From Sphingomonas sp. JC676 (GTDB lineage: Bacteria; Pseudomonadota; Alphaproteobacteria; Sphingomonadales; Sphingomonadaceae): DNA of 64,000 bases. Location: NCBI RefSeq assembly GCF_014489075.1, contig NZ_JACTGR010000004.1, forward strand, positions 434,001 to 498,000, read 5' to 3'. Below the pieces are notes generated by a model that worked only from the letters and a program-made list of their open reading frames with translations, was not told the DNA's origin and did not search any database. The translations under genes and the position numbers were made by a program. Below are positions 1 through 64,000 of this stretch, piece after piece; position 1 is the first letter of the stretch, and every line of letters begins with the position of its first letter.

Positions 1-2
1 GG

Positions 3-656
3 TATCCCAAGGCGACCGGCCGGCTGATGTCCGAGCGCTGGGGTACGGTCAGCGTCGGCCTCATCCTCCTCGGGTTCAATGTCGGCTTCTTCCCGATGCA
101 CCTGCTCGGGCTCGAAGGCATGCCGCGCCGTATCTATACCTATGGGCCGGAAATGGGCTGGGGCACGCTCAACCTCATCGCCACGATCGGCACGTTCATC
201 TCCGCGGCCGGCGGCCTCCTGTTCGTCGCCAATGCGTTCCTGAGCCTCAAGCGCGGCACGCCGGCAGGCGACAATCCCTGGGGCGGGGGCACGCTCGAAT
301 GGGCTACCTCGTCGCCGCCGGCCGCGCACAATTTCGACGACAGCCCGGTGGTCGACAATGCCGTGCCGCTGTGGAGCGGCACGGGCGAGCTGCCGGTGAT
401 GACCGGACTCGCGTCCGATCGGCGGGAGGTGCTAATCAGCAGCGCCGTCGATGCCGTCCCACAATATCGCCACAAGAGCCCGGAACCGTCGATCTGGCCG
501 CTGGTCGCGGCGATCGCGACCTCGGTCCTGTTCATCGGCAGCATTTTCACGCCCTGGGCTCTGATCTGGGGCGCGATTCCCGTCGGCGTTGCACTGGCGG
601 CCTGGTTCTGGCCCACCCGCCCCTGGGCGCGCCAAAGCAGGGGGGAGGGGCAATGA
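3..656 (+). CDS. ctaD: Cytochrome c oxidase subunit I, C-terminal part (5' end outside window)
   Basis: The frame is open from the window edge, so only the last ~217 residues are present. The segment LLGFNVGFFPMHLLGLEGMP followed by RRIYTY is the characteristic end of the haem-copper oxidase subunit I core, and two hydrophobic segments near the end are further membrane helices. The protein is the catalytic subunit that reduces oxygen in the inner membrane. Its stop overlaps the next start as ATGA, so translation is probably coupled to subunit III. The haem and copper ligands lie upstream of the window and cannot be checked. Confidence 0.93.
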   Translation, partial: YPKATGRLMSERWGTVSVGLILLGFNVGFFPMHLLGLEGMPRRIYTYGPEMGWGTLNLIATIGTFISAAGGLLFVANAFLSLKRGTPAGDNPWGGGTLEWATSSPPAAHNFDDSPVVDNAVPLWSGTGELPVMTGLASDRREVLISSAVDAVPQYRHKSPEPSIWPLVAAIATSVLFIGSIFTPWALIWGAIPVGVALAAWFWPTRPWARQSRGEGQ

Positions 657-1270
657 CCGCGCCGCTTCGCAAGACGATTGTCGGCGACGTCTCCGGGCTT
701 CCCGACGGCGCGATGGGGCCCGCCAACCTCGTCTGGTGGGGCAATCTTGGCTTCATGCTGATCGAAGGCACCGCCTTCGCGCTGGCGATCGGTGCCTATT
801 TCTATCTGCAGAGCCAGTCGCCCGGCTGGCCGCCCAAAGGCGATGCGCCGCCGGACCTCCTCTGGGGCAGTATCTTCACCGCGGCGATGCTCGCGAGCGA
901 GATCCCCAATCGCTTGGTTTGCGCGCGCGCACGGGCGAAGGACCCGCACGGGGTCCGCTGGGGCACGCTGGGGATGGCGCTGATCGGCATCGTGCTGCTC
1001 GGCATCCGTGCTTTCGAGCTGGGGCATCTCAACATCCGCTGGGATCATGACGCTTATGGCTCGGTCGTGTGGATGCTGATGGTGCTGCACACCTCGCATC
1101 TGGTGACCGAGCTTGGCGAGACCAGCGTCCAGTCGGTCTGGCTGTTCACCCATCGCATCGAGACGGACCAGTTCTCGGACGTCCAGGACAATAGCGAATA
1201 TTGGAGTTTCGTCGTGCTCGCATGGCTGCCGCTCTATCTCGTGCTCTACTGGGTGCCGAGGTGGCTATGA
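653..1270 (+). CDS. ctaE: Cytochrome c oxidase subunit III family protein
   Basis: The protein has 205 residues and several hydrophobic segments. It starts at the ATG that overlaps the subunit I stop by 4 nt. The first helix (WWGNLGFMLIEGTAFALAIG) and the later LHTSHLVTELGET segment resemble the short subunit III proteins of bacterial aa3/caa3-type oxidases. Subunit III is a structural membrane subunit that stabilises the catalytic core. Its stop overlaps the following ATG, again as ATGA. Placement between subunit I and the assembly factor supports the call; the subfamily is inferred from context. Confidence 0.85.
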   Translation: MTAPLRKTIVGDVSGLPDGAMGPANLVWWGNLGFMLIEGTAFALAIGAYFYLQSQSPGWPPKGDAPPDLLWGSIFTAAMLASEIPNRLVCARARAKDPHGVRWGTLGMALIGIVLLGIRAFELGHLNIRWDHDAYGSVVWMLMVLHTSHLVTELGETSVQSVWLFTHRIETDQFSDVQDNSEYWSFVVLAWLPLYLVLYWVPRWL

Positions 1271-1581
1271 CAATCCGCTCGCGCCCCTCGCTTTGGCTCG
1301 CGCTCGTTGTCCCGCCGCTTGCCTGGTATGGCTTCCAACAGGGGCTGGCGACGACGCTGCGCGGCGCGTGCGGGGCAGCCGGCGTGCCGCTCGGGCCTCT
1401 ATGGGGGGCGGGAAGCATCGCGCTTTGCATCGGCGCCGGCTGGTTCGCCCGGCCGCGGCCCGGACAGCAGTCCAGCGACAGGCTTCTGTCACAGCTCGGC
1501 GTCCTGGCGGCGGGACTCTTCTCGCTGGCGATCTTCTATCAGTCGGTCGCGACCATGATCATCCCGCCATGCGCCCGCTAG
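1267..1581 (+). CDS. Small membrane protein of the oxidase cluster
   Basis: This 104-residue protein has three hydrophobic stretches, at about residues 8-25, 45-60 and 75-95. It starts at the ATG overlapping the subunit III stop and ends 13 nt inside the next gene. I do not recognise a named family. Its position inside a continuously overlapping oxidase operon suggests an accessory or assembly role in the membrane complex, but nothing in the sequence shows catalytic function. Confidence 0.75.
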   Translation: MTIRSRPSLWLALVVPPLAWYGFQQGLATTLRGACGAAGVPLGPLWGAGSIALCIGAGWFARPRPGQQSSDRLLSQLGVLAAGLFSLAIFYQSVATMIIPPCAR

Positions 1582-2474
1582 GCCGGCTGGTTCTTGCCGC
1601 CGAGCTCCTGGTGCTCGGCATGCCCGCCCTGGCGCATGATGGCCATGCCCACGGCCAGGCGCCCGGCTGGACCCGGGATCCGTGGATCACCGTGCCGCTT
1701 GCTGCGTCTTTGCTCTTGTTCGCGATCGGCTATGTGCGGCTGAGCCGCCGGGCGGGCCGCGCGGACTATCGCCGCCGTGGCCTGTTCTTCGCGGCCGGCT
1801 GGTTGCTGCTCGCAGCGGCGCTAGTCTCACCGCTCCACGAAGCGGGCGAACGCAGCTTCTGTGCGCACATGCTCGAGCATGAGCTACTGATGCTGGCGGC
1901 GGCGCCCCTGCTCGTAGTCGGCGAGCCGATGATATTCCTGCTGTGGGGGTTCCCTGCGCCGGCGCGCCGCGCGATCGGCGCCGCCGTCCGGAGCCCCGTG
2001 CTCGCTGCGCCGTGGCACGCACTGACCGCGCCGGTTACCGCCACGATTCTCCAGGCTGCCGCTTTGTGGCTGTGGCACATGCCGCTGCTCTTCGACCTGG
2101 CGCTTGCGCATGAGGGCTGGCACGGGGTCCAGCACCTGAGCTTCCTCCTTACTGCGCTGCTCTTCTGGAGCGCCATGTTCGGCGCCAGCCGGAAGGCGTC
2201 GGGCGGCCGCGCGCTCGCGGCCTTGTGCCTGTTCGCGACCTCGCTGATCTCGGGGGCGCTCGGTGCGCTGATGGCCTTCTCGGAAAGCCCCTGGTACGCG
2301 CGCTACGCAGAGCTCGGCATGGCGCCCTATGGCCTGACGCCGGCGGAGGACCAGCAGGTCGCGGGCCTCATCATGTGGATTCCGGGCGGGCTGGTGCACG
2401 CGCTCGCGGCGCTCGCGCTGGTCGCGACGTTGCTCGGCCCGGGCCGGACCATGGGGGGCGCAGATGCCCGCTAG
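1569..2474 (+). CDS. ctaG: CtaG-type (caa3) cytochrome c oxidase assembly factor
   Basis: The 301-residue protein begins with a hydrophobic leader ending in an Ala-rich stretch and a His-rich patch (HDGHAHGQ), followed by about seven membrane helices. Motifs typical of the caa3-type CtaG family (not the Cox11 copper chaperone that shares the name) are SPLHEAGERSFCAHMLEHEL, LWHMPLLFDLAL and EDQQVAGLIMWIPGG. The family is implicated in maturation of the oxidase copper site. I chose the ATG overlapping the preceding stop, because the frame upstream of it lies inside the previous gene. Confidence 0.9.
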   Translation: MRPLGRLVLAAELLVLGMPALAHDGHAHGQAPGWTRDPWITVPLAASLLLFAIGYVRLSRRAGRADYRRRGLFFAAGWLLLAAALVSPLHEAGERSFCAHMLEHELLMLAAAPLLVVGEPMIFLLWGFPAPARRAIGAAVRSPVLAAPWHALTAPVTATILQAAALWLWHMPLLFDLALAHEGWHGVQHLSFLLTALLFWSAMFGASRKASGGRALAALCLFATSLISGALGALMAFSESPWYARYAELGMAPYGLTPAEDQQVAGLIMWIPGGLVHALAALALVATLLGPGRTMGGADAR

Positions 2475-2889
2475 CCTGCGCTTCGTGCTCGGGCTGCTCG
2501 CCGCGGCGGTCCTTCTCGCGATCGTCTGCGCGACCGTCCTTGTCCACCAGTCGCACGAGGAGGCACGCACCAACGCCGAGCAGCTGACCGGTGGCGACAG
2601 CGCTGCCGGCCGGGCGGATATCGAGCGGCTCGGTTGTGGTTCGTGTCACGTGATTCCCGGCGTTGCGGGGGCGCGCGGCGCCGTGGGGCCGTCGCTGGCC
2701 GGCATTGCCGAACGGGCGGAACTGGCCGGCCGGCTCGCCAACACGCCGGGCAACATGATCCGTTGGGTGCAGGCACCGCAGGCAATCGATCCCCGAGGCG
2801 GCATGCCGGACATGGGCCTCAGCGACAAACAGGCCCGAGACATCGCCGCCTATCTCTACACGCTGCGCGCGGCGCGCCCGGACAAATGA
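2464..2889 (+). CDS. Membrane-anchored or secreted class I cytochrome c
   Basis: The 141-residue protein has an N-terminal hydrophobic segment (residues ~5-27, anchor or signal) followed by a single haem domain. The haem-binding motif is CGSCH at about residue 57, and GGMPDMGLSD near the end supplies a plausible axial Met. It overlaps the end of ctaG by 11 nt and closes the oxidase operon, so it probably delivers electrons to the oxidase from the periplasmic side. A degenerate copy of its 3' half lies near 10.3-10.5 kb. Confidence 0.92.
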   Translation: MPASLRFVLGLLAAAVLLAIVCATVLVHQSHEEARTNAEQLTGGDSAAGRADIERLGCGSCHVIPGVAGARGAVGPSLAGIAERAELAGRLANTPGNMIRWVQAPQAIDPRGGMPDMGLSDKQARDIAAYLYTLRAARPDK

Positions 2890-3072
2890 GAGGGCCTCCC
2901 GGCGCAGCAATCGCGGTGCCGATGTCTGCCCGCATCGGGCAAAGGGACGTCAGCCATCGTAGCGTAAATTCGTCGCTTGATCAGCAGCTTGCGCCTATCC
3001 GCGCCGCGGACCCGGCGGACGCTTACATTTACCGGTCGCTCACCCCATATCATTGAAATCGCGGGAGCAATC

Positions 3073-3316
3073 ATGGCATTTGAAATCAAGACTAAGGGAC
3101 CTGACAAGGCGCCCCCCAGATTGAAGACAGGTTTGAAGGCGCAATTCACGCAGCGCTTGCCTTGATCGAGAGGCGTATTCCAAAGACCCGAATTACCGTA
3201 CGAACCTGAAGACAGGTGAAACGCTAAATGAGGCGCAGATCGGCGAGGCTGCGCTCGCGGTTGGCCCTCGCAAGCGCCGGCCGGGCTCGGCGGAAGCCGA
3301 AGCCCCGAGCGCCTGA
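3073..3316 (+). pseudogene. Frameshifted copy of the small protein encoded at 34188-34433
   Basis: Reading from the ATG gives MAFEIKTKGPDKAPPR, then the homologous reading jumps frame to IEDRFEGAIHAALALIERR and again to TNLKTGETLNEAQIGEAALA, ending at a TGA after GPRKRRPG. Each jump fits a single-base loss relative to the intact gene. As it stands translation stops early at about 3165. The leader upstream of the ATG is also similar to that of the intact copy, so the duplication took in the ribosome binding site. Function of the family is unknown. Confidence 0.8.
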
Positions 3317-3449
3317 CAAACGACCCGGCGATCTGCGTGTCGAGACCTAGGGCGCGGATGCTTGGACAATGTTACGCCGCATCTTTTACGAAAAAGGACA
3401 GGACCGGCTGCTGATGGGCCGCCGACCAGTCCCCAATTTTCGCAATTGG

Positions 3450-4424
3450 TCATCCCGTGACAACGGCGTTCATCAGCACGGTGGCGGAGCGCCTATATTC
3501 CTCGGCGCGTTCGCCGAACGTTGCGCTCGCGGCGCTCCTTCCCGCCCGGTGCGCGTCGGCTGCCATCTTTTCCATCAGGACGGCGCGCTCGCCGACGACC
3601 CGAAGGGCGATGCGTACCGCCTCGTCGACCGAGCTTTCCTGTTCGTGCGCCAAGGCTTCGGCAGTGTAGCCATGCCCCACCTGGCAGCGAAACCGCAGCG
3701 GTGAGCGACGGACCTGCGACAATGTCCCGCCGCAACCTGGGCAATTCAGCGGGACGGGATCGGCAATCTCGGCGATCAGCGGGGTGTCGGACGGCCGCCC
3801 CATGGCGATCGCCACTTCAAGCGCAACGCTTTCGGGCAGGGCAGGGGCCGGGCCGGGTTCCTCATCGACAAGCCGGCTCAGGAGAATGGCGAGATCACTC
3901 GCCGAGGCCCGATAGTCGATGTCGCTGGCGAGCAGCGCGGTGCGGGGCATCTCGCTTTCGACCGCATCGAGTGGGCTTTGCACGACGGTGACTCCCCCAC
4001 ACCGCTTGAGGTCGGCCAAGCCAGAGGCCCCGTCATTTAGCATGCCGGAAAGCAGGACGCCGATTGCCCTGGGTCCCGCGCTGATCCCGGCCGACCTGAA
4101 AAGGGGGTCGATCGCGGGGCGCGCCATGTTCTCGCGCGGTCCGCGCCCCAAGCGTGCGAACCCTCCGTCGATGACCAGGTGACGGTCTGCCGGAGCGACG
4201 TAGATGCGACCCCGTTCGAGCGGTTCGCCATCGACTGCGGTGCGGGCGGTGAGCGGTCCGCCACTGTCCAAGATGCCTGCTAGGAGGTCCTGGCTGCCGG
4301 CCCCGACATGGACCGCGATCAGCACGCAGGCGGGAAGGTCCGCTGGCAATTCCCGGCAAATCCGCCTGATTACCTCGATCGACCCTGCCGACCCACCAAT
4401 CGTTATAACCTCGCGCCTGGCCAA
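3450..4424 (-). CDS. CheB-type protein-glutamate methylesterase, stand-alone
   Basis: The CheB catalytic fold occupies roughly residues 5-190: ITIGGSAGSIEVI carries the nucleophile Ser, LIAVHVGAGS the active-site His region, and GVLLSGMLNDGASGL the Asp region. There is no receiver domain, so control is not by classical phosphorylation. The C-terminal ~110 residues contain NCPGCGGTLSQV and RFRCQVGHGY, a Cys/His cluster typical of a CheB subgroup. I chose a TTG start because an AGGAGG sits five bases upstream; an in-frame ATG at 4469 would add 15 residues. It faces the same way as the kinase block just upstream, which suggests joint expression. Confidence 0.85.
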   Translation of the reverse strand: MARREVITIGGSAGSIEVIRRICRELPADLPACVLIAVHVGAGSQDLLAGILDSGGPLTARTAVDGEPLERGRIYVAPADRHLVIDGGFARLGRGPRENMARPAIDPLFRSAGISAGPRAIGVLLSGMLNDGASGLADLKRCGGVTVVQSPLDAVESEMPRTALLASDIDYRASASDLAILLSRLVDEEPGPAPALPESVALEVAIAMGRPSDTPLIAEIADPVPLNCPGCGGTLSQVRRSPLRFRCQVGHGYTAEALAHEQESSVDEAVRIALRVVGERAVLMEKMAADAHRAGRSAASATFGERAEEYRRSATVLMNAVVTG

Positions 4425-4489
4425 GGGGACCTCCTCTCTCTGTGTGGGTCGGCGGACCGCCTCCTGCACCCTGGACTTTCGCCCAGGAG

Positions 4490-4870
4490 CTACCGGTCGG
4501 GCCAGCCGAACAATTCGAGCACCCGGCTCTCAAGGTCTTTCGAGCTGTAGGGCTTTGTCAGGCGCGGGCGTTCGCGATGCCGTTCCTCGAGCGCCCATTC
4601 GCCATAACCGCTGCAGAACAGGAACGGGATGCCGCGCTCAGTCAGGATATCGGCAATGGGGTAGGAGTTACCGCCCCGAATGTTGACGTCGAGGATCGCG
4701 GCATCGATGCGCTCCTCTCTGGCGAGCCGCAGTGCCATGTCAAGACGCGATGCAGGTCCGACGACCTGCACGCCGAGGTCCGACAGCGCCTCTTCGATCA
4801 CCAGCGCGATCGTCATCTCATCCTCGACGACGAGTACGCGCCGGCCTTCTGCGATGCGCTGGTCCACCAT
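4490..4870 (-). CDS. Single-domain response regulator receiver
   Basis: At 126 residues it is one receiver domain with no output domain. The acidic pair is in VLVVEDEM, the phospho-acceptor Asp in AAILDVNIRGG, and the conserved Lys in LTKPYSSKDL. It begins immediately where the upstream kinase gene ends (no gap), so the two are surely co-transcribed and this is the likely phosphate acceptor of the HWE kinase. Stand-alone receivers of this type often act as phosphate sinks or modulators; the actual partner is inferred from position. Confidence 0.92.
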   Translation of the reverse strand: MVDQRIAEGRRVLVVEDEMTIALVIEEALSDLGVQVVGPASRLDMALRLAREERIDAAILDVNIRGGNSYPIADILTERGIPFLFCSGYGEWALEERHRERPRLTKPYSSKDLESRVLELFGWPDR

Positions 4871-7800
4871 CTAGTTTCTTCCTGGTTCCTCGGAGCGCAG
4901 CTCGCCGACTTCGGAGGTGAAGGGCAAGTCAATGGTGCAAACGACACCGGTCGGAGCAAAGTTGCGTTCGACCTGCGCGTCGAATTCGAAGCCCAGCGAG
5001 CGCTCGATGACTGTCGTGCCGAAACCCCGTTGGGAAGGGGGGCCCGCGACAGGGGGACCGCCCGATTCCGTCCAGGACAATCGCAGATGGGGTTCCGGGC
5101 CTTCGCCAAGCGTCCACAGCACGGAGAGCTGACCCTGCGGATCGGAAAGCGAACCGTATTTTGCCGCGTTGCTGGCCAATTCGTGGATCGCCATCGCCAT
5201 CGAGAGGCCGGCCTTCGGCGTAAGCACGACGACCGGGCCGTCGATCCGCAGATTGCGGCCTTGATAGGGCTCGAGCTCGGTCTCGATAAGGTCGCGCAGC
5301 GTCCCGGCGCTGGCGGCGCCGCGGTTCGTGAGAAGACTGTGTGCGCGTGTGATCGCCGTGATCCGGCCCGCGATCGTCTCGGTGAAAGCTTCGGGCGAAA
5401 GACCTGCCCGAAGGGTCTGGGCGACGATCGAGGAAACGATCGCCAGGATATTCTTCACCCGGTGGTCGAGTTCTCCCAGAAGCAACGCCGCTTGCTCCTC
5501 GGCACGCTTGCGCTTGTCGATCTCAAGCGTCACCGAGATGACGCTAGTGGCGTGCCCGTCGCTGTCGCTGAGCACCGAGACGCTGTCATGCACCCATATC
5601 GTCGCGCCATCGGCCCGCTGTAGCCGATACTCGGCCTCGAACGGCTGCCCGTCCTGGGTGGCCCGATCGAAGCGGAGGTCGATTTCCTCGGCATCTTCTG
5701 GATGGATCAACTCCTGACGGCGGAGCCGTTGGAGCGCTTCCGCAGACCTGCCGACCATCGTCTCGAACGCGCCATTGCTCAGTTGGAAGCGTCCGGCGGT
5801 ATCCGTCTCGACGACCCCGACGGTGGCCTGGTTGACGATCGCCGTAAAGCGGCGCTCGCTAAGGCCCTTGGCCAGCTCAGCATTTTTCCGGTCCGTCACA
5901 TCGACAAAGGTGATGACGACGCCGTCGATCACCCGCTCGATGCTGCGATAGGGGCGAATGCGCATGACATAGGATGCCCCGCGATCCTGTAGCTCGAGCT
6001 CGCGCTCCATGACGGTCAGCTCGCGAAGGACCTTCGCCACGTCGCGCCGCAAATCGTCATAGGCAAGCAGGCTGACGATGTCCGTGAGCGGACGGCCCCG
6101 GTCTCCCTCCCGCAGGCTGAAAATGTCCACCATGCCTGGCGTGAAGTTCTTGATGCGCAGATCCTCGTCGAGAAAGATCGTTGCGATCTGCGTGCTGTCC
6201 AGCAGGTTTTGCAGGTCGCTGTTCAGGGTGGAGAGCAGATCGTTCTTTGCCATCATCTCGGCGTTGACGGTCTGCAACTCCTCGTTGATCGACTGCATTT
6301 CCTCCTTCGACGTTTGCAGTTCCTCGTTGGTCGATTGCAGCTCCTCGTTGACCGACTGATATTCCTCCGCGGAGGACTTCATCTCCTCGTTTGCCGTTTC
6401 GAGGTCGCCGATCGTCGCCTGCAACTGCGCCCGCGCCGTGCGGAGCTCCTGCTCGGCGGCGAGCACCTCCGGGCTTCTCGGGATGCCCTCGACCGCCGCC
6501 AACGGCGTGGTCCCCGCCATGCGCGTCTCGAGAAACGCAACGGCAAAGAGTCCTTCGCCGCCAGTATCCTGGATCGGCTCGACAATGACGCTCACCATCC
6601 TTTGCTGACCCTCGGCGAGGAGGGAGACATTCTCGATCACCGTTCCTTCTCCGGTCTTCAGGACCGCCTGCAGTGCCTCGCGTACCGCGATCCGGAGGCT
6701 CTTGCGCAGGTTGGAAAGGAGGCTGAGGCTGGCAACCCCAGGTGAAGGTTCGAGGTAGCGGGCAACTTCGCCGCCCGAGTAACGCAATATGTTGCTCTGC
6801 CGATCAACCACGAGAAATACCGGTGAATGCTTTGCCAGCGCAGCGCGGACCGCTCGGTCGACGCGGTCGCCGGCTCCGCGCCCGAGCTCGCCGACGAAAC
6901 GGTTTGGCGCAGGTGCCTGCGCAGGCATCGGCAAGGCCGGGAAGGCCGCATCCGCGTCCTGCCTGCGGAAAATGTGCGCGGCTTTGTCCTGGAGGGTGAA
7001 GAGCTTGGTGTGTCGGCTCACGCCTTCCGACAGCCCGAGGAACAGGAGGCCGTCAGCCTTCAAGGCATAGTGAAAGGTGCGCAGGATGCGGTCCTGCAGA
7101 TCATTGTCCATATAGATCATGAGGTTGCGGCACGAGATCAGATCCAGCCTCGAGAAGGGCGGATCCTTGGTAACGTTGTGGACAGAGAAGATGCACATTC
7201 CCCGGATCTGCCGGATCGGGACGAAAGCGCCCTCTTCTTCGTAGAACCAGCGCCGCAGGCGTTCGGCCGAGAGGCCGGTCGTGCGCTGGTAGCGCCCCGC
7301 CCGGGCGTGTTCGATTGCCTGGTCGTCGACATCCGTACCGAAGATCTGGACGTCCAGACTGAGACCGCGCGCCTCGAGCAGTTCGCGAATGGTGATGGCC
7401 AGGCTGTAGACCTCCTCGCCTGTCGAACAGGCCGGCGCCCATACGCGCAGCGACTGGGCGCCGCCCCCGCGCTCGAGAACGGCTTCGATCGCCGCCGACA
7501 GGCCGAGAAAGGCCCCGGGGTCGCGGAAGAATTCGGTGACGCCGATCAACAGATCGCGGAACAGCAACTCAGGCTCCGCCGGGTCCTCACGCAGACGCTC
7601 TATATAGGCGGCAACGGTATCGGCCTGGAGCACCTGCATCCGGCGCTGGATGCGGCGGGTGACGGTCTTGATCTTGTAATTGGCGAAATCATGCCCGGTC
7701 TTTGCGCGAAGGACGGAAAGGACTGTCGCCACATGCTCGGCTGCATCCATGCGTGTGCCGTCACCGTCCTTGCGGCCGGCCACGAGCGCCAGGTGATCGC

Positions 7801-8383
7801 GATACTCCGCCAACTTCGCGGGCATCTCTTCGACCGGCAGGACATAATCGACCAGCCCGGTCGCCGCCGCGCTTTGCGGCATGCCGGGCAGGGCGTGATG
7901 GTCGAACTCGGCCTGGGCGATCGTGAGGCCGCCATTTTCCTTGACGGCGACGAGGCCGGCAGACCCGTCGCTTCCGACGCCCGACAGCACGATCGACACG
8001 GCGTTATCGCCCTGGTCCTTCGAAAGCGAGGTGAAGAAAGAATCGATTGGTCGGCGGTCCGACCGTGGGGGCGCAGGTTTGATCACCAGGAGCCTGCCGC
8101 CCTCGATCGTCAAGGTGGCGTCAGGCGGGATAACGTGAACCCTGTCGGGTTCGACGCGCATGCCATGCACAGCCTCGACCACCGGGATTGGCGCGGACCG
8201 CGCTAGAATCTCTGCCAGCGAGCTTTCATGATCGGGAGAAAGGTGCTGCACCAGCACGAATGCCATCCCGCTGTCTTGCGGCAGATGGGAGAAGAACGTC
8301 GTGAAGGCTTCGAGGCCCCCTGCGGACGCGCCGATGCCGACGATCAACTCAAGCGGCTTAGGTCTTTCGCGTTTCTCGCTCAT
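4871..8383 (-). CDS. CheB-CheR-PAS-HWE hybrid sensor kinase
   Basis: This 1170-residue fusion has these domains in order: CheB methylesterase (residues ~10-200, GIGASAGGLEAF and LVQHLSPDHES), CheR methyltransferase (~210-480, with VWAPACSTGEEVYSLAI as the SAM site), a long coiled coil rich in NEELQ repeats (~650-730), two PAS-like domains (~740-985) and an HWE/HisKA_2-type kinase. In the kinase the phospho-acceptor is LDHRVKNILAIVSS, the N box IHELASNAAKYG, and SWTESGGPPV supplies the W-x-E signature. The family links methylation-type enzymes to two-component output. It is followed without gap by its probable receiver partner. Input signal is unknown; no membrane segment is seen, so it is cytosolic. 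Confidence 0.92.
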   Translation of the reverse strand: MSEKRERPKPLELIVGIGASAGGLEAFTTFFSHLPQDSGMAFVLVQHLSPDHESSLAEILARSAPIPVVEAVHGMRVEPDRVHVIPPDATLTIEGGRLLVIKPAPPRSDRRPIDSFFTSLSKDQGDNAVSIVLSGVGSDGSAGLVAVKENGGLTIAQAEFDHHALPGMPQSAAATGLVDYVLPVEEMPAKLAEYRDHLALVAGRKDGDGTRMDAAEHVATVLSVLRAKTGHDFANYKIKTVTRRIQRRMQVLQADTVAAYIERLREDPAEPELLFRDLLIGVTEFFRDPGAFLGLSAAIEAVLERGGGAQSLRVWAPACSTGEEVYSLAITIRELLEARGLSLDVQIFGTDVDDQAIEHARAGRYQRTTGLSAERLRRWFYEEEGAFVPIRQIRGMCIFSVHNVTKDPPFSRLDLISCRNLMIYMDNDLQDRILRTFHYALKADGLLFLGLSEGVSRHTKLFTLQDKAAHIFRRQDADAAFPALPMPAQAPAPNRFVGELGRGAGDRVDRAVRAALAKHSPVFLVVDRQSNILRYSGGEVARYLEPSPGVASLSLLSNLRKSLRIAVREALQAVLKTGEGTVIENVSLLAEGQQRMVSVIVEPIQDTGGEGLFAVAFLETRMAGTTPLAAVEGIPRSPEVLAAEQELRTARAQLQATIGDLETANEEMKSSAEEYQSVNEELQSTNEELQTSKEEMQSINEELQTVNAEMMAKNDLLSTLNSDLQNLLDSTQIATIFLDEDLRIKNFTPGMVDIFSLREGDRGRPLTDIVSLLAYDDLRRDVAKVLRELTVMERELELQDRGASYVMRIRPYRSIERVIDGVVITFVDVTDRKNAELAKGLSERRFTAIVNQATVGVVETDTAGRFQLSNGAFETMVGRSAEALQRLRRQELIHPEDAEEIDLRFDRATQDGQPFEAEYRLQRADGATIWVHDSVSVLSDSDGHATSVISVTLEIDKRKRAEEQAALLLGELDHRVKNILAIVSSIVAQTLRAGLSPEAFTETIAGRITAITRAHSLLTNRGAASAGTLRDLIETELEPYQGRNLRIDGPVVVLTPKAGLSMAMAIHELASNAAKYGSLSDPQGQLSVLWTLGEGPEPHLRLSWTESGGPPVAGPPSQRGFGTTVIERSLGFEFDAQVERNFAPTGVVCTIDLPFTSEVGELRSEEPGRN

Positions 8384-8786
8384 TATCTTGCAATCCTTAG
8401 CCCCTCGACGAAGTTCCTATAGCGCGAGTTGCGCAGGGGGGGCGCCATTTGGAATTGCGGCTGAGCAGCGGCCCGAGCTGCCAATGTTCTGACGCTTCAA
8501 CAGCCTTCCATTCGGAAATGTCTGACCCGCGCCGCCGCCTTTTTCAAGCGTTAGGCGGTCGCAGACAAGGTGATCGTCGCGCACGTCAAAATGACAGTGC
8601 CAGTCGACCAGATATACTCACCTTCTCGCCCGCCAGAGAATAGCTTCCGAACAACTACGGTTGGACAGCCGATTTCGAACCCAGAATCGTAGATATCAGT
8701 AATTATTCGCGAAAAACCATCACTTGTTAGTGTGAGCCCCCACCGAGGGTCGCATATCTACGGCAGAAACGCATGGAGGCCTGTAC
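8384..8786. other. Intergenic stretch between divergent genes
   Basis: The stretch separates the hybrid kinase (minus) from a small plus-strand gene. Short open frames exist but none has a ribosome binding site and recognisable content. The only clear element is the GGAGG at 8775-8779 serving the gene at 8787. Confidence 0.5.
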
Positions 8787-9074
8787 ATGGACGACGGGGA
8801 TAGTTGGGCGCGGCGCGCTTTTGCCGCGCGCGAGACCGCGATGACCGCCAAGGACATGGCTAATTTTCGCATCCATATGGATCTTGCCAATGCCTATGAA
8901 TTGCGTTTGATCGCCGAGCGTCGAACCAGCCTCTCCCAAATACCGCGGGAAACCCTGTCGGAGGCGGGCGAAAGTCCGACTCGCGGATCCAGCTTGGCTC
9001 AAGAGCAAGCCGCGCAACAACTTCGGAGTGGGCGACGGAGTCGTATTGGACCGATGCCGTTGCTGCGCAATTGA
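8787..9074 (+). CDS. Small helical protein of the Y-x-x-R-A...H-x-x-L-A-x-x-Y family
   Basis: The 95-residue product carries ARRAFAARETAM, then IHMDLANAYELRL, the two-helix signature shared by seven other small genes in this window. The C-terminus ends in PMPLLRN, closely matching the IPLFRN end of the gene at 25282, so these two are the nearest relatives. GGAGG lies seven bases before the ATG. It is predicted soluble and cytosolic, probably a helical hairpin. Function unknown; I know of no characterised homologue. Confidence 0.75.
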   Translation: MDDGDSWARRAFAARETAMTAKDMANFRIHMDLANAYELRLIAERRTSLSQIPRETLSEAGESPTRGSSLAQEQAAQQLRSGRRSRIGPMPLLRN

Positions 9075-9173
9075 GCGCGGGCGCTTCACTGCCCAACCTA
9101 GGCCCTGGGCCGCGCGAGGCGGCGGTGACTATTTGCGAATTGAACTCCCAAGGGCGGCTGCACAAGTCGGACG

Positions 9174-9616
9174 ATGGAGGGCGAGGCTTTGAAGCTGCGG
9201 CATAATGCGTTCGAAATCGACAAGACGGGAACGGCCGCGCGTTCGCAAGCTCAAGATCGAATCGAAGTATTGCGTGGCGAGGGCGGCATCTTCGTCGAGG
9301 CGGTCCGCGCTACACGGATGCCGATGACCGTGACCGATCCATCCTTGTCCGGAAACCCGATCATATTCGCAAATGAGGCTTTTCTCATTCTCTCGGGCTA
9401 CAGCATGGAGGAAGTGCTGGGACAGCAGCCCCACTTCTTGAACGGTCCTGACACGATGACGCGCTGCTCTTCCTCGCGGAGTTGCGATCGATCGAGAAGA
9501 CGATTGAGAAACGGCCGCAGGGCGGAATCGCGCTCGGACATGTAGATCACTCCGGTCAACGAGCGGGAGCACGGGCAGCTCTCAGCCGCCGACGCTCAAG
9601 TCCCGATCGGCGATAG
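9174..9616 (+). pseudogene. Truncated, frameshifted LOV/PAS sensor remnant
   Basis: Residues ~40-93 read as the start of a LOV-type PAS domain: FVEAVRATRMPMTVTDPSL, PIIFANEAFLILSGYS and EEVLGQQPHFLNGPDT. Directly after GPDT the homologous reading continues one frame over (DALLFLAELRSIEKTIEK) to a stop at 9614-9616, so one base has been gained or lost. The position of the flavin-binding Cys in the usual GRNCRFLQG motif is occupied here by GQQPHFLNG, so flavin photochemistry would be absent anyway. No kinase or output domain follows. Confidence 0.7.
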
Positions 9617-9832
9617 CACAATTTCGCATATGCCGAAGCGAGTGCACTATCCTGGATCAGTATTGAAAGCGCGAGACCAAGAGGATCTCTATGCAATCAT
9701 CCAGCGATTTGCCAGCATCCGTACGATCCGGATCTCCACCTGCCGGAAATCGCAAATATCTAACCTAGGCGAAGGAACTGGCTCGCAAAGCGGCGACATA
9801 ATGGGGCTTGCGGGGAAACCAGTGAGGACGTG

Positions 9833-10045
9833 ATGAACGACGCAGCCGACCGAGACTATCTCGAACAGCGATATCGGCAGTCCGTAGAGCAGGCGCAACG
9901 CTCCGTCGATCCTGGCGTCTCGCGAACGCACCAGGAATTTGCGCAAACCTATGCGCAGGCGCTCGAACGATTGTCAGCTACCCCAGTCGCCACACTCTTG
10001 GCCTTCCCATCGACGTCCCGAGCGCGGGACGCCGCCGAACGCTAG
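9833..10045 (+). CDS. Small helical protein of the Y-x-x-R...H-x-x-x-A-x-x-Y family
   Basis: The product has about 70 residues. YLEQRYRQSVEQAQ and THQEFAQTYAQALERL are the two helices of the family signature. A GAGGA motif is four bases upstream of the ATG; a GTG three bases earlier is an alternative start. It is followed 20 bp later by another member of the family in the same direction, probably in one transcript. Function unknown. Confidence 0.65.
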   Translation: MNDAADRDYLEQRYRQSVEQAQRSVDPGVSRTHQEFAQTYAQALERLSATPVATLLAFPSTSRARDAAER

Positions 10046-10065
10046 CAAGTCCAAAGGAGCCGGAT

Positions 10066-10248
10066 ATGGCGAGCTCTATCACACCGCTCGATCAAGAGAT
10101 TGGCTATCTCTATCGTCGCGCCGAGCAGGAACTGGAACAAGCGCAGCGTGCCGACCATCCTGCCGCAGCGAAGGCGCATTACCTGCTTGCGGGCCTTTAC
10201 CTGGACAAGGTCTACGGATCTCCCGAGCAAGACGAGTTGCGGACCTGA
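10066..10248 (+). CDS. Small helical protein of the Y-x-x-R-A...H-x-x-L-A-x-x-Y family
   Basis: This 60-residue protein contains YLYRRAEQELEQAQ and AHYLLAGLYLDKV, matching the two-helix pattern. AAAGGAG precedes the ATG at normal spacing. It lies just downstream of the similar gene at 9833 and immediately upstream of the degenerate cytochrome c copy. Function unknown. Confidence 0.7.
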   Translation: MASSITPLDQEIGYLYRRAEQELEQAQRADHPAAAKAHYLLAGLYLDKVYGSPEQDELRT

Positions 10249-10271
10249 TCCGGCTAGCTCGACGCGGTCTC

Positions 10272-10527
10272 TGAGCTCGGTTGCGGTTCCTGTCACGTGA
10301 TTGCGGGCGTTGCGGGCGCGCGGCGCCGTCGCTGGCCGGCATTGCCGAATGGGCGGAACTGGCCGGCCGGCTCGGCAACACGCCGGGCAACATGATCCGT
10401 TGGGTGCAAGCAACCGCAGGCAATCGATCGCCAAGGCGGCATGCCCGACATGGGCCTCAGCGACAAACAGGCCCGAGACATCGCCGCCTATCTCTACACG
10501 CTGCGCGCGGCGCGCCCGGACAAATGA
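10272..10527 (+). pseudogene. Degenerate copy of the 3' half of the cytochrome c gene
   Basis: From about 10272 to the TGA at 10525-10527 the DNA repeats 2628-2889 almost base for base, starting just before the haem motif (still CGSCH) and ending at the same terminal codons. Small deletions in the Ala/Gly-rich stretch after the haem site and single-base changes around the GCAAGCAACCGCAGG segment break the frame. There is no start codon or signal sequence. It is a recent partial duplication that has lost function, set between a small gene and hemerythrin. Confidence 0.88.
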
Positions 10528-10558
10528 CGGTGTCCCGGCAGGCTCCGGCCCGGCGGCG

Positions 10559-11098
10559 CTAGGCGCCGGCGCCCATATAGCGGCCATATTCCTCGGCATA
10601 GCGCAGGGCGATCCGTGCCTGGTCTTCGGCGCTTACCGACTCGGCGAGTTCGGTGAACCATGTCCCTTCCTCGGAATAGACATGGTGCGCGACCGCGCCC
10701 TCGATATGCCCGAGCTTGTCGAGATAGTCCTCGCTCATCGGATCGAGCCGCTCCAGCAGGCCCATTTCCATCTTGGCGGCCGACTGCTCCTGATAAGCGA
10801 GCTCGGCATGCCCGACCTGCTTGTCGGCGGCCAGCGCCGGATAGATCGCGGCTTCCTCCGCGATCGAATGTCCGGTGAGAAGGATACCCAGCTTCTTCTG
10901 TTCCGCGCGCCGCGTCGCCGCGTCAGGCGCAGCTTTCACCGCCGCGAACTGCGCCTCGATGCCGCGGTGATGGCCGAGAATCTGCGAAAGCCAGTCGCCG
11001 GGCCTGGCCGCAGCCTCGGCCTTTGCCCGCGCCTTGGCGCGTGCCTCGTCGCTCTCAGGCGGGGTGATCGCTGCTATCGCTTTGTCCAGTATCGACAT
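10559..11098 (-). CDS. Hemerythrin-domain protein
   Basis: The 179-residue helical protein carries metal-ligand candidates in the hemerythrin order: ILGHHRGIE, LLTGHSIAEEAAIYP, the HAELAYQEQ helix and EGAVAHHVYSEEGTWF. Such proteins bind a di-iron centre and sense or handle oxygen, NO or oxidants in the cytoplasm. GGAGG lies seven bases upstream of the ATG, and a GGAAC-N16-GGTT element lies 31 nt further upstream, so general-stress control is likely. It has no operon partner. Confidence 0.88.
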   Translation of the reverse strand: MSILDKAIAAITPPESDEARAKARAKAEAAARPGDWLSQILGHHRGIEAQFAAVKAAPDAATRRAEQKKLGILLTGHSIAEEAAIYPALAADKQVGHAELAYQEQSAAKMEMGLLERLDPMSEDYLDKLGHIEGAVAHHVYSEEGTWFTELAESVSAEDQARIALRYAEEYGRYMGAGA

Positions 11099-11128
11099 GC
11101 TCGTCCTCCAGCTTTCTCGTATGCGCTA

Positions 11129-11153
11129 AACCGGTCGCGCCGCCGCGCGTTCC
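11129..11153 (-). promoter_or_regulatory. EcfG-like promoter of the hemerythrin gene
   Basis: On the minus strand this reads GGAAC, 16 bases, GGTT. The spacing and sequence match seven other sites in the window, and the -10-like element is 31 nt from the hemerythrin ATG. Resemblance to known alphaproteobacterial general-stress promoters (GGAAC / NGTT) is from family knowledge. Confidence 0.65.
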
Positions 11154-11236
11154 GCCAAGGTCACCCTGTCTTCGCCGTCCCGACGGCGGCGGGTATCGCC
11201 GCATCACGGTTAAAGGCGGCCGGTTTGCAGCGCCCT

Positions 11237-11509
11237 TCAGTCCTGTCCGGTCGTCTTGACGCTGACTTCGCGCGACAGCTTGTCGAGCGTCGCATGCAAG
11301 GCGGCGTTCCGCCGCTTCTCGCCGTCCAGCAGCACCAGCGCGAGCGACAGCGCGGACGCCGAGAGCAGCAGCGCGAGAATATGCAGCGGAGCGCCGGTGA
11401 CGATCCATATTGCCGAGCCGGCAACGAGCAGCAGCTGAACCGCCGGACCCTTGATCCGCGATGCAGCTGCCGGAGCGTTTGCCGCTCCAGGCACGAATTG
11501 CGTCTTCAA
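11237..11509 (-). CDS. Small membrane protein related to low-affinity iron permease family
   Basis: About 90 residues with two adjacent membrane helices (VQLLLVAGSAIWIVTG and LHILALLLSASALSLALVLL) and a C-terminal RNAALHATLDKL segment that resembles RAAIQAKLDELL of the protein at 19760. That helix pair plus an N/A-A-x-x-A-K-L-D tail is the pattern of the low-affinity iron permease family. I chose a TTG start preceded by AAGGA; a longer version from 11587 is possible. The transport role is uncertain for so short a protein. Confidence 0.6.
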   Translation of the reverse strand: MKTQFVPGAANAPAAASRIKGPAVQLLLVAGSAIWIVTGAPLHILALLLSASALSLALVLLDGEKRRNAALHATLDKLSREVSVKTTGQD

Positions 11510-11550
11510 TTTCGAGATCCTTGCGTGAGTTGCCCGGCAAACGTTCCGGC

Positions 11551-11757
11551 CTAGTGCAAGCTTTGCGCTTGCCCGGGCGCGGACCACGGCACCGCGTCGA
11601 ACCTGGTCTCGGCATCGGCTTCCCGCGCACGCCGCTCATATTCGGCCGACATCGTCGAATGTGCGATCGCGGCCGCACCGTCCTTGCTGGTCTCCGCCCG
11701 TGCCCGCTCGATCTCGGCGCGCCGCGCATAATAAAGCCTGTCGCTGTCTTTTTTCAT
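11551..11757 (-). CDS. Small helical protein of the Y-Y-x-R-R-A family
   Basis: The 68-residue product contains YYARRAEIERARAE and IAHSTMSAEYERRARE, one of the clearest examples of the two-helix signature repeated through the window. I start it at the ATG before KKDSDRLYY; an in-frame start at 11772 adds five residues. It lies upstream of the iron-permease-like gene in the same direction. Function unknown. Confidence 0.75.
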   Translation of the reverse strand: MKKDSDRLYYARRAEIERARAETSKDGAAAIAHSTMSAEYERRAREADAETRFDAVPWSAPGQAQSLH

Positions 11758-11955
11758 TGCTCGTCTCACCATAGCTGCCCAGCTCGGGATCGAGGCAAGT
11801 TAAAGCGCCCGTCGGTCTGGAACCTTATACTGGATTACGAATGCCTGAAGATTGTCCCGGTCGTGCCTTTCGGCGCGGTATCATTCGAGCCTGGTATCGG
11901 CTATCATGCGGCATTGCCGGTCCTTCTTGGCCTATCGGTGACTGCGAGCCTCGTG

Positions 11956-11971
11956 CTCCCGCCAGCGGGAG
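11956..11971 (+). promoter_or_regulatory. Inverted repeat covering the ribosome binding site of the Crp/Fnr gene
   Basis: CTCCCG, loop CCAG, CGGGAG form a perfect six-pair GC stem whose 3' arm contains the GGGAG Shine-Dalgarno sequence six bases before the ATG at 11978. In RNA the hairpin would hide the ribosome binding site. Whether it is regulatory is inference. Confidence 0.45.
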
Positions 11972-11977
11972 ACACGC

Positions 11978-12730
11978 ATGAATTCGCCAGCAATCCTCAA
12001 TACTATGCTCGAGCGACTGGAGCGGCACCGTCAGTTCGACGCCGAGGACCGTACCGCGGTCCTAGCGCTGCCCTATACGGTGCGCAAACTTCGCCCACAC
12101 GAGCATCTGATCCGCGAAGGCGAGCCCGCGGAGAATTCGTGCCTGCTGCGATCGGGCTTCCTGTGCCGGCACAAGATTATCGCTGCGGGGCACCGCCAGA
12201 TCGTGTCGGTCCATATGGCCGGTGACATGGTCAACATGCAGAACTCGCTGCTGAAGACCGCGGATCACAACGTGCAGGCGTTGACCGAGGCGGAGGTCGT
12301 TCTGATTTCGGGCCGCGCGATCATCGAGCTTGCCACCGCCCGGCCGAACGTCGCGATCGCGATGTGGCTCGACACGCTTATCGACGGCTCGATCTTCCGC
12401 GAATGGATCGCGAATGTCGGCCGGCGCGATGCGCGGTCCAAGACCGCGCATATCCTCTGCGAATTCGCGCTGCGCCAGGAGCGCGCCGGACTGGCCGCGC
12501 GCAGCCGATACGATCTGCCGATGACGCAGGAGCAATTGGGCGACGCGCTCGGCCTGACCCCGGTACATGTCAATCGGACCCTGAAGGCGTTGGAACAGGC
12601 AGGCCTTATCTCGCGCAACCGCCGTTCGGTGACGATTTCCGACTGGGATGCGCTGCGCGTCGCCGGCGACTTCGATCCCGCTTATCTTTATCTGGAACTC
12701 GCCGAAGGCGAGCGCAGCCTGGTCGCGTGA
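11978..12730 (+). CDS. Crp/Fnr-family transcriptional regulator
   Basis: This 250-residue protein has a cyclic-nucleotide-binding-type beta roll (residues ~15-130) and a C-terminal winged helix with recognition region MTQEQLGDALGLTPVHVNRT (~182-201). No Cys cluster for an Fnr iron-sulfur centre is seen at the N-terminus, so the effector is unknown. It shares IFREWIANVGRRDA and the helix-turn-helix with two other Crp/Fnr genes in the window (12756 and 32083). A hairpin over the ribosome binding site may control translation. It ends 25 bp from a convergent relative. Confidence 0.93.
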   Translation: MNSPAILNTMLERLERHRQFDAEDRTAVLALPYTVRKLRPHEHLIREGEPAENSCLLRSGFLCRHKIIAAGHRQIVSVHMAGDMVNMQNSLLKTADHNVQALTEAEVVLISGRAIIELATARPNVAIAMWLDTLIDGSIFREWIANVGRRDARSKTAHILCEFALRQERAGLAARSRYDLPMTQEQLGDALGLTPVHVNRTLKALEQAGLISRNRRSVTISDWDALRVAGDFDPAYLYLELAEGERSLVA

Positions 12731-12755
12731 CCTGGCGGCGATACGCGTCTGCGCA

Positions 12756-13475
12756 TCAGCGCGGTTCGTTCTCGAGATAGAGATAGTCCGGGTTGAATTC
12801 TGCGATCGCATGAAGCCTCGCCAGGTCGAGGATACGCACACGCCCGCGCTGCATGTCGACCGCGCCGTCCTCGCGCAGCAGCTTGAGCGTGCGGTTGACG
12901 TGCACCGGGGTCAGGCCGACGCATTCGGCGAGATCCACCTGCGTGAGCGGCAAGCGAAACTCCAGTCCGTCGGTCAGCCCGACCAGCCCGAGCCGGACAT
13001 GCATCTCCGCAAGAAGCTGGGCGATCCGCGCGACCGCCGAGCGGCGGCCCAGCGAAAGCTCCCATTCGCGGTGCACCGCTGCGTCCATGTTCGTCGTGAA
13101 CCAGTAGAGACGGGTCAGGTGCGGATGGTCGTGGGAGAGCGCCCGCAACCGCTCGTGCGGGACGACTGCGATCTTGCAGGCGGTGAGCGCCATGATGTTG
13201 TGGTCGAGCCGCTTGAGCGTGAAGCTGTGCAGGTCGACAAAGTCACCCGCGACATGCAGCTCGCTTATCTGGCGCTGGCCCTCGCTCAAATCCTTGTAGC
13301 GGCACATCAGGCCCTCGAGGAGCAAAGTGGAGGTGGTGAGCCGCTGGCGCGCGCGGATCACCGTCGCCTTGGCCGGCACTTCGCGCACTTCCGCGACGAG
13401 CGCACGCAGGACCCGTTCCTCCTCGGCCGTGACCTCGTCACGCGCTCGAAGCTTGCGTAGATGCTTCTCGATCAT
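12756..13475 (-). CDS. Crp/Fnr-family transcriptional regulator
   Basis: The 239-residue paralogue of the convergent gene at 11978 has a sensor domain in the first ~140 residues, then HREWELSLGRRSAVARIAQL and the helix-turn-helix LPLTQVDLAECVGLTPVHVN. No Fnr-type Cys cluster is visible. It starts at the ATG that overlaps by 4 nt the stop of the small DUF6894-like gene upstream, so the two are translationally coupled. Effector and targets unknown. Confidence 0.92.
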   Translation of the reverse strand: MIEKHLRKLRARDEVTAEEERVLRALVAEVREVPAKATVIRARQRLTTSTLLLEGLMCRYKDLSEGQRQISELHVAGDFVDLHSFTLKRLDHNIMALTACKIAVVPHERLRALSHDHPHLTRLYWFTTNMDAAVHREWELSLGRRSAVARIAQLLAEMHVRLGLVGLTDGLEFRLPLTQVDLAECVGLTPVHVNRTLKLLREDGAVDMQRGRVRILDLARLHAIAEFNPDYLYLENEPR

Positions 13476-13729
13476 TCCTTGTCCCCGCTGCGTGTCCGAA
13501 GTTCGACCGCATCGCTGAACGGTACTGACAGGAGAACGGATCCCGCTTCGTCGCAGATCTCGAGGCGGCCGTTGAGATCGACCAGGCCCGATGCGAGCTC
13601 CTCGCCGATGATCGAGCGTATGCCGCTCAGCGCCTGCACGCGTGCGGCCTCGAGGTCGGGCAATTCCAGGCCCTCCAGATCTTCCGTCAGCCCCGTTCCA
13701 TTGTACACGTTGAAGAAATAGCGCTGCAT
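13472..13729 (-). CDS. DUF6894-like small protein
   Basis: The 85-residue protein starts MQRYFFNVYNG and continues with a D-L-E-G-L-E-L-P-D-L-E-A-A-R pattern, then IICDEAG-like beta residues and a VLLSVPFSDAVEL end. This R-Y-F-F...D-x-E-G-x-x-L-x-D-x-x-x-A arrangement is the one I associate with the DUF6894 family of alphaproteobacteria. It is coupled (ATGA) to the Crp/Fnr gene downstream. A relative interrupted by a stop codon lies at 33192, also beside a Crp/Fnr gene. Biochemical role unknown. Confidence 0.8.
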   Translation of the reverse strand: MQRYFFNVYNGTGLTEDLEGLELPDLEAARVQALSGIRSIIGEELASGLVDLNGRLEICDEAGSVLLSVPFSDAVELRTRSGDKE

Positions 13730-13935
13730 CGAATCTACCCATTCGGTCCGGAGGTGAAGCCTGCCGAGATCGCCGCTGGCTTCCCGGTCGTGGGGAGCCA
13801 ACCCTCCTGCGTGCCGCGGGTTGCGCGCGAACCCGCGGACTTGATTTCGATTATGACGAATTGCCGGTCCGGCATTGGAAACCGAAAGGGTGGACCGCAC
13901 CGCTGGGCCGCTGCCTCGCGGCCGGGGGAGATCGA

Positions 13936-15144
13936 TCAGGTCAGGCGACCGGACCGCTTCGGAAAGAATGTGCTGGTGCCGTTTGCATCGTCGGACCTGA
14001 GCCAGCCGTCGGCGCGCGCGGCGGACGACAGGATATGCGATCGCTGGTCGAGCGAAGCATCGTAGCGCGGAGCGCCGTCCCCATCGGCATCCAGACACAC
14101 CCGCAGGAAGCGCGTCGGCCCCTGGCCCTCGGCCTCGCCATGCAAGATCGCCTGGCCGGCCTCGGGCGGCAGGCCGAGCGCGGTGCGGACTGCCTCGAGT
14201 ACGAAGAACCGGAATCCGACCAGCGCGGCGACCGGGTTGCCCGGCAATCCGAAGTAAAGCGTGCCGGAGCGAAGGCGCGCGAACAATAGCGGCTTGCCCG
14301 GGCGCATCTCCAGCCCGTGAAAGGCGATTTCTCCCTGCCTCGCCTCGATGCACGCGCGCACGAAGTCGAATGCACCGCCGGAGACGCCGCCGCTCGAGCA
14401 CAGGATGTCGACCCGACCGTCGGCCCGCTCGATCCTGGCGGCGATGTCGGCCGCGCTGTCACTGGCATGGCCGAGATCGAGCAGGCGCAGGCCGGCATCC
14501 TCGGCAAGCGCGGCGATCATCGGCCGGTTGGCATCGGCGATCGCGCTGGCCGACCCGGCGATACTTTCGGCGAGCTCGTCCCCGGTCGAGAAATAGCCGA
14601 GCCGGGGACGGCACCGGACCAGGACCTGGCCGATGCCGGCGGCGGCGAGCATGCCGATGCGCTCCGGATCGAGCCGTACGCCGCCGGTTCCGAGCACGGC
14701 GCCTCGCGCTACATCCTCGCCTTCGGCGCGAATGTTGGTCCAGGCGGCGATCGGCGCGGGCAGCCGCAAGCGGTCCCCCTCGATCGTCGCGCGCTCCCGG
14801 ACCAGGACGGTGTCGGCTCCAGGGGGGATGGGCGCGCCGGTGCTGATCGGCGTGGCGGTCCCGGGAGCCAGCGTCGTCGCCGCGGCGCCGGTCGAAAGGG
14901 GCGGGTTCAGCGCAAGCGCGACCGGAGCGCCTTCGCTCGCGCCTTCGGTGTCGGCGCTGCGAAGCGCATAGCCGTCCATCGCCGAGCAGGCGAAGCGCGG
15001 TACGTTCGAGCGCGCATGCACCGTCTCGGCGAGGATCCGTGCATTGGCCTCGCTGGTGGCGATCGTCTCGACGCCGAGCCGCGGCGTCAGCCCGCGAATA
15101 CGCGCAAGGCCTTCGGCGACGGTGAGGCGGTCCGCGCTAGCCAT
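13936..15144 (-). CDS. moeA: Molybdopterin molybdotransferase MoeA
   Basis: The 402-residue protein inserts molybdate into adenylylated molybdopterin in the cytoplasm. Family marks are VPRFACSAMDGYALRS near residue 48, ISTGAPIPPGADTVL (~102), YFSTGDELAES (~185), CSSGGVSGGAFDFV (~255) and LFYFGLPGNP-like TLYFGLPGNPVAALVGF (~296). The length is normal. It overlaps mobA by 8 nt and is the last gene of the formate-dehydrogenase-like operon, which needs this cofactor. Confidence 0.96.
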   Translation of the reverse strand: MASADRLTVAEGLARIRGLTPRLGVETIATSEANARILAETVHARSNVPRFACSAMDGYALRSADTEGASEGAPVALALNPPLSTGAAATTLAPGTATPISTGAPIPPGADTVLVRERATIEGDRLRLPAPIAAWTNIRAEGEDVARGAVLGTGGVRLDPERIGMLAAAGIGQVLVRCRPRLGYFSTGDELAESIAGSASAIADANRPMIAALAEDAGLRLLDLGHASDSAADIAARIERADGRVDILCSSGGVSGGAFDFVRACIEARQGEIAFHGLEMRPGKPLLFARLRSGTLYFGLPGNPVAALVGFRFFVLEAVRTALGLPPEAGQAILHGEAEGQGPTRFLRVCLDADGDGAPRYDASLDQRSHILSSAARADGWLRSDDANGTSTFFPKRSGRLT

Positions 15145-15664
15145 GCCGATAGGCCGACAGGTCGTCGGGTGAATTAATGTTGGTCGGCACGGCTACGAGC
15201 TCGACCGCATGGGCGCCGGCGGCCCGGGCCCAGGCGCGCAGCGATCGATCCTCGCTTCGTTCCAGATGCGCGTCCAGGAGCGGCGAGAGCGCGCAGGGCC
15301 AAAGGCCGATGACCGGAAGCTCTGCGACGAAAGCGGGGAGGGGGGCGCGCGAGAGCCGGGTCAGGAGGTCGTCCGGCAAGTCGGGGGTGTCGCAGGGCAC
15401 GCTCAGCACGGCATCGAAGCCGGATGCTCCGCCATAAGCCAGCGCCGCGCAAAGCCCGCCGAGCGGACCGAGCCCGGACCGCGGGCGATCCTCGATAACC
15501 GGACCATATCCCGGGCGGCCGCAGACGATGATCGCTGCGGTCTGTCGGGACAGCGCGGCGCGGACATGATCGATCAGCGTCCGCCCATCCAGCAGCGCCC
15601 CGGCCTTGTCGCTGCCGAAGCGGCGCGACTGGCCGCCCGCGAGGATCGCGCCGAGCACCCTCAC
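15137..15664 (-). CDS. mobA: Molybdenum cofactor guanylyltransferase
   Basis: The 175-residue protein transfers GMP to the molybdenum cofactor to make the dinucleotide form used by formate-dehydrogenase-type enzymes. The nucleotide-binding loop ILAGGQSRRFGSDKAGALL is at the N-terminus, with SGLGPLGGLCAAL and VLSVPCDTPDLP following. It begins with GTG, overlapping the fdhD stop as GTGA, and overlaps moeA at its 3' end, so all four operon genes are coupled. Confidence 0.94.
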   Translation of the reverse strand: MRVLGAILAGGQSRRFGSDKAGALLDGRTLIDHVRAALSRQTAAIIVCGRPGYGPVIEDRPRSGLGPLGGLCAALAYGGASGFDAVLSVPCDTPDLPDDLLTRLSRAPLPAFVAELPVIGLWPCALSPLLDAHLERSEDRSLRAWARAAGAHAVELVAVPTNINSPDDLSAYRHG

Positions 15665-16446
15665 GGTAGGGGCCGCAACAGCGCGTCGGGCCGGGCGAGG
15701 ACCCGCAGCGCCAGTCCCGCCTCGCGTGCGCGGGCGAGGGCGAGCGCTGTCGGCGCGGAGATCGTGGCGAGCATCGGGCAGGCGGAGAGCGCCGCCTTTT
15801 CGACCAGCTCATAGGAACAGCGCGACGTCAGCAGCGCGAAGCCACCGTCCCAGGCAAGCCCGGCGCGCAGCATCGCGCCGATCAGCTTGTCGAACGCATT
15901 GTGGCGTCCGACATCCTCGCGCACCAGGCGGATCGCGCCCTGTTCGCTGCAGGCCGCCGCGCCGTGGACCGCCCTGGTCGCGGCGCCGAGCGGCTGTGCG
16001 CCTTCGAGTGCGTGGAGCGCGGCGAATATGGCGCGATCCTGGCCGCCCCATTCTGCCGTCCGCTGCGGCAGCGGCCGCAAGGCCTGTTCGAGGCTCTCCA
16101 CGCCGCACAGGCCGCACGTGGAATCGGCGGTCCGATGGCGGACCCGGTCCAGGACGCGCCCGGCAACGTGGGGGGCGAGCGTCATCCGCAGCAGCATGCC
16201 ATGCTCGAGCGCGTGGACCTCGGCGTCGAGCAGATCCTCGGCGCCGTCGATCAGTCGCTCCGTCAGCGCGAAGCCATAGCCGAGGTCGAGCAGATCGCCC
16301 GGGCTGGCCATCAGCACGGCATAGCCGAGGCCGTTGCACTCGATCGCGACCGGCACTTCCTCGGCGATGGCGCGGCTGCGCGCTTGGGTCGCGCCATCGG
16401 CCCCGACCTGCTCGAAGCGAAAGGAAGACGCGCCGCTCAGGCGCAA
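15661..16446 (-). CDS. fdhD: Formate dehydrogenase accessory sulfurtransferase FdhD
   Basis: FdhD passes sulfur from a cysteine desulfurase to the molybdenum cofactor before insertion. Visible marks are CNGLGYAVLMASPGDLLDLG, the Cys pair in STCGLCGVES (~residue 120) and LVREDVGRHNAFDKLIGA, all conserved in the family. The start is not certain: I use a TTG whose first bases overlap the end of the upstream oxidoreductase gene; a longer frame reaches 16548 but would lie inside that gene. The operon context (oxidoreductase-fdhD-mobA-moeA) fits the role. Confidence 0.92.
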   Translation of the reverse strand: MRLSGASSFRFEQVGADGATQARSRAIAEEVPVAIECNGLGYAVLMASPGDLLDLGYGFALTERLIDGAEDLLDAEVHALEHGMLLRMTLAPHVAGRVLDRVRHRTADSTCGLCGVESLEQALRPLPQRTAEWGGQDRAIFAALHALEGAQPLGAATRAVHGAAACSEQGAIRLVREDVGRHNAFDKLIGAMLRAGLAWDGGFALLTSRCSYELVEKAALSACPMLATISAPTALALARAREAGLALRVLARPDALLRPLP

Positions 16447-18725
16447 ATCCGGACCGGCACCGACTTGGCCGCGGGCACATGGCTCTGCTCGGCATGATGC
16501 TCGACCGGCATCAGCACATTGGCCTCGGGATAATAGGCGCCCAGGCATCCGCGCGGGATGTCGTAGGGCGTGACGATCAGGCCCTCGCGCCGGCGCAGCG
16601 TGCCGTCGCCGGCGTCGCTTTCGAGCGCGATGATCTGGCCCTCGACGACGCCCGCGCCCGGCATGTCCTCAGGATGGATGAACAGCACGTCGCGCGTGCC
16701 CTTCACGCCGCGAAAGCGGTCGTGATAGCCATAGATCGTGGTGTTGAACTGGTCGTTGGAGCGGAGAGTCATCAGCCGGAACCGACCTTCCGCGTCGCCG
16801 AACCCGGTCGCGCTCAATCCGGTCGGGACCAGGAACTCCGCCTTCTTGCTCGGCGTCTCCCAGATGCGCTCGGCCGCCTTGTTCCCCTTCCAGAAGCCGC
16901 CGGGGGTGAACAGGCGCTGGTTGAAGTCCTGGAAGATCGCCGGATAGGTCGCCTCGATCGCGTCGCGGATGCGGCCATAGTCGGCGACCCAGCCGTCCCA
17001 GTCGATGCGCGGGTTGGGCGGCAGGATGCGCTTGGCGATCTCGGCGACGATGCGCGGCTCGGAAAGGAGGTGCGGGCTGGCCGGCTTGGCCTTGCCGCGC
17101 GAGCCATGGATGCAGCTCGTCGAATCCTCCATCGACACCGCCTGCGGCCCGCTCTCCTGCACATCCTCCTCGATGCGGCCGAGACAGGGCAGCAAATAGG
17201 TAACCTTGCCCGGGAAGAGATGGTTGCGGTTGAGCTTGGTCGCGATCTGGACGGAGAGGTCGAGCCGCGGCCATGCCGCCTCCATTGCTTCCGTCTCAGG
17301 CACCGCGCGCAGGAAGTTGCCGCCCAGCCCGATCACAGCCTTTACCGAGCCCTGGATCACGCCGCGGCAGGTCTCGACGGTGTCGAGGCCCTTCTCGGTC
17401 GGCGGATCGAAGCCGTAGAGCTCCTTCAATTTGTCGACCGGCACCAGCTCTGTTTTCTCGGTGATCCCGACCGTGCGCTGGCCCTGGACGTTGGAATGAC
17501 CCCGGACCGGCGTCGGCCCCGCGCCGGGCTTGCCGATATTGCCGCGAAGCAGCAGCAAATTGACCAGCACCCGGACATTCTCGACGCCCTTTACATGCTG
17601 GGTCAGTCCCATGCCGTAGATGGCGAGGACCGCCTTGGCCTTGGCATAGACCCGCGCCGTCTCTTCGAGCGCCGACTGCTCCAGCCCGGACTCACGGACG
17701 ATATCGGCCCATTCGGCCTTGCGCGCATGGTCGGCAAAGGCCTCGAAATCCTTGGTGTGCTGCGCGATGAAGTCGCGGTCGAGCACCGGTGGATCGCCCA
17801 CCGCCAGCGCGGCATCGTCCCATTCGACGAGGAACTTGGCGATGCCGAGCATCGCCGCGATATCGCCGCCCGTTTTCACCTGGTGATATTGGGTCGAGAT
17901 CTGGGTCTCGCCGCCGGTCGCCATCTCGACCGGATTCTGCGGATCGGTGAAGCGCTCGAGCCCACGCTCCTTCAAGGGATTGAAGGTGATGATCTCGACG
18001 CCGCGCTTCCGGGCCGAGCGCAGGTCATGCAGCATCCGCGGTGCGTTCGATCCGACATTCTGGCCGAAGAACAGGATGCAGTCGCATGCCTCGAAGTCCT
18101 TCAGTTGCGTGGTACCGACTGGCACGCCGATCGCCGCCTTGAGGCCGACCGAGGTGGACTCATGGCACATGTTCGAGCTGTCGGGCAGGTTCTGGTTGCC
18201 GAACATCCGCGCCATCAGGCCGTACATGTACGAGGCCTCCAGGCTGGTGCGACCGGAGGAATAGAAGACGACCGACTTGGGGTCGAGAGGCCGCAGCGCG
18301 GCGCCGATCCCGTCAAAAGCTTCTTCCCAACCGCACGCGACATACTTGTCGGTCGCGGGATCGTAGCGCAGCGGATGGGTCAGCCGGCCATGCTGCTCGA
18401 GGTCGTAGTCCCGCCAGCCGCGCAATTCGCTCAGCGTATGCTGCTCGAAGAACGCGGGCGTCGTGCGGCGCGTCGTCAGTTCCCAGGCGGTCGCCTTTGC
18501 GCCTTCTTCGCAGAATTCCGCGGGGTGATGATCGGCGGGCTTCGCCCAGGCGCAGCTCACGCACATGAAGCCGTCGGGCTTGTTCTGCCGGGCGAGCTGG
18601 CGGATCGTGTCGGGCGTGACATGCTCGCGCGGCAAGATCTCGGCGAGCGAGCGGACCGAGCCCCAGCCGCCCGCCGGACCTTTATAGGGCTTGATCTCCG
18701 GCTTGTCCGAACGCTGCTTGGCCAT
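16437..18725 (-). CDS. FdhF/YdeP-family molybdopterin oxidoreductase
   Basis: This large (762 residues) cytosolic enzyme carries molybdopterin. The N-terminal FMCVSCAWAKPADHH...EFCEEG supplies Cys residues for a possible iron-sulfur site, followed by the molybdopterin domains (VVFYSSGRTSLEASYMYGL, CDCILFFGQNVGSNAPRM, LLLLRGNIGKPGAGPTPVRG) and a C-terminal cap domain containing RSNDQFNTTIYGYHDRFRG. The pattern matches the FdhF/YdeP alpha-subunit group rather than classical respiratory formate dehydrogenase, and no membrane or NAD-binding partner is present, so substrate and electron acceptor are unsettled. I chose the ATG with AAAGG seven bases upstream. Confidence 0.9.
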   Translation of the reverse strand: MAKQRSDKPEIKPYKGPAGGWGSVRSLAEILPREHVTPDTIRQLARQNKPDGFMCVSCAWAKPADHHPAEFCEEGAKATAWELTTRRTTPAFFEQHTLSELRGWRDYDLEQHGRLTHPLRYDPATDKYVACGWEEAFDGIGAALRPLDPKSVVFYSSGRTSLEASYMYGLMARMFGNQNLPDSSNMCHESTSVGLKAAIGVPVGTTQLKDFEACDCILFFGQNVGSNAPRMLHDLRSARKRGVEIITFNPLKERGLERFTDPQNPVEMATGGETQISTQYHQVKTGGDIAAMLGIAKFLVEWDDAALAVGDPPVLDRDFIAQHTKDFEAFADHARKAEWADIVRESGLEQSALEETARVYAKAKAVLAIYGMGLTQHVKGVENVRVLVNLLLLRGNIGKPGAGPTPVRGHSNVQGQRTVGITEKTELVPVDKLKELYGFDPPTEKGLDTVETCRGVIQGSVKAVIGLGGNFLRAVPETEAMEAAWPRLDLSVQIATKLNRNHLFPGKVTYLLPCLGRIEEDVQESGPQAVSMEDSTSCIHGSRGKAKPASPHLLSEPRIVAEIAKRILPPNPRIDWDGWVADYGRIRDAIEATYPAIFQDFNQRLFTPGGFWKGNKAAERIWETPSKKAEFLVPTGLSATGFGDAEGRFRLMTLRSNDQFNTTIYGYHDRFRGVKGTRDVLFIHPEDMPGAGVVEGQIIALESDAGDGTLRRREGLIVTPYDIPRGCLGAYYPEANVLMPVEHHAEQSHVPAAKSVPVRICA

Positions 18726-18747
18726 GATCCAACCTTTCGCCATCTTC

Positions 18748-18772
18748 GGAACGGTCGGCCGGGATAATGGTT
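18748..18772 (+). promoter_or_regulatory. EcfG-like promoter upstream of the UvrB/UvrC-motif gene
   Basis: GGAAC, 16 bases, GGTT on the plus strand, in the gap between the divergent oxidoreductase and the plus-strand gene at 18909. Distance to that ATG is about 137 nt, longer than for the other sites. Confidence 0.5.
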
Positions 18773-18908
18773 CATGTGCATGCAACAGCAAGGAAATTCG
18801 TTGTGATTCGACCGGTTTGGTACCGCCCCTCCGTGGTGCCGATCGGACCGAAGCCGGTCGCGGCGATCACGCATCCTCGCCCCGGCCCGGCGCGACCATG
18901 ACGGGACT

Positions 18909-19208
18909 ATGGCAATGACACAGACCGTGGCGGAGTTGCAGCGGCTGATGGAGATAGCCGCCGAGGCAATGGATTTCGAGCGGGCACGCACGCTGCGCGA
19001 CCGGATCAACCTGCTGCGCGGCGGCGCTACGCCGGAGGAAGCGGCGCAGGCCGACACAACCGGGCTGCAGCGTCAGGGGCCCGGCGCAATGGGCCTGGGC
19101 ACGAGCCAGCAGCGTGCCGTCCCGCCTGCAGGCTGGAAGCCGCCGCCCAAGCCCGATCCCATGACCCGCGGCACCGGCCGGCGCCAGGCGAGGAAAGCGC
19201 CGCGTTGA
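18909..19208 (+). CDS. UvrB/UvrC-motif-containing small protein
   Basis: The 99-residue product has an N-terminal helical hairpin, MEIAAEAMDFERARTLRDRI, that matches the UvrB/UvrC interaction motif, followed by a Pro/Gly/Arg-rich, probably disordered tail. Proteins with this isolated motif are often linked to stress or repair, but no enzymatic domain is present. An EcfG-like promoter lies upstream. A second in-frame ATG two codons later is an alternative start. It is convergent with the small gene at 19219. Confidence 0.8.
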   Translation: MAMTQTVAELQRLMEIAAEAMDFERARTLRDRINLLRGGATPEEAAQADTTGLQRQGPGAMGLGTSQQRAVPPAGWKPPPKPDPMTRGTGRRQARKAPR

Positions 19209-19222
19209 GCCCCGGGGCTCAA
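19205..19222. terminator. Perfect palindrome spanning both stop codons of convergent genes
   Basis: TTGAGCCCCGGGGCTCAA is self-complementary over 18 bases. It contains the TGA of the plus-strand gene (19206-19208) and the TGA of the minus-strand gene (19219-19221). RNA from either strand would fold into a GC-rich hairpin at the stop. No T-run follows, so if it terminates transcription it is not a classic intrinsic terminator. Confidence 0.5.
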
Positions 19223-19392
19223 GCCTGGCTGGCCGGCTCGGAGATTGGTGGGAGCTTGCCGGCGACGATATCGTCATAGCGTTTCGCCAGCTCGCGGTTG
19301 GGGCGGGCTATCGCCGGGTCCCGCGCCTTGTCCGCGAGCGCCCGCTCGGCCTCGGCGCGGCGGGCATAATAGTCCGATGGACTGTCGGTCAT
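19219..19392 (-). CDS. Small helical protein of the Y-Y-x-R-R-A family
   Basis: The 57-residue protein begins MTDSPSDYYARRAEAERALAD and has NRELAKRYDDIVAG as the second helix; the family His is replaced by Asn here. I use the ATG just before TDSPS; the frame extends to 19434 but without signal. It is convergent with the UvrB/UvrC-motif gene and shares a palindrome with it at the stop. Function unknown. Confidence 0.72.
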   Translation of the reverse strand: MTDSPSDYYARRAEAERALADKARDPAIARPNRELAKRYDDIVAGKLPPISEPASQA

Positions 19393-19603
19393 CGATCGTT
19401 CCCTATCCAAAAGGCTTTCCACAATGGCCCGCACGCGTCCGCTTGCGATCGCGGGCGGGCGCTAGATGGGTTGCATCGCCGCGGAGGCAATACGGCCAGC
19501 TAAGTCACGGAAGTATATGCCGTTCCTGGCGCGAAATGGATGGCACGTTTTGGGCGATGCGGCATTCGCTGGCCATGGATGATGCACCATTTCGAGGAAG
19601 AAC

Positions 19604-19738
19604 ATGTCGAAGCTGGACCTCGAGCGCTGGGGACAGAAGCTGGCGCGCGCCTTTCCCGTCGAAGGCGAAAGCGAGCTGAGCAGGTTGCTGCGGTTCCTGG
19701 ACGCGGTGCGCTGGCCCCCGCCGCCGCCGGCCGCCTGA
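19604..19738 (+). CDS. Possible 44-residue small protein
   Basis: The ATG is preceded at normal distance by GAGGAAG and opens MSKLDLERWGQKLARAFPVE, then SELSRLLRFLDAVRWPP. The composition (amphipathic helices, Leu/Arg heptads) looks coding, and the stop precedes the convergent iron-permease gene by 21 bp. I do not recognise a family. Confidence 0.45.
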   Translation: MSKLDLERWGQKLARAFPVEGESELSRLLRFLDAVRWPPPPPAA

Positions 19739-19759
19739 TCACCGCCGGCCGGCTCGCCT

Positions 19760-20140
19760 CTATTCCGCGCCGCTGCGGCGCGCGAGCAGCTCGTCGACCG
19801 AGGCATCGGCGGACTCGGCTTCGGCATCGCCCTTGCCCGCTTCCCGCTCGGGCGCATCGCGAATCGCGCAGATTTCCCCGTCGGTCAGGTGCTCGATCCC
19901 GATGAACTCCGGGCGCGCCTTGTTGGCCGCGCGGAGCAGCTCGTCGAGCTTTGCCTGGATCGCCGCCCGTCGCGGTTCTGGCTGTTTTTGGATGAGAAAC
20001 ACGGCGAGGAAGGTCAGTACCGTGGTCGCGGTGTTGATCACCAGCTGCCATGTGTTCGAATAGTGGAATACTGGCCCGCTGACTGCCCAGAGGATGCAGC
20101 AGAGCGTGGCCAGGATGAACGCCAGCGGGTGGCCCATCAA
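19760..20140 (-). CDS. Low-affinity iron permease family protein
   Basis: Hydrophobic segments FILATLCCILWAVSGPVFHY and LVINTATTVLTFLAVFLIQ followed by RAAIQAKLDELLRA match the low-affinity iron permease family: two helices, then a cytosolic helix. The C-terminal ~40 residues are acidic. The conserved N-terminal extension is readable upstream in frame (RFFTALASRSAALMGHP) but has no start codon before an in-frame stop, whereas an ATG next to AGGAGG lies one frame off. The usable start is TTG/ATG at 20140/20137 unless there is a frameshift. Confidence 0.75.
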   Translation of the reverse strand: MMGHPLAFILATLCCILWAVSGPVFHYSNTWQLVINTATTVLTFLAVFLIQKQPEPRRAAIQAKLDELLRAANKARPEFIGIEHLTDGEICAIRDAPEREAGKGDAEAESADASVDELLARRSGAE

Positions 20141-20295
20141 GGCGGCGCTGCGCGATGCGAGCGCGGTAAAGAATCGGTTCGCTGGCGATCATCCTCCTTC
20201 CTGATCACCGGCGAACGTTTCGCACGCATTATGGTGTCGCGCGGCGAAGACGAGCCTGGATCGGCCTCATTGCGGTGGACCGGCGGGATGGAGGC

Positions 20296-21348
20296 TCACG
20301 GCCGCGCGCGGCGTGACCGCCAGATCGCATAGGCACCTGCCATTGCGGCCGACGATACGACAAGGGCGGCCGTCAGCCGCGGACGCATCGCGGCCTTGGT
20401 GTAGGGGCTGATCTTGAATCCGGCCTCGTTCGGCGAGCGCTCGTCGCCATCGCTGCCGGGCGCGAACAGATTGCTGCCTTCGCTCTTGGGGATGCCGCGC
20501 TTGTGGAGGAACGGGACGATGATAGGGGCGAGGCGCTCGAACACCGCCAGGAAATGCTCGGCGAACAGCACTTGCGCCCTTCCGGCGCCACCGACCGTGA
20601 TCTCGCGCCGGGGGTGCTCCGCGCAGCGCAGGATCGCCTCGGCGACGAGGCGCGGGTCATAGGGCGGGGGAGGGATCATCGCTTCGCCTTGCAGGTGGTT
20701 CGCGGCATGCACGCCGATCGGCGTCGCGATGCCGGAGGGTTTGATCAGCGAGACCGACACCGGCGAACCCGCGGCCTTGAGCTCGATGCGCAGTGATTGC
20801 ACAAAGGCGCGCACCGCATGCTTCGACGCCGCATAGGCGCCCATGATCGGCGAGCTCATCTCCGCGGCAATCGACGCGACCGTGATCAGCGCGCCGCCGC
20901 GGCTTCCGAACAGCTCGAGCGCGACATGCGACCCGTTGACCACGCCGAAATAATTGGTGCGGAACAGGCGCTGATGTTCATCGTCCGGCGTGTCGGCGAG
21001 CGTCGCATAGATGGCAACGCCGGCATTGTTGACCCAGGTGTCGATGCGGCCGAACCGGGCGATGCCGGCTGCCGCCGCCCGCGCCAACGCCTCGCGGTCG
21101 CCGACATCGGCGACCGCGAAACAGGCTTGACCGCCTTGCGCTTCGATGCCGCGCACGATTTCTGCCAGTGCCGCCTCGTTGCGCGACACCAGGATCACCT
21201 TCGCGCCGCGCGACGCGGCGAGGCGCGCAGTGACGAGCCCGATGCCCGAGCTCGCCCCGGTGATGAGAATTGTCTGGTCGCCGATTGGCGGCATCTCAGG
21301 ATGCCGCCCGACAATCGGGTGCGCGGCCTGCCTGGCAGTTGGGGTCAC
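20296..21348 (-). CDS. SDR-family oxidoreductase with C-terminal hydrophobic tail
   Basis: Short-chain dehydrogenase of 350 residues. The NAD(P)-binding loop is LITGASSGIGLVTARL, the NNAG motif is WVNNAGVAIYATL, and the catalytic Ser...Tyr-x-x-x-Lys is VASIAAEMSS...YAASKHAV. After the catalytic domain there is a ~90-residue extension ending in a hydrophobic segment (LTAALVVSSAAMAGAYAIW), which could anchor it to the membrane. A GTG start overlapping the previous stop (GTGA) makes it the last gene of the stress operon; ATG at 21294 is an alternative. Substrate unknown. Confidence 0.9.
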   Translation of the reverse strand: MTPTARQAAHPIVGRHPEMPPIGDQTILITGASSGIGLVTARLAASRGAKVILVSRNEAALAEIVRGIEAQGGQACFAVADVGDREALARAAAAGIARFGRIDTWVNNAGVAIYATLADTPDDEHQRLFRTNYFGVVNGSHVALELFGSRGGALITVASIAAEMSSPIMGAYAASKHAVRAFVQSLRIELKAAGSPVSVSLIKPSGIATPIGVHAANHLQGEAMIPPPPYDPRLVAEAILRCAEHPRREITVGGAGRAQVLFAEHFLAVFERLAPIIVPFLHKRGIPKSEGSNLFAPGSDGDERSPNEAGFKISPYTKAAMRPRLTAALVVSSAAMAGAYAIWRSRRARP

Positions 21349-22112
21349 GCGTCGCCGCTGCCGGGCTCGGCCATGCCGCGGTGCATTTGCGCCGGCACCG
21401 ATTGCGGCAGCACGCCGGCCGCCGCGACCTGGAGCTTGTTCTTCCAGCCCGAGATGATCGTGTCCTTGCCGGACATCAGCGCGTCCCAGCCATGCTTGGC
21501 GACATCGGCCGGGTCGGACTTGCTCTCCGACTGACCGACCTTGGTGTCGTCCATCCCGGCGCGGTGGAAGAAATTGGTTTCGACCGGGCCTGGCTCGAGC
21601 GTGGTGAGCGTGATGCCCGCATGCTCCTTCAGTTCGTTACGGATCGCCGCGGTGAAATTGTCCACGAACGCCTTGGTGCCATTATAGACCGCAGCGAAGC
21701 TTCCCGGCATCCAGCCGGCGATCGAGCCGGTGACAAGTACCTTGCCCTGGCCTTGCGCGACCATCTGCCTGAGCACCTTCTGGAGCAGATAGACCGTGCC
21801 GGTGATGTTGGTGTCGATCACATGACGCCAGTCCGCGATGTCCTGATCGAGAAACGCGCCGCCCAGGCCGTGGCCGGCATTGGCGCATAGCAGGTCGATC
21901 TGGCGGCCCTCGGCTGCGCTCAGCAGCCGGTCAACGCCTTCGACCGTGGACAGATCTACTTCGAGGGTCTCTGCACCGGCGATGCCGGCGCTTGGATCGA
22001 CGAAGGGCGTGTCGGCGACGAGCAGCAGCGCATAGCCGTCCGCTGCGGCGAGCTTCGCCAGCTGCGCGCCAATGCCGCTCGAGGCGCCGGTAATGATTCC
22101 GAATTTCGCCAT
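21345..22112 (-). CDS. SDR-family NAD(P)-dependent oxidoreductase
   Basis: The 255-residue cytosolic dehydrogenase has IITGASSGIGAQLAKLA as the cofactor loop, CANAGHGLGGAF as the NAG motif and TGSIAGWMPG...YNGTKAFV as Ser and Tyr-x-x-x-Lys. The length is normal for the classical family. It sits between the Zn-alcohol dehydrogenase and another SDR in one operon whose promoter is of the general-stress type. Substrate cannot be told from sequence. Confidence 0.92.
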   Translation of the reverse strand: MAKFGIITGASSGIGAQLAKLAAADGYALLLVADTPFVDPSAGIAGAETLEVDLSTVEGVDRLLSAAEGRQIDLLCANAGHGLGGAFLDQDIADWRHVIDTNITGTVYLLQKVLRQMVAQGQGKVLVTGSIAGWMPGSFAAVYNGTKAFVDNFTAAIRNELKEHAGITLTTLEPGPVETNFFHRAGMDDTKVGQSESKSDPADVAKHGWDALMSGKDTIISGWKNKLQVAAAGVLPQSVPAQMHRGMAEPGSGDA

Positions 22113-22117
22113 GATGC

Positions 22118-23308
22118 TTATTCCGCTGCGAGCGCAAGGCCGGGCTTGAGCACGACCTTGGTCACTTCGTTCTGGTTGTCGTGGAACATCTTGTAGCCCT
22201 CGGGCGCCTGCTCCAGCGGCAAGGTGTGGCTGATCAGGAAGGTGGTATCGATCTTGCCCTCCATGATCGCGTTGAGCAATGCCGGCATGTAATGCTGGAC
22301 GTGCGTCTGGCCGGTCTTGAGGGTCAGGCCCTTCTCCATGAAGGCGCCGAGCGGGAACTTGTCGACGAAGCCGCCATAGACTGCCGGCATCGAGACCCGG
22401 CCGCCCTTGCGGCAGGCATGGATCGCCTGGCGGATCGAATGGATGCGGTCGGTGCCCAGGAAAGTCGACGCCTTGATCTGGTCGATGACGTTGTCGACGA
22501 AAAAGCCGTGCGCTTCGAGCCCGACAGCGTCGATCACCGCATCGGGGCCGATCCCGCCGGTCATTAGCATCAGCGCCTCATAGGTCGCGCTTTCCTCGAA
22601 GTTGATCGTCTCCGCACCGAACTTCTTCGCGAGCTCCAGCCGGTGCGGAAAATGGTCGATCGCGATCACGCGCTCCGCGCCCATCAGGAAGGCCGACTGG
22701 ACCGCGAACAGGCCGACCGGGCCGCAGCCCCAAACCGCGACGGTGTCACCCGGCTCGATCCCGGCATTTTCCGCCGCCATCCAGCCGGTGGGCAGGATGT
22801 CCGACAGGAATAGCACCTTCTCGTCCTCGATCCCGTCCGGAATGATGATCGGACCGACATCCGAGAAGGGGACGCGGACATATTCCGCCTGGCCGCCGGC
22901 ATAGCCGCCGGTCAGGTGGCTGTAACCGAACAGCCCGCTCATCGGCGTGCCGTACATTTCCTGGCCGATATCCTGATTGTCGGCGGGAAGGCCGTTGTCG
23001 CACGCCGAATATTGGTGCTTGCCACAATGATAGCAGCTGCCGCAGGCGATGGTGAACGGCACCACGACCCGCTGGCCCTTTTTCAGCGTCGACTTGGCGC
23101 CGGTCTCGACTACTTCGCCCATGAATTCATGGCCGAGAATGTCGCCGGCCATCATCGTCGGGATATAGCCGTCATAGAGGTGGAGGTCCGAGCCGCAGAT
23201 CGCAGTCGAGGTGATCTTGATGATCGCGTCGCGGGGGTTGAGGATCTCGGGGTCGTCGACCGTGTCGACGCGGACGTCGTGCTTGCCGTGCCAAGTGAGC
23301 GCGCGCAT
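22118..23308 (-). CDS. Zinc-dependent alcohol dehydrogenase, formaldehyde-dehydrogenase-like
   Basis: A medium-chain dehydrogenase of 396 residues. Catalytic zinc ligands are in [14 protein letters not shown] and [10 protein letters not shown]; structural-zinc Cys are in [18 protein letters not shown]; the NAD loop is [17 protein letters not shown]. The long insertion after the Cys cluster ([20 protein letters not shown]) is typical of the glutathione-independent formaldehyde dehydrogenase-like subgroup widespread in sphingomonads. It abuts the SRPBCC gene (shared base at 23308) and precedes two SDR genes, so it likely belongs to a stress-induced redox operon. Substrate is inferred only. Confidence 0.92.
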
Positions 23309-23901
23309 CAGTTCTTCTCCTCTTCGAGCTGCGCCCGGGTGCGTGACGACGTGGCGATCTCGCCAGTTTCCATGAGCTGCTTGAAGCGGCGTAGGTCGCG
23401 CCGCGCCTGGATGGCGGGCTCACGCTGGAACATCTTGGCGATCACCTTGCCGATCACGCCGGCAGGCGGATCGTAGAGGATGGTCGCCGTGACCACCGTG
23501 CCGCGCGCGCCCGCGTCGCGGAATTCGATCCGGCCGCTGTTGGGCACCTCGGCGCCTTCGTCCGAGGACCAGGCGATCAACGCATCCTCGATCTCTTCGG
23601 TGACGGTGGCGTTCCATTCGACGGTCTTGCCGCCGGGCGCCTTGACCACCCAGTGCGAACGGCTGGGCGAGACCACGTCAATCCGCTCGACATTGTCCAT
23701 GAAGGCCGCGAGGTTCCCGAAGTCGCGCCAGAAGGCATAGAGCTCGTTACGGGGTCTGTTGATCGTCACGGCGCGCCCGATCAGCGTATCGCCGCGCGGC
23801 TCGATGAGTTGCTCGGTCGCAATGTCGACCGCGGCGGAGGCATGTTTCGAAGTCGCAAGCGGTGCGTCGTCCTGCCGCGCAGGATCGAGGGTGTCGGGCA
23901 T
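23308..23901 (-). CDS. SRPBCC-family (polyketide cyclase/START-like) protein
   Basis: The 197-residue protein has a central SRPBCC hydrophobic-pocket fold: [46 protein letters not shown] and [18 protein letters not shown]. The first ~40 and last ~25 residues look flexible. It is the first gene of the operon and has an EcfG-like promoter 31 nt upstream of its ATG. The fold binds small hydrophobic ligands or membrane-associated molecules; the specific role is unknown. An upstream extension to 24000 in frame would cross the promoter and is rejected. Confidence 0.88.
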
Positions 23902-23931
23902 GGGCGGCTCCTTGGATATAGTCCACCCAAG

Positions 23932-23956
23932 AACCCCCTCGCGCGCTGGCCGTTCC
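23932..23956 (-). promoter_or_regulatory. EcfG-like promoter of the SRPBCC/dehydrogenase/SDR operon
   Basis: Minus strand GGAAC, 16 bases, GGTT, with the -10-like element 31 nt from the ATG of the SRPBCC gene, the same distance as at the hemerythrin gene. Confidence 0.68.
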
Positions 23957-24003
23957 GCCAAAGCGCGCCCAAGCGCAACGAAATTACGCTTTTCTATCAA
24001 ATA

Positions 24004-24907
24004 CTAACCTGGGTTAGCAAGCGGCGCATCATCGAAGCTGGCTCTCCTTGCTGCCGCGCCGGTTGTATCGACCGGCACCGTTTCGAAACCGGCTGCTTCG
24101 AGCATCGCGATCAGGCGCTCCTGGCCTTGGGCGACCAGGATCGTACGTCCGGCGAGCGACAGGATGTTGCAACCGAGCTGACGCGCCTCCTCGACCCGTG
24201 CCGGCAAGATCCGGATGCCGCGCAGCTCGAGCGATGCGAGAAATTCCGGCGGGAGCGCCTCCACCCACGCCAGGGCCGTGTTGGCGTCGAGCATGCAGAA
24301 GAGCGTGTCGAGGTGCAGGTGCTCGAGATCGAACCGGCAGAAGAGGACCTCCCAGCCGCGCGCGCGGAACTGGTCGGCCAGGCTATGCGCACCGACGACG
24401 GTGGTGCGCTCGCCGGACAGGCCGATGACCGCAAGACGATCGCGAGCAACGCAGACGTCTCTGCCCTCGATTGTGCCGCGCTCGATCACGCCCGGCCGGG
24501 CGCCCGTGATCGTGGCGAGGGTGCGCTCGACATGCGCCCGCTCGTAGCCGCGATGCCGGCAGGGCGGGGTTGAGCAGCACTGGCTCCCAGGGCGTCATGA
24601 CGGCGCAGTCGCGCGTGAAGCAAAGATCGGGAAGGTCCGGCTTGGGCGGCAGCATATGGCAGCGCACGCCCAGCTGCTCCAGCGTTGCCCGGAGCTGGCG
24701 ATGCTGCCCGAGCGCCCTAGCAGTGTTCGTCTCGTACCCGTGGTCCAAACTCTCGCACGTGACCGAGCAGCACGGAACCGGACTGAGATGCGCGGCGCTG
24801 CACAACAGGACGTCTGACAGCCGGTCGCTCTCGCTGCGCACCGCCCAGCGGGTGGACTTGTGCCGCGTCGCCAGGCCGGCAGGGATGCTGAGGAATTCGG
24901 GTTTCAT
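24004..24907 (-). pseudogene. Frameshifted amidinotransferase-fold gene (arginine deiminase/DDAH-like)
   Basis: From 24907 the frame reads MKPEFLSIPAGLATRH...LPDLCFTRDCAVMTPWEPVLLNPALP, the substrate-binding N-terminal part of dimethylarginine hydrolase or arginine-deiminase-like enzymes. Near 24560 the homologous reading shifts by one base to RHRGYERAHVERTLATIT and IEGRDVCVARDRLAVIG, HLDTLFCMLDANTALAW and QLGCNILSLAGRTIL, ending at 24004. The N-terminal frame alone ends out of phase at 24383. I also see no Cys near the C-terminus where the nucleophile is expected (TTGAAARRASFDD). Probably inactive. Confidence 0.75.
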
Positions 24908-25281
24908 AGAGTCTCAATGAAGAATGGTGTGCCATGATTGCCCGGGTCGAACTGGATCACTGCGCTGCCGCGGCAGGGGCAAAAGGGGCATAGGGTACGC
25001 AGCGAGCTCGCAACACTATCAAGGTCGATCGACCATCTTGCGTTCTGGCATGAAGCACTCCCGTTAGAGCTCGACCTAACCCACCGGCGCCCCGGAAGTT
25101 GCCTGCGCGACCGGTACCTTAACTTCGGTTATAACGATTAGGGCGCAGGGTAATCGCCGATTTTTGTTGCAGGCGCCGTACGGCGCTGCGGAACTAGTTG
25201 CCGGCCGAATACGCGAACTTATACCGTGTTAGTGCGTCGGTCGTCCGCCTGGACTAGCGTTCCTCGACTGGAAGGATGCAT
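24908..25281. other. Intergenic stretch with a 14-bp palindrome
   Basis: No gene is supported. GCGCCGTACGGCGC at 25173-25186 is a perfect palindrome directly before a lone GGAAC (25190-25194) that lacks an NGTT partner at 16 bases. A GAAGG at 25271-25275 serves the next gene. Confidence 0.45.
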
Positions 25282-25533
25282 ATGGACGACAGGCATTATT
25301 TCGCGACGCGCGCGCAGGCCGAGCGCGCCGCGGCGAGGGCGGCCGCCGACCTGGCCAGCGCTCGCATACACCGCGACCTCGCTATGACTTATGAGCAGCG
25401 CGCGGGGTTGGACGGCGCGGCACCGGACGGCGCCGCCGCCGCGTCGAGCCTCGCGGACGATCAGGCCCGCCAGTTCGTCGACCGGCCTCGGCCGAGCGTA
25501 TCGTCGCCTCCGATCCCGCTGTTCCGAAACTAG
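25282..25533 (+). CDS. Small helical protein of the Y-F-x-x-R-A...H-x-x-L-A-x-x-Y family
   Basis: The 83-residue protein opens MDDRHYFATRAQAERAAARA and has ARIHRDLAMTYEQRAGL as the second helix, the full family signature. The C-terminal end IPLFRN matches the gene at 8787. I use the second ATG of the pair because GAAGG is six bases before it. The middle is Ala/Asp-rich. Function unknown. Confidence 0.75.
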   Translation: MDDRHYFATRAQAERAAARAAADLASARIHRDLAMTYEQRAGLDGAAPDGAAAASSLADDQARQFVDRPRPSVSSPPIPLFRN

Positions 25534-25723
25534 GGCCGGGCGGCACGGGACCGCTTGGTCATGAGGACAACCGCCATCTGTGCTGTCATTGTGCGTCCGT
25601 ACAGCCCTCGTCGAGTTGCGCGCGTTCCAGCCTATCGTTGCGGCGCGCCGCATGCCTCTCGCTGATGGGGCGTCGATACGGTGCAGGGCGGCTGATCCAG
25701 ATCCCGTTTTCGACTCTGTGCCG

Positions 25724-26875
25724 TCAGTCCGCCTTCGCCGTCCCAGTCGGGATCTTCTCGACGTCCCCGGCGATGAGGTTGACCGACGTCGGATAGGCGA
25801 AGTCGATATGGTTGGCGTGGAAACGCTCCAGCACCGCCGCCGCCACACGGTCGCGTGCCTCGGCCGGGAAATCGATCTCGACCGATTCGAACTCGAGATC
25901 GTAGCTTAGGCCGGCGTCGGAGAAGCCGTTCAGCCCGCCATGGACCAGGACATAGCCTTCGCTCTCGACGGCTTCCTTGAGCAAGCCGGGCAGCGAGCGA
26001 ACGAGGTCGGGATCGATGCCGTAGCCGAGATGGAAGTCGAACTTGAAGCGGTTGCGCGCGCGCCGGGTCGTGTTGAGGATCTCGAAGTCGAGCAGCTTGC
26101 GGTTGGCGATGATCCGCTCCTCGCCATTGCCGCCGCGAACCCGCGTCGACTTGAGGCCGATCGCCTCGACCGTCCCGGCCCCCGACCCTTTGTCATAGGA
26201 AATCGAGTCGCCCAAGCGGAACGGCCGGTCGAAGATGATGGCCAGCGCCGCGAACAGGTCTGCAAAGACACCCTGGGCGGCCAGGCCGATAGCGATGCCG
26301 CCGACGCCGAGCCCGGCGACGAGACCGGTCACGTTGACGCCGAGATTGCTGAGCACCAGCACCACCGAGATCGCGAACAGGACGATCGTTACGAGCAGCC
26401 GGATGATCCCGAGCGCGCTGGCAAGGCCATGGTCGTGGCCGGGGTCGGCCTGGGTGCGATGCTCGATCGCGCCGAAGATGATCTCGCGCGCCCAGATCGC
26501 CGCCTGGAATACCGCGGCGATAGTGAACAGGAAGACGATTGTCGCGTGGATGAGTGGCGGCGCATCGGCATAGCCGATTACCAGCCGCGCCGAGGTCATG
26601 ATCATGAAGAAGGTGCCGGTCTTCGCCAGCGCCCGTCCGATAATGCTGTACCAGGTGGCGACGCCCTCTCCGCGTTTGCAGAGCCGTATCGCCCAGCCGC
26701 GCAGCAGCAGGAGGAGACCGAAGATCCCGACGCCGATGGCGATCGCGACGGCGATCGCCAGCCAGTGCGTGGTGAACCATGCGCTGGCGTCGCCCGCCAC
26801 GCCGCGGACCTGGGCGATCAGGTCGCCTCTATGAAGGCCTTCGATCGGCGGGGCTATCGTATTGGAGTTGCTCAT
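25724..26875 (-). CDS. MscS-family mechanosensitive ion channel
   Basis: The 383-residue membrane protein has four or five hydrophobic segments in the first ~215 residues. The last of these is followed by VAGLGVGGIAIGLAAQGVFA (the Gly/Ala-rich pore helix) and the beta domain DLFAALAIIFDRPFRLGDSI. The C-terminal cytosolic part is standard. MscS channels open on hypo-osmotic membrane tension and release solutes. The ATG before SNSNTIAPP is used. It lies 81 bp downstream of a BLUF photoreceptor gene in the same orientation. Confidence 0.94.
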   Translation of the reverse strand: MSNSNTIAPPIEGLHRGDLIAQVRGVAGDASAWFTTHWLAIAVAIAIGVGIFGLLLLLRGWAIRLCKRGEGVATWYSIIGRALAKTGTFFMIMTSARLVIGYADAPPLIHATIVFLFTIAAVFQAAIWAREIIFGAIEHRTQADPGHDHGLASALGIIRLLVTIVLFAISVVLVLSNLGVNVTGLVAGLGVGGIAIGLAAQGVFADLFAALAIIFDRPFRLGDSISYDKGSGAGTVEAIGLKSTRVRGGNGEERIIANRKLLDFEILNTTRRARNRFKFDFHLGYGIDPDLVRSLPGLLKEAVESEGYVLVHGGLNGFSDAGLSYDLEFESVEIDFPAEARDRVAAAVLERFHANHIDFAYPTSVNLIAGDVEKIPTGTAKAD

Positions 26876-26956
26876 GCGGCCCGAAATCATGAGCGCGGGC
26901 GGGGGTTCCCGCTTTTCGCTGCGACGCAGTAAATCTCCTGGCCGATGGTGCTTTGG

Positions 26957-27355
26957 CTAGGCGGCGGTGCGCACGTTCGCGAGCCCTTCGAAGGTGGCGC
27001 GGACATTTGCGGAGGCGCCCGCGACCAGCGTCGAGACTTGGGTGAGAAATGCTTGGGCTTCCACGCCGGGGCGGCGTTCCGCCATTTCCCAGCTGCCGAA
27101 CTCGCGCGCTTCGATCGCACGGTTCGACAGGATCACGATGGCGCGGTGCCGGCAATCTGCGCGGATGCGGTCGAGCGTGCGGGTGAGGTCGGGTTCCTCC
27201 CCTTCGATCGCCTGGAGAAAGCGCTTCCCGTCCGAGTAGAGCAGGCCGGTGATCCCGTCGCGGCGATTGTTGGCCCGCGAGGCGGCGAGTATCCCGGTGA
27301 GGGCGGCCGGGCCGACATCGCCGGCGGCGGTGCTGATATAGACGATCTGGCGCAT
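26957..27355 (-). CDS. BLUF-domain blue-light sensor
   Basis: The single-domain protein (132 residues) belongs to the FAD-binding BLUF family. Its marks are the first strand RQIVYISTA with the photo-active Tyr, ILAASRANNRRDGITGLLYS with the flavin-contacting Asn, FLQAIEGEEPDL, and EFGSWEM with the Trp/Met pair of the last strand. The ~35 C-terminal residues form a cap of helices. There is no fused output domain, so signalling would be by protein contact. It is immediately upstream of the MscS-type channel gene, possibly co-transcribed. Confidence 0.93.
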   Translation of the reverse strand: MRQIVYISTAAGDVGPAALTGILAASRANNRRDGITGLLYSDGKRFLQAIEGEEPDLTRTLDRIRADCRHRAIVILSNRAIEAREFGSWEMAERRPGVEAQAFLTQVSTLVAGASANVRATFEGLANVRTAA

Positions 27356-27853
27356 GCAATCCTCCGGGCGAGACGCCTTGGCCTAGGGCTAAGCCGTTAG
27401 AAACTCGTGAAAACGCTTCCAATCGGCGGGAGCATTGCTTCTTTTTGGAGGCGCAATTTCTAAAAGCCGGCGCGACTCGCGTTTCGCGACCGAGTGCCAC
27501 GGCGCAGGACCGTCCGACGGCTCCGCGCCACCGAGCCTGCGGTCTCGGCCGCAAGGTGACGCCCGTTGGACAGCGGAGGAGCCGCTCTCGCAGCCAAGTA
27601 TTTAATGTGCTTCTCCCGTCGAGCGGGAAGTAGCCGGAACTCCCGGCTAGACCCGCCGAGGCCGACGGCAAATCGCGCGTGCCTGAAGTATCGTGGCGCG
27701 TGTGGGTGCCGGAGATGCGCCCTCCGCGCAGCATGATGGCTATCGACGCTCTGACTGTTGAGTGATGGAGCTGGTGAGTGATGGAGCTGGAAAATCTAGA
27801 TAGTGCGGGCCGCCGCACCGGACACCGTATGAGCGCCCTGCGTTAGGGGCGGC
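27356..27853. other. Intergenic stretch between divergent BLUF and NRAMP genes
   Basis: No gene is supported over about 500 bases. It holds one perfect tandem repeat (27759-27790) and a short inverted repeat TCCCG-TCGAG-CGGGA near 27617-27631. No EcfG-like element was found. Confidence 0.5.
27759..27790. repeat. Perfect tandem repeat, 16 bp x 2
   Basis: TGAGTGATGGAGCTGG occurs twice in direct succession about 65 bp before the NRAMP start codon. No known binding motif is recognised; it could be a slippage product or a tandem regulator site. Confidence 0.7.
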
Positions 27854-29169
27854 ATGCGCTTCCAGCTGCCCCCCGTCGCAACCGCCCCCTTCTGCCCCCC
27901 TCGGGTGCAGGGCACCGTCATCGTCGCACCCACGATACCTAGTTGGCGCAAGCTATTTCGGTTTGCCGGACCAGGCCTGCTCGTCGCGGTTGGCTATATG
28001 GACCCCGGCAACTGGGCGATCGACATCGAATCCGGTTCGCGCTACGGTTACGATCTCCTCTTCGTGGTGCTCCTCTGCGGCGTCGCAGCGATGCTGCTGC
28101 AAGGGCTCGCAATGCGGTTGGGGCTAGTGGCCCGGCGCGATCTCGCGCGGATGGCGCGGGAACGCTACAGCACGGCTGCGACGCGCACCCTCTGGATTCT
28201 AGCCGAGGTCGCCATTGTCGCGACCGATATCGCTGAGGTCCTCGGATCGGCGCTCGCGTTCAACTTATTGCTCGGCATTCCGCTGTGGATAGGGTGCTGC
28301 TGACCGGTTTCGACACGCTGATTGTTCTCGCGCTCCAAGGGCGTGGCTTTCGACAGCTCGAGGCGATCATCCTCGGGCTTGTTCTTACCATCGCCGTCTG
28401 CTTCATCGCCCAGCTTGTGATCGCTGGACCGAGCATGGCTGGCGTGCTGCACGGGACGGTGCCGAAGCTCGCGATCTTCGGTGACCCGCATGCACTGTAC
28501 CTGGCCGTCGGCATTCTCGGTGCGACGGTAATGCCGCACAATCTCTATCTCCATAGCTCGATTGTGCAAACCCGTTTGCCGGCGCCGGGATCGGCAGCAA
28601 CGCGTGAGGCGCTACGGTTCGGGACGATCGACATTGTTGCGGCACTTTGCCTGGCAACCTTGGTCAATGCGGCGATCCTGACCTTGGCCGCGGGGACCTT
28701 TCACGTCAGCGGCTACACGGGCGTAGCCGAGATCGAGGATGCTTACCGGTTGCTGGAGCCCCTTACCGGCGCCGCCGCAGCGGCGCTGCTCTTTGGGATC
28801 GCGCTGTTTGCGTCCGGCCAAAGCGCCACCTTCACCGGCACCATCGCAGGCCAAGTGATCCTCGAGGGATTTCTCGACTTCGAAATCCCATGCTGGCTTC
28901 GTCGCGTCATCACCCGCGGCCTGGCTTTGATCCCCGCCCTGATTGGGATACTTTGGCTAGGCGAACACGCCGTGGGCAAATTGCTGATCCTCACTCAGGT
29001 AGTTCTGTCTCTGCAGCTACCGTTCGCGATCTATCCGCTCATCCGCTTCACAAGCGACAAGGCGATAATGGGCGAGTTCGCGAATGGTTTCTGGGTGCGT
29101 GCGCTTGCGTGGAGCCTGTTCGGCCTGATTGTGATCGCCAATCTGTGGCTCATTTCCAGCTGGCTTTAG
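27854..29169 (+). pseudogene. NRAMP-family divalent metal transporter, frameshifted
   Basis: The first frame carries GPGLLVAVGYMDPGNWAIDI with the metal-coordinating D-P-G-N motif and runs to LLLGIPLWIGCC, ending at 28303. The rest of the transporter continues in another frame: VLLTGFDTLIVLALQ, then GATVMPHNLYLHSSIVQ with the second metal-site motif M-P-H, GQSATFTGTIAGQ and the final helices to 29169. Restoring one G in the GGG run at 28291-28293 would join the frames. Either a real mutation in a Mn/Fe importer or a sequence error; all other helices look intact. Confidence 0.82.
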
Positions 29170-29567
29170 GATCGGCCGCGGCTGTCCCTGCTGCATTTTT
29201 TGTTTGGTGCCGTTAAGCAGCCGTGGACAACAGTTGCTTGCCGGGATCGCAGATACCGCTACGGCGCGATCACCAGGGCAGTTCCTCGAACAGGATCATC
29301 TCCTGGAAGCCAGCCGGTTCGAAGCCGATGCCGGCGACGAGGCGGCTCAGGGGAAACTGCGCGCTTGCCGCGAGCACCGCCTCGGGATCGGACTGGCGGG
29401 AAGGATCATGCGCTGCGGTCCATTTGGCGAGCGACGAGACGCGCGCGTGCAAGGCCGCCGACAGGGCGGGAGCGTCGCCAAGGCCTGCATCCATGGCATA
29501 GCCCTGCAGTGTCAGCGCCTGGGCTCATCGAAACGGTGCGTCAAAGCATCTTGGAATGATACGGGCT
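29170..29567. other. Region without a clear gene
   Basis: A minus-strand frame at 29270-29494 gives LVAGIGFEPAGFQEMILFEE near its end and could be part of a decayed gene continuing from the minus-strand gene above, but frames do not join and no family is recognised. Confidence 0.3.
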
Positions 29568-30035
29568 TCAACGGCACGCGTCGGCATTGCCGCGCCGGAG
29601 CGCCCGTTTGCGCGAGGTGGAGCTGCTGCCGCGGAGCCGTAAAAAGGGCCTCACGGTCGAACCGGGCCTGCTGTCCCGCCAGCGGAGCTGGGCGCCAGCC
29701 GCTGCGCGCTTTTCGGCGGGACCGAGCGTGCCCCGCGCAAAGGCATCGAAACCCTGCCGGCTTCGCAAGAGCCGCCAGCGCACGTCGGGACGAGCACCAA
29801 GCTTCGGAATAGTGGAACGCTCCCACGCCCCGAACGGGCGGAGCCAGGTTTCACGGTGCGCTGTCAGCATAACACCATCCCCGATGGGCACGGCGTCCAC
29901 CTGGTCGAGCTTATCCAAAAGATCCGTGAACAGGTCGTCATCCGCCACAGGAATGTAGCTCGTGAAGGTTGAGCCCAGCCGGTCGAGATCGTGTTGCGTG
30001 AGGAAACCAATGGAAACGATACGGTCAGCCGGCAT
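29568..30035 (-). CDS. Hypothetical protein, possibly fused to out-of-frame sequence
   Basis: The ATG has AGGAGG seven bases upstream, a strong start. The first ~55 residues look like a genuine compact domain: RIVSIGFLTQHDLDRLGSTF then DDLFTDLLDKLDQVDAVPIG. After about residue 80 the composition turns Arg-rich and low-complexity, which suggests either a shifted frame or read-through into non-coding DNA. I do not recognise the family with certainty. It is isolated between the NRAMP relic and the small genes at 30.3 kb. Confidence 0.5.
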   Translation of the reverse strand: MPADRIVSIGFLTQHDLDRLGSTFTSYIPVADDDLFTDLLDKLDQVDAVPIGDGVMLTAHRETWLRPFGAWERSTIPKLGARPDVRWRLLRSRQGFDAFARGTLGPAEKRAAAGAQLRWRDSRPGSTVRPFLRLRGSSSTSRKRALRRGNADACR

Positions 30036-30347
30036 GAGCGAACCTCCTTGGCCTTCCAACGAAGGCGTGTCGGATAAGTGCCGTACGGCCAGCTCGAGGA
30101 CAAGCGGAGGCTAATGGGCTAGCGCGATCCTTATCGACGCCGGGGGATGTCCAATCCCATGTTCGGCATTTACGACTTCGTCCTATCATCCAGTGCCCCC
30201 GCAGTCCTCCCACGAGGGGACTGTCCCCGATCCGACCGAAGCTCGCTTTTCGCTCGCGAAGCAGCAGCCTATAACTTGCGGCAGGTTGTTGCATCCACCG
30301 CCTTCGCAGGTTAGCCGCCAGGTAGGGGCGGGCGCGAGGAGAGCGCT

Positions 30348-30581
30348 ATGATAATGGTACCAAGCCACAGGGAAGCTGACGCGCGTGGCGGGTCCGCGTT
30401 CTACATCGCACGCGCTCGGGAAAGCCTGCGCCTCGCTGAAGAAGAGCAACTCCACACGCGGCGGCTGGTGCATATGCAGGCAGCGCAGCGATGGATCGAT
30501 ATGGCCGAACGCGCCAAGCGACTGGAAACACGCGCGGAGCGGCGGCCGTCGCTGCCGGCAGATCAAGCGCGCTCGCGCTAA
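30348..30581 (+). CDS. Small helical protein of the Y-x-x-R-A family, divergent
   Basis: The 77-residue protein contains FYIARARESLRLAEEEQ and LVHMQAAQRWIDMAERAKRL, aligning with the family pattern although Trp replaces the second Tyr. GAGGAG precedes the ATG. It is followed in the same direction by a typical member (30750) and by a CinA-like gene. Function unknown. Confidence 0.7.
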   Translation: MIMVPSHREADARGGSAFYIARARESLRLAEEEQLHTRRLVHMQAAQRWIDMAERAKRLETRAERRPSLPADQARSR

Positions 30582-30749
30582 GATCCCACCTGGCCGATCT
30601 GTTTCTTCGGCTTGCTTCGGATCGGCGTACTGCTCTGCGCGCTCGCCGGATCGGCTCGCTGCAGAAAGTTGCTTGAGTTTAATGACGTCGCAAATGGCCC
30701 GACGCATCCTCCCTCGTTCCGGACCGGGGCTCATCTTTGGAGAATGGGA

Positions 30750-30929
30750 ATGCCTATGCGAGAAAATGGTGCGGATCGGGCGTATTTTGCCAGGCGCGCG
30801 AGGGAAGAGCGCGACAAGGCTGGGGTTTGTGAGGACAGCGCCGCCGCGCTGGTGCACCTCACGCTAGCTAACGAATATGCCAGGCGAGCCGAAGATACGG
30901 CCGCGATACCTTATCCGATCTCGAACTGA
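30750..30929 (+). CDS. Small helical protein of the Y-F-x-R-R-A...H-x-x-L-A-x-x-Y family
   Basis: This 59-residue protein contains YFARRAREERDKAG and LVHLTLANEYARRAED, close to the window consensus. GGAGA six bases upstream fits the ATG at 30750; in-frame ATGs at 30744 and 30756 are alternatives. The next gene follows after 7 bp, so they are likely one transcript. Function unknown. Confidence 0.75.
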   Translation: MPMRENGADRAYFARRAREERDKAGVCEDSAAALVHLTLANEYARRAEDTAAIPYPISN

Positions 30930-30936
30930 CCGTAGA

Positions 30937-31140
30937 ATGCGAGCAGCCAATACGATCAAGACTACAGGCTATCTGATTTCGACGCTCAGCGTCGTGTTGC
31001 TTGGCGCCGTATCATGGAAGGCGGCGTCCGAGGAGCCGGTCCTCATCGCTTGCTTGATTGGAGGGATGCTGGCCTCGGCGGCGGGCATGTTGCTGCGCTG
31101 GATATCTTATCAGCTGCAGGAGCGCGGGGAGAACAAATGA
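30937..31140 (+). CDS. Small two-helix membrane protein
   Basis: The 67-residue protein has two hydrophobic segments, GYLISTLSVVLLGAVSW and LIACLIGGMLASAAGMLLRW, joined by a short charged loop, and a polar tail ending QERGENK. Its stop overlaps the start of the CinA-like gene as ATGA. I do not recognise a family; the coupling suggests co-regulation with the amidohydrolase. Confidence 0.65.
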   Translation: MRAANTIKTTGYLISTLSVVLLGAVSWKAASEEPVLIACLIGGMLASAAGMLLRWISYQLQERGENK

Positions 31141-31649
31141 GCGAGCTGTTGGCGATCGTACCGGACGAGGTCGAAGTGGCGGCACGCGAACTCCTGGAAC
31201 TGGCGTGCGCGAAGGAACTGGCCATCGTCAGCGCCGAGAGTTGCCCCGGCGGTCTTGTTGCATCTCTCCTGACGGATGTTGAGGGCGCGAGCCGCGCGTT
31301 CGAACGCGGCTTCGTCGTCTACACGGATGAGGCCAAGTGCGAATTGCTTGCGATCGACAGCCGGATGATCGAGCGATGCGGCGCGGTCAGCCGCGAAACG
31401 GCAATCGCCATGGCACAAGGAGCGTTAAGTCGTTCGCATGGCGACGTCGCGATTGCGATTACCGGTTTCGCCGGCCCCGCCGGCCCTGGCGACGAGCCGG
31501 GACTCGTGCATTTTGCCTGCGCGCGCTCCGACGAAGTCACCTGCCACCGCGAAGAGCATTTCGGCGATATCGGACGCGGTCCCGTGCGTCTGCGGTGTCT
31601 CGCGGTTGCCATCGACATGCTGCGCAAAGCTATTGAAACGGCGGACTGA
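31137..31649 (+). CDS. CinA C-terminal-type nicotinamide-nucleotide amidohydrolase
   Basis: The 170-residue protein is a stand-alone CinA C-terminal (PncC) domain that deamidates NMN in pyridine nucleotide salvage. It shows VSAESCPGGLVASLLTDVEG with the catalytic Ser, GFVVYTDEAKCELLAID with Tyr/Lys, and IAITGFAGPAGPGDEPGLVH with the phosphate-binding loop. The usual S-C-T-G-G reads S-C-P-G-G here. It is coupled to the membrane protein upstream. A second divergent PncC elsewhere in the genome may be the housekeeping one. Confidence 0.88.
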   Translation: MSELLAIVPDEVEVAARELLELACAKELAIVSAESCPGGLVASLLTDVEGASRAFERGFVVYTDEAKCELLAIDSRMIERCGAVSRETAIAMAQGALSRSHGDVAIAITGFAGPAGPGDEPGLVHFACARSDEVTCHREEHFGDIGRGPVRLRCLAVAIDMLRKAIETAD

Positions 31650-31877
31650 TACCGATTGCGACAGCAAGCTGGCGAGTCTTTAAGGAGCGCCGCTGTGCGG
31701 GTCGAAGATGCCGGATTGACGGTCCTACCATTCAATAGGACCGGGCCGAGCACCGCCTCGGTCAAGCGCTTCTGCCAGAAAACACAGCAGACCTTATGTG
31801 GCGAACTTTAGATTCACGTGACTAGGCTCCCCGACACAAGAGATAGCACAGTCAATCGCAAATTTCGGGGTAACGGC

Positions 31878-32027
31878 ATGCCGTTTGGTTTCTACATGAT
31901 GATCGGCCTGCTGGTAGCCCTGCTAGCGATTGGGGGCCTGGTAGCGGCGAGGCGTCGCACCGCCAAATCCGCAAAGGAGGAGGCGCTGAAGAGGCGCCGG
32001 AAGCCCGAAGATCGCCCCGATCTTTAG
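31878..32027 (+). CDS. Small single-helix membrane protein
   Basis: The 49-residue product is one N-terminal membrane helix (MPFGFYMMIGLLVALLAIGG) followed by a strongly basic, Lys/Arg/Glu tail. The frame extends upstream to 31818 but the ATG before PFGF gives a compact single-pass protein. No family recognised. Confidence 0.5.
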   Translation: MPFGFYMMIGLLVALLAIGGLVAARRRTAKSAKEEALKRRRKPEDRPDL

Positions 32028-32082
32028 GGGACGGGCTTACGAGCTGGAAGCACCGCTATGAGAGGATACGCGCGCAAACCGA

Positions 32083-32841
32083 TCATGCCACCTCGGAGAA
32101 ACGAGGCGACGGGCCGTCCAGCAGCATGAAGCCCTCGTCAAAGTCCCCGATCGAAACCAGCTGATCCCAGTCTTCGACGATGACTTGCCGGGACCGCATG
32201 GTTGCGACGGAGCGCTCTCTCAATTCCTTCAAGGTACGGTTGACGTGAACGCTCGTCAGACCGGTGGCGTCGCCCAGGTCGGCCTGGGTCGCTGGCAGCG
32301 CGAAGGCGTGCCTGTCGCCTTGTCCCGCTCGCTCGCACCGGATGGCCATCTCGCACAATAGATGCGCGAGTCTGGCGAGTGCGTCCCTTCGGCCAACATT
32401 TACGACCCATTCCGAGAAGATCGATCCGTCCGCTACGCAGTCGCGCCATAGCGCCTCGGCGACACCCGCATGCTTCGCAGCGACGCGGCGAACCTCGGCA
32501 TGCGGCAATCGGAGGATCGTCGTGTTGGTAAGCGCCATCAGTCCCCATGCGGACTTCGGGCTGACCACCGACGGCAGATCGGCCATGTCGCCTGGAATGT
32601 GAAGGCACGTGATCTGGCGAGCGCCCTCTCCGCTTTGGCCAAAGCGGCCGACCAGCCCATCGACTACGAGACAGGCGTGATCGACATGCTCGCCCTGCCG
32701 GACGAAGTCGGAGTGCGCCGCGACCTGCCTCACTTGCCCCTTGAGGCTCAGGACGGCGCTCGCCTCCTCGTCGGTGAGCAGCGAACGCGACGCAAGTCGA
32801 TTCACGAATGGTTGGAGGGCAGGCGCATGTGAAAAAACCAT
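32083..32841 (-). CDS. Crp/Fnr-family transcriptional regulator
   Basis: A 252-residue regulator and third Crp/Fnr paralogue of the window. The sensor domain is residues ~10-140, then IFSEWVVNVGRRDALARLAH and the helix-turn-helix LPATQADLGDATGLTSVHVN. No iron-sulfur Cys cluster is visible. GGAGC five bases before the ATG supports the start at 32841; a longer frame begins at 32958. It is divergent from an interrupted DUF6894-like gene at 33192, echoing the Crp/DUF6894 pair at 13 kb. Confidence 0.92.
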   Translation of the reverse strand: MVFSHAPALQPFVNRLASRSLLTDEEASAVLSLKGQVRQVAAHSDFVRQGEHVDHACLVVDGLVGRFGQSGEGARQITCLHIPGDMADLPSVVSPKSAWGLMALTNTTILRLPHAEVRRVAAKHAGVAEALWRDCVADGSIFSEWVVNVGRRDALARLAHLLCEMAIRCERAGQGDRHAFALPATQADLGDATGLTSVHVNRTLKELRERSVATMRSRQVIVEDWDQLVSIGDFDEGFMLLDGPSPRFSEVA

Positions 32842-33191
32842 ATGAAGCTCCGGCCAAAGGCGGGAGCGCACAGGTCTCGCAGCCACCGGCGCCTCGAATC
32901 GTAGCCGGTGATCGGCTACCTGTACCATAGTCGGACAAGGCCCCCCACGGAAATACAACTGCTCTACGTTACCCTAGCGTAGGGCGCGGACCGAAGCTCC
33001 AGATGTGAAAATCAAACTCGGGAGTCGGCCATATCAGCGGAGCCGAATCCGGAAATGGAAACCTGCGTTAGTCCGTATCCATGGTGCGGGAGCAACGTCT
33101 TCGTGCTACACGCAGGCATCGTCGAAACACGCTTTTTGGGCTTCGGCGGCTAAGAGCATGATTGCTCCGCCTTGCTGATGGGAGCCGCATC
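32842..33191. other. Intergenic stretch between divergent Crp/Fnr and DUF6894-like genes
   Basis: No gene is supported. GGGAG at about 33179-33184 serves the GTG at 33192. No repeat or EcfG-like element was recognised. Confidence 0.45.
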
Positions 33192-33443
33192 GTGGATCGA
33201 TATTTTCTTCACTTGCGTGATGACACCGATGAAATGCTCGATGCGGAAGGCTTGGAGCTGAGCGATCTTAAGGCGCTAGGAAAGATGGTGCTGGAAAGCG
33301 CTCGCGACCTGCTTTCTAGCGAGCTCAAGAGCAAGGGTGTCCTGGACTTGCGATAGCGGATCGAAGCCGAGAATCGCGATGGCGAGGTGCTGCATACCCT
33401 GGCGTTCAAAGATGCTTTTATCATAATCCCCGAGCCAGTCTGA
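33192..33443 (+). pseudogene. DUF6894-like gene interrupted by an amber codon
   Basis: From GTG the frame reads VDRYFLHLRDDTDEMLDAEG and LDLR, then TAG at 33354-33356, then in the same frame RIEAENRDGEVLHTLAFKDA and a TGA at 33441-33443. The total length and order match the intact relative at 13472-13729 (R-Y-F..., D-x-E-G-x-E-L, then a terminal beta hairpin). One nonsense change explains the break. Only the first ~54 residues would normally be made. Confidence 0.75.
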
Positions 33444-34187
33444 CGACCCTGCACCGCTAAAACGCACCGGCCACGCCTGGAGCCGGCGTCGAAATCCGAA
33501 CGAGACGCCGGCGGCCGTCCGTTGCGCATGGCTCTCATTGCGGCTTTTGACGGGTTCTTCCCACCGATGTGGCATCGTCGAGCCGACCGCCATGCGTCGT
33601 CATTGTCAACAGCGCAGGGGCCCAGGACTAGATCGAATGCCGGCGAAGCTGGCGCCGGCTTGCATAGTCGGGACCCTAACCTTCGAAAGGCTCGTGCCAG
33701 TCTTCCGGCACCGCATCAGATTCCCTGGACAAGGTGCTCAATCACATGGCCTCGACCATGAATGTCATTGCCATGACCGCCGGAGCGGCGGCCGCAATGA
33801 GGTCGACGTGGCTGTGCACGAGCTGCCCGCCCGATTGCGCGTGGCAAGGCTGGGCAAGGGTCGCGGCGGCGAGAAACGAAGCGGATAGAGAATTGGACGA
33901 ATCAGCATCGGGTACCTCCTTTTCGGCTCGAACCGCCTAGGATGAGACCGGGCGGCGACGGCGCGATTTTGCGATAAGAATCGACGGCGCGGCGACGAGC
34001 AGCGTCGCTTGCAAAAGCGCCTGAAAGAGCATGGCAGGCAAAACGGGGGCCGCTGTCCTCCGGCGGCATACGGCACATCAGCGATTTTGAGTGCGCGCAC
34101 CATCTGCCGAACGGGAGGCAGCAATCGGCCGGCGACCTTTCATAGCCGCCGCGTGATGCCCATATCCTTGGAAACGCAGGAGTAACC
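33444..34187. other. Gene-poor stretch with one possible decayed small gene
   Basis: Overlapping short frames exist on both strands but only the minus-strand element at 33742-33908 has a strong ribosome binding site. Just before 34188, the leader (CCCATATC...GGAG) resembles that of the broken copy at 3073. Confidence 0.4.
33742..33908 (-). pseudogene. Possible frameshifted small secreted protein
   Basis: AAAGGAGG lies six bases before an ATG at 33908 that opens MLIRPILY. One frame over, the DNA reads SASFLAAATLAQPCHAQSGG, which looks like the end of a signal peptide with cleavage at AQPCHA or CHAQ, then LVHSHVDLIAAAAPAVMAM and a stop at 33742. A one-base slip near codon 9 would unite the strong start with the signal-peptide-like frame. 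Confidence 0.35.
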
Positions 34188-34433
34188 ATGGCATTCGAAA
34201 TTAAGCAGAAGGGTCCCGACAAGGCGCCGCCGCGGGTCGAGGACAAGTTCGACGACGCGATCCACCTCTCCCTCGCACTCATCGAACAGCGGAATATGAA
34301 AACGCGGGTCACGCTCACGAATCTGAAGACCGGTGAGACGCTGAACGAGGCACAGATCCACGAGGCCGCCCTGTCGGTCGGTCCGCGCAAGCGCCGGCCA
34401 GAGCCCGAGGTTGCAGACTCGCAAATCGGGTGA
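34188..34433 (+). CDS. Small hypothetical protein, intact paralogue of the relic at 3073
   Basis: The 81-residue soluble protein starts MAFEIKQKGPDKAPPRVEDK, with a central helix (FDDAIHLSLALIEQ), a strand segment (KTRVTLTNLKTGETLNEAQI) and a basic tail GPRKRRP. CAGGAG precedes the ATG. The frameshifted relative at 3073-3316 keeps the same blocks, which shows the reading is right. Function unknown; no operon partner. Confidence 0.8.
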   Translation: MAFEIKQKGPDKAPPRVEDKFDDAIHLSLALIEQRNMKTRVTLTNLKTGETLNEAQIHEAALSVGPRKRRPEPEVADSQIG

Positions 34434-34666
34434 GGAGATCATGCAGGGAAAGGGCGCGATGCAATCCTTAGCCGGATGTTCAGGCGCCCACCGAAGCGCG
34501 TGACGTTGTTCCAAGCCCGCGATCAGGCTTGGGGTTGCTCCCTCGCTTAGTATTCGGCGAGAAGCGGCCAAGGCGGCCAGCATTCCGCAAATAGGGATGC
34601 GATCGAGCTCAGCAACCGAACCGCTGCACTGGCGTTTGTCTTTGCCACGGCCTGCGGGAGGTACAA

Positions 34667-36193
34667 TTGGCTGACGCACGCGATGATATCGAGCAAGAGG
34701 TGCGGGATACCCCACGCATCTCAACCGGCAGTGAAGGACTTGATGCCATCCTCGGCGGCGGGTTCGATGCTGACCGGCTCTATCTCTACGAAGGGCGGCC
34801 GGGCACCGGCAAAACGACCATCGCTCTGCAATTTCTGCTCGAAGGCGCCCGTTTGGGCGAGCGCGTTCTCTACATTACGCTTTCGGAGACGCGCAAGGAA
34901 CTGCAGCTCGTTGCTCGACGCCACGGCTGGTCCCTCGAAGGGCTCGACATCTTCGAACTGGTGCCACCGGAGGCGACACTGGACCCGGAGCGCGAACTCA
35001 CCGTCTTTCATCCGGCCGAGCTGGAGCTCACCGAAACGACAAAGTTGATTTTTGACCAGGTCGAAAAGCTCAATCCCGCGCGCGTCGTTCTCGACAGCCT
35101 TTCCGAACTGCGCCTGCTCGCCCAAAGTCCCCTGCGATACCGTCGCCAGGTGCTGGCCTTGAAGCACTTCTTCACCGCACGGGCCTGCACAGTGGTGCTG
35201 CTCGACGACCTCTCCTCCCAGCAGAATGATCTTCAGCTGCACTCGATTGCGCATGGGGTGGTGCTCCTCGAACAGCTCGCCATCGATTATGGCGCCGAGC
35301 GTCGGCGGCTGCGCGTCGTCAAGATGCGCGGGATTCAATTTCGCGGCGGGTACCACGACTTCACCATCCAGAAGGGGGGACTGGCAATCTACCCCCGGCT
35401 TGTTGCATCCGAACATGACACGGTGGCCGTCGCGGAATGCGCATCGAGCGGCAATGTCGAACTCGACACGCTTCTCGGTGGCGGGCTGGAATATGGGACC
35501 AACGCCCTGCTGCTTGGAGCGGCCGGTGTGGGCAAATCCTCGCTCGCTCTCACGTATGCGATCGCGGCTGCTGAGAGGGGCGAGCGATCGGTGCTGTTCG
35601 CATTTGACGAGGGGCGCGGGACCGTCGCCGCACGGGCACGGTCACTTGGCTTGCCGCTCGAAGACCAGGTCAAGAACGGTATGATCCGCTTCCAGCAGAT
35701 CGATCCTGCAGAGATGTCTCCAGGAGAATTCGCCGCCAATGTCCGGCACAGCGTCGAGGCACAGGGCGCGAGAGTGATCGTTATCGACAGCCTCAATGGC
35801 TATCTCAACGCCATGCCGGACGAGCGCTTCTTGATCCTGCAGATGCATGAACTGCTCACCTATCTCGGCCAACGCGGCGTGCTAACCATCCTGGTCCTCG
35901 CCCAGCACGGCCTGGTCGGACCGATGGACACTCCGCTGGACATCAGTTATCTCAGCGACTCCGTCCTCATGCTGCGCTATTTCGAGGTCGGCGGGACGGT
36001 GCGCCGGGCTTTGTCCGTCGTAAAGAAGCGCAGCGGAAATCACGAGCACACCATCCGCGAATTTCGTCTGAGCACAGGCGGCGTCACGGTAGGCCCCCCA
36101 CTGCGGAAGTTCAGTGGCGTTTTTACGGGCACGCCGCGGTACACCGGGGATGACTTCCCCCTCATGGAAGACGGTGAACATGCGCCCGGCTGA
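34667..36193 (+). CDS. KaiC-like double ATPase
   Basis: The 508-residue protein has two tandem RecA-type domains. The first has Walker A EGRPGTGKTTIALQFLLEG and Walker B ARVVLDSLSELRLL; the second has LGAAGVGKSSLALTYAIAA and ARVIVIDSLNGYL. This is the KaiC/circadian-clock ATPase architecture without KaiA or KaiB nearby. Proteins of this kind in heterotrophs often pair with a histidine kinase, and here the stop overlaps the next gene, a hybrid kinase, by 14 nt. The start is TTG, preceded by GGGAGGT at short spacing. Cytosolic. Confidence 0.9.
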   Translation: MADARDDIEQEVRDTPRISTGSEGLDAILGGGFDADRLYLYEGRPGTGKTTIALQFLLEGARLGERVLYITLSETRKELQLVARRHGWSLEGLDIFELVPPEATLDPERELTVFHPAELELTETTKLIFDQVEKLNPARVVLDSLSELRLLAQSPLRYRRQVLALKHFFTARACTVVLLDDLSSQQNDLQLHSIAHGVVLLEQLAIDYGAERRRLRVVKMRGIQFRGGYHDFTIQKGGLAIYPRLVASEHDTVAVAECASSGNVELDTLLGGGLEYGTNALLLGAAGVGKSSLALTYAIAAAERGERSVLFAFDEGRGTVAARARSLGLPLEDQVKNGMIRFQQIDPAEMSPGEFAANVRHSVEAQGARVIVIDSLNGYLNAMPDERFLILQMHELLTYLGQRGVLTILVLAQHGLVGPMDTPLDISYLSDSVLMLRYFEVGGTVRRALSVVKKRSGNHEHTIREFRLSTGGVTVGPPLRKFSGVFTGTPRYTGDDFPLMEDGEHAPG

Positions 36194-37853
36194 CAAGCAT
36201 GGCCGTGTCCTCGTCTTTGCTCCGATCGGCCGCGACGGAACGGCCTCCGCCGAGCTTCTCCGTCGAAGTGGCATAGCTGCCGAGACCTGCCTCAATATCG
36301 AAATCCTCACCCGGGAACTTGCCCTGGGTGCAGGAGCTGTCTTCGTCGCAGAAGAGGGGCTGTTCGGTGAGCGTACCGCGCCCTTGTTCGATTGGGCGCG
36401 GCGCCAGCCGAGCTGGTCCGAGTTGCCGTTCATCTTGTTGACCAGCAACCAGGATCAGCCAGCCGTCATGGAATGGAGGCGCAAGGTCGTCGTCGCCCTT
36501 CGCAACGTGGCTCTGCTCGAGCGCCCAGTCCAGGCAATGACGCTCACGAGCGCGGTGGCGACCGCGCTGCGCGCACGGGCGCGTCAGTATGAGGTCCGAG
36601 CGCTGCTCGAGACCCAAGCGAACGCCGCGGCGCAACTTGAGGTGCAGATCGCTCTCCGGACCCAGGAACTCGAGGAAGCTAATAGCGCGCTGCGCAGAGA
36701 GATCGAAGAGCGCGCCCGGGTCGAGGAAACGCTTCGCCAGGCGCAAAAGATCGAGGCAATCGGTCAGCTGACCGGCGGGGTCGCGCACGACTTCAATAAT
36801 TTGCTGATGGTTATCTCCGGGGGGTTGGCGATGCTCGACCGGCAAGCCGATCCGGCGCGCCGGCAGCGCTTGATGGAGGGGATGCAGCAAGCTGCGGAGC
36901 GTGGCACAGGGTTGACGCGACAGCTCCTCGCCTTCTCGCGGCGCCAGCAACTCAAGCCGGAATCGATCGATCTTACGCGCCAAATTGGCGGCATGCGGGA
37001 ACTGCTCGACCGCACGCTGCGCGGAGATGTGCACGTCGACTTCGACTTTGCCGATGATCTTTGGCCGGTCGAGGTCGATCCCGGAGAGCTCGAGCTGGTC
37101 ATCCTGAATCTGGCGGTGAACGCGCGGGACGCCATGCCGAGCGGCGGCACCATCCTGGTTCGGACCCAAAACGTGCCCGATGATGTCGGCGCCGATCGCG
37201 TCCAGCTGTCCATCACCGACAGCGGCACCGGCATGTCTCGGGAGGTCCAGGCGCGGGTATTCGAGCCGTTCTACACGACAAAGGATATCGGCAAGGGTTC
37301 GGGGCTTGGACTGCCCCAGGTACATGGCTTCGCGCAGCAGTCCGGCGGATCGGTAGAGATCCAGAGCGAGATCGGCCGCGGTACCAGCGTGAGCATCTTC
37401 CTCCCGCGCTCCCGCAACGCAGCAAAGGAACCCCAGCACAATTATGGTGACCTAAATTTCGCTCGCCAAGCGGCCGAAAGTAGCGGGAACGTGTTGCTGG
37501 TCGAAGACGATGACGAGGTGGCTGCGCTCGTGCGAGAAATGCTCGAGCAGCTCGGCTACGGCGTCACGCGGGTCGCGAGCGCTCGCGCTGCCCTCGGCGC
37601 CCTTGCGGACGGCCGCGCGGTCGATGTCGTCTTCTCGGACATCATGATGCCTGGCGGGATGGACGGTGTTGAACTTGCGCGTGAGATACGGATGCGCCAC
37701 GAGGGTCTCCCGGTCTTGCTGACGAGCGGCTACGCCGAAGCTGGCCGGGCGGCAGCCCAAGCTCTGGGCGTGCGCATTTTGGCGAAACCTTACCGTCTCG
37801 ACGAACTCGCAGCAGCCCTGAGCTCGGCCGGGAGCCGCCAGCACGCACATTAG
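36180..37853 (+). CDS. Hybrid histidine kinase with C-terminal receiver, paired with KaiC-like ATPase
   Basis: The 557-residue protein has a receiver-like N-terminal domain (~1-120) with no clear phospho-Asp, a coiled coil (~130-190), then HisKA with GQLTGGVAHDFNNLLMVISG, an ATPase domain with VILNLAVNARDAMPSGG and GKGSGLGLPQVHGFAQQSGG, and a C-terminal receiver with acceptor Asp in DVVFSDIMMPGGMDG and Lys in ILAKPYRLDEL. No membrane segments. Overlap with the kaiC-like gene argues for a joint signalling unit, as described for KaiC-kinase pairs in other bacteria. The output target is not in view. Confidence 0.92.
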   Translation: MRPADKHGRVLVFAPIGRDGTASAELLRRSGIAAETCLNIEILTRELALGAGAVFVAEEGLFGERTAPLFDWARRQPSWSELPFILLTSNQDQPAVMEWRRKVVVALRNVALLERPVQAMTLTSAVATALRARARQYEVRALLETQANAAAQLEVQIALRTQELEEANSALRREIEERARVEETLRQAQKIEAIGQLTGGVAHDFNNLLMVISGGLAMLDRQADPARRQRLMEGMQQAAERGTGLTRQLLAFSRRQQLKPESIDLTRQIGGMRELLDRTLRGDVHVDFDFADDLWPVEVDPGELELVILNLAVNARDAMPSGGTILVRTQNVPDDVGADRVQLSITDSGTGMSREVQARVFEPFYTTKDIGKGSGLGLPQVHGFAQQSGGSVEIQSEIGRGTSVSIFLPRSRNAAKEPQHNYGDLNFARQAAESSGNVLLVEDDDEVAALVREMLEQLGYGVTRVASARAALGALADGRAVDVVFSDIMMPGGMDGVELAREIRMRHEGLPVLLTSGYAEAGRAAAQALGVRILAKPYRLDELAAALSSAGSRQHAH

Positions 37854-37861
37854 CTGCAGAG

Positions 37862-37888
37862 CAAGCCAGTTTAATCAAGCCAGTTTAA
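37862..37888. repeat. Direct repeat, 13 bp x 2 at 14-bp period
   Basis: CAAGCCAGTTTAA occurs at 37862-37874 and again at 37876-37888, between the hybrid kinase stop and the promoter of the carbohydrate locus. It could be a regulator site. Confidence 0.7.
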
Positions 37889-37898
37889 CCTAGTTAAA
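37884..37898. promoter_or_regulatory. Inverted repeat (possible operator) upstream of the carbohydrate locus
   Basis: TTTAAC-CTA-GTTAAA is a perfect six-base inverted repeat 17 bases upstream of the GGAAC element. The AT-rich character stands out in this GC-rich DNA. The position suits an operator or activator site. Confidence 0.5.
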
Positions 37899-37915
37899 TG
37901 GCACCGTTTTTTCCT

Positions 37916-37940
37916 GGAACATAGCGGCCTCGGCCCGGTT
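37916..37940 (+). promoter_or_regulatory. EcfG-like promoter of carbohydrate locus A
   Basis: GGAAC, 16 bases, GGTT, with 37 nt to the ATG of the ~740-residue protein. The paralogous gene in locus B has an equivalent element at nearly the same distance. Confidence 0.68.
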
Positions 37941-37977
37941 GATGTTCGAAACGCCAATAAAAAGGCAGGGAACGGAA

Positions 37978-40197
37978 ATGGCGACACTTGCGCTTGATTC
38001 GAATATTCGGAGCATCAGTCCCTATGTTCTTGGGCTGCGCCAGGTCAGTCAGGGATCGAGCGAACTGATTACGAAGATCGCCGTCGGCGAGCTGGAGATC
38101 GAGGTTCGGGCAAGCGGCGATTCAGTCTGGGCGTTCATCCGCCGCACTGGCCAGGGCGGCCTCGCCTTGCGCGCTGCGTATCTCGCAGGAGACTTCACCT
38201 GGTCCAAGGTCGACGCCGAGGCCGGCGAGGCAGCGCGGTTGACGGTGAGCAGCGCGCAAGGCGAGCATCTGATCGTGTTCCGGACGGGCGGCGAGGCGCT
38301 GGAGCATTTCCGGATGACCGTCCGCCTCACGCCGGCCGCGCCGATCACCATCCCGTTCATGCCTCGCGACCTGTACCCGCTCGACGCCGACGGCGACCCG
38401 CTTTGCGCGCGCGGGACCGTGGAGGCCACCCAGCGCGGCCTCAACGGCGGCGTACTGTATTTCCGCATCGATGAGCCCGCCTTCGGGAACGTCCTCTATT
38501 TCCAGAATCTCACGGCAATGAACGACTATTGTCGCGCCACGAAAACCACGCCGGACGGCGCGGTGGGCGGCGAATGGCCCGAACTGGGCTATCTGCTTCC
38601 GACGCCCGACCAGAGCGGAACGCCGCCGACCGACGCCTTGCCCGCCGGCAAGGAAGTGACCCTCTCCGACGCCATCCTCGTCTTCCGCCACGAGGCGCCG
38701 CCGCACGAGCGCGAGTCCGCCCGGCAGTTCCTCCAGATGCTGGGCGTCGCCTACAAGATGATCGATCTGCCGCACACCCATTATCGCGACTGGGTCGATC
38801 GCGCCGAGCGCACCTTGCGGGACCTGGACAAGGCCCCTGAAGCGACGATCGAGCATTATGGCCATCGCTACATCCACCCCTACACCGCCGCCGAATATCC
38901 CGACATCATGGTGCAGATGTCTATCGTCGCCGCGGTCCATAGCTGGGGAAAATGGCGTGGCGAGCCGCATCCCCTCGACGCGGAGTTCAAGGCGGGGCTC
39001 GATAAATTCTACGACCCCAAGCTCAAGTCGCTGCGCCGGTACCTGCCCAATGTCGGGAAAGACAAGGACGCCGACGCCGTCGACAGCTGGTATCTCTACC
39101 ACCCGATGCTCAACCTGGGCATTCTGGCGCTCGACGGGGACAAGGACGCGCGTAAGCTGCTGCTGAAGTCGATCGACTTCGGTATCAAGGCGGCGCACCA
39201 TTTCAACTATGAATGGCCGATCCAGTACAAGATCACCGACTTTTCGGTGATCACGGACGTCGCGGCGGACGGCCGCGGCCAGACCGATGTCGGCGGCATC
39301 TATGCCTGGGTGATGCTCCAGGCATTCGAGCTCACCGACGAGAAGCGTTTCCTCGACGAGGCGCGTGCCGCGATCGACGCGGCAATGGGCCTGCGCTTCA
39401 ACGTCAATTACCAGGCCAACCTCACCGCTTGGGGCGCAGCCGCCTGCATGCGGCTGTGGCGGATCACCAACGAGCAGGTCTATCTCGAGCAAAGCTACGT
39501 CTATCTCGGCAGCTTCTTCCACAATTGCGAGATTTGGGAGAGCGAGATCGAACTCGCCGTCCATTATCGCAACTTCCTGGGCGTCACCTGCCTCCAGGAC
39601 GCGCCCTATATGGCGATCTACGAGTGCTTCGACTCGTTCGTGGCCTTCGAGCGCTATCTCGACGATAGCGGGCCGGACCTCGAGCCCGCCGCGCGCATGC
39701 TGATCGCCGAATATTGCAAATACGCGCTCGACCGCGCCTGGTACTATTATCCCGACGCGCTGCCGCCCGAGGTGCTCTCGCCGAAACAGCGCGAGGCGAA
39801 CGGGCATATCGACCGCAAGCTCTCCTTCCCGCTCGAGGACCTATACGCCGACGGCCAGCAGGCCGGCCAAGTCGGACAGGAAGTCTATGGCGCCGGCGCC
39901 GCCTTCATCTTCGCCACGCGTGCCTTCCACCATGTCGAGGGAGCACCGTTTCGCCTGTATTGCGACCAGTTCGTACGCTCGATGGAGCGTACCGGCGACA
40001 AGTCCCTCACCCTCACGCTCGATGGCGGAGAGACCTGCTCCGCCGGCCTGAGCCTGGTGCGCCTGAAACGCCGCAAGCTGTGCCAGACCCGCGTCACCAC
40101 GATCGGCGGCGATGTCTTGCGGCCGCGCGACACCTCCGCCGACCGCATCGAATATCGCGTCCCGGCGAATGGCCGCCTCGTGCTGAATTGGACATGA
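37978..40197 (+). CDS. Uncharacterised ~740-residue protein, probably helical-toroid carbohydrate-active (locus A copy)
   Basis: The 739-residue protein has no signal peptide and no membrane segment. The first ~230 residues look beta-rich (VWAFIRRTGQGGLALRAAYL, FMPRDLYPLD, GNVLYFQNLTAMN). Residues ~260-640 are a series of helical pairs with aromatic loops (YGHRYIHPYTAAEYPDIMVQ, DSWYLYHPMLNLG, FNVNYQANLTAWGAA, FFHNCEIWESEIELAVHYRN) like six-hairpin glycosidases, and a small beta C-terminus follows. I do not recognise a named family, and the catalytic acids cannot be assigned. Start: ATG with AGGGAA upstream; EcfG-like promoter before it. A near-full-length paralogue is at 56433. Its stop overlaps the following SDR start (ATGA). 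Confidence 0.85.
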   Translation: MATLALDSNIRSISPYVLGLRQVSQGSSELITKIAVGELEIEVRASGDSVWAFIRRTGQGGLALRAAYLAGDFTWSKVDAEAGEAARLTVSSAQGEHLIVFRTGGEALEHFRMTVRLTPAAPITIPFMPRDLYPLDADGDPLCARGTVEATQRGLNGGVLYFRIDEPAFGNVLYFQNLTAMNDYCRATKTTPDGAVGGEWPELGYLLPTPDQSGTPPTDALPAGKEVTLSDAILVFRHEAPPHERESARQFLQMLGVAYKMIDLPHTHYRDWVDRAERTLRDLDKAPEATIEHYGHRYIHPYTAAEYPDIMVQMSIVAAVHSWGKWRGEPHPLDAEFKAGLDKFYDPKLKSLRRYLPNVGKDKDADAVDSWYLYHPMLNLGILALDGDKDARKLLLKSIDFGIKAAHHFNYEWPIQYKITDFSVITDVAADGRGQTDVGGIYAWVMLQAFELTDEKRFLDEARAAIDAAMGLRFNVNYQANLTAWGAAACMRLWRITNEQVYLEQSYVYLGSFFHNCEIWESEIELAVHYRNFLGVTCLQDAPYMAIYECFDSFVAFERYLDDSGPDLEPAARMLIAEYCKYALDRAWYYYPDALPPEVLSPKQREANGHIDRKLSFPLEDLYADGQQAGQVGQEVYGAGAAFIFATRAFHHVEGAPFRLYCDQFVRSMERTGDKSLTLTLDGGETCSAGLSLVRLKRRKLCQTRVTTIGGDVLRPRDTSADRIEYRVPANGRLVLNWT

Positions 40198-40940
40198 CGA
40201 TGAAAGCCGGGACCACGCTTCAGGGCAAGCGTATCCTCGTGACCGGTGGCACCAAGGGGATCGGCCTCGCGACCGTGCGGCTCCTCGCCGACCAGGGCGC
40301 CCGGATCTTTACCTTTGGCCGGAACCAGGCCGGATTGGACGATGTCCTGGCAAGCACAGGCGGCAGCCGCGGCACCGTCAAGGGCATCACCGCAGATGTT
40401 TCCACGAAGGAAGGAATGGAGGCGGTGTTCGCCGCCGTCGACGCCGAGCTCGGCGGCATCGACATACTCGTCACCTGCGCCGCAATCGGCGCGCAGCCCA
40501 TTCATGAGATGGCGGACGACGACTGGCGCCAGGTCGTCGAGACGAATCTGATCGGCACCCTGGCGAGCGCACGCGGGGCGATCAAACGCATGGAGGCCCA
40601 GGGCGGCGGGCATCTGCTGTTCGTCGGATCGATCAGCACCGAGATCAAGGCGGAGGGAGAGAGCGTCTATTCGGCGACCAAGGCCGGGATCCAGGCCTTC
40701 GCCGAGACGCTGCGCAAGGAAGTCGCGTCGAAGCATATCAAGGTGAGCGTGGTCCAGCCCGGCTCCGTATCGACGCCTATGCAGGAATGCAGCGACGCCG
40801 AGAAGCGCGAGGCGATCGCCAATGACGAGATGCTCCATGCCGAGGAAATCGCCGAGGCGATCGAGTTCGTCCTGACCCGGTCCGAGCGCGCCGATGTGCT
40901 CAACCTGCGCATCGAGCCGCGGCTTCAAAAGACCAGCTGA
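40194..40940 (+). CDS. SDR-family oxidoreductase, coupled to the unknown carbohydrate protein
   Basis: The 248-residue short-chain dehydrogenase has the cofactor loop ILVTGGTKGIGLATVRLL, with TCAAIGAQPIHEM replacing the N-A-G motif, and catalytic VGSISTEIKAEG...YSATKAGIQAF. It ends with LNLRIEPRLQKTS, a tail also present in the SDR at 43091 (LRIEPLVQKIF). Its ATG overlaps the preceding stop as ATGA. The related SDR of locus B also precedes the GH130-like gene, so a sugar or sugar-derivative substrate is likely. Confidence 0.9.
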   Translation: MTMKAGTTLQGKRILVTGGTKGIGLATVRLLADQGARIFTFGRNQAGLDDVLASTGGSRGTVKGITADVSTKEGMEAVFAAVDAELGGIDILVTCAAIGAQPIHEMADDDWRQVVETNLIGTLASARGAIKRMEAQGGGHLLFVGSISTEIKAEGESVYSATKAGIQAFAETLRKEVASKHIKVSVVQPGSVSTPMQECSDAEKREAIANDEMLHAEEIAEAIEFVLTRSERADVLNLRIEPRLQKTS

Positions 40941-40977
40941 TCTTGTCCGTGGGCCAACCCAAGGGAGAATCATACTG

Positions 40978-42030
40978 ATGAAGGCAGCGTTGAAGACCGC
41001 CGAAGGACGGTTCGAAGTCAGCGAGGTCGATCGTCCGCAGATACCCAGCGCCGATTGGGTGCTGGCCCGCGTGCGCGTCGCCGGGATCTGCGGCACCGAT
41101 CTTCGCCACTGGGGCAAGCACGAACCCGAGCTCGAGCATCACATCATGGGTCATGAACTTGCCGGCGAAGTCGTCGAGGTCGGGGCAGCGGTCACCAATG
41201 TGGCGTCCGGCGACCGGGTGGTCATCGAAAGCGTAATGGGCGACGGCGAATGCGAATGGTGTCGCGTCCAGCAATATAACCTGTGTCCCAACCTCTACGA
41301 GGTCCGTACCAAATGCGTGTCGCGCGCTTATGGCGAGTTCGTGACCGGCCCGGCGAAGAAATTCTACAAGCTGCCCGACCATGTCAGCTTCGAGGAAGCG
41401 GCGCTGATCGATACCTTTTCGGTGTGCCTCCATGCCCAGCATAAGTCCGGCCTCTCCATCAATGACAAGGTCGCCATCATCGGGGCGGGCCCGATCGGAC
41501 TAGGGCAGCTGATGCTCGCCAAGGCCAGCGGCGCCGATGTGCTGATCCTCGACGTCGTCGACAGTGCTTTGGAGCTGGCGCTCGAACTCGGCGCGGATGT
41601 CGTGCTCAACAGCGGCCGAGAGGATCCCGTGGCGGCGGCTATGGCGTTCACCGGCGGACGCGGCGTCGACATCGCCTTTGAATGCTGCGGCGGGGAGAAG
41701 ATGCCGACCACGTTGCCCCAGGCGACCCGAATGGCGCGGCGCGGCGGCAAGGTCGTGCTGGTCGGCGGCTTCGACAAGGGCGTGATCGAGATCGGCCTGG
41801 AGTGGCAGCGCATCCAGATGTCGGAGATTCAGCTGATCCCGAGCGCCAGCTTCTCCTTCCATGGCCTCGACGCCGAACAGGGCATGGCGCTCGAGCTGCT
41901 GTCCAAGGGTAAGCTCAATGCCAGCAAGCTGATCACGCATCGTTTCAGGCTCGACCAGATCAACGAAGCTTTCGAGGCGGCGGCCGCGAAGGACGAGACC
42001 GCCGCCACGTTTGTCGCGGTCCTGATCTGA
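40978..42030 (+). CDS. Zinc-dependent dehydrogenase (threonine/sorbitol dehydrogenase-like)
   Basis: The medium-chain dehydrogenase has 350 residues. Catalytic zinc site: VAGICGTDLRHWG and MGHELAGEVVEVG; structural-zinc-type Cys: GDGECEWCRVQQYNLCPN; NAD loop: VAIIGAGPIGLGQLMLAK. The arrangement resembles sorbitol or L-threonine dehydrogenases acting on polyols. AGGGAGA precedes the ATG. It is followed by a lactonase-like gene starting at its stop (TGATG), which fits a pathway where a sugar is oxidised to a lactone and then opened. Confidence 0.9.
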   Translation: MKAALKTAEGRFEVSEVDRPQIPSADWVLARVRVAGICGTDLRHWGKHEPELEHHIMGHELAGEVVEVGAAVTNVASGDRVVIESVMGDGECEWCRVQQYNLCPNLYEVRTKCVSRAYGEFVTGPAKKFYKLPDHVSFEEAALIDTFSVCLHAQHKSGLSINDKVAIIGAGPIGLGQLMLAKASGADVLILDVVDSALELALELGADVVLNSGREDPVAAAMAFTGGRGVDIAFECCGGEKMPTTLPQATRMARRGGKVVLVGGFDKGVIEIGLEWQRIQMSEIQLIPSASFSFHGLDAEQGMALELLSKGKLNASKLITHRFRLDQINEAFEAAAAKDETAATFVAVLI

Positions 42031-43067
42031 TGGGCGCAGGGACCAGGGCGCCCCAGCTCTTTGTCGGCACTTATGCCCGAGGTGGGGACGGCGGCCTTTA
42101 TCCGCTGTACCCCAACGCCGATGGCGGCTGGGAGCTCGGGGAACCTAGCCCCTGCGCGCCCAATGCCTCGTTCGGGACCTATTCGCCGCGTTTTGGCCTC
42201 CATTATCTCGTCGATGAACGCGAGATGGGTGCGCTGCGCGTGCTCCGCCGTGAGGACATATGGCAGCCGCTTGCGCGCCTGCCGACGCAAGGCGCGCTGC
42301 CGTGCTATGCTGCGCTCAGCCCGGACGAGGGCTGGCTTGCCGTCACCAATTATGGGTCGGGCAGCATGGTCTTGTTCCGCCTTGACGCGGACACCGGTCT
42401 GGCCGGCGACCCCATGGTCGTGCACGAGAATGGCGGCCACGGCCCTGTTACTGATCGGCAGGACGCACCGCACGCACATTGCGCCGTGTTCAGCCCGGAC
42501 GGCAAATGGCTGTACCAGACCGATCTCGGCACCGACGAGGTGCTGGCCTTCCCATTCGATGCACAGCGGGGGCCCGGCGACCGCCAAGTGGCATTCACGG
42601 CCCCGCCCGGCTCCGGGCCTCGGCATCTCGTCTTTCACCCCGACAAGGCGATCGCATTCCTGGTGAGCGAGCTGGCTAGCACGCTCACGGTGTTCGACGT
42701 CGAGCAGGGGGCGCTCGCCCAGCGGCAATGTCTCTCAACGCTCCCCGGCGGGTTCGGCGCAGACAGCCTGGGCGGCCATGTCGCGATCAACGCAGCCGTC
42801 GACCGCGTCTATGTCACCAATCGCGGGCACGACAGCATCGCGACCTTCGCTCTGGACGCGAACGCCCATCTGGCGCTCCTCGGCCATACGCCTGCAGGTG
42901 GCGCATCGCCCCGCTTCTTCCGCTTGCTCGAGGCAGAGCGCCGGATGCTCGTCGCCAACGAAGACGGCAACAATATCACCGTGTTCGACATCGCTCCCGA
43001 CGGGGCGCCGCGCCAGTGTGGCGAGGTGGCGGTGCCAGCGCCCGCCTTCGTGTTCGCCGCCTCATAA
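42030..43067 (+). CDS. Seven-bladed beta-propeller lactonase family protein
   Basis: The 345-residue protein has repeated propeller blades: LFVGTYARGGDGGLYPL, CYAALSPDEGWLAVTNYGSG, HCAVFSPDGKWLYQTDLG, HLVFHPDKAIAFLVSEL, VYVTNRGHDSIATFAL and MLVANEDGNNITVFDI. This is the 6-phosphogluconolactonase-like (YbhE/lactonase) fold, which hydrolyses sugar lactones. No signal peptide, so probably cytosolic. It starts one base inside the dehydrogenase stop (TGATG) and fits as the next step after dehydrogenation. Confidence 0.9.
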   Translation: MGAGTRAPQLFVGTYARGGDGGLYPLYPNADGGWELGEPSPCAPNASFGTYSPRFGLHYLVDEREMGALRVLRREDIWQPLARLPTQGALPCYAALSPDEGWLAVTNYGSGSMVLFRLDADTGLAGDPMVVHENGGHGPVTDRQDAPHAHCAVFSPDGKWLYQTDLGTDEVLAFPFDAQRGPGDRQVAFTAPPGSGPRHLVFHPDKAIAFLVSELASTLTVFDVEQGALAQRQCLSTLPGGFGADSLGGHVAINAAVDRVYVTNRGHDSIATFALDANAHLALLGHTPAGGASPRFFRLLEAERRMLVANEDGNNITVFDIAPDGAPRQCGEVAVPAPAFVFAAS

Positions 43068-43090
43068 GCTTGACGGAGAAAGGAACTGCC

Positions 43091-43825
43091 ATGTCAGATC
43101 TTGCTGGCAAACGCGTGTTGATAACCGGCGGTGCCGGCGGCGTCGGCCGCGCGGTCGCGCAGCGCATGGCGGCCGCCGGCGCGCGCGTGCTGATCGCCGA
43201 TCGCGGTGAGCTCGAGCTCCGCGAGGTCGTGGAGGGGCTGGCGCAATTGGGCGAGATCGAAGCTGTCACGGCCGATCTCTCGAGTGCCACGGGTTTGTCG
43301 CGGATGTTCGACCGGGTCGATGGCTGGCTCGGCGGCCTCGACATCCTGGTTGCCTGCGCCGGCGTCGGCTCCGGGCCGCTCATGGAGATGGACGACGCCG
43401 ACTGGCGTTACGTCATCGAAAGCAACCTCATGAGCTATGTCGCGTGTACCAAGGGCGCGATCGACCGCATCAAGGCAAGCGGCACAAAGGATGGCATGAT
43501 CATCCTCGTCGGGTCGATCAGCGTGCATATCAAGGCGGTCGGCGAAAGCGTCTACAACGCCGCCAAGGGCGGCGTCGCTTCGTTCGCGGAGACGCTGCGC
43601 AAGGAGCTCATCCCCGAGAGCATCCGCCTCACCCTGATCGAGCCCGGCGCGATCGGCTCGGCGATGCAGCCTTATTCCGCGGAGGAACGCGACCGCGAGA
43701 TGCAGGCCTACAAGATGCTCCCGCCGGCGGAAGTGGCCGAGGCGATCCTGTTCGCGGCGACGCGTCCGCCGGGCGTGGACGTGGTTACGCTCCGGATCGA
43801 ACCGCTCGTGCAGAAGATCTTCTGA
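43091..43825 (+). CDS. SDR-family oxidoreductase (second SDR of locus A)
   Basis: The 244-residue SDR carries VLITGGAGGVGRAVAQRMAA as the cofactor loop, VACAGVGSGPLMEMDDADW, then VGSISVHIKAVGES and YNAAKGGVASF as the catalytic site. It ends in VVTLRIEPLVQKIF, the same tail type as the SDR at 40194. AGAAAGGAAC precedes the ATG. It lies just before the GH130-like gene, as the locus B SDR does before its copy. Confidence 0.9.
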   Translation: MSDLAGKRVLITGGAGGVGRAVAQRMAAAGARVLIADRGELELREVVEGLAQLGEIEAVTADLSSATGLSRMFDRVDGWLGGLDILVACAGVGSGPLMEMDDADWRYVIESNLMSYVACTKGAIDRIKASGTKDGMIILVGSISVHIKAVGESVYNAAKGGVASFAETLRKELIPESIRLTLIEPGAIGSAMQPYSAEERDREMQAYKMLPPAEVAEAILFAATRPPGVDVVTLRIEPLVQKIF

Positions 43826-43970
43826 GCCGATCTTGGGCAGGCTGCCAGGCTCAGAGCGCCTCACTGCGGGCGGGAACATTCGATGATCCTCGTTTCTTTT
43901 CGAGGCGCAGGATCTCGCTTCGAAGACAGACAATTACCCGGCGCTGATGCCGCCCCCTGGGAGTTCCGCA

Positions 43971-45113
43971 ATGAATCACTATGACGTGGACAGACTGATA
44001 TTCGGACCGGCCGATATCGACTTGTCCCGCTCTCCCCTTGCGGCGGGCATGGCCCGGGCCGGCGCCGAGACCTATGTCCTCGGTGCCTTCAACCCCGGCA
44101 TGACGCGCCTGCCGAGCGGCAACCTGCTCTTGATGGTGCGTGTCGCCGAGGCGCTGCGTTCGCCGATCTTCGACGGCCATGTCCATTCGGTCCGCTGGGA
44201 CGAGGAGCAAGGCTATGTCCTCGATGCCTGGCCGTTGGAGCTCGCCGACACCGCCGACCCGCGTCAGTTCAGGCTCAACGGCGGCGGCTGGAAGGTCCTC
44301 GCGCTGACCTCGCTGTCCTGGCTTCTGCCTGTCGAGCTCACCCCCGACGGTCTAGAGGTCATCAGCATCCATTACGACAAGGCCATAGCGCCGCAGGGCA
44401 GCTATCAATGCTATGGCGTCGAAGACGCGCGGATCAGCAAGGTCGGCGAGCGCTACCTGATGACCACCTGCTCGGTCAGCCCCGAACGGCATTCGACGAC
44501 GCTCTACACGTCCGATAACGGTTTGGACTGGGCCTTCCAGGGCATCGTGCTCGATCATCAGAACAAGGACATGCTGATCTTCGAAGGCCTGGTCGACGGG
44601 CAATTCTGGGCCCAGACCCGGCCGCTGGGCGACCATTTCTTCGCCTATCCCCCGAACAGCCCATGGCGGGCCGGTCCCTCGATCAACCTGGCAACCTCTC
44701 CCGACGCCATCCACTGGCGGCCGCATCTCGCGCCGGGCATCCGGCCTTATGCCGGCACCGTCGCCGCTGCCCGGATGGGCGGCGGCGCACCGCCGATCCT
44801 GACCGAAATCGCGGGCAAGCGCGGCTGGCTGTCGCTGTGGCACGGCGTCGAACCCAAGGAGATCATCGGTGTCTACCGGACCTATTGGTCGCTCCTCGAT
44901 CCGGAAGATCCAGCCAGGGCCCTTGCGACGCGCGAGCAGCCATTGCTGGAGCCCAATCCGGAGCTCACCCGGCCGCTCGAAGAGCTGCTATATGTCCGCG
45001 ATGTCGTGTTCACGACCGGCATCGCGGAGGCGGGCGACCACTTCGTCGTCGCCTCCGGCGAGGCCGATCTCGCATGCCGGATCACCCATATCCCCAAGGC
45101 CATGTTCGGCTGA
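43971..45113 (+). CDS. GH130-like glycoside phosphorylase/hydrolase (locus A copy)
   Basis: The 380-residue, probably five-bladed beta-propeller protein is related to glycoside hydrolase family 130 (beta-mannoside phosphorylases). It shows GAFNPGMTRLPSGNLLLMVR near the N-terminus, CYGVEDARISKVGERYLMTT with the E-D-A-R motif of the family, HQNKDMLIFEGLVDGQFWA and WHGVEPKEIIGVYRTYWSLLD. No signal peptide. GGGAG seven bases before the ATG sets the start. A close paralogue is at 59934. Phosphorolysis versus hydrolysis and the true substrate are open. Confidence 0.85.
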   Translation: MNHYDVDRLIFGPADIDLSRSPLAAGMARAGAETYVLGAFNPGMTRLPSGNLLLMVRVAEALRSPIFDGHVHSVRWDEEQGYVLDAWPLELADTADPRQFRLNGGGWKVLALTSLSWLLPVELTPDGLEVISIHYDKAIAPQGSYQCYGVEDARISKVGERYLMTTCSVSPERHSTTLYTSDNGLDWAFQGIVLDHQNKDMLIFEGLVDGQFWAQTRPLGDHFFAYPPNSPWRAGPSINLATSPDAIHWRPHLAPGIRPYAGTVAAARMGGGAPPILTEIAGKRGWLSLWHGVEPKEIIGVYRTYWSLLDPEDPARALATREQPLLEPNPELTRPLEELLYVRDVVFTTGIAEAGDHFVVASGEADLACRITHIPKAMFG

Positions 45114-45188
45114 AATGGCCTCGGTCCATGCCCTCGCGTCCTTGGGTCTTGGCCGTGGCCGCCACCGCCAGAGGCGGGAGCGCTTGCG

Positions 45189-46676
45189 ATGAGCGGGGTC
45201 CTTGTCGGCGTGGATTCCTCCACCCAGTCCTGCAAGGTCCTGGTCCTTGATGCGGATACGGGCGTCATCGTCGCATCGGGAAGCGCCCCGCACCCGGACG
45301 GCACCGCGGTCGACCCCATGGCCTGGATCGATGCGCTGGGCGCAGCCTGGAGCGCAGCCGGCGTCGCGGAGCGCACCGACGTGCTGGGTGTTGGCGTGTG
45401 CGCGCAGCAGCACGGGATGGTCGCGGTCGATCGGGACGGCCATCCGGTGCACGACGCACTGCTTTGGAACGACCTGCGCAGCGCGGGGCAGGCCCGGGAT
45501 ATGGTCGCGCAGATGGGCATTGCCGGCTGGATGGAGGCGGTCAATGTGCTGCCGGTCGCAGCCATCACCCTGACCAAGCTTGCCTGGCTGCGCGAGCATC
45601 GGCCCGAGGCGGCGGCACGGGTGCACCGCGTGATGCTGCCGCATGACTGGCTGGTGCTGCACCTTACCGGTGCGTTCGTCACCGATCGCTCCGATGCCTC
45701 GGGCACGGGCTATTTCAGCGCCGAGGCCAACCGCTACCGACCCGACCTGCTCGAGCGGTATTTCGGCGCGGTTCCGCAGCTTCCCAGGGTCCTGCGGCCC
45801 GACGAAGCGGCGGGGACGCTGCTGCCCCGATGGGGCGGCCGCGGGCGGCCCATCCCGGTCTCGGCCGGGGCCGGCGACAATGCCGGCGCCGCGCTGGGCC
45901 TGGAGCTGGAGCCGGGCGATGTCGTTATTTCGGTCGGCACGTCGGGCACGATATTCACCCGGGCGGCCAGGCCGGTGTGCGATCCCAGCGGCATCACCGC
46001 CGGATTCGCTGCTGCGACAGGGGACCATCTGCCGCTTTTATGCACCCTCAACGCCGCACGGGTGATGACCGCCACCGCGGCCTTGCTTTCGGTCGATCTG
46101 GCGAGGTTCGATGCGCTGGCGCTGGCTGGGAAGGACGATGCCGGCGGCTTGACGATGCTTCCCTATTTCGATGGCGAGCGTACCCCGGACCTGCCGGATG
46201 CGACCGGGCAGTTGCACGGCCTCACCCGCGACGCGTTTACGCCGGAGAATCTGGCGCGCGGCGCGGTACTCGCCGTCGCGAACGCGCTGGCCGATTGCGT
46301 GGGCATGCTCCGGGCGATCGATGCGCCGGTGGGCCGGCTGCTGCTGATAGGGGGCGGCGCGAAGTCGGCTGCGCTACGCGCGGTGCTTCCCGATACGCTC
46401 GCAGCATCGCTGATCCTGCCCGCGACGTGCGAATATGTGGCGCTGGGCGCGGGACGGCAGGCGGCATGGGCTGCAACCGGCCGGCTGCCCTGCTGGGGGC
46501 GCCGCATCGAGGCGGTGCTCGAGCCCAACCTGGATCCAGGCGCAGCGGCATACCGCGATCGCTATGCGCGGTTGCGCGACGCGCTTGTCAGCGACTCGCT
46601 GCGACCAGCCTCTCGATCGTCGCCCGGGCGCCGAGCTGGTGAAAGGAGTCCAGCGCGCGCAGATAGGGAGCGGTGA
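45189..46676 (+). CDS. FGGY-family carbohydrate kinase (xylulokinase-like)
   Basis: The kinase has 495 residues. N-terminal ATPase-fold motif GVDSSTQSCKVLVLDADTG, CAQQHGMVAVDRDG and LLWNDLRSAGQARD, then the C-terminal domain with GAGDNAGAALGLELEPGD, VISVGTSGTIFT and RLLLIGGGAKSAALRAV. This is the xylulokinase type, phosphorylating a ketose. The last ~30 residues are Arg/Pro-rich and overlap, on the opposite strand, the end of the mannitol-dehydrogenase-like gene. Together the two suggest polyol to ketose to ketose-phosphate conversion. Confidence 0.92.
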   Translation: MSGVLVGVDSSTQSCKVLVLDADTGVIVASGSAPHPDGTAVDPMAWIDALGAAWSAAGVAERTDVLGVGVCAQQHGMVAVDRDGHPVHDALLWNDLRSAGQARDMVAQMGIAGWMEAVNVLPVAAITLTKLAWLREHRPEAAARVHRVMLPHDWLVLHLTGAFVTDRSDASGTGYFSAEANRYRPDLLERYFGAVPQLPRVLRPDEAAGTLLPRWGGRGRPIPVSAGAGDNAGAALGLELEPGDVVISVGTSGTIFTRAARPVCDPSGITAGFAAATGDHLPLLCTLNAARVMTATAALLSVDLARFDALALAGKDDAGGLTMLPYFDGERTPDLPDATGQLHGLTRDAFTPENLARGAVLAVANALADCVGMLRAIDAPVGRLLLIGGGAKSAALRAVLPDTLAASLILPATCEYVALGAGRQAAWAATGRLPCWGRRIEAVLEPNLDPGAAAYRDRYARLRDALVSDSLRPASRSSPGRRAGERSPARADRER

Positions 46677-48099
46677 ATTCGGGCCGCTCGGCAAGGTCGC
46701 CAAACAGGTCGCGATCGCGGATGAAGGCGAGCGGATCTCCGGTCAGCTGCCGGCCGGCCGCGGCCATGACCGCTTCCCTGCGCCGGTCCACGATATCGAT
46801 CGGCGCCCCCTGCTCATCCCTGCCTTCGGCATATCTGGCCCAGGAAGCTATGATCGCGGCCGAGAGGTCAACGGGGCGCCCGGCAGCGAGATTGTCTCGG
46901 ACCACGGGTACCAGCCATTTAGGGATGCGGTCCGAGGACTCGGCGCACAGCCGGGCCAGCGTGTCGCCAACCGCGGGATTGGCGAACCGCTCGATCAGCT
47001 GGCATTTATAGGCGGCCAAGTCGATTCCCGGAACCAAGGACAATGTCGGTGTCGCCTCGCGGTCCATATAGGCGAGCAGATAAGCGACAAAGGCGGGATC
47101 GGCGCAGACCTCATGGGCGAAGCGGTAGCCGGCGAGATAGCCGGGATAGCAAAGCGCCTGGTGGCTGGCATTGAGGAGGCGCAGCTTCATCAGCTCGTAG
47201 GGGCTGACGTCTTCGACCATCTGCACCCCCGATTCCTCGAACGACGGCCGCCCCGCTGGGAAATGGTCCTCCAGGACCCATTGCGCGAACGGCTCGCATA
47301 TGACCGGCCATCGGTCATGCACTGCGTGCATCGCCTCCAACTGTTGCCGGTCCCGATCCAATGTGACGGGGGTGATGCGGTCGACCATGCAGTTCGGAAA
47401 AGCGACGTCCTGCCCGATCCAGGCACCGAGCGAAGAGTCGATCAAACTGGCATAAGCGGTGAACTGGCGCCGGGCGACGTCGCCATTCCCCTGGAGGTTG
47501 TCGCACGAAAGCACGGTAAACGGAGCGACGCCGCGCTGCCGACGGCGGCGGAGCGCCTCGACGACCAGGCCGAACACCGAGCGCGGCCCGCCGACGCCGT
47601 TCCGCGCGGCGGCGAGGTCGTGGACCACATCGGGGTTGGCGGCATCGAACGCGCCGGTAGCCTGATTGAAATTGTAGCCGCCCTCGGTGATCGTCAGCGA
47701 GACGATCCGCACCGCGGAGTCGGCGAGCCGCTCGATCGCCGCTTCGGGATCGTCCGGCGCGTGGACGAAGTCGACGATCGATCCGATCACTCGTGGATCG
47801 GTAGTGCCGTCGGGATGTTTGATGACCAGCGTGTAGAGATAATCCTGCTGGGCGAGCGCGTTGCGCATCGCCAGATCGCCCGGCAGCACTCCCATGCCGC
47901 ACACGCCCCAATCCAGCGCCAGGCCCGCGTTCATCAGGCGGTCGAGATACATCGCCTCGTGGGCGCGATGAAAGCCACCGACGCCGATATGGACGATGCC
48001 TGTTCTCACCGCGGAGCGGTCATAGCGCGGCGCGGGCACCGGCAAGAAAGGCACGGCCGAGGTCGATAGCGGCAGAACCTGATCGGCCGAGGTCATCAT
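46588..48099 (-). CDS. Mannitol dehydrogenase family protein
   Basis: The 503-residue long-chain polyol dehydrogenase has the NAD loop IVHIGVGGFHRAHEAMYLDR, VSLTITEGGYNF, FTVLSCDNLQGNGDVARR, AFPNCMVDRITPVT and the catalytic-site helix ELMKLRLLNASHQALCYPGY. Family members oxidise mannitol, fructuronate or related polyols. It is convergent with the kinase and overlaps its 3' end by 89 nt. I use the first of two ATGs (MMTSADQ); the frame runs further upstream without signal. Confidence 0.93.
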   Translation of the reverse strand: MMTSADQVLPLSTSAVPFLPVPAPRYDRSAVRTGIVHIGVGGFHRAHEAMYLDRLMNAGLALDWGVCGMGVLPGDLAMRNALAQQDYLYTLVIKHPDGTTDPRVIGSIVDFVHAPDDPEAAIERLADSAVRIVSLTITEGGYNFNQATGAFDAANPDVVHDLAAARNGVGGPRSVFGLVVEALRRRRQRGVAPFTVLSCDNLQGNGDVARRQFTAYASLIDSSLGAWIGQDVAFPNCMVDRITPVTLDRDRQQLEAMHAVHDRWPVICEPFAQWVLEDHFPAGRPSFEESGVQMVEDVSPYELMKLRLLNASHQALCYPGYLAGYRFAHEVCADPAFVAYLLAYMDREATPTLSLVPGIDLAAYKCQLIERFANPAVGDTLARLCAESSDRIPKWLVPVVRDNLAAGRPVDLSAAIIASWARYAEGRDEQGAPIDIVDRRREAVMAAAGRQLTGDPLAFIRDRDLFGDLAERPEFTAPYLRALDSFHQLGARATIERLVAASR

Positions 48100-48436
48100 A
48101 GCGCGCTCCGAACGCGCCGAGAAAATGTCAGGGTCGGTTCCGCGACCGAGATGGCAGGGCACCTCAACCGTCCAGCTCGCGCTGAATCGCAACCGATCGC
48201 CAGGCGCGCGCAGAAGCCCGGCGGCAGAGCCGGTCCCGGCGGGCGGGGCCGTTTATCCCCCGATGCCACGGCGCTGCGGCGGCCGTAGCGCTCACCGCCC
48301 GGCCTGATTGGCCGAGGGTCAAGGGGCCGGCGGGCGAGGTCGCGGGGCGGGCATCGCGACCTACGCAACCAGGCAGAAGGGCGGGGCCATGGCGGTCCCG
48401 AATCCTTTGGCTATGGGCGCGGAGCTTGCCCATCGG
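48100..48436. other. Intergenic stretch
   Basis: The stretch lies between the start of the mannitol-dehydrogenase-like gene and the 3' end of the PRC-barrel gene, both minus. Very GC-rich short frames only; no gene or repeat is supported. Confidence 0.45.
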
Positions 48437-48796
48437 CTAGGAAGTCGGTCCGCAATATCGGTGGGTCGCTTGCCCATAATCATGGTCACAGGCGGGCTCG
48501 GTGTCGCACTCATATCGTTGCGCCTGCCCGAGCACGAACTTGGCGATGTCGGCGCCATAGCCACCCTGCTCGCGCGCGCAGCTGCCCATGTCCCAGGGCA
48601 TCGGGTGATCATCGCCGCCAATCCCGAAGACGCTGCCGAACGGGAGCACGGCATATCCGACCTGCGCCGGTCGCTTGCCGACCAGGAAATTATTAACCGA
48701 TCCGAGCTTCCCGCCGTCGCGTTCGTACGCAGCCCTCTCGATCTTGTTCGAGATCAGCCTCGGGGTCTCGTCGATCGCAACCTCGTTATCAGCCAT
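48437..48796 (-). CDS. PRC-barrel domain protein
   Basis: The 119-residue protein has RLISNKIERAAYERDGGKLG, then VGYAVLPFGSVFGIGGDDHP and MPWDMGSCAREQGGYGADIA, the pattern of the PRC-barrel family (photosystem reaction centre H-subunit-like, common in alphaproteobacterial stress proteins). AAGGA precedes the ATG at eight bases. The last ~20 residues are rich in charged and aromatic residues. Function unspecified; no partner in operon. Confidence 0.82.
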   Translation of the reverse strand: MADNEVAIDETPRLISNKIERAAYERDGGKLGSVNNFLVGKRPAQVGYAVLPFGSVFGIGGDDHPMPWDMGSCAREQGGYGADIAKFVLGQAQRYECDTEPACDHDYGQATHRYCGPTS

Positions 48797-48891
48797 GAAG
48801 AAAATCCTTGGCGGAACAGGACTGCCTTAACGCGCGGAGAGCCACGCCGCTCCCGTCGGCCGGGCTCCGCGCAGGGATCATTTGGCCAGGC

Positions 48892-49071
48892 AAGTTGCCG
48901 GGCGAAGTGACCCGCCGGATACAGGATGAGCGTATTCCACTGAAGGTCGAGCAGGCTGGACCCAACGGTCACGCGGCCCTGGCTGGGCGCGGTCGGCGAA
49001 AGAAACTGGAACTCGAGATCGAGCGAGTCGACACCTTCGGGCACCGCCCGGACTTTCACCCGGACCTTCAT
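48892..49071 (-). pseudogene. Fragment of an M61-family aminopeptidase
   Basis: About 60 residues read as part of the N-terminal beta domain of M61 glycyl aminopeptidases: VDSLDLEFQFLSP, SQGRV, LLDLQWNTLILYPAGHFARQ. The homology stops abruptly, with no zinc-site sequence after it; upstream, D-F-Y-G-Y in another frame suggests a further shifted piece. It cannot be functional. Family assignment is from recalled conserved motifs. Confidence 0.5.
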
Positions 49072-49236
49072 ATCCGTAAAAGTCCCCGGCCGCGTCTACA
49101 AACCGCCGGGGCCGACATTATCTGTCCGCTAAATCTCCCAAACGCCACCGGCACTAGATTGGCCCAGCCGATCCTGGTGGGTTCGATCCACCGCAAAGCC
49201 GCTGTACGCTTCGAGCGCTTCCGCTATGTCCGGCTG

Positions 49237-49464
49237 ATGGGCGAAAGTCTCACCACGTTGCAGCAGGTTCGGGCTCTGATCGAGCGGCTCACGCCCAAGC
49301 CGATCTGCCATGAATGTGTTATTGAGCGCCTCTCTCCAAATGCGCGGCTTGAGGCGAACAGTAAGATTGTTGAGCTGGCCGGGATGAACGGATTCGAGCG
49401 CCGGGTCGATACCTGCTCGATGTGCTGCGGTAAGAAAAAGGTTATTCGGCGTCTCCCTTTCTAG
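49237..49464 (+). CDS. Small CxxC...CxxC protein (putative zinc-binding), paralogue of 56089
   Basis: The 75-residue protein has VRALIERLTPKPICHECVIE, then NSKIVELAGMNGFERRV, CSMCCGKKKVIRRL. Two C-x-x-C pairs about 40 residues apart would form one zinc site. The product of 56089-56313 has the same order (VRALIARLAPNATCDECIAE, ELAGSDGF, CALC). Short and basic at the C-terminus; nucleic-acid binding is possible but unproven. I use the ATG before GESLTTLQQ. Confidence 0.68.
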   Translation: MGESLTTLQQVRALIERLTPKPICHECVIERLSPNARLEANSKIVELAGMNGFERRVDTCSMCCGKKKVIRRLPF

Positions 49465-49777
49465 AGTCGGCGTCCACCCCTTGTGACGCGGGGGGACGAG
49501 GGCGTTGATAGGGCCGACCAGCCTACCGCTTTTTCTCGACGGGGAGGTGCGGCATGAAGAGGTCGCTGATGCCTGAGAACGCGCCGCGATCACCGTCGAG
49601 GCTCTGACCGCTGGTCTCCATCGCAGTCGCCCTCGGCATTGTTCCGATATCACGAAGCCGTTCGGCTCGCCGCGCGAAGAATGTACGTGCCTCAGGTGCA
49701 GGCGCAAATCGAAATGAATCCGTCGGCAATTCCAAAGCCTTAACCGTACGGGGATATGGCGGGCCTCGGAGGAGCCC
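49465..49777. other. Intergenic stretch upstream of the GGDEF/EAL gene
   Basis: A minus-strand frame through 49523-49740 contains FFARRAERLRDIG but has no supported start and runs into the GGDEF gene. No gene is called. GGAGG at the end of the stretch serves the GTG at 49778. Confidence 0.4.
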
Positions 49778-51520
49778 GTGGATAGCCGACAGCACTTTAC
49801 CGACGCAGGACAGGAGGATTCGGCCAGCGGTCGCGCGGCGCAGGGGCGCTACGAACAGATGCTCGCCAGCTCGGCGACGGCTGCGATTTGTGCCGGACCC
49901 GACAACCTCATCCTGTCCTGGAACAGCGCCGCCGAGCAGCTTTTCGGCTATAGCGCACCGGAAGCGATCGGTAAGCCGCTCTCGATCATAATCCCGAGCA
50001 GGCATCGTGCTGCCCATGATGCGGGATTGGCCCGGGCCGTCCAGGCCGGTCGTGCGCGCCTTGCCGGGCGTTCGGTCGAGATACTGGCCCTTCACGCGGA
50101 TGGCACCGAACTCCCCGTCGAGTTGTCGCTGTCAATGTGGTTCGAAGCCGGCATGCCGATGTTCGGCGCGCTCCTGCGCGATATCACCGACCGGCACACG
50201 GCGCAGCGACGTCTCGAGCATCTCGCCCATTGTGACGCGCTTACCTCGCTGCCCAACCGCAATGCGCTGCACGAGCGCCTCGCCGCGGACATCGACCGGG
50301 TTCCCTGTTCGTTGCTGCTGCTAGATCTGGACGGCTTCAAGCATGTGAATGACAGCCTCGGACATTCGGTTGGCGATCAACTGCTCGCTGCGGTCGCTGC
50401 CCGGCTTACCGGAGTTGTGGGCCCGTCCGGCCTGGTCGCCCGGCTCGGAGGTGACGAGTTCGCCATCTTGCTTTCGGATTGCGCCGACCCGCTCAGGATC
50501 GAGGAGCTGACAAAACGGACTTTCGACGCTCTGCATCCGCCATTCGAACTCGCAGGCCAGTCCATATATGTCGGCACGAGCATTGGTGTCGCAATGTCTC
50601 CGAAAGACGCGTCGGATGTCGAGCAACTGCTGTCCAGCGCGGACCTCGCGCTATACAGCGCGAAGGGTGATGGGGGAGGTACGCGGGCTTTTTTCGCGCG
50701 TTCGATGCAGAATACCTCGGAGCAAAGGCACCGTCTCGGCGCCGAGCTGCGTCGGGCGCTGGCCGATAGCGAGTTCGAACTCTGGTATCAGCCCCAGGTC
50801 TCGCTGACGGACCTGACCCTGTCAGGCGTCGAGGCGCTGCTGCGGTGGCGCCATCCCGAGCACGGGCTTCTCGCTCCCCAGGCGTTCCTGGCCGTGCTCG
50901 AAGACAGTACGATCGCCGAAAGGGTCGGCGACTGGGTCGTGCAAGAGGCTTGCGCCGCTGCAGCCGATTGGAAACGCATTGGCCTGGGGTCAATTCGTGT
51001 CGGCGTAAACCTGTTCGCTGCGCAACTGCGCTCAGGCCGACTTTTCGGCGTGGTCTCGTCCGCGCTTGTGCGTCATGGGCTGTCTGCGAACCAGCTTGAG
51101 CTCGAGATCACCGAAAACACCGTCCTTCGTCACAACAACCAGTCGACCAAGGTTTTGCGCAGACTCAAGTCGCTTGGTGTCGGCATCGCGTTCGACGATT
51201 TCGGTACGGGATTCGCTTCGCTGAGCCTCCTCCAGAAATACCCGCTGACCCGTCTCAAGATCGATAAAAGCTTCGTTGCCCGTATCGATCGCAAGCTCGG
51301 AGACGCAGCGATCGTCAAGGCCGTAATCGGTATGGCGACAAGCCTTGACCTCGCTGTTATCGCCGAAGGTGTGGAGACCGCCGAGCAGGAAGCTGCATTG
51401 GTCGGGCTGGGTTGCCAGGAAGCACAGGGATATCGCTACGGGCGCGCGATGCCGGCGCCCGCTATAATTGAAACCTATGTCGAGCGCTGCTCGGTCGTCG
51501 GGCTTGCGCCACGGACCTGA
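49778..51520 (+). CDS. PAS-GGDEF-EAL cyclic-di-GMP turnover protein
   Basis: The protein has 580 residues. PAS sensor (~25-140, WNSAAEQLFGYSAPEAIGK), GGDEF domain (~155-310) with an intact GGDEF signature in VARLGGDEFAILLSD, and EAL domain (~325-570) with GVEALLRWRHPEHG, LELEITENTVL, IAFDDFGTGFASLSLLQ and VIAEGVET. Both synthesis and hydrolysis of c-di-GMP look possible by motif. No membrane segment. The GTG start has GGAG upstream. No operon partner. Confidence 0.93.
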   Translation: MDSRQHFTDAGQEDSASGRAAQGRYEQMLASSATAAICAGPDNLILSWNSAAEQLFGYSAPEAIGKPLSIIIPSRHRAAHDAGLARAVQAGRARLAGRSVEILALHADGTELPVELSLSMWFEAGMPMFGALLRDITDRHTAQRRLEHLAHCDALTSLPNRNALHERLAADIDRVPCSLLLLDLDGFKHVNDSLGHSVGDQLLAAVAARLTGVVGPSGLVARLGGDEFAILLSDCADPLRIEELTKRTFDALHPPFELAGQSIYVGTSIGVAMSPKDASDVEQLLSSADLALYSAKGDGGGTRAFFARSMQNTSEQRHRLGAELRRALADSEFELWYQPQVSLTDLTLSGVEALLRWRHPEHGLLAPQAFLAVLEDSTIAERVGDWVVQEACAAAADWKRIGLGSIRVGVNLFAAQLRSGRLFGVVSSALVRHGLSANQLELEITENTVLRHNNQSTKVLRRLKSLGVGIAFDDFGTGFASLSLLQKYPLTRLKIDKSFVARIDRKLGDAAIVKAVIGMATSLDLAVIAEGVETAEQEAALVGLGCQEAQGYRYGRAMPAPAIIETYVERCSVVGLAPRT

Positions 51521-51537
51521 ATCCCGGGGGGGACGCA

Positions 51538-51747
51538 ATGATAAGTGAAAGGTCCGCTGCAAGAAATCCCTGGTGCAGGCTGCTCGGCCACAAGGGCAAG
51601 TGGGCAAGCTCGAACTGCGATAAGGTCCATTGGCGAGCACCATGCCTGCGCTGCGGAACTGCCGTAATCAGAAGCGTGCGAGGAGGTCCCTGGAAAGATG
51701 TCTCTGGCGACGGCTGGAGGCCCGTCGGGGAGGGTGGCGCCTCTTAA
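51538..51747 (+). CDS. Small Cys-containing protein, DUF1660/zinc-ribbon-like
   Basis: The 69-residue protein has PWCRLLGHKGKW and, after ~13 residues, WRAPCLRCGTAVIR, then GGPWKDVSGDGWRP. The C-x-L-x-G-H-K...C-x-R-C-G arrangement resembles small zinc-binding DUF1660-type proteins seen in phages and bacteria. It begins 17 bases after the GGDEF/EAL gene in the same direction. Confidence 0.55.
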   Translation: MISERSAARNPWCRLLGHKGKWASSNCDKVHWRAPCLRCGTAVIRSVRGGPWKDVSGDGWRPVGEGGAS

Positions 51748-51904
51748 CCAGAGCACGAGGCATTATGACGTCGTGGCGCCGGCCGCGCTATCCCGCCAGG
51801 TCGCTGCGGAGGACGGGGTGCGGCTGGGCGCGAGGCTTGGATCTTGGATGGCAATTGGCTTTGACAGGAAAGTCTGCGGCTCGGCAAGGATCCGTCGCGC
51901 CTGC

Positions 51905-52534
51905 TCAATGAATCGCGCTCGGCTTGCGGGGCCCGCCGAGCGCGAGGGCCCTTGCCGCATACTCGTCCGCGAGGCGTCCAAGCGTTTCCGCGGTCGTCTT
52001 GTCGAAGCCGGCGCGCGCCAGGCGGTGCGCCCGGTCGGCTTGCATCCAAAGTTCCGCTGCCTGACTCGCGTCCGTAACGTCAACGAGGATATTGACCGCG
52101 CCGACCAGTTCGCCATTTTTCAAGATTGGAGTCGGGTAGGGCATGAAGGGCACCCGGGTACCATCGGGGCGTTCCGCTACGGCAGTCAGGCCTCTGATCG
52201 ACCGCCGCTCGCGGATCGCCGCAGCCATCGGGCATTCATCGTGCGGCAGGAACTCGCCGTCGTCGGTGAACAGTTTCCATGTAACGCACCAGCGGTCGGC
52301 ACGGAGGACCGGGGTGCGGCCCGCGAACTCTATGCAAGCCTCGTTGAAGTAAGTGACAAAGCCGTCGGCGTCGGTGACATAAAGCGGCGCGGCGATTTCA
52401 TCGAGCGCTACCAGAAGCTGCGGATCCCCATTTTCCAGAACGCCGAGCGCGCTATGGATGATGTCCTCCGGGCTCCTGAAATCAACGCCCATGTCAAACC
52501 CCGACTGCCCACCGCGAGCTGGAGAAGCGCGCAT
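51905..52534 (-). CDS. PAS-domain protein with helical tail
   Basis: The ~209-residue protein has one PAS domain (~30-150: LYVTDADGFVTYFNEACIEF and WKLFTDDGEFLPHDECPMA) followed by a helical tail, RAHRLARAGFDKTTAETLGR then LADEYAARALAL, similar to the two-helix small proteins in this window. The start is decided by the promoter: a GGAAC-N16-GGTT element ends at 52554, so the ATG at 52555 cannot be used; ATG 52534 with GGAG upstream fits (52492 is the alternative). It follows the hybrid kinase in the same direction and may modulate it. Confidence 0.82.
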   Translation of the reverse strand: MRASPARGGQSGFDMGVDFRSPEDIIHSALGVLENGDPQLLVALDEIAAPLYVTDADGFVTYFNEACIEFAGRTPVLRADRWCVTWKLFTDDGEFLPHDECPMAAAIRERRSIRGLTAVAERPDGTRVPFMPYPTPILKNGELVGAVNILVDVTDASQAAELWMQADRAHRLARAGFDKTTAETLGRLADEYAARALALGGPRKPSAIH

Positions 52535-52553
52535 CCATTCGCTCCGCTCTCGC

Positions 52554-52578
52554 AACCCTGTTGCGCGCGGATGGTTCC
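52554..52578 (-). promoter_or_regulatory. EcfG-like promoter of the PAS-domain gene
   Basis: Minus-strand GGAAC, 16 bases, GGTT. The -35-like box abuts the stop codon of the upstream kinase gene, giving the PAS gene its own stress-type promoter inside a likely operon. It rules out the longest start of the PAS gene. Confidence 0.62.
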
Positions 52579-54759
52579 CTATCCGGCACCATCCAGCGTG
52601 TCCCGGACCCTGGCGGCAAGGTCGCTGAACGTGAACGGCTTGGTAATCAGCTGGACGCCTTTGTCGAGACGTCCATGATGCACAATTGCATTGCGCGCGT
52701 AGCCGGTTGTGAACAGCACCTTCAGTGTCGGGACAAGCTTTCTCGCTTCGACGGCGACCTGCGCGCCGGTCATCCCGCCAGGCAGCACGACGTCTGTGAA
52801 CAGCAGATCGACCCGGGATTGCCGCTCCAGCAGGCGCAACGCCGACGGTCCGTCATGGGCTTCGACGACGCGGTACCCTAGCTCGCGCAGGCATTCGACC
52901 GAATAGGTCCGCACATCATCGTCGTCCTCAAGGACAAGAATGGTTTCCTCGGCGGCCCCTTCGGGAATCGGACCAATTTTCTCTGTCTCAACGTCGATTG
53001 CGGCGCGCATCAGCCTGGGCAGATAGATCTTGATCGTCGTGCCCTGACCGAGCTCCGAATAAATCTTCACATGTCCACCCGATTGCTTGACGAAACCGTA
53101 TACCTGGCTGAGGCCCAGACCCGTTCCTTTGCCGACCGGCTTGGTGGTAAAAAATGGCTCGAACACCTGGTCGAGCGTGGCGCCGTTCATGCCCACTCCG
53201 GTGTCTGAAACGGAGACCATGACATACTGGCCCGGAGCGACCTCGGTATGCACGGCCGCGTAGGCCTCGTCGATATGCGTGTTAGCCGTCTCGATGGTCA
53301 GCTTGCCGCCTTCCGGCATCGCGTCGCGAGCATTGACTGCAAGGTTGAGGATGGCCGCTTCCAGCTCATTGGCATCCACCTCGACCTGCCAGAGGCCCGC
53401 CGCCTGAACCGATTCGATCGACACCGCCTCGCCTAGGGTGCGCTGTAGGAGCTCCGACAGTCCCCCGACCAAAGTATTGAGGTTCGCGGGCTTCGGATCC
53501 AGCGGTTGGCGGCGGGAAAAGGCCAGCAGCCTCTGGGTAAGCGCGGCCGCGCGCTCGGCTCCCTTCATAGCGTGAGTCGCCGCGCGTTGCAGCCGCGGGG
53601 AGCCATCCTCGAGATTGCGATTCAATATGTCGAGATTGCCGATGATGACCTGAAGGAGGTTGTTGAAGTCGTGCGCGACGCCGCCCGTCAGCTGACCGAC
53701 CGCCTCCATCTTTTGTGATTGTCGCAGCGCCTCCTCATTGCGACGCAAGGCTTCGGTTCGTTCGGCGACCTGTTGTTCGAGCGTTGCGTTTAGTTCGCGC
53801 AAGGCCGCTTCGGCGCGTCGGCGCTGATCGAGCTCGCGCTGGGCAGATCGGCTCAGGTTGGCATTGTCGATCGCAACGCCCGCCTCGGCGGCAAGGCTGA
53901 TCATACCGCGCTCGGAGCTCTCGCTGAAAACGCCCACGGACGAGTGGCCGAAGAACAGACCGCCGAGAACCTCTCCGGAACGCGAGAACACCGGGACGGC
54001 GAGATAACTACGTACCGGGAGATGGCCGTCGGGCATGCCTGACCGCGGCGCGTTATGCCCGTAGCGCGCGTCCTGCGTAATGTCGTCCGAACGGACGATG
54101 CCCTCTCCGTTGAAGGTGGGCGCGAACACCGCGGTGTTACGCGGCATTGGAAACTTCTCGAATGCAGACCGCGGCGCGCCGGAGAGGGTGTAGAGCGTGT
54201 AGCTCTCGCCGGCATCGTTCTCGACATTGTAGAAGAAGGCACCGAACTGTGCGCCGCTTAGTTCAACACCGGCGTCGGTCACGGTCTGCACGAGGCGGTC
54301 CAGATCGGGCTCGCGGTTCAAGGCCGACCCAGCGCGTTGCAAGATGCCCAAGATGCGGGTTTCCTCATGGAGGGCACTTTCGGCGCGCTTCCAGTCGGTC
54401 CGGTCGCGGACGATTTTGACAAAGCCTTCAATTGGGCCGTCGCCGTCCCGGATCGGCGCCATCTCGCCGATCGCCCAGATTCGCTCTCCGTCCTTTCGGA
54501 TGCGCCAACCTTCCTGGCCGCCTTTCCCTGTGCGACGGGCGTCTTCGAACTCAGCGGCGAGGCGACCCGCTTTGATGTCCTCGGCGTCGAACAAGCGCTC
54601 GAGGCGCTCGCCTCGCATCTCTGCTTCTGTCCAGCCGAGAAGTCGTTCGGCCCCCGCGTTCCAGGAGACGACATCACCCTCCGGATCGAGGGTGATAATC
54701 CCGGTATCGACCGCACTATCGAGGATCGCCGACAGCGTCTTCGCGTTCAACTCAATCAT
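52579..54759 (-). CDS. PAS-GAF hybrid histidine kinase with receiver
   Basis: The kinase has 726 residues. PAS (~8-125, ITLDPEGDVVSWNAGAERLL), GAF (~140-300, LSGAQFGAFFYNVENDAG), coiled coil (~305-350), HisKA with GQLTGGVAHDFNNLLQVI, ATPase with ILNLAVNARDAMPEGGKL and GKGTGLGLSQVYGFVKQSGG, and a receiver with acceptor Asp in LLFTDVVLPGGM and Lys in LITKPFTFSDL. No membrane segment, so a cytosolic redox, light or small-ligand signal is likely. It resembles the kinase at 36180 in its core. The PAS protein gene follows directly. Confidence 0.94.
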   Translation of the reverse strand: MIELNAKTLSAILDSAVDTGIITLDPEGDVVSWNAGAERLLGWTEAEMRGERLERLFDAEDIKAGRLAAEFEDARRTGKGGQEGWRIRKDGERIWAIGEMAPIRDGDGPIEGFVKIVRDRTDWKRAESALHEETRILGILQRAGSALNREPDLDRLVQTVTDAGVELSGAQFGAFFYNVENDAGESYTLYTLSGAPRSAFEKFPMPRNTAVFAPTFNGEGIVRSDDITQDARYGHNAPRSGMPDGHLPVRSYLAVPVFSRSGEVLGGLFFGHSSVGVFSESSERGMISLAAEAGVAIDNANLSRSAQRELDQRRRAEAALRELNATLEQQVAERTEALRRNEEALRQSQKMEAVGQLTGGVAHDFNNLLQVIIGNLDILNRNLEDGSPRLQRAATHAMKGAERAAALTQRLLAFSRRQPLDPKPANLNTLVGGLSELLQRTLGEAVSIESVQAAGLWQVEVDANELEAAILNLAVNARDAMPEGGKLTIETANTHIDEAYAAVHTEVAPGQYVMVSVSDTGVGMNGATLDQVFEPFFTTKPVGKGTGLGLSQVYGFVKQSGGHVKIYSELGQGTTIKIYLPRLMRAAIDVETEKIGPIPEGAAEETILVLEDDDDVRTYSVECLRELGYRVVEAHDGPSALRLLERQSRVDLLFTDVVLPGGMTGAQVAVEARKLVPTLKVLFTTGYARNAIVHHGRLDKGVQLITKPFTFSDLAARVRDTLDGAG

Positions 54760-55284
54760 CTAGATTGTTCATGCAATCAGCACCCGCTCGATGTCCTATG
54801 GACACGACCATCATGGCCCAACGCTCAAAACGGAAAACGGTTGTTCGCCGCGGAGAATAATGGGCGCGGGGTCCGCTGCTTTGCAACACCGTCCGGGTGC
54901 CCGTCGGAATGGCGGCCCCGAGAGAACCTCGTATCAGCGTACGGGTCGAGCATTGTGTCTTGGGCCGAATTGCCCCCAGCGTGCATGGCAGCGTCGCAGG
55001 CCGACGAACAATAGGCCGCCCAATCGACCATAAAGCCGCCGCTTCTCGAAGGGGTCGCCGCCGGACGGTCGCATCGCGTACCGCCACGCTACCATTTCGG
55101 CGATGGCTCGGCCTGGCGAACTGCGCGTCCAAGCGTTGTAGGTTGGCGCCGGGCCCGCCAAGTCCTGCCTCGCCTTCACCTGACGTGCGGATTTGCAGTC
55201 GCGCGTCCTCCTCGGAATTGATAGGGATGTACCATGGAGACGCTATCCTATTCGAGAAGCAGTGGGGAGTCCTGAGCCAGGCTG
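54760..55284. other. Stretch of about 525 bases without a supported gene
   Basis: The stretch lies between the kinase start and the integrase fragment. Only short shadow frames are found; possibly the eroded 5' part of the integrase or element edge, but no homology is legible. Confidence 0.4.
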
Positions 55285-55818
55285 GTGGTGCTGCTTGCCG
55301 CCACCGGCGCGCGCTTCTCCCAGATTGCCCGGATGACCGTCGGCGACGTCCAACTGAGCCAGTCACGATTGATGATCCCGCAATCGTTCAAGGGTCGCAA
55401 GCGCACGCTCAGCTATATCCGCGTGCCCGTAGGCGCCGACACGATCGCCGCGATCGAGCCCGCCACGCGCGGTCGCAGCCCGTCCGCGCCGCTTCTTGAG
55501 CATTGGCGCCACAAGCAGGTCGGGCCGAACCAGTGGGAGCAGGTGGACCGCGGTCCCTGGGCTTCGTCCTCGGCGATGCTGTGGCCGTTCCACAAGGCCG
55601 TGGAGGATGCCGGGCTCAGCAGCGCGATCATCCCCTATGCGCTGCGGCATTCATCGATTGTGCGGGGGCTGCGCGCCGGACTGCCGATCCGGCTGGTTGC
55701 GGCGCTCCACGATACGTCGGTCGCGATGATCGAACGGCATTATTCGCGCTGGATTACCGAAGGCCTTGACGAGCTAATCGCGCGCGCTGTGGTTCCGATC
55801 GTCTCCAAGGCGGCATGA
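55285..55818 (+). pseudogene. Tyrosine recombinase/integrase, N-terminally truncated
   Basis: About 177 residues of the catalytic domain remain. LLAATGARFSQIARMTVGDV holds the first catalytic Arg, PYALRHSSIVRGLRAGLP the H-x-x-R pair, and AALHDTSVAMIERHYSRWI the final His and nucleophile Tyr. A stop codon lies just upstream in frame and no SAM-like N-terminal domain precedes it, so it is a relic. It marks a former integrated element; no attachment site or tRNA was found next to it. Confidence 0.78.
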
Positions 55819-56088
55819 GCCGCCTCCATATTTTGCCGCTACGCACCCGAATGCCACCATCCCGCCAGGTCACCGCCGTTATTTGAAGCCGTCATTGCCC
55901 GCTTCCATTTTACCGCACGTCGACCTTGCTGAGGCAGTACCGCCTAGGTCGTGCTCGATGCGCCTCGAAAGCTTAGGTAGAGTTCGTGACTTAGCCACCA
56001 CTCGGTTGTCCCAATGCTCCCGCGACGCCTGGGCGCTGTCGGATGCAGGACAACAGGCCGAATGGTTCTGCGCGATGACGGGGTTACC

Positions 56089-56313
56089 CTAACCTTTGCG
56101 TATGGTCACGATCCTAGAGGCGCCGCATAGCGCGCACGGGCCGGTGCTTCTCGCAAAGCCATCTGAACCGGCAAGTTCGCGCGCAGCCTGATTGGCCTGG
56201 CTTGGCCAGGGGAGCTCGAGCTTCTCCGCAATACATTCGTCACATGTTGCGTTGGGCGCTAGCCGCGCGATGAGTGCTCGCACGCGAGCTAGTACCGAAT
56301 TTTCCCCTCCCAT
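56089..56313 (-). CDS. Small CxxC...CxxC protein (putative zinc-binding), paralogue of 49237
   Basis: The 74-residue protein has VRALIARLAPNATCDECIAE, ANQAARELAGSDGFAR and CALCGASRIVTI. The Cys pairs and intervening helices align with the gene at 49237. I use the ATG before GGENSV; the frame extends to a TTG at 56349. No strong ribosome binding site is visible. It lies downstream of the integrase relic, on the opposite strand. Confidence 0.65.
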   Translation of the reverse strand: MGGENSVLARVRALIARLAPNATCDECIAEKLELPWPSQANQAARELAGSDGFARSTGPCALCGASRIVTIRKG

Positions 56314-56432
56314 TGTATTGCTATGGGAGAACAGGGCGGTTCCCCGCAATGGAATTCGGCGGCATGCATGTCACGCCGAACGCAATCTGAACCTGCGCTA
56401 GGCTGAGACCTCTTCCCCGAGCTTTCGCCACA

Positions 56433-58658
56433 CTAGGTCCAGGTGAGAATTACCCGTCCATTTGCCGGAACGCGAAAGTCGATGCGATCCGCGGAGCTGG
56501 TATGCGGCCGCAACGCATCTCCACCGACGGTGACGAGCCGTACGGTGGGGAGTTTGCGGCGTTTCCGGCGCACGACGCTCAACCCCGCCGTGCAGGTCTC
56601 ACCACCATCCAGGGTCAGAGTGAGGGCATTATCGCCGGTACGTTCGCGGGCGCGCACGAAATGGTCGCAGTAGAGGAGGAAGGGTGCGTCCTCGACCTGA
56701 TGAAAGGAGCGCGTCGCGAAGACCATTGCCGCGCCCGCGCCATAGACTTCCTGTCCAACCTGGCCCGCAAGCTGGCCGTCGGGATAGAGGTCCTCGATCG
56801 GAAAGGAGAGCTTGCGGTCGACATGCCCGTTCGTTTCGCGCTGCTTTGGCGAGATTGCTTCGGGAGGCAGCGCGTCGGGGTAATAGAACCAGGCGCGATC
56901 AAGGGCATATTTGCAATATTCGGCGATCAGCATGCGCGCCGCAGGCTCAAGGTCGGGACCACTATCGTCGAGATAATTCTCAAAGGCGGTATAGGCGTCG
57001 AAACATTCATAGATCGCCATGTACGGCGCATCCTGCAGGCAGGTCGCCCCAAGGAAGTTGCGGTAATGGACGGCCAGCTCGAGCTCGCTCTCCCAGATCT
57101 CGCAGTTGTGGAAGAAGCTGCCGAGATAGACATAGCTCTGTTCCAGGTACACGTCCTGGGAGGTGATCCGCCACAACCGCATGCAGGCCGCGGCGCCCCA
57201 TGCTGTGAGATTGGCCTGGTAATTGACGTTGAAGCGCAGGCCCATCGCGGCGTCGATCGCAGCACGCGCTTCGTCGAGAAAGCGCTTGTCGTCGGTCAGC
57301 TCGAAAGCCTGGAGCATGACCCAGGCGAAGACGCCCCCAACGTCGGTTTGGCCGCGCCCATCTGCCCCGGCAGTCTCGGTGATTACCGAGAAGTCTTTCA
57401 CACTATACTGGATCGGCCACCGGTACTTGAATCGGTGCGCGGCCTTGATGCCGAACTCGATGGACTTGAGAAACAGGGCGCGCGCCTCGGTGTCGCCGTC
57501 GAGCGCGAGCCGCCCGAGATTGAGCATCGGATGGTAGAGGTACCAGCTGTCGACAGCATCGGCGTCCTTGTCGTCGCCGACGTTCGGCAGGTAGCGCCGA
57601 AGCGTGTCGAGTTTGGTATCGTAGAACTTGCCGAGCCCGGCCTTGAACTCGGCTTCGAGCGGATGCGGCTCCCCGCACCACTTGCCCCAGTCGTGGATCG
57701 CCGCGACGATCGACATCTGGACCATGATGTCGGGATATTCGGCTGCGGTGTAGGGATGGACATAGCGATGGCCATAGTGGCGGATGGTGGCCTCGGGCGC
57801 CTCGTCCAGGTCGCGCAAGGTGCGTTCGGCGCGATCGATCCAGTCCCGATACTCGGTGCGCGGCAAGTCGAGCATCTTATAGGCGACGCCGAGCATCTGC
57901 AGGAACTGGCGCGCCGACTCCCGCTCCTCCGAGTTGGTCTCGTGCCGGAAGACCAGGATCGCATCGGACAAGGTCAGTTCGACGCCTGCGGCCAGCGGCT
58001 GGGTCGGCGGCGTACCGCTTTGGGTCGGCGTAGGTGGCAGGTAGCCCAGTTCTGGCCACACCCCTCCGACCGCGCCATCCGGACTGGTCTTGGTCGCGCG
58101 GTAGAATGGATTCATCGCGGTCAGGTTCTGGAAATAGAGGACATTCCCGAAGGCGGGCTCCTCCAACCGGAAATAGAGCAGGCCCGAATTGAGACCGCGC
58201 TGGCCCGCTTCCACTGTTCCGACCGAGCCGAGCGGATCGTCATCGTTGTCAAGCGGGTACAAGTCACGCGGCAGGAACGGCACAAGCAAGGACGCCGAAG
58301 GGGTGAGCGTCACCGTCAGGCGTAGATTCTCGAGCGCATCGCCGCCCGTGCGCAGGGTGATCATGTGTTCGCCGATTACACTCGACACGCGCAGGCGGAT
58401 CGCCTCGCCCGCTCCGGGCTTTAGCTTCGTCACTTCGTAGTCATCGGCGAGAAAGGCAGCGCGGAGCGCAAGCCCACCGCGCCCAGGGCGGCGGATCAAG
58501 GCCCAAACCGAATCCCGGCTGCGCACCATCTCAACGTCGAGCGCTCCGACCGCGCAATTCGCAATCTTCTTGGTCGAGCCCTCGGCGAGCGCTCGGCGCA
58601 AGGCGAGGACAAACGGTGTCGCGCTGAAGTTCTTCGGTTGGAGAGCAGTCGTCGCCAT
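56433..58658 (-). CDS. Uncharacterised ~740-residue protein, probably helical-toroid carbohydrate-active (locus B copy)
   Basis: The 741-residue protein aligns end to end with the product of 37978-40197: beta-rich first third, helical toroid (YGHRYVHPYTAAEYPDIMVQ, DSWYLYHPMLNLG, FNVNYQANLTAWGAA, FFHNCEIWESELELAVHYRN) and beta C-terminus ending VPANGRVILTWT. Aromatic and acidic loop residues are kept, which suggests both copies are active. The start is an ATG with AGGGGA upstream and an EcfG-like element 39 nt before it; a longer frame to 58946 crosses that promoter and is rejected. It is divergent from the SDR-GH130 pair. Family unknown to me. Confidence 0.85.
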   Translation of the reverse strand: MATTALQPKNFSATPFVLALRRALAEGSTKKIANCAVGALDVEMVRSRDSVWALIRRPGRGGLALRAAFLADDYEVTKLKPGAGEAIRLRVSSVIGEHMITLRTGGDALENLRLTVTLTPSASLLVPFLPRDLYPLDNDDDPLGSVGTVEAGQRGLNSGLLYFRLEEPAFGNVLYFQNLTAMNPFYRATKTSPDGAVGGVWPELGYLPPTPTQSGTPPTQPLAAGVELTLSDAILVFRHETNSEERESARQFLQMLGVAYKMLDLPRTEYRDWIDRAERTLRDLDEAPEATIRHYGHRYVHPYTAAEYPDIMVQMSIVAAIHDWGKWCGEPHPLEAEFKAGLGKFYDTKLDTLRRYLPNVGDDKDADAVDSWYLYHPMLNLGRLALDGDTEARALFLKSIEFGIKAAHRFKYRWPIQYSVKDFSVITETAGADGRGQTDVGGVFAWVMLQAFELTDDKRFLDEARAAIDAAMGLRFNVNYQANLTAWGAAACMRLWRITSQDVYLEQSYVYLGSFFHNCEIWESELELAVHYRNFLGATCLQDAPYMAIYECFDAYTAFENYLDDSGPDLEPAARMLIAEYCKYALDRAWFYYPDALPPEAISPKQRETNGHVDRKLSFPIEDLYPDGQLAGQVGQEVYGAGAAMVFATRSFHQVEDAPFLLYCDHFVRARERTGDNALTLTLDGGETCTAGLSVVRRKRRKLPTVRLVTVGGDALRPHTSSADRIDFRVPANGRVILTWT

Positions 58659-58697
58659 TTCTTGTTCCCCTGAAAGCACCGCCGATTGCAGCCGGAG

Positions 58698-58722
58698 AAC
58701 AGCGGTTCGAGACCGATGTTCC
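58698..58722 (-). promoter_or_regulatory. EcfG-like promoter of the locus B unknown gene
   Basis: Minus-strand GGAAC, 16 bases, TGTT; the only one of the eight with T instead of G at the first -10-like base. Its distance to the ATG (39 nt) matches the locus A copy (37 nt). Confidence 0.6.
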
Positions 58723-58783
58723 ACGCGCGGCTGCCGTCCTTGACGCAGGTTAGGTAGTTTCTTTCGGAGAATGGCCTGCTGCC

Positions 58784-58808
58784 GGAACGGGTGGCCCCGC
58801 CATCGGTT
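58784..58808 (+). promoter_or_regulatory. EcfG-like promoter of the small hydrophilic protein
   Basis: Plus-strand GGAAC, 16 bases, GGTT, 28 nt before the ATG at 58837. Back to back with the minus-strand element at 58698. Confidence 0.68.
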
Positions 58809-58836
58809 TGTTCCGCTCAGGAAAGTGGAGGCGGAT

Positions 58837-59049
58837 ATGGCAGACAAGCAGGCGATGCAGGCGGACGGCGACACCAAGCGCAGCGCCCCCGATGGGGTCG
58901 AAACGCCAGCGTCAAAGGGCGAGAGCCAGGGCGGTGCGTATCCCAATCCGCATACCGGCGGCGATGGCGGTCATTTCGATGGCGGGCAGAGCCACAAGGA
59001 CTATGAAGGTCCTGAAAATCCGAATGCCACCACCGGCTCCGATCAATAG
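58837..59049 (+). CDS. Small hydrophilic, disordered protein
   Basis: The 70-residue protein is rich in Gly, Asp, Asn, Ser and Pro with no hydrophobic core: MADKQAMQADGDTKRSAPDG and NPHTGGDGGHFDGGQSHKDY. GGAGG is six bases before the ATG and an EcfG-like promoter just upstream. The composition resembles stress or desiccation-type hydrophilic proteins; that is inference. It lies between the divergent carbohydrate gene and the SDR of locus B. Confidence 0.8.
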   Translation: MADKQAMQADGDTKRSAPDGVETPASKGESQGGAYPNPHTGGDGGHFDGGQSHKDYEGPENPNATTGSDQ

Positions 59050-59108
59050 CACCGAGAGACCGCCGCGGGCATTCTCCTGCGTAATTCCCTTTGATCTCAG
59101 CTCCTGTC

Positions 59109-59133
59109 GGAACTCCTTACGCGGCATGGGGTT
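59109..59133 (+). promoter_or_regulatory. EcfG-like promoter of the SDR-GH130 pair (locus B)
   Basis: Plus-strand GGAAC, 16 bases, GGTT, 21 nt before the ATG at 59155, with AGGGAGA between as ribosome binding site. Confidence 0.65.
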
Positions 59134-59154
59134 CGAGCGGCGAGGGAGAATTTC

Positions 59155-59937
59155 ATGTCAATCCTAGCCGACCCGCCCGCCCGTAGCCTTTCCGACGCAC
59201 ATACCGCCATGCCGAGCCTCAAGGGGCGCAAGGCAATCGTCACCGGCGGTACCACGGGGATTGGGCGGGCCATTGCTACGCTGCTTGCGTCCGAGGGCGT
59301 TGACGTTTTCGTCTGCGGTCGAGACCCCCAGCACCTCCAGGATGGACTCGAACGCATCCGTGAGGTCGGCAAGGGCAATGGCATTGCGATCGACTTGGCA
59401 GAGATAGACGGTGTCGATCGTTTTGTGCAGGCGGCAAGGGACTATTTCGGCGACTTCGATATCGCAATCGTGAACGCTGCGATTCCGGCGCAGGGCGTCA
59501 CCAAGATGAGCGCCGACGAACTCCGCTATGCGATCGCTACCGACTTCACTGCCTATCTCACGACAGCCCATGCCGCAGCGGAGGTTTTGAAGGACAAAGG
59601 TGACATCGTCTTCATCGGTTCTGTCGCTGCCCATATCCTGGGTGGAGATTCCAGCGTCTATGCCGGCATGAAGGCAGGCGTCGCCGGCTTTGCCGAAGCG
59701 CTCCGCAAGGAGCTGGCTCCAAAGGGAATCAAGGTCTGCAACGTCGAGCCTGCCAAGACCGGCGCCGACTTCCAGTATCCGAGCTTCACGGCGGAGGAGC
59801 AGGCGGAGGAAAATCGCAAGGAAACGATGTTGCGCGCGGAGGACATCGCAGTCGCGGTCCACTTCGTCCTCACTCAGGCGCGCCGCGCCAACGTCCAGCA
59901 GGTGGTGATCGCGCCGCGCGCGCGAGGTGAGGAATGA
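59155..59937 (+). CDS. SDR-family oxidoreductase (locus B)
   Basis: The 260-residue SDR has AIVTGGTTGIGRAIATLLAS as the cofactor loop, VNAAIPAQGVTKMSADELRY and catalytic IGSVAAHILGGDSSVYAGMK (Ser and Tyr-x-x-x-Lys). It is related to the two SDRs of locus A (same G-S-[IV]-x-x-x-I and FAEALRKEL segments). AGGGAGA upstream of the ATG. Its stop overlaps the GH130-like start as ATGA, so the two proteins are made together. Confidence 0.9.
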   Translation: MSILADPPARSLSDAHTAMPSLKGRKAIVTGGTTGIGRAIATLLASEGVDVFVCGRDPQHLQDGLERIREVGKGNGIAIDLAEIDGVDRFVQAARDYFGDFDIAIVNAAIPAQGVTKMSADELRYAIATDFTAYLTTAHAAAEVLKDKGDIVFIGSVAAHILGGDSSVYAGMKAGVAGFAEALRKELAPKGIKVCNVEPAKTGADFQYPSFTAEEQAEENRKETMLRAEDIAVAVHFVLTQARRANVQQVVIAPRARGEE

Positions 59938-61076
59938 GCGGCTTTCCCGTCGATCGCTTGATCCTCGGTCCGGACGATATCGACCTGTCCCGCTCCCCGC
60001 TGGCGGGACACTTCGATGCCGAGACCTATGTTCTCGGCGCGTTCAATCCCGCGCTGACGCGCCTTCCCAATGGCAATCTCGCCATCTTCGTTCGCGTGGC
60101 GGAAGCGCTGCGGCGGCCGATCTATGACGGATATATTCATGCGATCCGCTGGGAAGACGGCAGGTTTGTTCTCGACGCTTGGTCCCTCGAGCTCGTCGAC
60201 ACCGCGGATCCTCGCAAATTCCTACTTCGCGGTGGACGCTGGAAAGTCATGGCGCTGACATCGCTATCCTGGATCCTGCCGGTCGAGCTCAGCCCCGATG
60301 GGTTGGAGATCGTCGAGATTCACTATGACAAGGCAATCGCGCCAGAGGGCAGTTTCCAATGCTATGGCATCGAGGACGCTCGTGTCTCCAAGGTCGGGGA
60401 TCGCTGGCTGATGACGACCTGCTCGGTAAGCCCGGAGCGTCATTCGACCACCCTTTACAGTTCTGACAACGGTCTCGACTTCCGCTTCGAGGACATCGTC
60501 CTCGACCACCAGAACAAGGACATGCTGATCTTCGAGGGGCTGATCGACGGCAAATATTGGGCGCAGACGCGCCCGCTCGGCGACCTCTATTTCACCTATC
60601 CGCCAGGTAGCGAATGGCGCGGCGGGCCCTCGATCAATCTGGCTACCTCGCCCGACGCGCTGCACTGGAAGCCGCACCGCGAGCCAGGAATCCGTCCGCA
60701 CGCCGCGACGATCGCCACCGCGCGCATGGGCGGCGGTACGCCGCCTATCCTAACGGACGACGGATGGCTGACATTGTGGCACGGTGTCGAGCCCAAGGAG
60801 ATTGTCGGCATCTACCGTACCTATTGGTCTATCCTTGACCGGGACGATCCGGCCAAGGTTGTTCGGACCGAGCATAGCCCGCTCCTCGAGCCCGCGCCCG
60901 ATCTCACCAAGCCGCTGGAGGACAAGATGTACGTCCGGGACGTGGTTTTCACCACCGGGATTGCCGACGGGGGTGACCATTACATCGTGGCGTCGGGCGA
61001 GGCGGACCTGGCTTGCCGCATCACGCATATCCCGAAGTCGGTGTTTCAGACGGCGAGGATAGAGGAAGCGGCCTAG
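59934..61076 (+). CDS. GH130-like glycoside phosphorylase/hydrolase (locus B copy)
   Basis: The 380-residue paralogue of 43971-45113 has nearly every motif preserved: GAFNPALTRLPNGNLAIFVR, CYGIEDARVSKVGDRWLMTT, HQNKDMLIFEGLIDGKYWA and WHGVEPKEIVGIYRTYWSIL. The same length and same neighbour type (SDR) point to one shared reaction in both loci. Translation is coupled to the SDR (ATGA). The stop TAG is shared with the stop of the convergent dehydratase gene (CTAG). Substrate unknown. Confidence 0.86.
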   Translation: MSGFPVDRLILGPDDIDLSRSPLAGHFDAETYVLGAFNPALTRLPNGNLAIFVRVAEALRRPIYDGYIHAIRWEDGRFVLDAWSLELVDTADPRKFLLRGGRWKVMALTSLSWILPVELSPDGLEIVEIHYDKAIAPEGSFQCYGIEDARVSKVGDRWLMTTCSVSPERHSTTLYSSDNGLDFRFEDIVLDHQNKDMLIFEGLIDGKYWAQTRPLGDLYFTYPPGSEWRGGPSINLATSPDALHWKPHREPGIRPHAATIATARMGGGTPPILTDDGWLTLWHGVEPKEIVGIYRTYWSILDRDDPAKVVRTEHSPLLEPAPDLTKPLEDKMYVRDVVFTTGIADGGDHYIVASGEADLACRITHIPKSVFQTARIEEAA

Positions 61077-61948
61077 TCCGCCGTAAATAGCCGCGGGATT
61101 TCGCCAAGCAGCTCTCGGGCGAGGAAGCCGATCTTTCCGGATGCCGCAGCGCGGCGGCGTCCGGACTCGCCGTGGAGCCATACGGCCCAGGCGGCAGCGA
61201 CTCGAGGCTCAGCGCCGCGCGAAAGCAGCCCTCCCAAAATGCCGGCCAGAACGTCTCCCGATCCTGCCGTGGCGAGGCCCGGCCCACCACCTTCGTAACG
61301 AAGCACTTGCTCGCCCGGCGCAGCGATCCAGGTCTCCGCGCGCTTGAGTAGGACAATCGTGCCGAACCGCTCCGCCGCCGACCGCGCGAGCGCCTCGGGC
61401 CCGTCGCGCACCTCGGCCTCGTCGCAACCCATCAACTGCACCATCTCCCCGGGATGCGGCGTCAGCACGATGCGACCGGCATGGGTGCGGACGGCAGCGG
61501 CGCAGTCACGAGCGCCACCGATCGCCGCCGCGTCGAGAAGAATGGTGCGCCTCCTCTCGTTCTCGTCGAGCAACCGTTGGACGATGGGTGTGGCGGCCGA
61601 CTGTGGGCCCATGCCCGGGCCGAGCACCAGGGTATCGCAGGCTTGCAGAAGTTCGAGCAGCTTGGACGCGGCCTCCGCGGCGATCTCGCCATCTTCGTTC
61701 GCCGGCAGGCCGAACACCGCCGCTTCCGGCATGGCGATGCCCAGGGGAAGGGCAGCTGGATCGACGGTCGCGAGCTGGACTTTTCCCGCGCCGGCGCGGA
61801 ATGCCGCCTCGCCGGTCAATGCCAGCGCACCGGGGACCGTGCGCGATCCGCCCGCGATTAGAACCCGTCCGCGCGCATTCTTGTCGGTCTCCGCTTCGAT
61901 CTCGGGAAGCGGATGTTCGGCGAGCCAATCTGCGTCGAGCGTGATCAT
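61073..61948 (-). CDS. nnrD: ADP-dependent NAD(P)H-hydrate dehydratase, single-domain
   Basis: The 291-residue protein is the dehydratase half of the NAD(P)HX repair system, without an epimerase domain: GRVLIAGGSRTVPGALALTG, DTLVLGPGMGPQS, VLTPHPGEMVQLMG and TAGSGDVLAGILGGLLSRG, the last holding the catalytic Asp. It repairs hydrated NADH/NADPH in the cytoplasm. Its ATG overlaps the stop of the phosphatase gene upstream (ATGA); part of a three-gene minus-strand operon. Confidence 0.93.
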   Translation of the reverse strand: MITLDADWLAEHPLPEIEAETDKNARGRVLIAGGSRTVPGALALTGEAAFRAGAGKVQLATVDPAALPLGIAMPEAAVFGLPANEDGEIAAEAASKLLELLQACDTLVLGPGMGPQSAATPIVQRLLDENERRRTILLDAAAIGGARDCAAAVRTHAGRIVLTPHPGEMVQLMGCDEAEVRDGPEALARSAAERFGTIVLLKRAETWIAAPGEQVLRYEGGGPGLATAGSGDVLAGILGGLLSRGAEPRVAAAWAVWLHGESGRRRAAASGKIGFLARELLGEIPRLFTAD

Positions 61949-62724
61949 CCGCGCGCCGCCACCAGCGTGTCGGGCGCGCTGGTGACCTCGGCCACCGCAT
62001 CCTCCTCGATTGGGGCGACCTCGTTGTAACGGAGCAGGTCGAGCCCGCCGTCCTTACCTTTCGATGCGTCGAAACGGTACTCGGTCACCGAGCAATTCGC
62101 GACGTCACCTTGCTCATCGATCGCGAGTATCTCCTCCTCGCTCAGATTCTCTATGATGGTGCGCATGCACAGGACGACGACCTGGTGGCCGACGATCATT
62201 ACGCGCCGCCCGCCATAGTGAAGCGAGACTGTGTCGAGGAGGCTGCGCAACCGCAGGATCACGTCGCACCAGCTCTCGCCGCCCGGCGGACGATGGTAGA
62301 ACTTGCCCAGCAGCCTGCGGAATTCCGCCTGTTGCGGTAGCTGGGCCGCGACGCCGGCGGTGGTCAGCCCGTCGAGGATGCCGAACTCCTTCTCGCGCAG
62401 CCGCTCGTCTATGCAGACCGGTTCGTCGGGCTCGGCGCCCCCGGCGTCCCGAAAACGCCGCGCCGTCTCGCGCGAGCGGGCATACGGGCTGGAGAGGATG
62501 ACGTCTGGTCGGCCGTTTCCGCGCCCTTCGGCGAACCAGCGCCCTAGTGCATCGGCCTGCCGCTCGCCGAGCACCGATAGCGGCACATCGACGTCGCGGG
62601 TGTCCAATGGGATCCGCTCCAGGCCGGCGGCGTGGGCCGCGTCGCGCGCGACATTGCCAGCGCTCTGGCCATGGCGGACCAACCAGAGCCGTTCCGGCCA
62701 GCGGGCCGCTTCCGAGCCGCTCAC
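61945..62724 (-). CDS. Histidine phosphatase family protein
   Basis: The 259-residue protein has LWLVRHGQSAGNVARDAAHA with the phospho-acceptor R-H-G, LSSPYARSRETARRFRDAGG, LREKEFGILDGLT and VMIVGHQVVVLCM with the second catalytic His. It resembles phosphoglycerate-mutase-like phosphatases. I use a GTG that overlaps the upstream stop (GTGA); the longer frame to 62754 would run into that gene. Substrate unknown. Confidence 0.9.
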   Translation of the reverse strand: MSGSEAARWPERLWLVRHGQSAGNVARDAAHAAGLERIPLDTRDVDVPLSVLGERQADALGRWFAEGRGNGRPDVILSSPYARSRETARRFRDAGGAEPDEPVCIDERLREKEFGILDGLTTAGVAAQLPQQAEFRRLLGKFYHRPPGGESWCDVILRLRSLLDTVSLHYGGRRVMIVGHQVVVLCMRTIIENLSEEEILAIDEQGDVANCSVTEYRFDASKGKDGGLDLLRYNEVAPIEEDAVAEVTSAPDTLVAARG

Positions 62725-63017
62725 GCAGTGTCGCGCCGGCGACGGGTTTCCCAACCTTTCTTGGCGGCGGCGGAGCGCGTTTCGGCGCTCTGGCTCGACC
62801 CGCTTTTGCGGCCGCCCTTGCGGGCACTCTCGTGGTGTTCCTTTTTCCCGCGTCCCGAGCCGGACTTCTTGCCGCCCCCGGATTCCTTGTTCACGGTCGC
62901 CCAGGCGCGGCGCTCGGCTTCCTTCTTGGACGTACCGCGATTCTCATAGCCTTCCTCGATATGCTCCGCCTTGCGCTTTTGCTTGTCGGTATATGCGCTC
63001 TTGTCGCCCTGCGGCAT
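62721..63017 (-). CDS. Small Lys/Gly/Ser-rich basic protein (KGG-like)
   Basis: The 98-residue protein begins MPQGDKSAYTDKQKRKAEHI, has NRGTSKKEAERRAWATVNKE, then a low-complexity K/G/S/R tail with ARKGGRKSG and AAAKKGWETRR. It resembles small basic proteins often annotated as plasmid stabilisation or stress (KGG) proteins. GGAG lies six bases before the ATG. First gene of the minus-strand operon with the phosphatase and dehydratase. Confidence 0.8.
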   Translation of the reverse strand: MPQGDKSAYTDKQKRKAEHIEEGYENRGTSKKEAERRAWATVNKESGGGKKSGSGRGKKEHHESARKGGRKSGSSQSAETRSAAAKKGWETRRRRDTA

Positions 63018-63219
63018 GGTCCACTCCATCGACGCCCGGATAGGCAGTCCAACGACGCTGGCGGTCGAACGATCCGCGGCGCTGCCGCGCACGGCAGCGG
63101 TCAGAGGGGCGCATTGGTGTCGGAGCCGGCAGACGGACCTGAGCTGCCGGTCGCCCATCTTCGCCAGCGACTGGTTCATTCGCGTCGAACCCAAAAGGTA
63201 CGGCTCGCGAAACGTTCGC

Positions 63220-64000
63220 CTAAAGCATCTCGAGCGGGCGCGGCGCGCGGGGCGGCGGGAACGCCACGTCCAGCTTCGCCAACGTCGCGTCGTCCAGTGT
63301 GATGTCGACCGCCGCCCGGTTTTCCCGGACATGGGAGACGCTGCTCGCCTTCGGAATTGCGATCAAGCCGGAACGGCGCAATACCCAGGCAAGGGCGAGT
63401 TCGGACGGTGTTACTCCGATCTCCGCCGCGATGGCGGCGAGCTTCGGATTTGCCGGCAGTCGGCCCTGCTCGACCGGACTGTACGCCATGGCCGGGATGC
63501 CGCGCTTGGAAAGCCAGGGCAGGAGGCCATGCTCGGGACCGCGACGGGTCAGATTGTAGAGGATCTGGTCGGTTGCGCAGGCAGCACCGCCCGCGGCGAT
63601 TAGCTCTGCCATGTCGTCGGCATCCAAATTGCTGACGCCCCAATGCCGGATTTTGCCCTGGGTCCTGAGGGTTTCCATTGCTTCGGCCGTCTCGGCCAAC
63701 GGGACATTGCCGCGCCAGTGCAGGAGATAGAGATCGAGGCGATCGGTGCCAAGCCGCTTCAGGCTCGCCTCGCACGAGCGCGCCAGACGATCGCGTGATG
63801 CGTTCTGCGGGTAAGCCTTGCTGACTAGGAAGAGTTCGTCGCGCATGCCGGCGATAGCCTCGCCGATCAGCATCTCGCTTGCGCCCTCGCCGTACATTTC
63901 AGCCGTGTCGATCAACGTCATGCCCAGATCGATGCCAGCACGCAGCGCCGCGATCTCCTCGCCGCGGCGTTCCCGCCGGTCCCCCATCTTCCAGGTTCCC
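63220..64000 (-). CDS. Aldo/keto reductase (5' end outside window)
   Basis: The frame runs to the window edge; about 260 residues are visible. DLGMTLIDTAEMYGEGASEM holds the catalytic Asp and Tyr, LFLVSKAYPQNASRD the Lys, DLYLLHWRGNVPL the His, and IAIPKASSVSHVRENRAA the NADPH site. It is a cytosolic NADPH-dependent carbonyl reductase of the common AKR type. The residues before the visible Met (GTWKM) fit the usual N-terminal G-T-W start of the family. Substrate not predictable. Confidence 0.92.
   Translation of the reverse strand, partial: GTWKMGDRRERRGEEIAALRAGIDLGMTLIDTAEMYGEGASEMLIGEAIAGMRDELFLVSKAYPQNASRDRLARSCEASLKRLGTDRLDLYLLHWRGNVPLAETAEAMETLRTQGKIRHWGVSNLDADDMAELIAAGGAACATDQILYNLTRRGPEHGLLPWLSKRGIPAMAYSPVEQGRLPANPKLAAIAAEIGVTPSELALAWVLRRSGLIAIPKASSVSHVRENRAAVDITLDDATLAKLDVAFPPPRAPRPLEML

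Follow-up and report, generated by a model that had tools for sequence, protein, structure and literature searches.

A predicted (alpha/alpha)6-toroid protein family with partner short-chain dehydrogenases in sphingomonads, a candidate for an undescribed family of glycosidases

Two loci in the window, the 64,000-nucleotide stretch of Sphingomonas sp. JC676 DNA analysed here, each encode a protein of about 740 residues (hereafter UNK) together with a short-chain dehydrogenase (SDR) and a GH130 protein. UNK and its relatives are characterised by a predicted fold, by invariant residues, by a partner clade of SDRs, by gene linkage and by the enrichment of a promoter motif. The reading that we favour, tentatively and knowing that it may well be wrong, is that UNK founds an undescribed family of cytoplasmic inverting glycosidases, similar to GH65, GH15 and GH94, which would serve a stress-glycoside route with the SDR and GH130 under EcfG control. 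Literature searches, judged by titles and abstract openings of open-licence papers, gave no description of this module of UNK, SDR and GH130. In passages of S. wittichii papers on solute stress, trehalose and exopolysaccharide genes appear, and nothing that we could map to the UNK family.

The open reading frames lie where a sequence-only reading of this DNA had placed them, and ORF calls, identities and Pfam agree that both loci hold the three kinds of gene. Locus A had been described as a collinear set of UNK, SDR and GH130. These genes are collinear, but they are part of a row of seven: UNK, SDR, zinc-type MDR, lactonase, second SDR, GH130 and FGGY kinase. The features are as follows.

37916..37940, + strand: EcfG-type motif GGAAC-N17-GTT, upstream of UNK_A; pattern match, the motif being enriched upstream in relatives
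37978..40197, + strand: UNK_A, 739 aa; family unrecognised; fold predicted as N-terminal beta-sandwich, (alpha/alpha)6 toroid and C-terminal beta strands
40194..40940, + strand: SDR1_A, short-chain dehydrogenase, with an ATG that overlaps the stop codon of UNK_A (ATGA)
40978..42030, + strand: MDR_A, zinc-type alcohol dehydrogenase; sorbitol dehydrogenases are the closest relatives of solved structure
42030..43067, + strand: 7-bladed lactonase (PF10282), 6-phosphogluconolactonase/gluconolactonase-like
43091..43825, + strand: SDR2_A, second short-chain dehydrogenase, in the clade of SDR1_A and SDR_B
43971..45113, + strand: GH130_A, beta-1,2-mannoside-phosphorylase-like
45189..46676, + strand: FGGY kinase, xylulokinase-like (375.9 bits, cut-off 380.25)
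46588..48096, - strand: mannitol dehydrogenase family protein, convergent to the locus A row; probably a mere neighbour
56433..58658, - strand: UNK_B, 741 aa, second copy
58698..58722, - strand: EcfG-type motif GGAAC-N17-GTT, upstream of UNK_B; pattern match
59109..59133, + strand: EcfG-type motif GGAAC-N17-GTT, upstream of SDR_B; pattern match
59155..59937, + strand: SDR_B, divergent from UNK_B
59934..61076, + strand: GH130_B, beta-1,2-mannoside-phosphorylase-like, with D148, K195, R213, R264 and H283

The loci had also been called conserved copies. This holds for UNK (78% identity between UNK_A and UNK_B) and for GH130 (73%), but not for the SDRs, which are at most 37% identical across loci and do not represent a single gene in two copies (SDR_B to SDR1_A 37%, SDR_B to SDR2_A 31%, SDR1_A to SDR2_A 44%). 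All three SDRs belong to one clade, and all pass Pfam adh_short (170.5, 149.9 and 127.2 bits, cut-off 26.6), which makes them classical SDRs.

No Pfam or NCBIfam family scores above its cut-off with UNK, and the protein is unrecognised, as had been claimed. Among 39 members, the commonest weak Pfam match is the C-terminus of C5-epimerase, C5-epim_C (17/39, best E 0.01); GH88 is matched by 4/39 (best E 0.003). The Pfam GH65 models have no match at E up to 1 among these 39, HMMER filters dropping most weak matches. For GH15 there is no Pfam match either, and an hhalign profile comparison with 30 GH15 sequences gives a probability of 0.6%. Against the sequences of solved structures, the best phmmer E-value is 0.7, with no named function, and the best of a profile search is 0.0007, for about 62 positions of LanC-like protein 2, a helical-toroid repeat. 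The N-terminus of UNK has no strongly hydrophobic stretch on a crude scale.

The AlphaFold2 model of the whole protein (pLDDT 91.8, pTM 0.93; a separate model of residues 1-264 has pLDDT 91.9) is composed of an N-terminal beta-sandwich, a helical linker, an (alpha/alpha)6 toroid of 12 helices and C-terminal beta strands, which confirms the helical toroid that had been guessed. The models have the domain order of clan GH-L (beta-sandwich, linker, barrel, C-terminal sheet), the N-domain and the toroid each having been searched alone. In GH65, a beta-sandwich is followed by a linker, the (alpha/alpha)6 barrel and a C-terminal sheet (PMC8626586). In domain order and folds, UNK resembles GH65 (kojibiose phosphorylase, FjGH65A) and GH15 glucoamylase, but it has no detectable sequence similarity to them. 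The N-domain aligns best to a GH65 alpha-1,2-glucosidase (7fe3; Z 12.9, rmsd 3.7, 209 aligned), with which GH97 (Z 12.7) and GH15 glucoamylase (Z 12.2) are tied; kojibiose phosphorylase (Z 11.8), GH94 (Z 11.2) and mutarotases are likewise among the matches. GH97 has a different barrel. Foldseek with the whole model returned GH94 matches, the superposition of which is poor.

Searched alone, the toroid has its top scores with GH76 and epimerases, not with GH65 or GH15: GH76 reaches Z 26.1 (rmsd 3.6, 327 aligned), cellobiose 2-epimerase Z 23.2 and D-mannose isomerase Z 22.4. The chains of these best matches by fold, the GH76 alpha-1,6-mannanases and the AGE/cellobiose 2-epimerases, have mostly 330-475 residues and cover only the toroid of UNK (about 265-680 in the model), at identities of about 10% or less. 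UNK could thus be read as a sugar epimerase or isomerase, similar to AGE, cellobiose 2-epimerase, mannose isomerase or C5-epimerase, the product of which would be oxidised by the SDR, MDR and lactonase, with GH130 supplying mannose or Man1P. The C5-epim_C matches agree with this, and several dehydrogenases of locus A would fit free-sugar or polyol chemistry. However, GH76 outscores AGE in the toroid search, and the N-domain belongs with those of GH65, GH97, GH15 and GH94, a type of domain that AGE enzymes are not known to have. Furthermore, several histidines serve AGE catalysis, whereas H375 is the sole invariant histidine among 39 aligned members, H408 being nearly invariant. An epimerase is an unlikely identity for UNK.

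D437 and Y302 are invariant in the family (86/86 each), and E620, D621 and E635 are each found in 85/86, with one gap. Equally invariant carboxylates stand elsewhere, namely E202, D369, E461, E549 and E578. By helix counting in the model, D437 is placed in the loop before helix 6, E620, D621 and E635 in the loop before helix 12, and Y302 between helices 1 and 2. In FjGH65A and in a GH15 enzyme, the alpha5-alpha6 loop bears the acid and the alpha11-alpha12 loop the base; a Tyr lies between alpha1 and alpha2 in GH15, and the GH65 hydrolase has its Glu base where phosphate binds in GH65 phosphorylases (PMC8626586). By the same helix counting, UNK has invariant carboxylates on the corresponding loops, but its candidate acid is Asp, not Glu. 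As a glycosidase, UNK would have its active-site pocket in the 12-helix toroid, with D437 acting as general acid and E620, D621 or E635 as general base.

Gene neighbourhoods were counted by tblastn, which is independent of start calls and superseded blastp on ORFs. A clade SDR is present at 34 of 66 alphaproteobacterial UNK loci (window excluded). Per gene copy, with the window included, it accompanies 36/67 in Alphaproteobacteria and 9/19 in Bacteroidota, and about half of the UNK loci are without it. The SDRs that neighbour UNK in both phyla form a single clade of 52 (support 0.92), to which 44/48 SDRs within 1.5 kb of UNK belong, 8/23 at 1.5-4.5 kb and 0/24 beyond. Relatives of MDR_A (E <= 1e-80, among the best ten candidates per genome) occur in 4/199 genomes, all of them UNK-bearing, and adjoin UNK. 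The gene order in Mucilaginibacter is UNK-MDR-SDR. Lactonase genes lie near UNK in 2/27 regions and in 1/20 control regions, and so are not enriched in this sample.

Some loci also carry MFS proteins. One MFS family common to the Sphingomonas and Bacteroidota loci was considered and rejected, as no similarity was found between them. Separately, the MFS protein adjoining UNK in locus L078 is 46% identical to the one adjoining GH130 in locus L088. An anti-phage role was also discarded, PADLOC giving no match.

GH130 is an occasional neighbour of UNK, and its link is looser than that of the SDR. It is found within 10 kb of UNK at 17/66 alphaproteobacterial loci (window excluded) and completes the triad of UNK, clade SDR and GH130 at only 9/66; the flanks of the searched Bacteroidota UNK loci contain none. 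The dedicated three-part system put forward earlier is thus reduced to a core of toroid protein and SDR. The outcome that its proposer had named as telling against it, homologues mostly without SDR or GH130 neighbours, was found by half.

At the level of genomes, a close GH130 is present in 20/20 UNK carriers of Sphingomonadaceae and in 25/179 non-carriers. In Bacteroidota it occurs in 8/8 genomes with a whole UNK, one of these in two frames, and is absent from the ninth, which has only a fragment. These counts include the window's own genome and G207, a centre chosen because it carries an UNK gene. Fisher values for this co-occurrence are descriptive only, because the genomes are related. No comparable association is seen for xylose isomerase, a protein with no relation to GH130 (3/20 carriers, 25/199 genomes overall). 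A different GH130 clade is also present in all 20/20 carriers (72/199 overall), and among 13 genomes looked up, no close GH130 was found in three Pleomorphomonas and three Sphingobacterium carriers. With a second clade equally linked, six carriers without the close GH130 and related genomes, GH130 was rejected as an obligatory partner.

GH130_A and GH130_B score 68.3 and 75.1 bits with Pfam PF04041 (curated cut-off 26) and remain far under the NCBIfam equivalog cut-offs for beta-1,2-mannobiose phosphorylase (126/133.5 against 550 and 93.7/99.6 against 450 bits). Their nearest relatives are the beta-1,2-mannobiose phosphorylase Lin0857 and the mannoside synthase Uhgb_MS. E147, D148, K195, R213, R264 and H283 are retained in 19/19 GH130 sequences (window included). 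The catalytic Asp, the adjacent Glu, the beta-1,2 Lys and the basic residues align with those of Lin0857, Teth514_1788/1789 and Uhgb_MS. K195 aligns with a Lys of Lin0857, Uhgb_MS and 1,2-beta-oligomannan phosphorylase, and would be equivalent to Lys199 of BT3780, a mark of beta-1,2-mannoside enzymes, within a shared motif. R213, R264 and H283 align with R, R and H of Lin0857, from which the window proteins differ by insertions of ten residues after R213 and of three after H283. In GH130 phosphorylases, three basic phosphate-binding residues replace the Glu pair of the hydrolase BT3780 (PMC4599007). On our reading of the alignment, R213, R264 and H283 would be these phosphate residues, and the proteins of phosphorylase type.

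EcfG-like promoters had been proposed for both loci. The looser pattern GGAAC-N15..18-GTT has 8 matches in the window against 4.2 expected, a number reached by 8/100 shuffles. Three of the eight are on the correct strands, with their ends 37, 39 and 21 bp upstream of UNK_A, UNK_B and SDR_B, respectively. The strict pattern GGAAC-N16/17-CGTT does not occur in the window. The published target list of S. melonis Fr1 EcfG includes sites ending in GGTT or TGTT, and the window shares the target-site form GGAAC-N16/17-GTT with that regulon (PMC6599016). Genes #1750 and #1751 of Fr1, annotated 'Glycosyltransferase' and 'Glycosidases', are EcfG-dependent (PMC6599016); no Fr1 gene could be matched to the toroid family. 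The EcfG motif stands upstream of 20/64 UNK relatives, compared with 152/7812 control segments (1.9%), and 44 of the 64 loci have no strict motif upstream. EcfG is restricted to Alphaproteobacteria (PMC3892343). From these patterns, EcfG would regulate both loci.

Stress genes (Mn-catalase, DUF892, stress-type SDR, DNA ligase, KaiC) are found in 10/27 UNK regions and in 0/20 controls, a count that is not independent because the panel was chosen from fetched loci, with which 9 of the 27 regions coincide. The stress-type SDR was counted from 35% identity, one control region holding one at 33%. Such assorted genes in the flanks of many loci, and the separability of GH130 and SDR from the toroid gene, would suit a view without any dedicated pathway, in which glycosidase, SDR and GH130 are unrelated and share an island of general-stress genes because many such genes cluster there. 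To this view, which has a low probability in our estimate, are opposed the ATGA overlap of UNK_A and SDR1_A, the tie of one SDR clade to UNK in two phyla, the occurrence of the MDR only alongside UNK among the best ten candidates per genome, and the gene order in Mucilaginibacter.

The stress context, through both motif enrichment and flanking genes, would also suit a toroid protein that is a GH94/GH65-like glycoside phosphorylase or glycan synthase. Together with GH130, it would make and mobilise a reserve or osmolyte of the beta-1,2-mannan type inside the cell, the bacterial equivalent of mannogen in Leishmania. The N-domain matches to GH65 and GH94 phosphorylases and the poorly superposed GH94 matches of the whole model point the same way, as do the beta-1,2 Lys and basic residues of GH130, with Lin0857 and Uhgb_MS nearest. 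However, UNK has three invariant carboxylates on the loop where the GH65 hydrolase has its Glu base and the phosphorylases bind phosphate (PMC8626586). No glycosyltransferase is found among the window genes of locus A or locus B, and six carrier genomes have no close GH130. This identity appears quite improbable.

The UNK family is found in 20/199 Sphingomonadaceae genomes, in Pleomorphomonas and in 9/296 Bacteroidota genomes, one with a fragment. The tree of the family (86 members) places copy A with L003 (support 0.65), which has the UNK-SDR-MDR-lactonase-SDR order of locus A, and copy B with L024 and L007 (support 0.95), which lie near SDR_B and GH130 and near an SDR2-type gene, respectively. 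The node uniting copies A and B has a support of only 0.65. Local duplication of a single module is disfavoured by these groupings, and the copies seem to be two lineages that were inherited separately and stand in different contexts.

For the glycosidase that we favour, we infer six things: hydrolysis, inversion, the substrate, the direction of flow, EcfG regulation and a substrate common with GH130. UNK would split an intracellular glycoside made or imported by the cell during stress, and the freed sugar or polyol would be oxidised or reduced by the partner SDR, joined by the MDR and lactonase at loci that have them. GH130 would act in the same pool, by phosphorolysis (or synthesis) of a beta-1,2-linked mannoside, and in Alphaproteobacteria EcfG would activate the genes as part of the general stress response. 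A broader picture, which we consider doubtful, is that sphingomonads and some Bacteroidota possess an undescribed intracellular stress-glycoside pathway with a role like that of trehalose or mannogen, in which the new glycosidase family and its own SDR (with MDR or lactonase) would process a beta-mannosyl glycoside made or recovered by GH130, with the general stress response as the switch. Since the family is in few genomes, a metabolite comparison of strains with and without UNK is feasible. UNK represents a well-modelled enzyme family that has no entry in Pfam and for which candidate catalytic residues and a partner dehydrogenase can be named; it may point to an unrecognised stress metabolite in environmental bacteria.

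Loci A and B of the 4.87-Mb genome that contains the window each carry a member of UNK, a family of proteins of about 740 residues. Their genes are arranged as follows, with one start codon picked by us where several were possible.

Gene layout of loci A and B (window positions)
37978-40197, + strand, UNK_A, locus A
40194-40940, + strand, SDR1, locus A, ATGA overlap with UNK_A
40978-42030, + strand, MDR, locus A
42030-43067, + strand, lactonase, locus A
43091-43825, + strand, SDR2, locus A
43971-45113, + strand, GH130_A, locus A
45189-46676, + strand, FGGY kinase, locus A
46588-48096, mannitol dehydrogenase, convergent to the locus A row
56433-58658, - strand, UNK_B, locus B, divergent from SDR_B and GH130_B
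59155-59937, SDR_B, locus B, divergent from UNK_B
59934-61076, GH130_B, locus B, divergent from UNK_B

UNK_A and UNK_B are 78% identical, GH130_A and GH130_B 73%, and SDR_B and SDR1 37%. Directly 5' of locus A (34667-37853) lie a KaiC-like double ATPase and then a hybrid histidine kinase with a receiver; KaiC-like genes also lie close to UNK relatives in 2 of 27 regions. Between the loci (49778-54759) are a PAS-GGDEF-EAL protein and a PAS-GAF hybrid histidine kinase. Just ahead of locus B, a 177-residue ORF (55285-55818), which aligns with the profile of the phage integrase family from its position 30 on, is possibly a mobile-element remnant.

UNK gave nothing above cut-off in Pfam, NCBIfam or PADLOC. 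The structure model (pLDDT 91.8, pTM 0.93; alignment of 39 proteins, including UNK_A and UNK_B) agrees with the helical toroid guessed in the sequence-only reading: residues about 265-668 are predicted to form an (alpha/alpha)6 toroid, whose nearest structures are GH76 (Z 26.1) and cellobiose 2-epimerases (Z 23.2). The N-domain (residues 1-264), modelled separately, matches the N-domains of GH65 (Z 12.9), GH97 (12.7), GH15 (12.2) and GH94 (11.2), Z gaps below 1 being taken as ties. By Foldseek alone it had no match at E <0.001; a putative kojibiose phosphorylase came closest (E 0.0061). The same domain order and folds are found in GH65, according to the available part of PMC8626586.

Toroid helices of UNK in the structure model
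Helices 1-6: 272-285, 310-327, 332-344, 374-385, 389-408, 438-453
Helices 7-12: 456-469, 480-497, 500-515, 547-567, 570-590, 637-649

The same partial source places the acid on the helix 5-6 loop and the base on the helix 11-12 loop in both GH15 and FjGH65A, a GH65 alpha-1,2-glucosidase; GH15 also has, on the loop between helices 1 and 2, a tyrosine with a bond to the base. By helix counting in the model, the corresponding loops of UNK end in D437 (5-6) and bear E620, D621 and E635 (11-12) and Y302 (1-2). These five residues are invariant in 86 aligned members, barring one gap; E202, D369, E461, E549 and E578 are equally constant, so the acid/base assignment rests on topology. Membership of GH15 or GH65 was rejected: no kinship with GH15 was found by sequence, and UNK is therefore termed GH-L-like (GH-L being the clan of GH65 and GH15), in its modelled build and probably in mechanism.

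Searching 84,980 species genomes by pattern turned up 97 relatives; the 80 best, which lie at 77 loci, were retained. Within the window's family, UNK is carried by 20 of 199 genomes, the window's own included; it also occurs in 3/349 sampled from the phylum, all three of the window's genus. Three Pleomorphomonas possibly acquired it, since their copies nest among those of sphingomonads (supports 0.51-0.81). Nine of 296 Bacteroidota genomes, counting Mucilaginibacter G207, are carriers (the gene is whole in eight, seven times in a single frame and once in two, and a fragment in the ninth); Bacteroidota members (identity 33-36%) form a separate clade (19/19). Broken genes, namely UNK in two pieces in one genome (G810 C1:546533-548721), a remnant alongside an intact copy in another (G091 C1:1005241-1005688) and a split SDR match (locus L013, 7917-8669), represent decay or sequencing breaks. 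A sphingomonad-type UNK-MFS-patatin-MDR locus lies on a contig labelled Arthrobacter (L072), a record that is probably misnamed or contaminated.

The proposed company of SDR and GH130 beside UNK held in part. At 66 alphaproteobacterial loci, the window excluded (flanks up to 10 kb, shorter at contig ends), an SDR of the partner clade was present at 34 and GH130 at 17, but both at only 9. In a genome-drawn sample, 27 UNK loci (19 from the window's family, 8 from Bacteroidota) were compared with 20 other regions of these genomes: SDR was found in 14 versus 0, MDR in 7 versus 0, GH130 in 6 versus 0 (all six in the window's family), stress genes in 10 versus 0 and lactonase in 2 versus 1. This comparison supports gene linkage without being independent proof, because 9 of the 27 loci were already in the fetched set, from which the gene panel was chosen.

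In a midpoint-rooted tree of 95 SDRs taken from the loci, those adjoining UNK in both phyla form one clade of 52 (support 0.92), which takes in 44/48 SDRs within 1.5 kb of UNK, 8/23 at 1.5-4.5 kb and 0/24 farther. Per UNK copy, a clade SDR accompanies 36/67 in Alphaproteobacteria (window included) and 9/19 in Bacteroidota. Relatives of the window's MDR (E <= 1e-80) occur in 4/199 genomes of its family, all adjoining UNK, and in Bacteroidota UNK is accompanied by an MDR that shares 63-66% identity with the window's. Two Bacteroidota MFS genes, one after UNK-MDR-SDR (L078, 14049-15341) and one beside GH130 (L088, 150-1439), are 46% identical, a likeness that would link UNK and GH130 indirectly.

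All 19 GH130 near UNK (17 loci, GH130_A and GH130_B) keep E147, D148, K195, R213, R264 and H283. In the part of PMC4599007 available, Lys marks beta-1,2 specificity and basic residues a phosphorylase rather than a hydrolase; with positions matched by our own reading of the alignment, the residues would fit both. UNK carriers are GH130-bearing genomes: relatives of GH130_B (E <= 1e-60) occur in 45/199 genomes of the family, including 20/20 carriers, and Bacteroidota GH130 (E <= 1e-50) in 28/296, including all 8 with a whole UNK gene. Xylose isomerase has no such association (25/199; 3/20 carriers). Another GH130 clade (72/199) likewise covers 20/20 carriers and a close GH130 is absent from six named carrier genomes; GH130_B's clade is therefore no proven partner away from those loci at which it lies near UNK. 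The window's genome has seven GH130 matches, of which five are strong and the other two borderline. On contig C23, a GH130-GH13-GT4 row (L172, 4634-8485, - strand) includes a third relative, 58% identical to the window GH130; the gene order is repeated in L173. The EcfG-dependent glycosyltransferase and glycosidase genes #1750 and #1751 of S. melonis Fr1, described in the accessible part of PMC6599016, may correspond to this row.

GGAAC-N17-GTT motifs lie just 5' of UNK_A, UNK_B and SDR_B. Between 300 bp before and 30 bp after the gene start, GGAAC-N16..18-GTT was found at 20/64 UNK genes of Alphaproteobacteria (two loci that lack the 5' end omitted) versus 152/7812 equal-length segments of the same loci. 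It was found at 0/11 Bacteroidota UNK genes, as expected if the motif belongs to the general-stress sigma factor EcfG. Stress genes, their families checked, lie near UNK in both phyla, which suggests a role in stress that does not depend on the sigma factor.

The gene set around UNK is thus real and partly conserved, and UNK is an undescribed enzyme family with a recognisable build. Its link to the SDR is the firmest, and that to GH130 is frequent in sphingomonads and not exclusive. We hypothesize that UNK and its partners would act on a common substrate.
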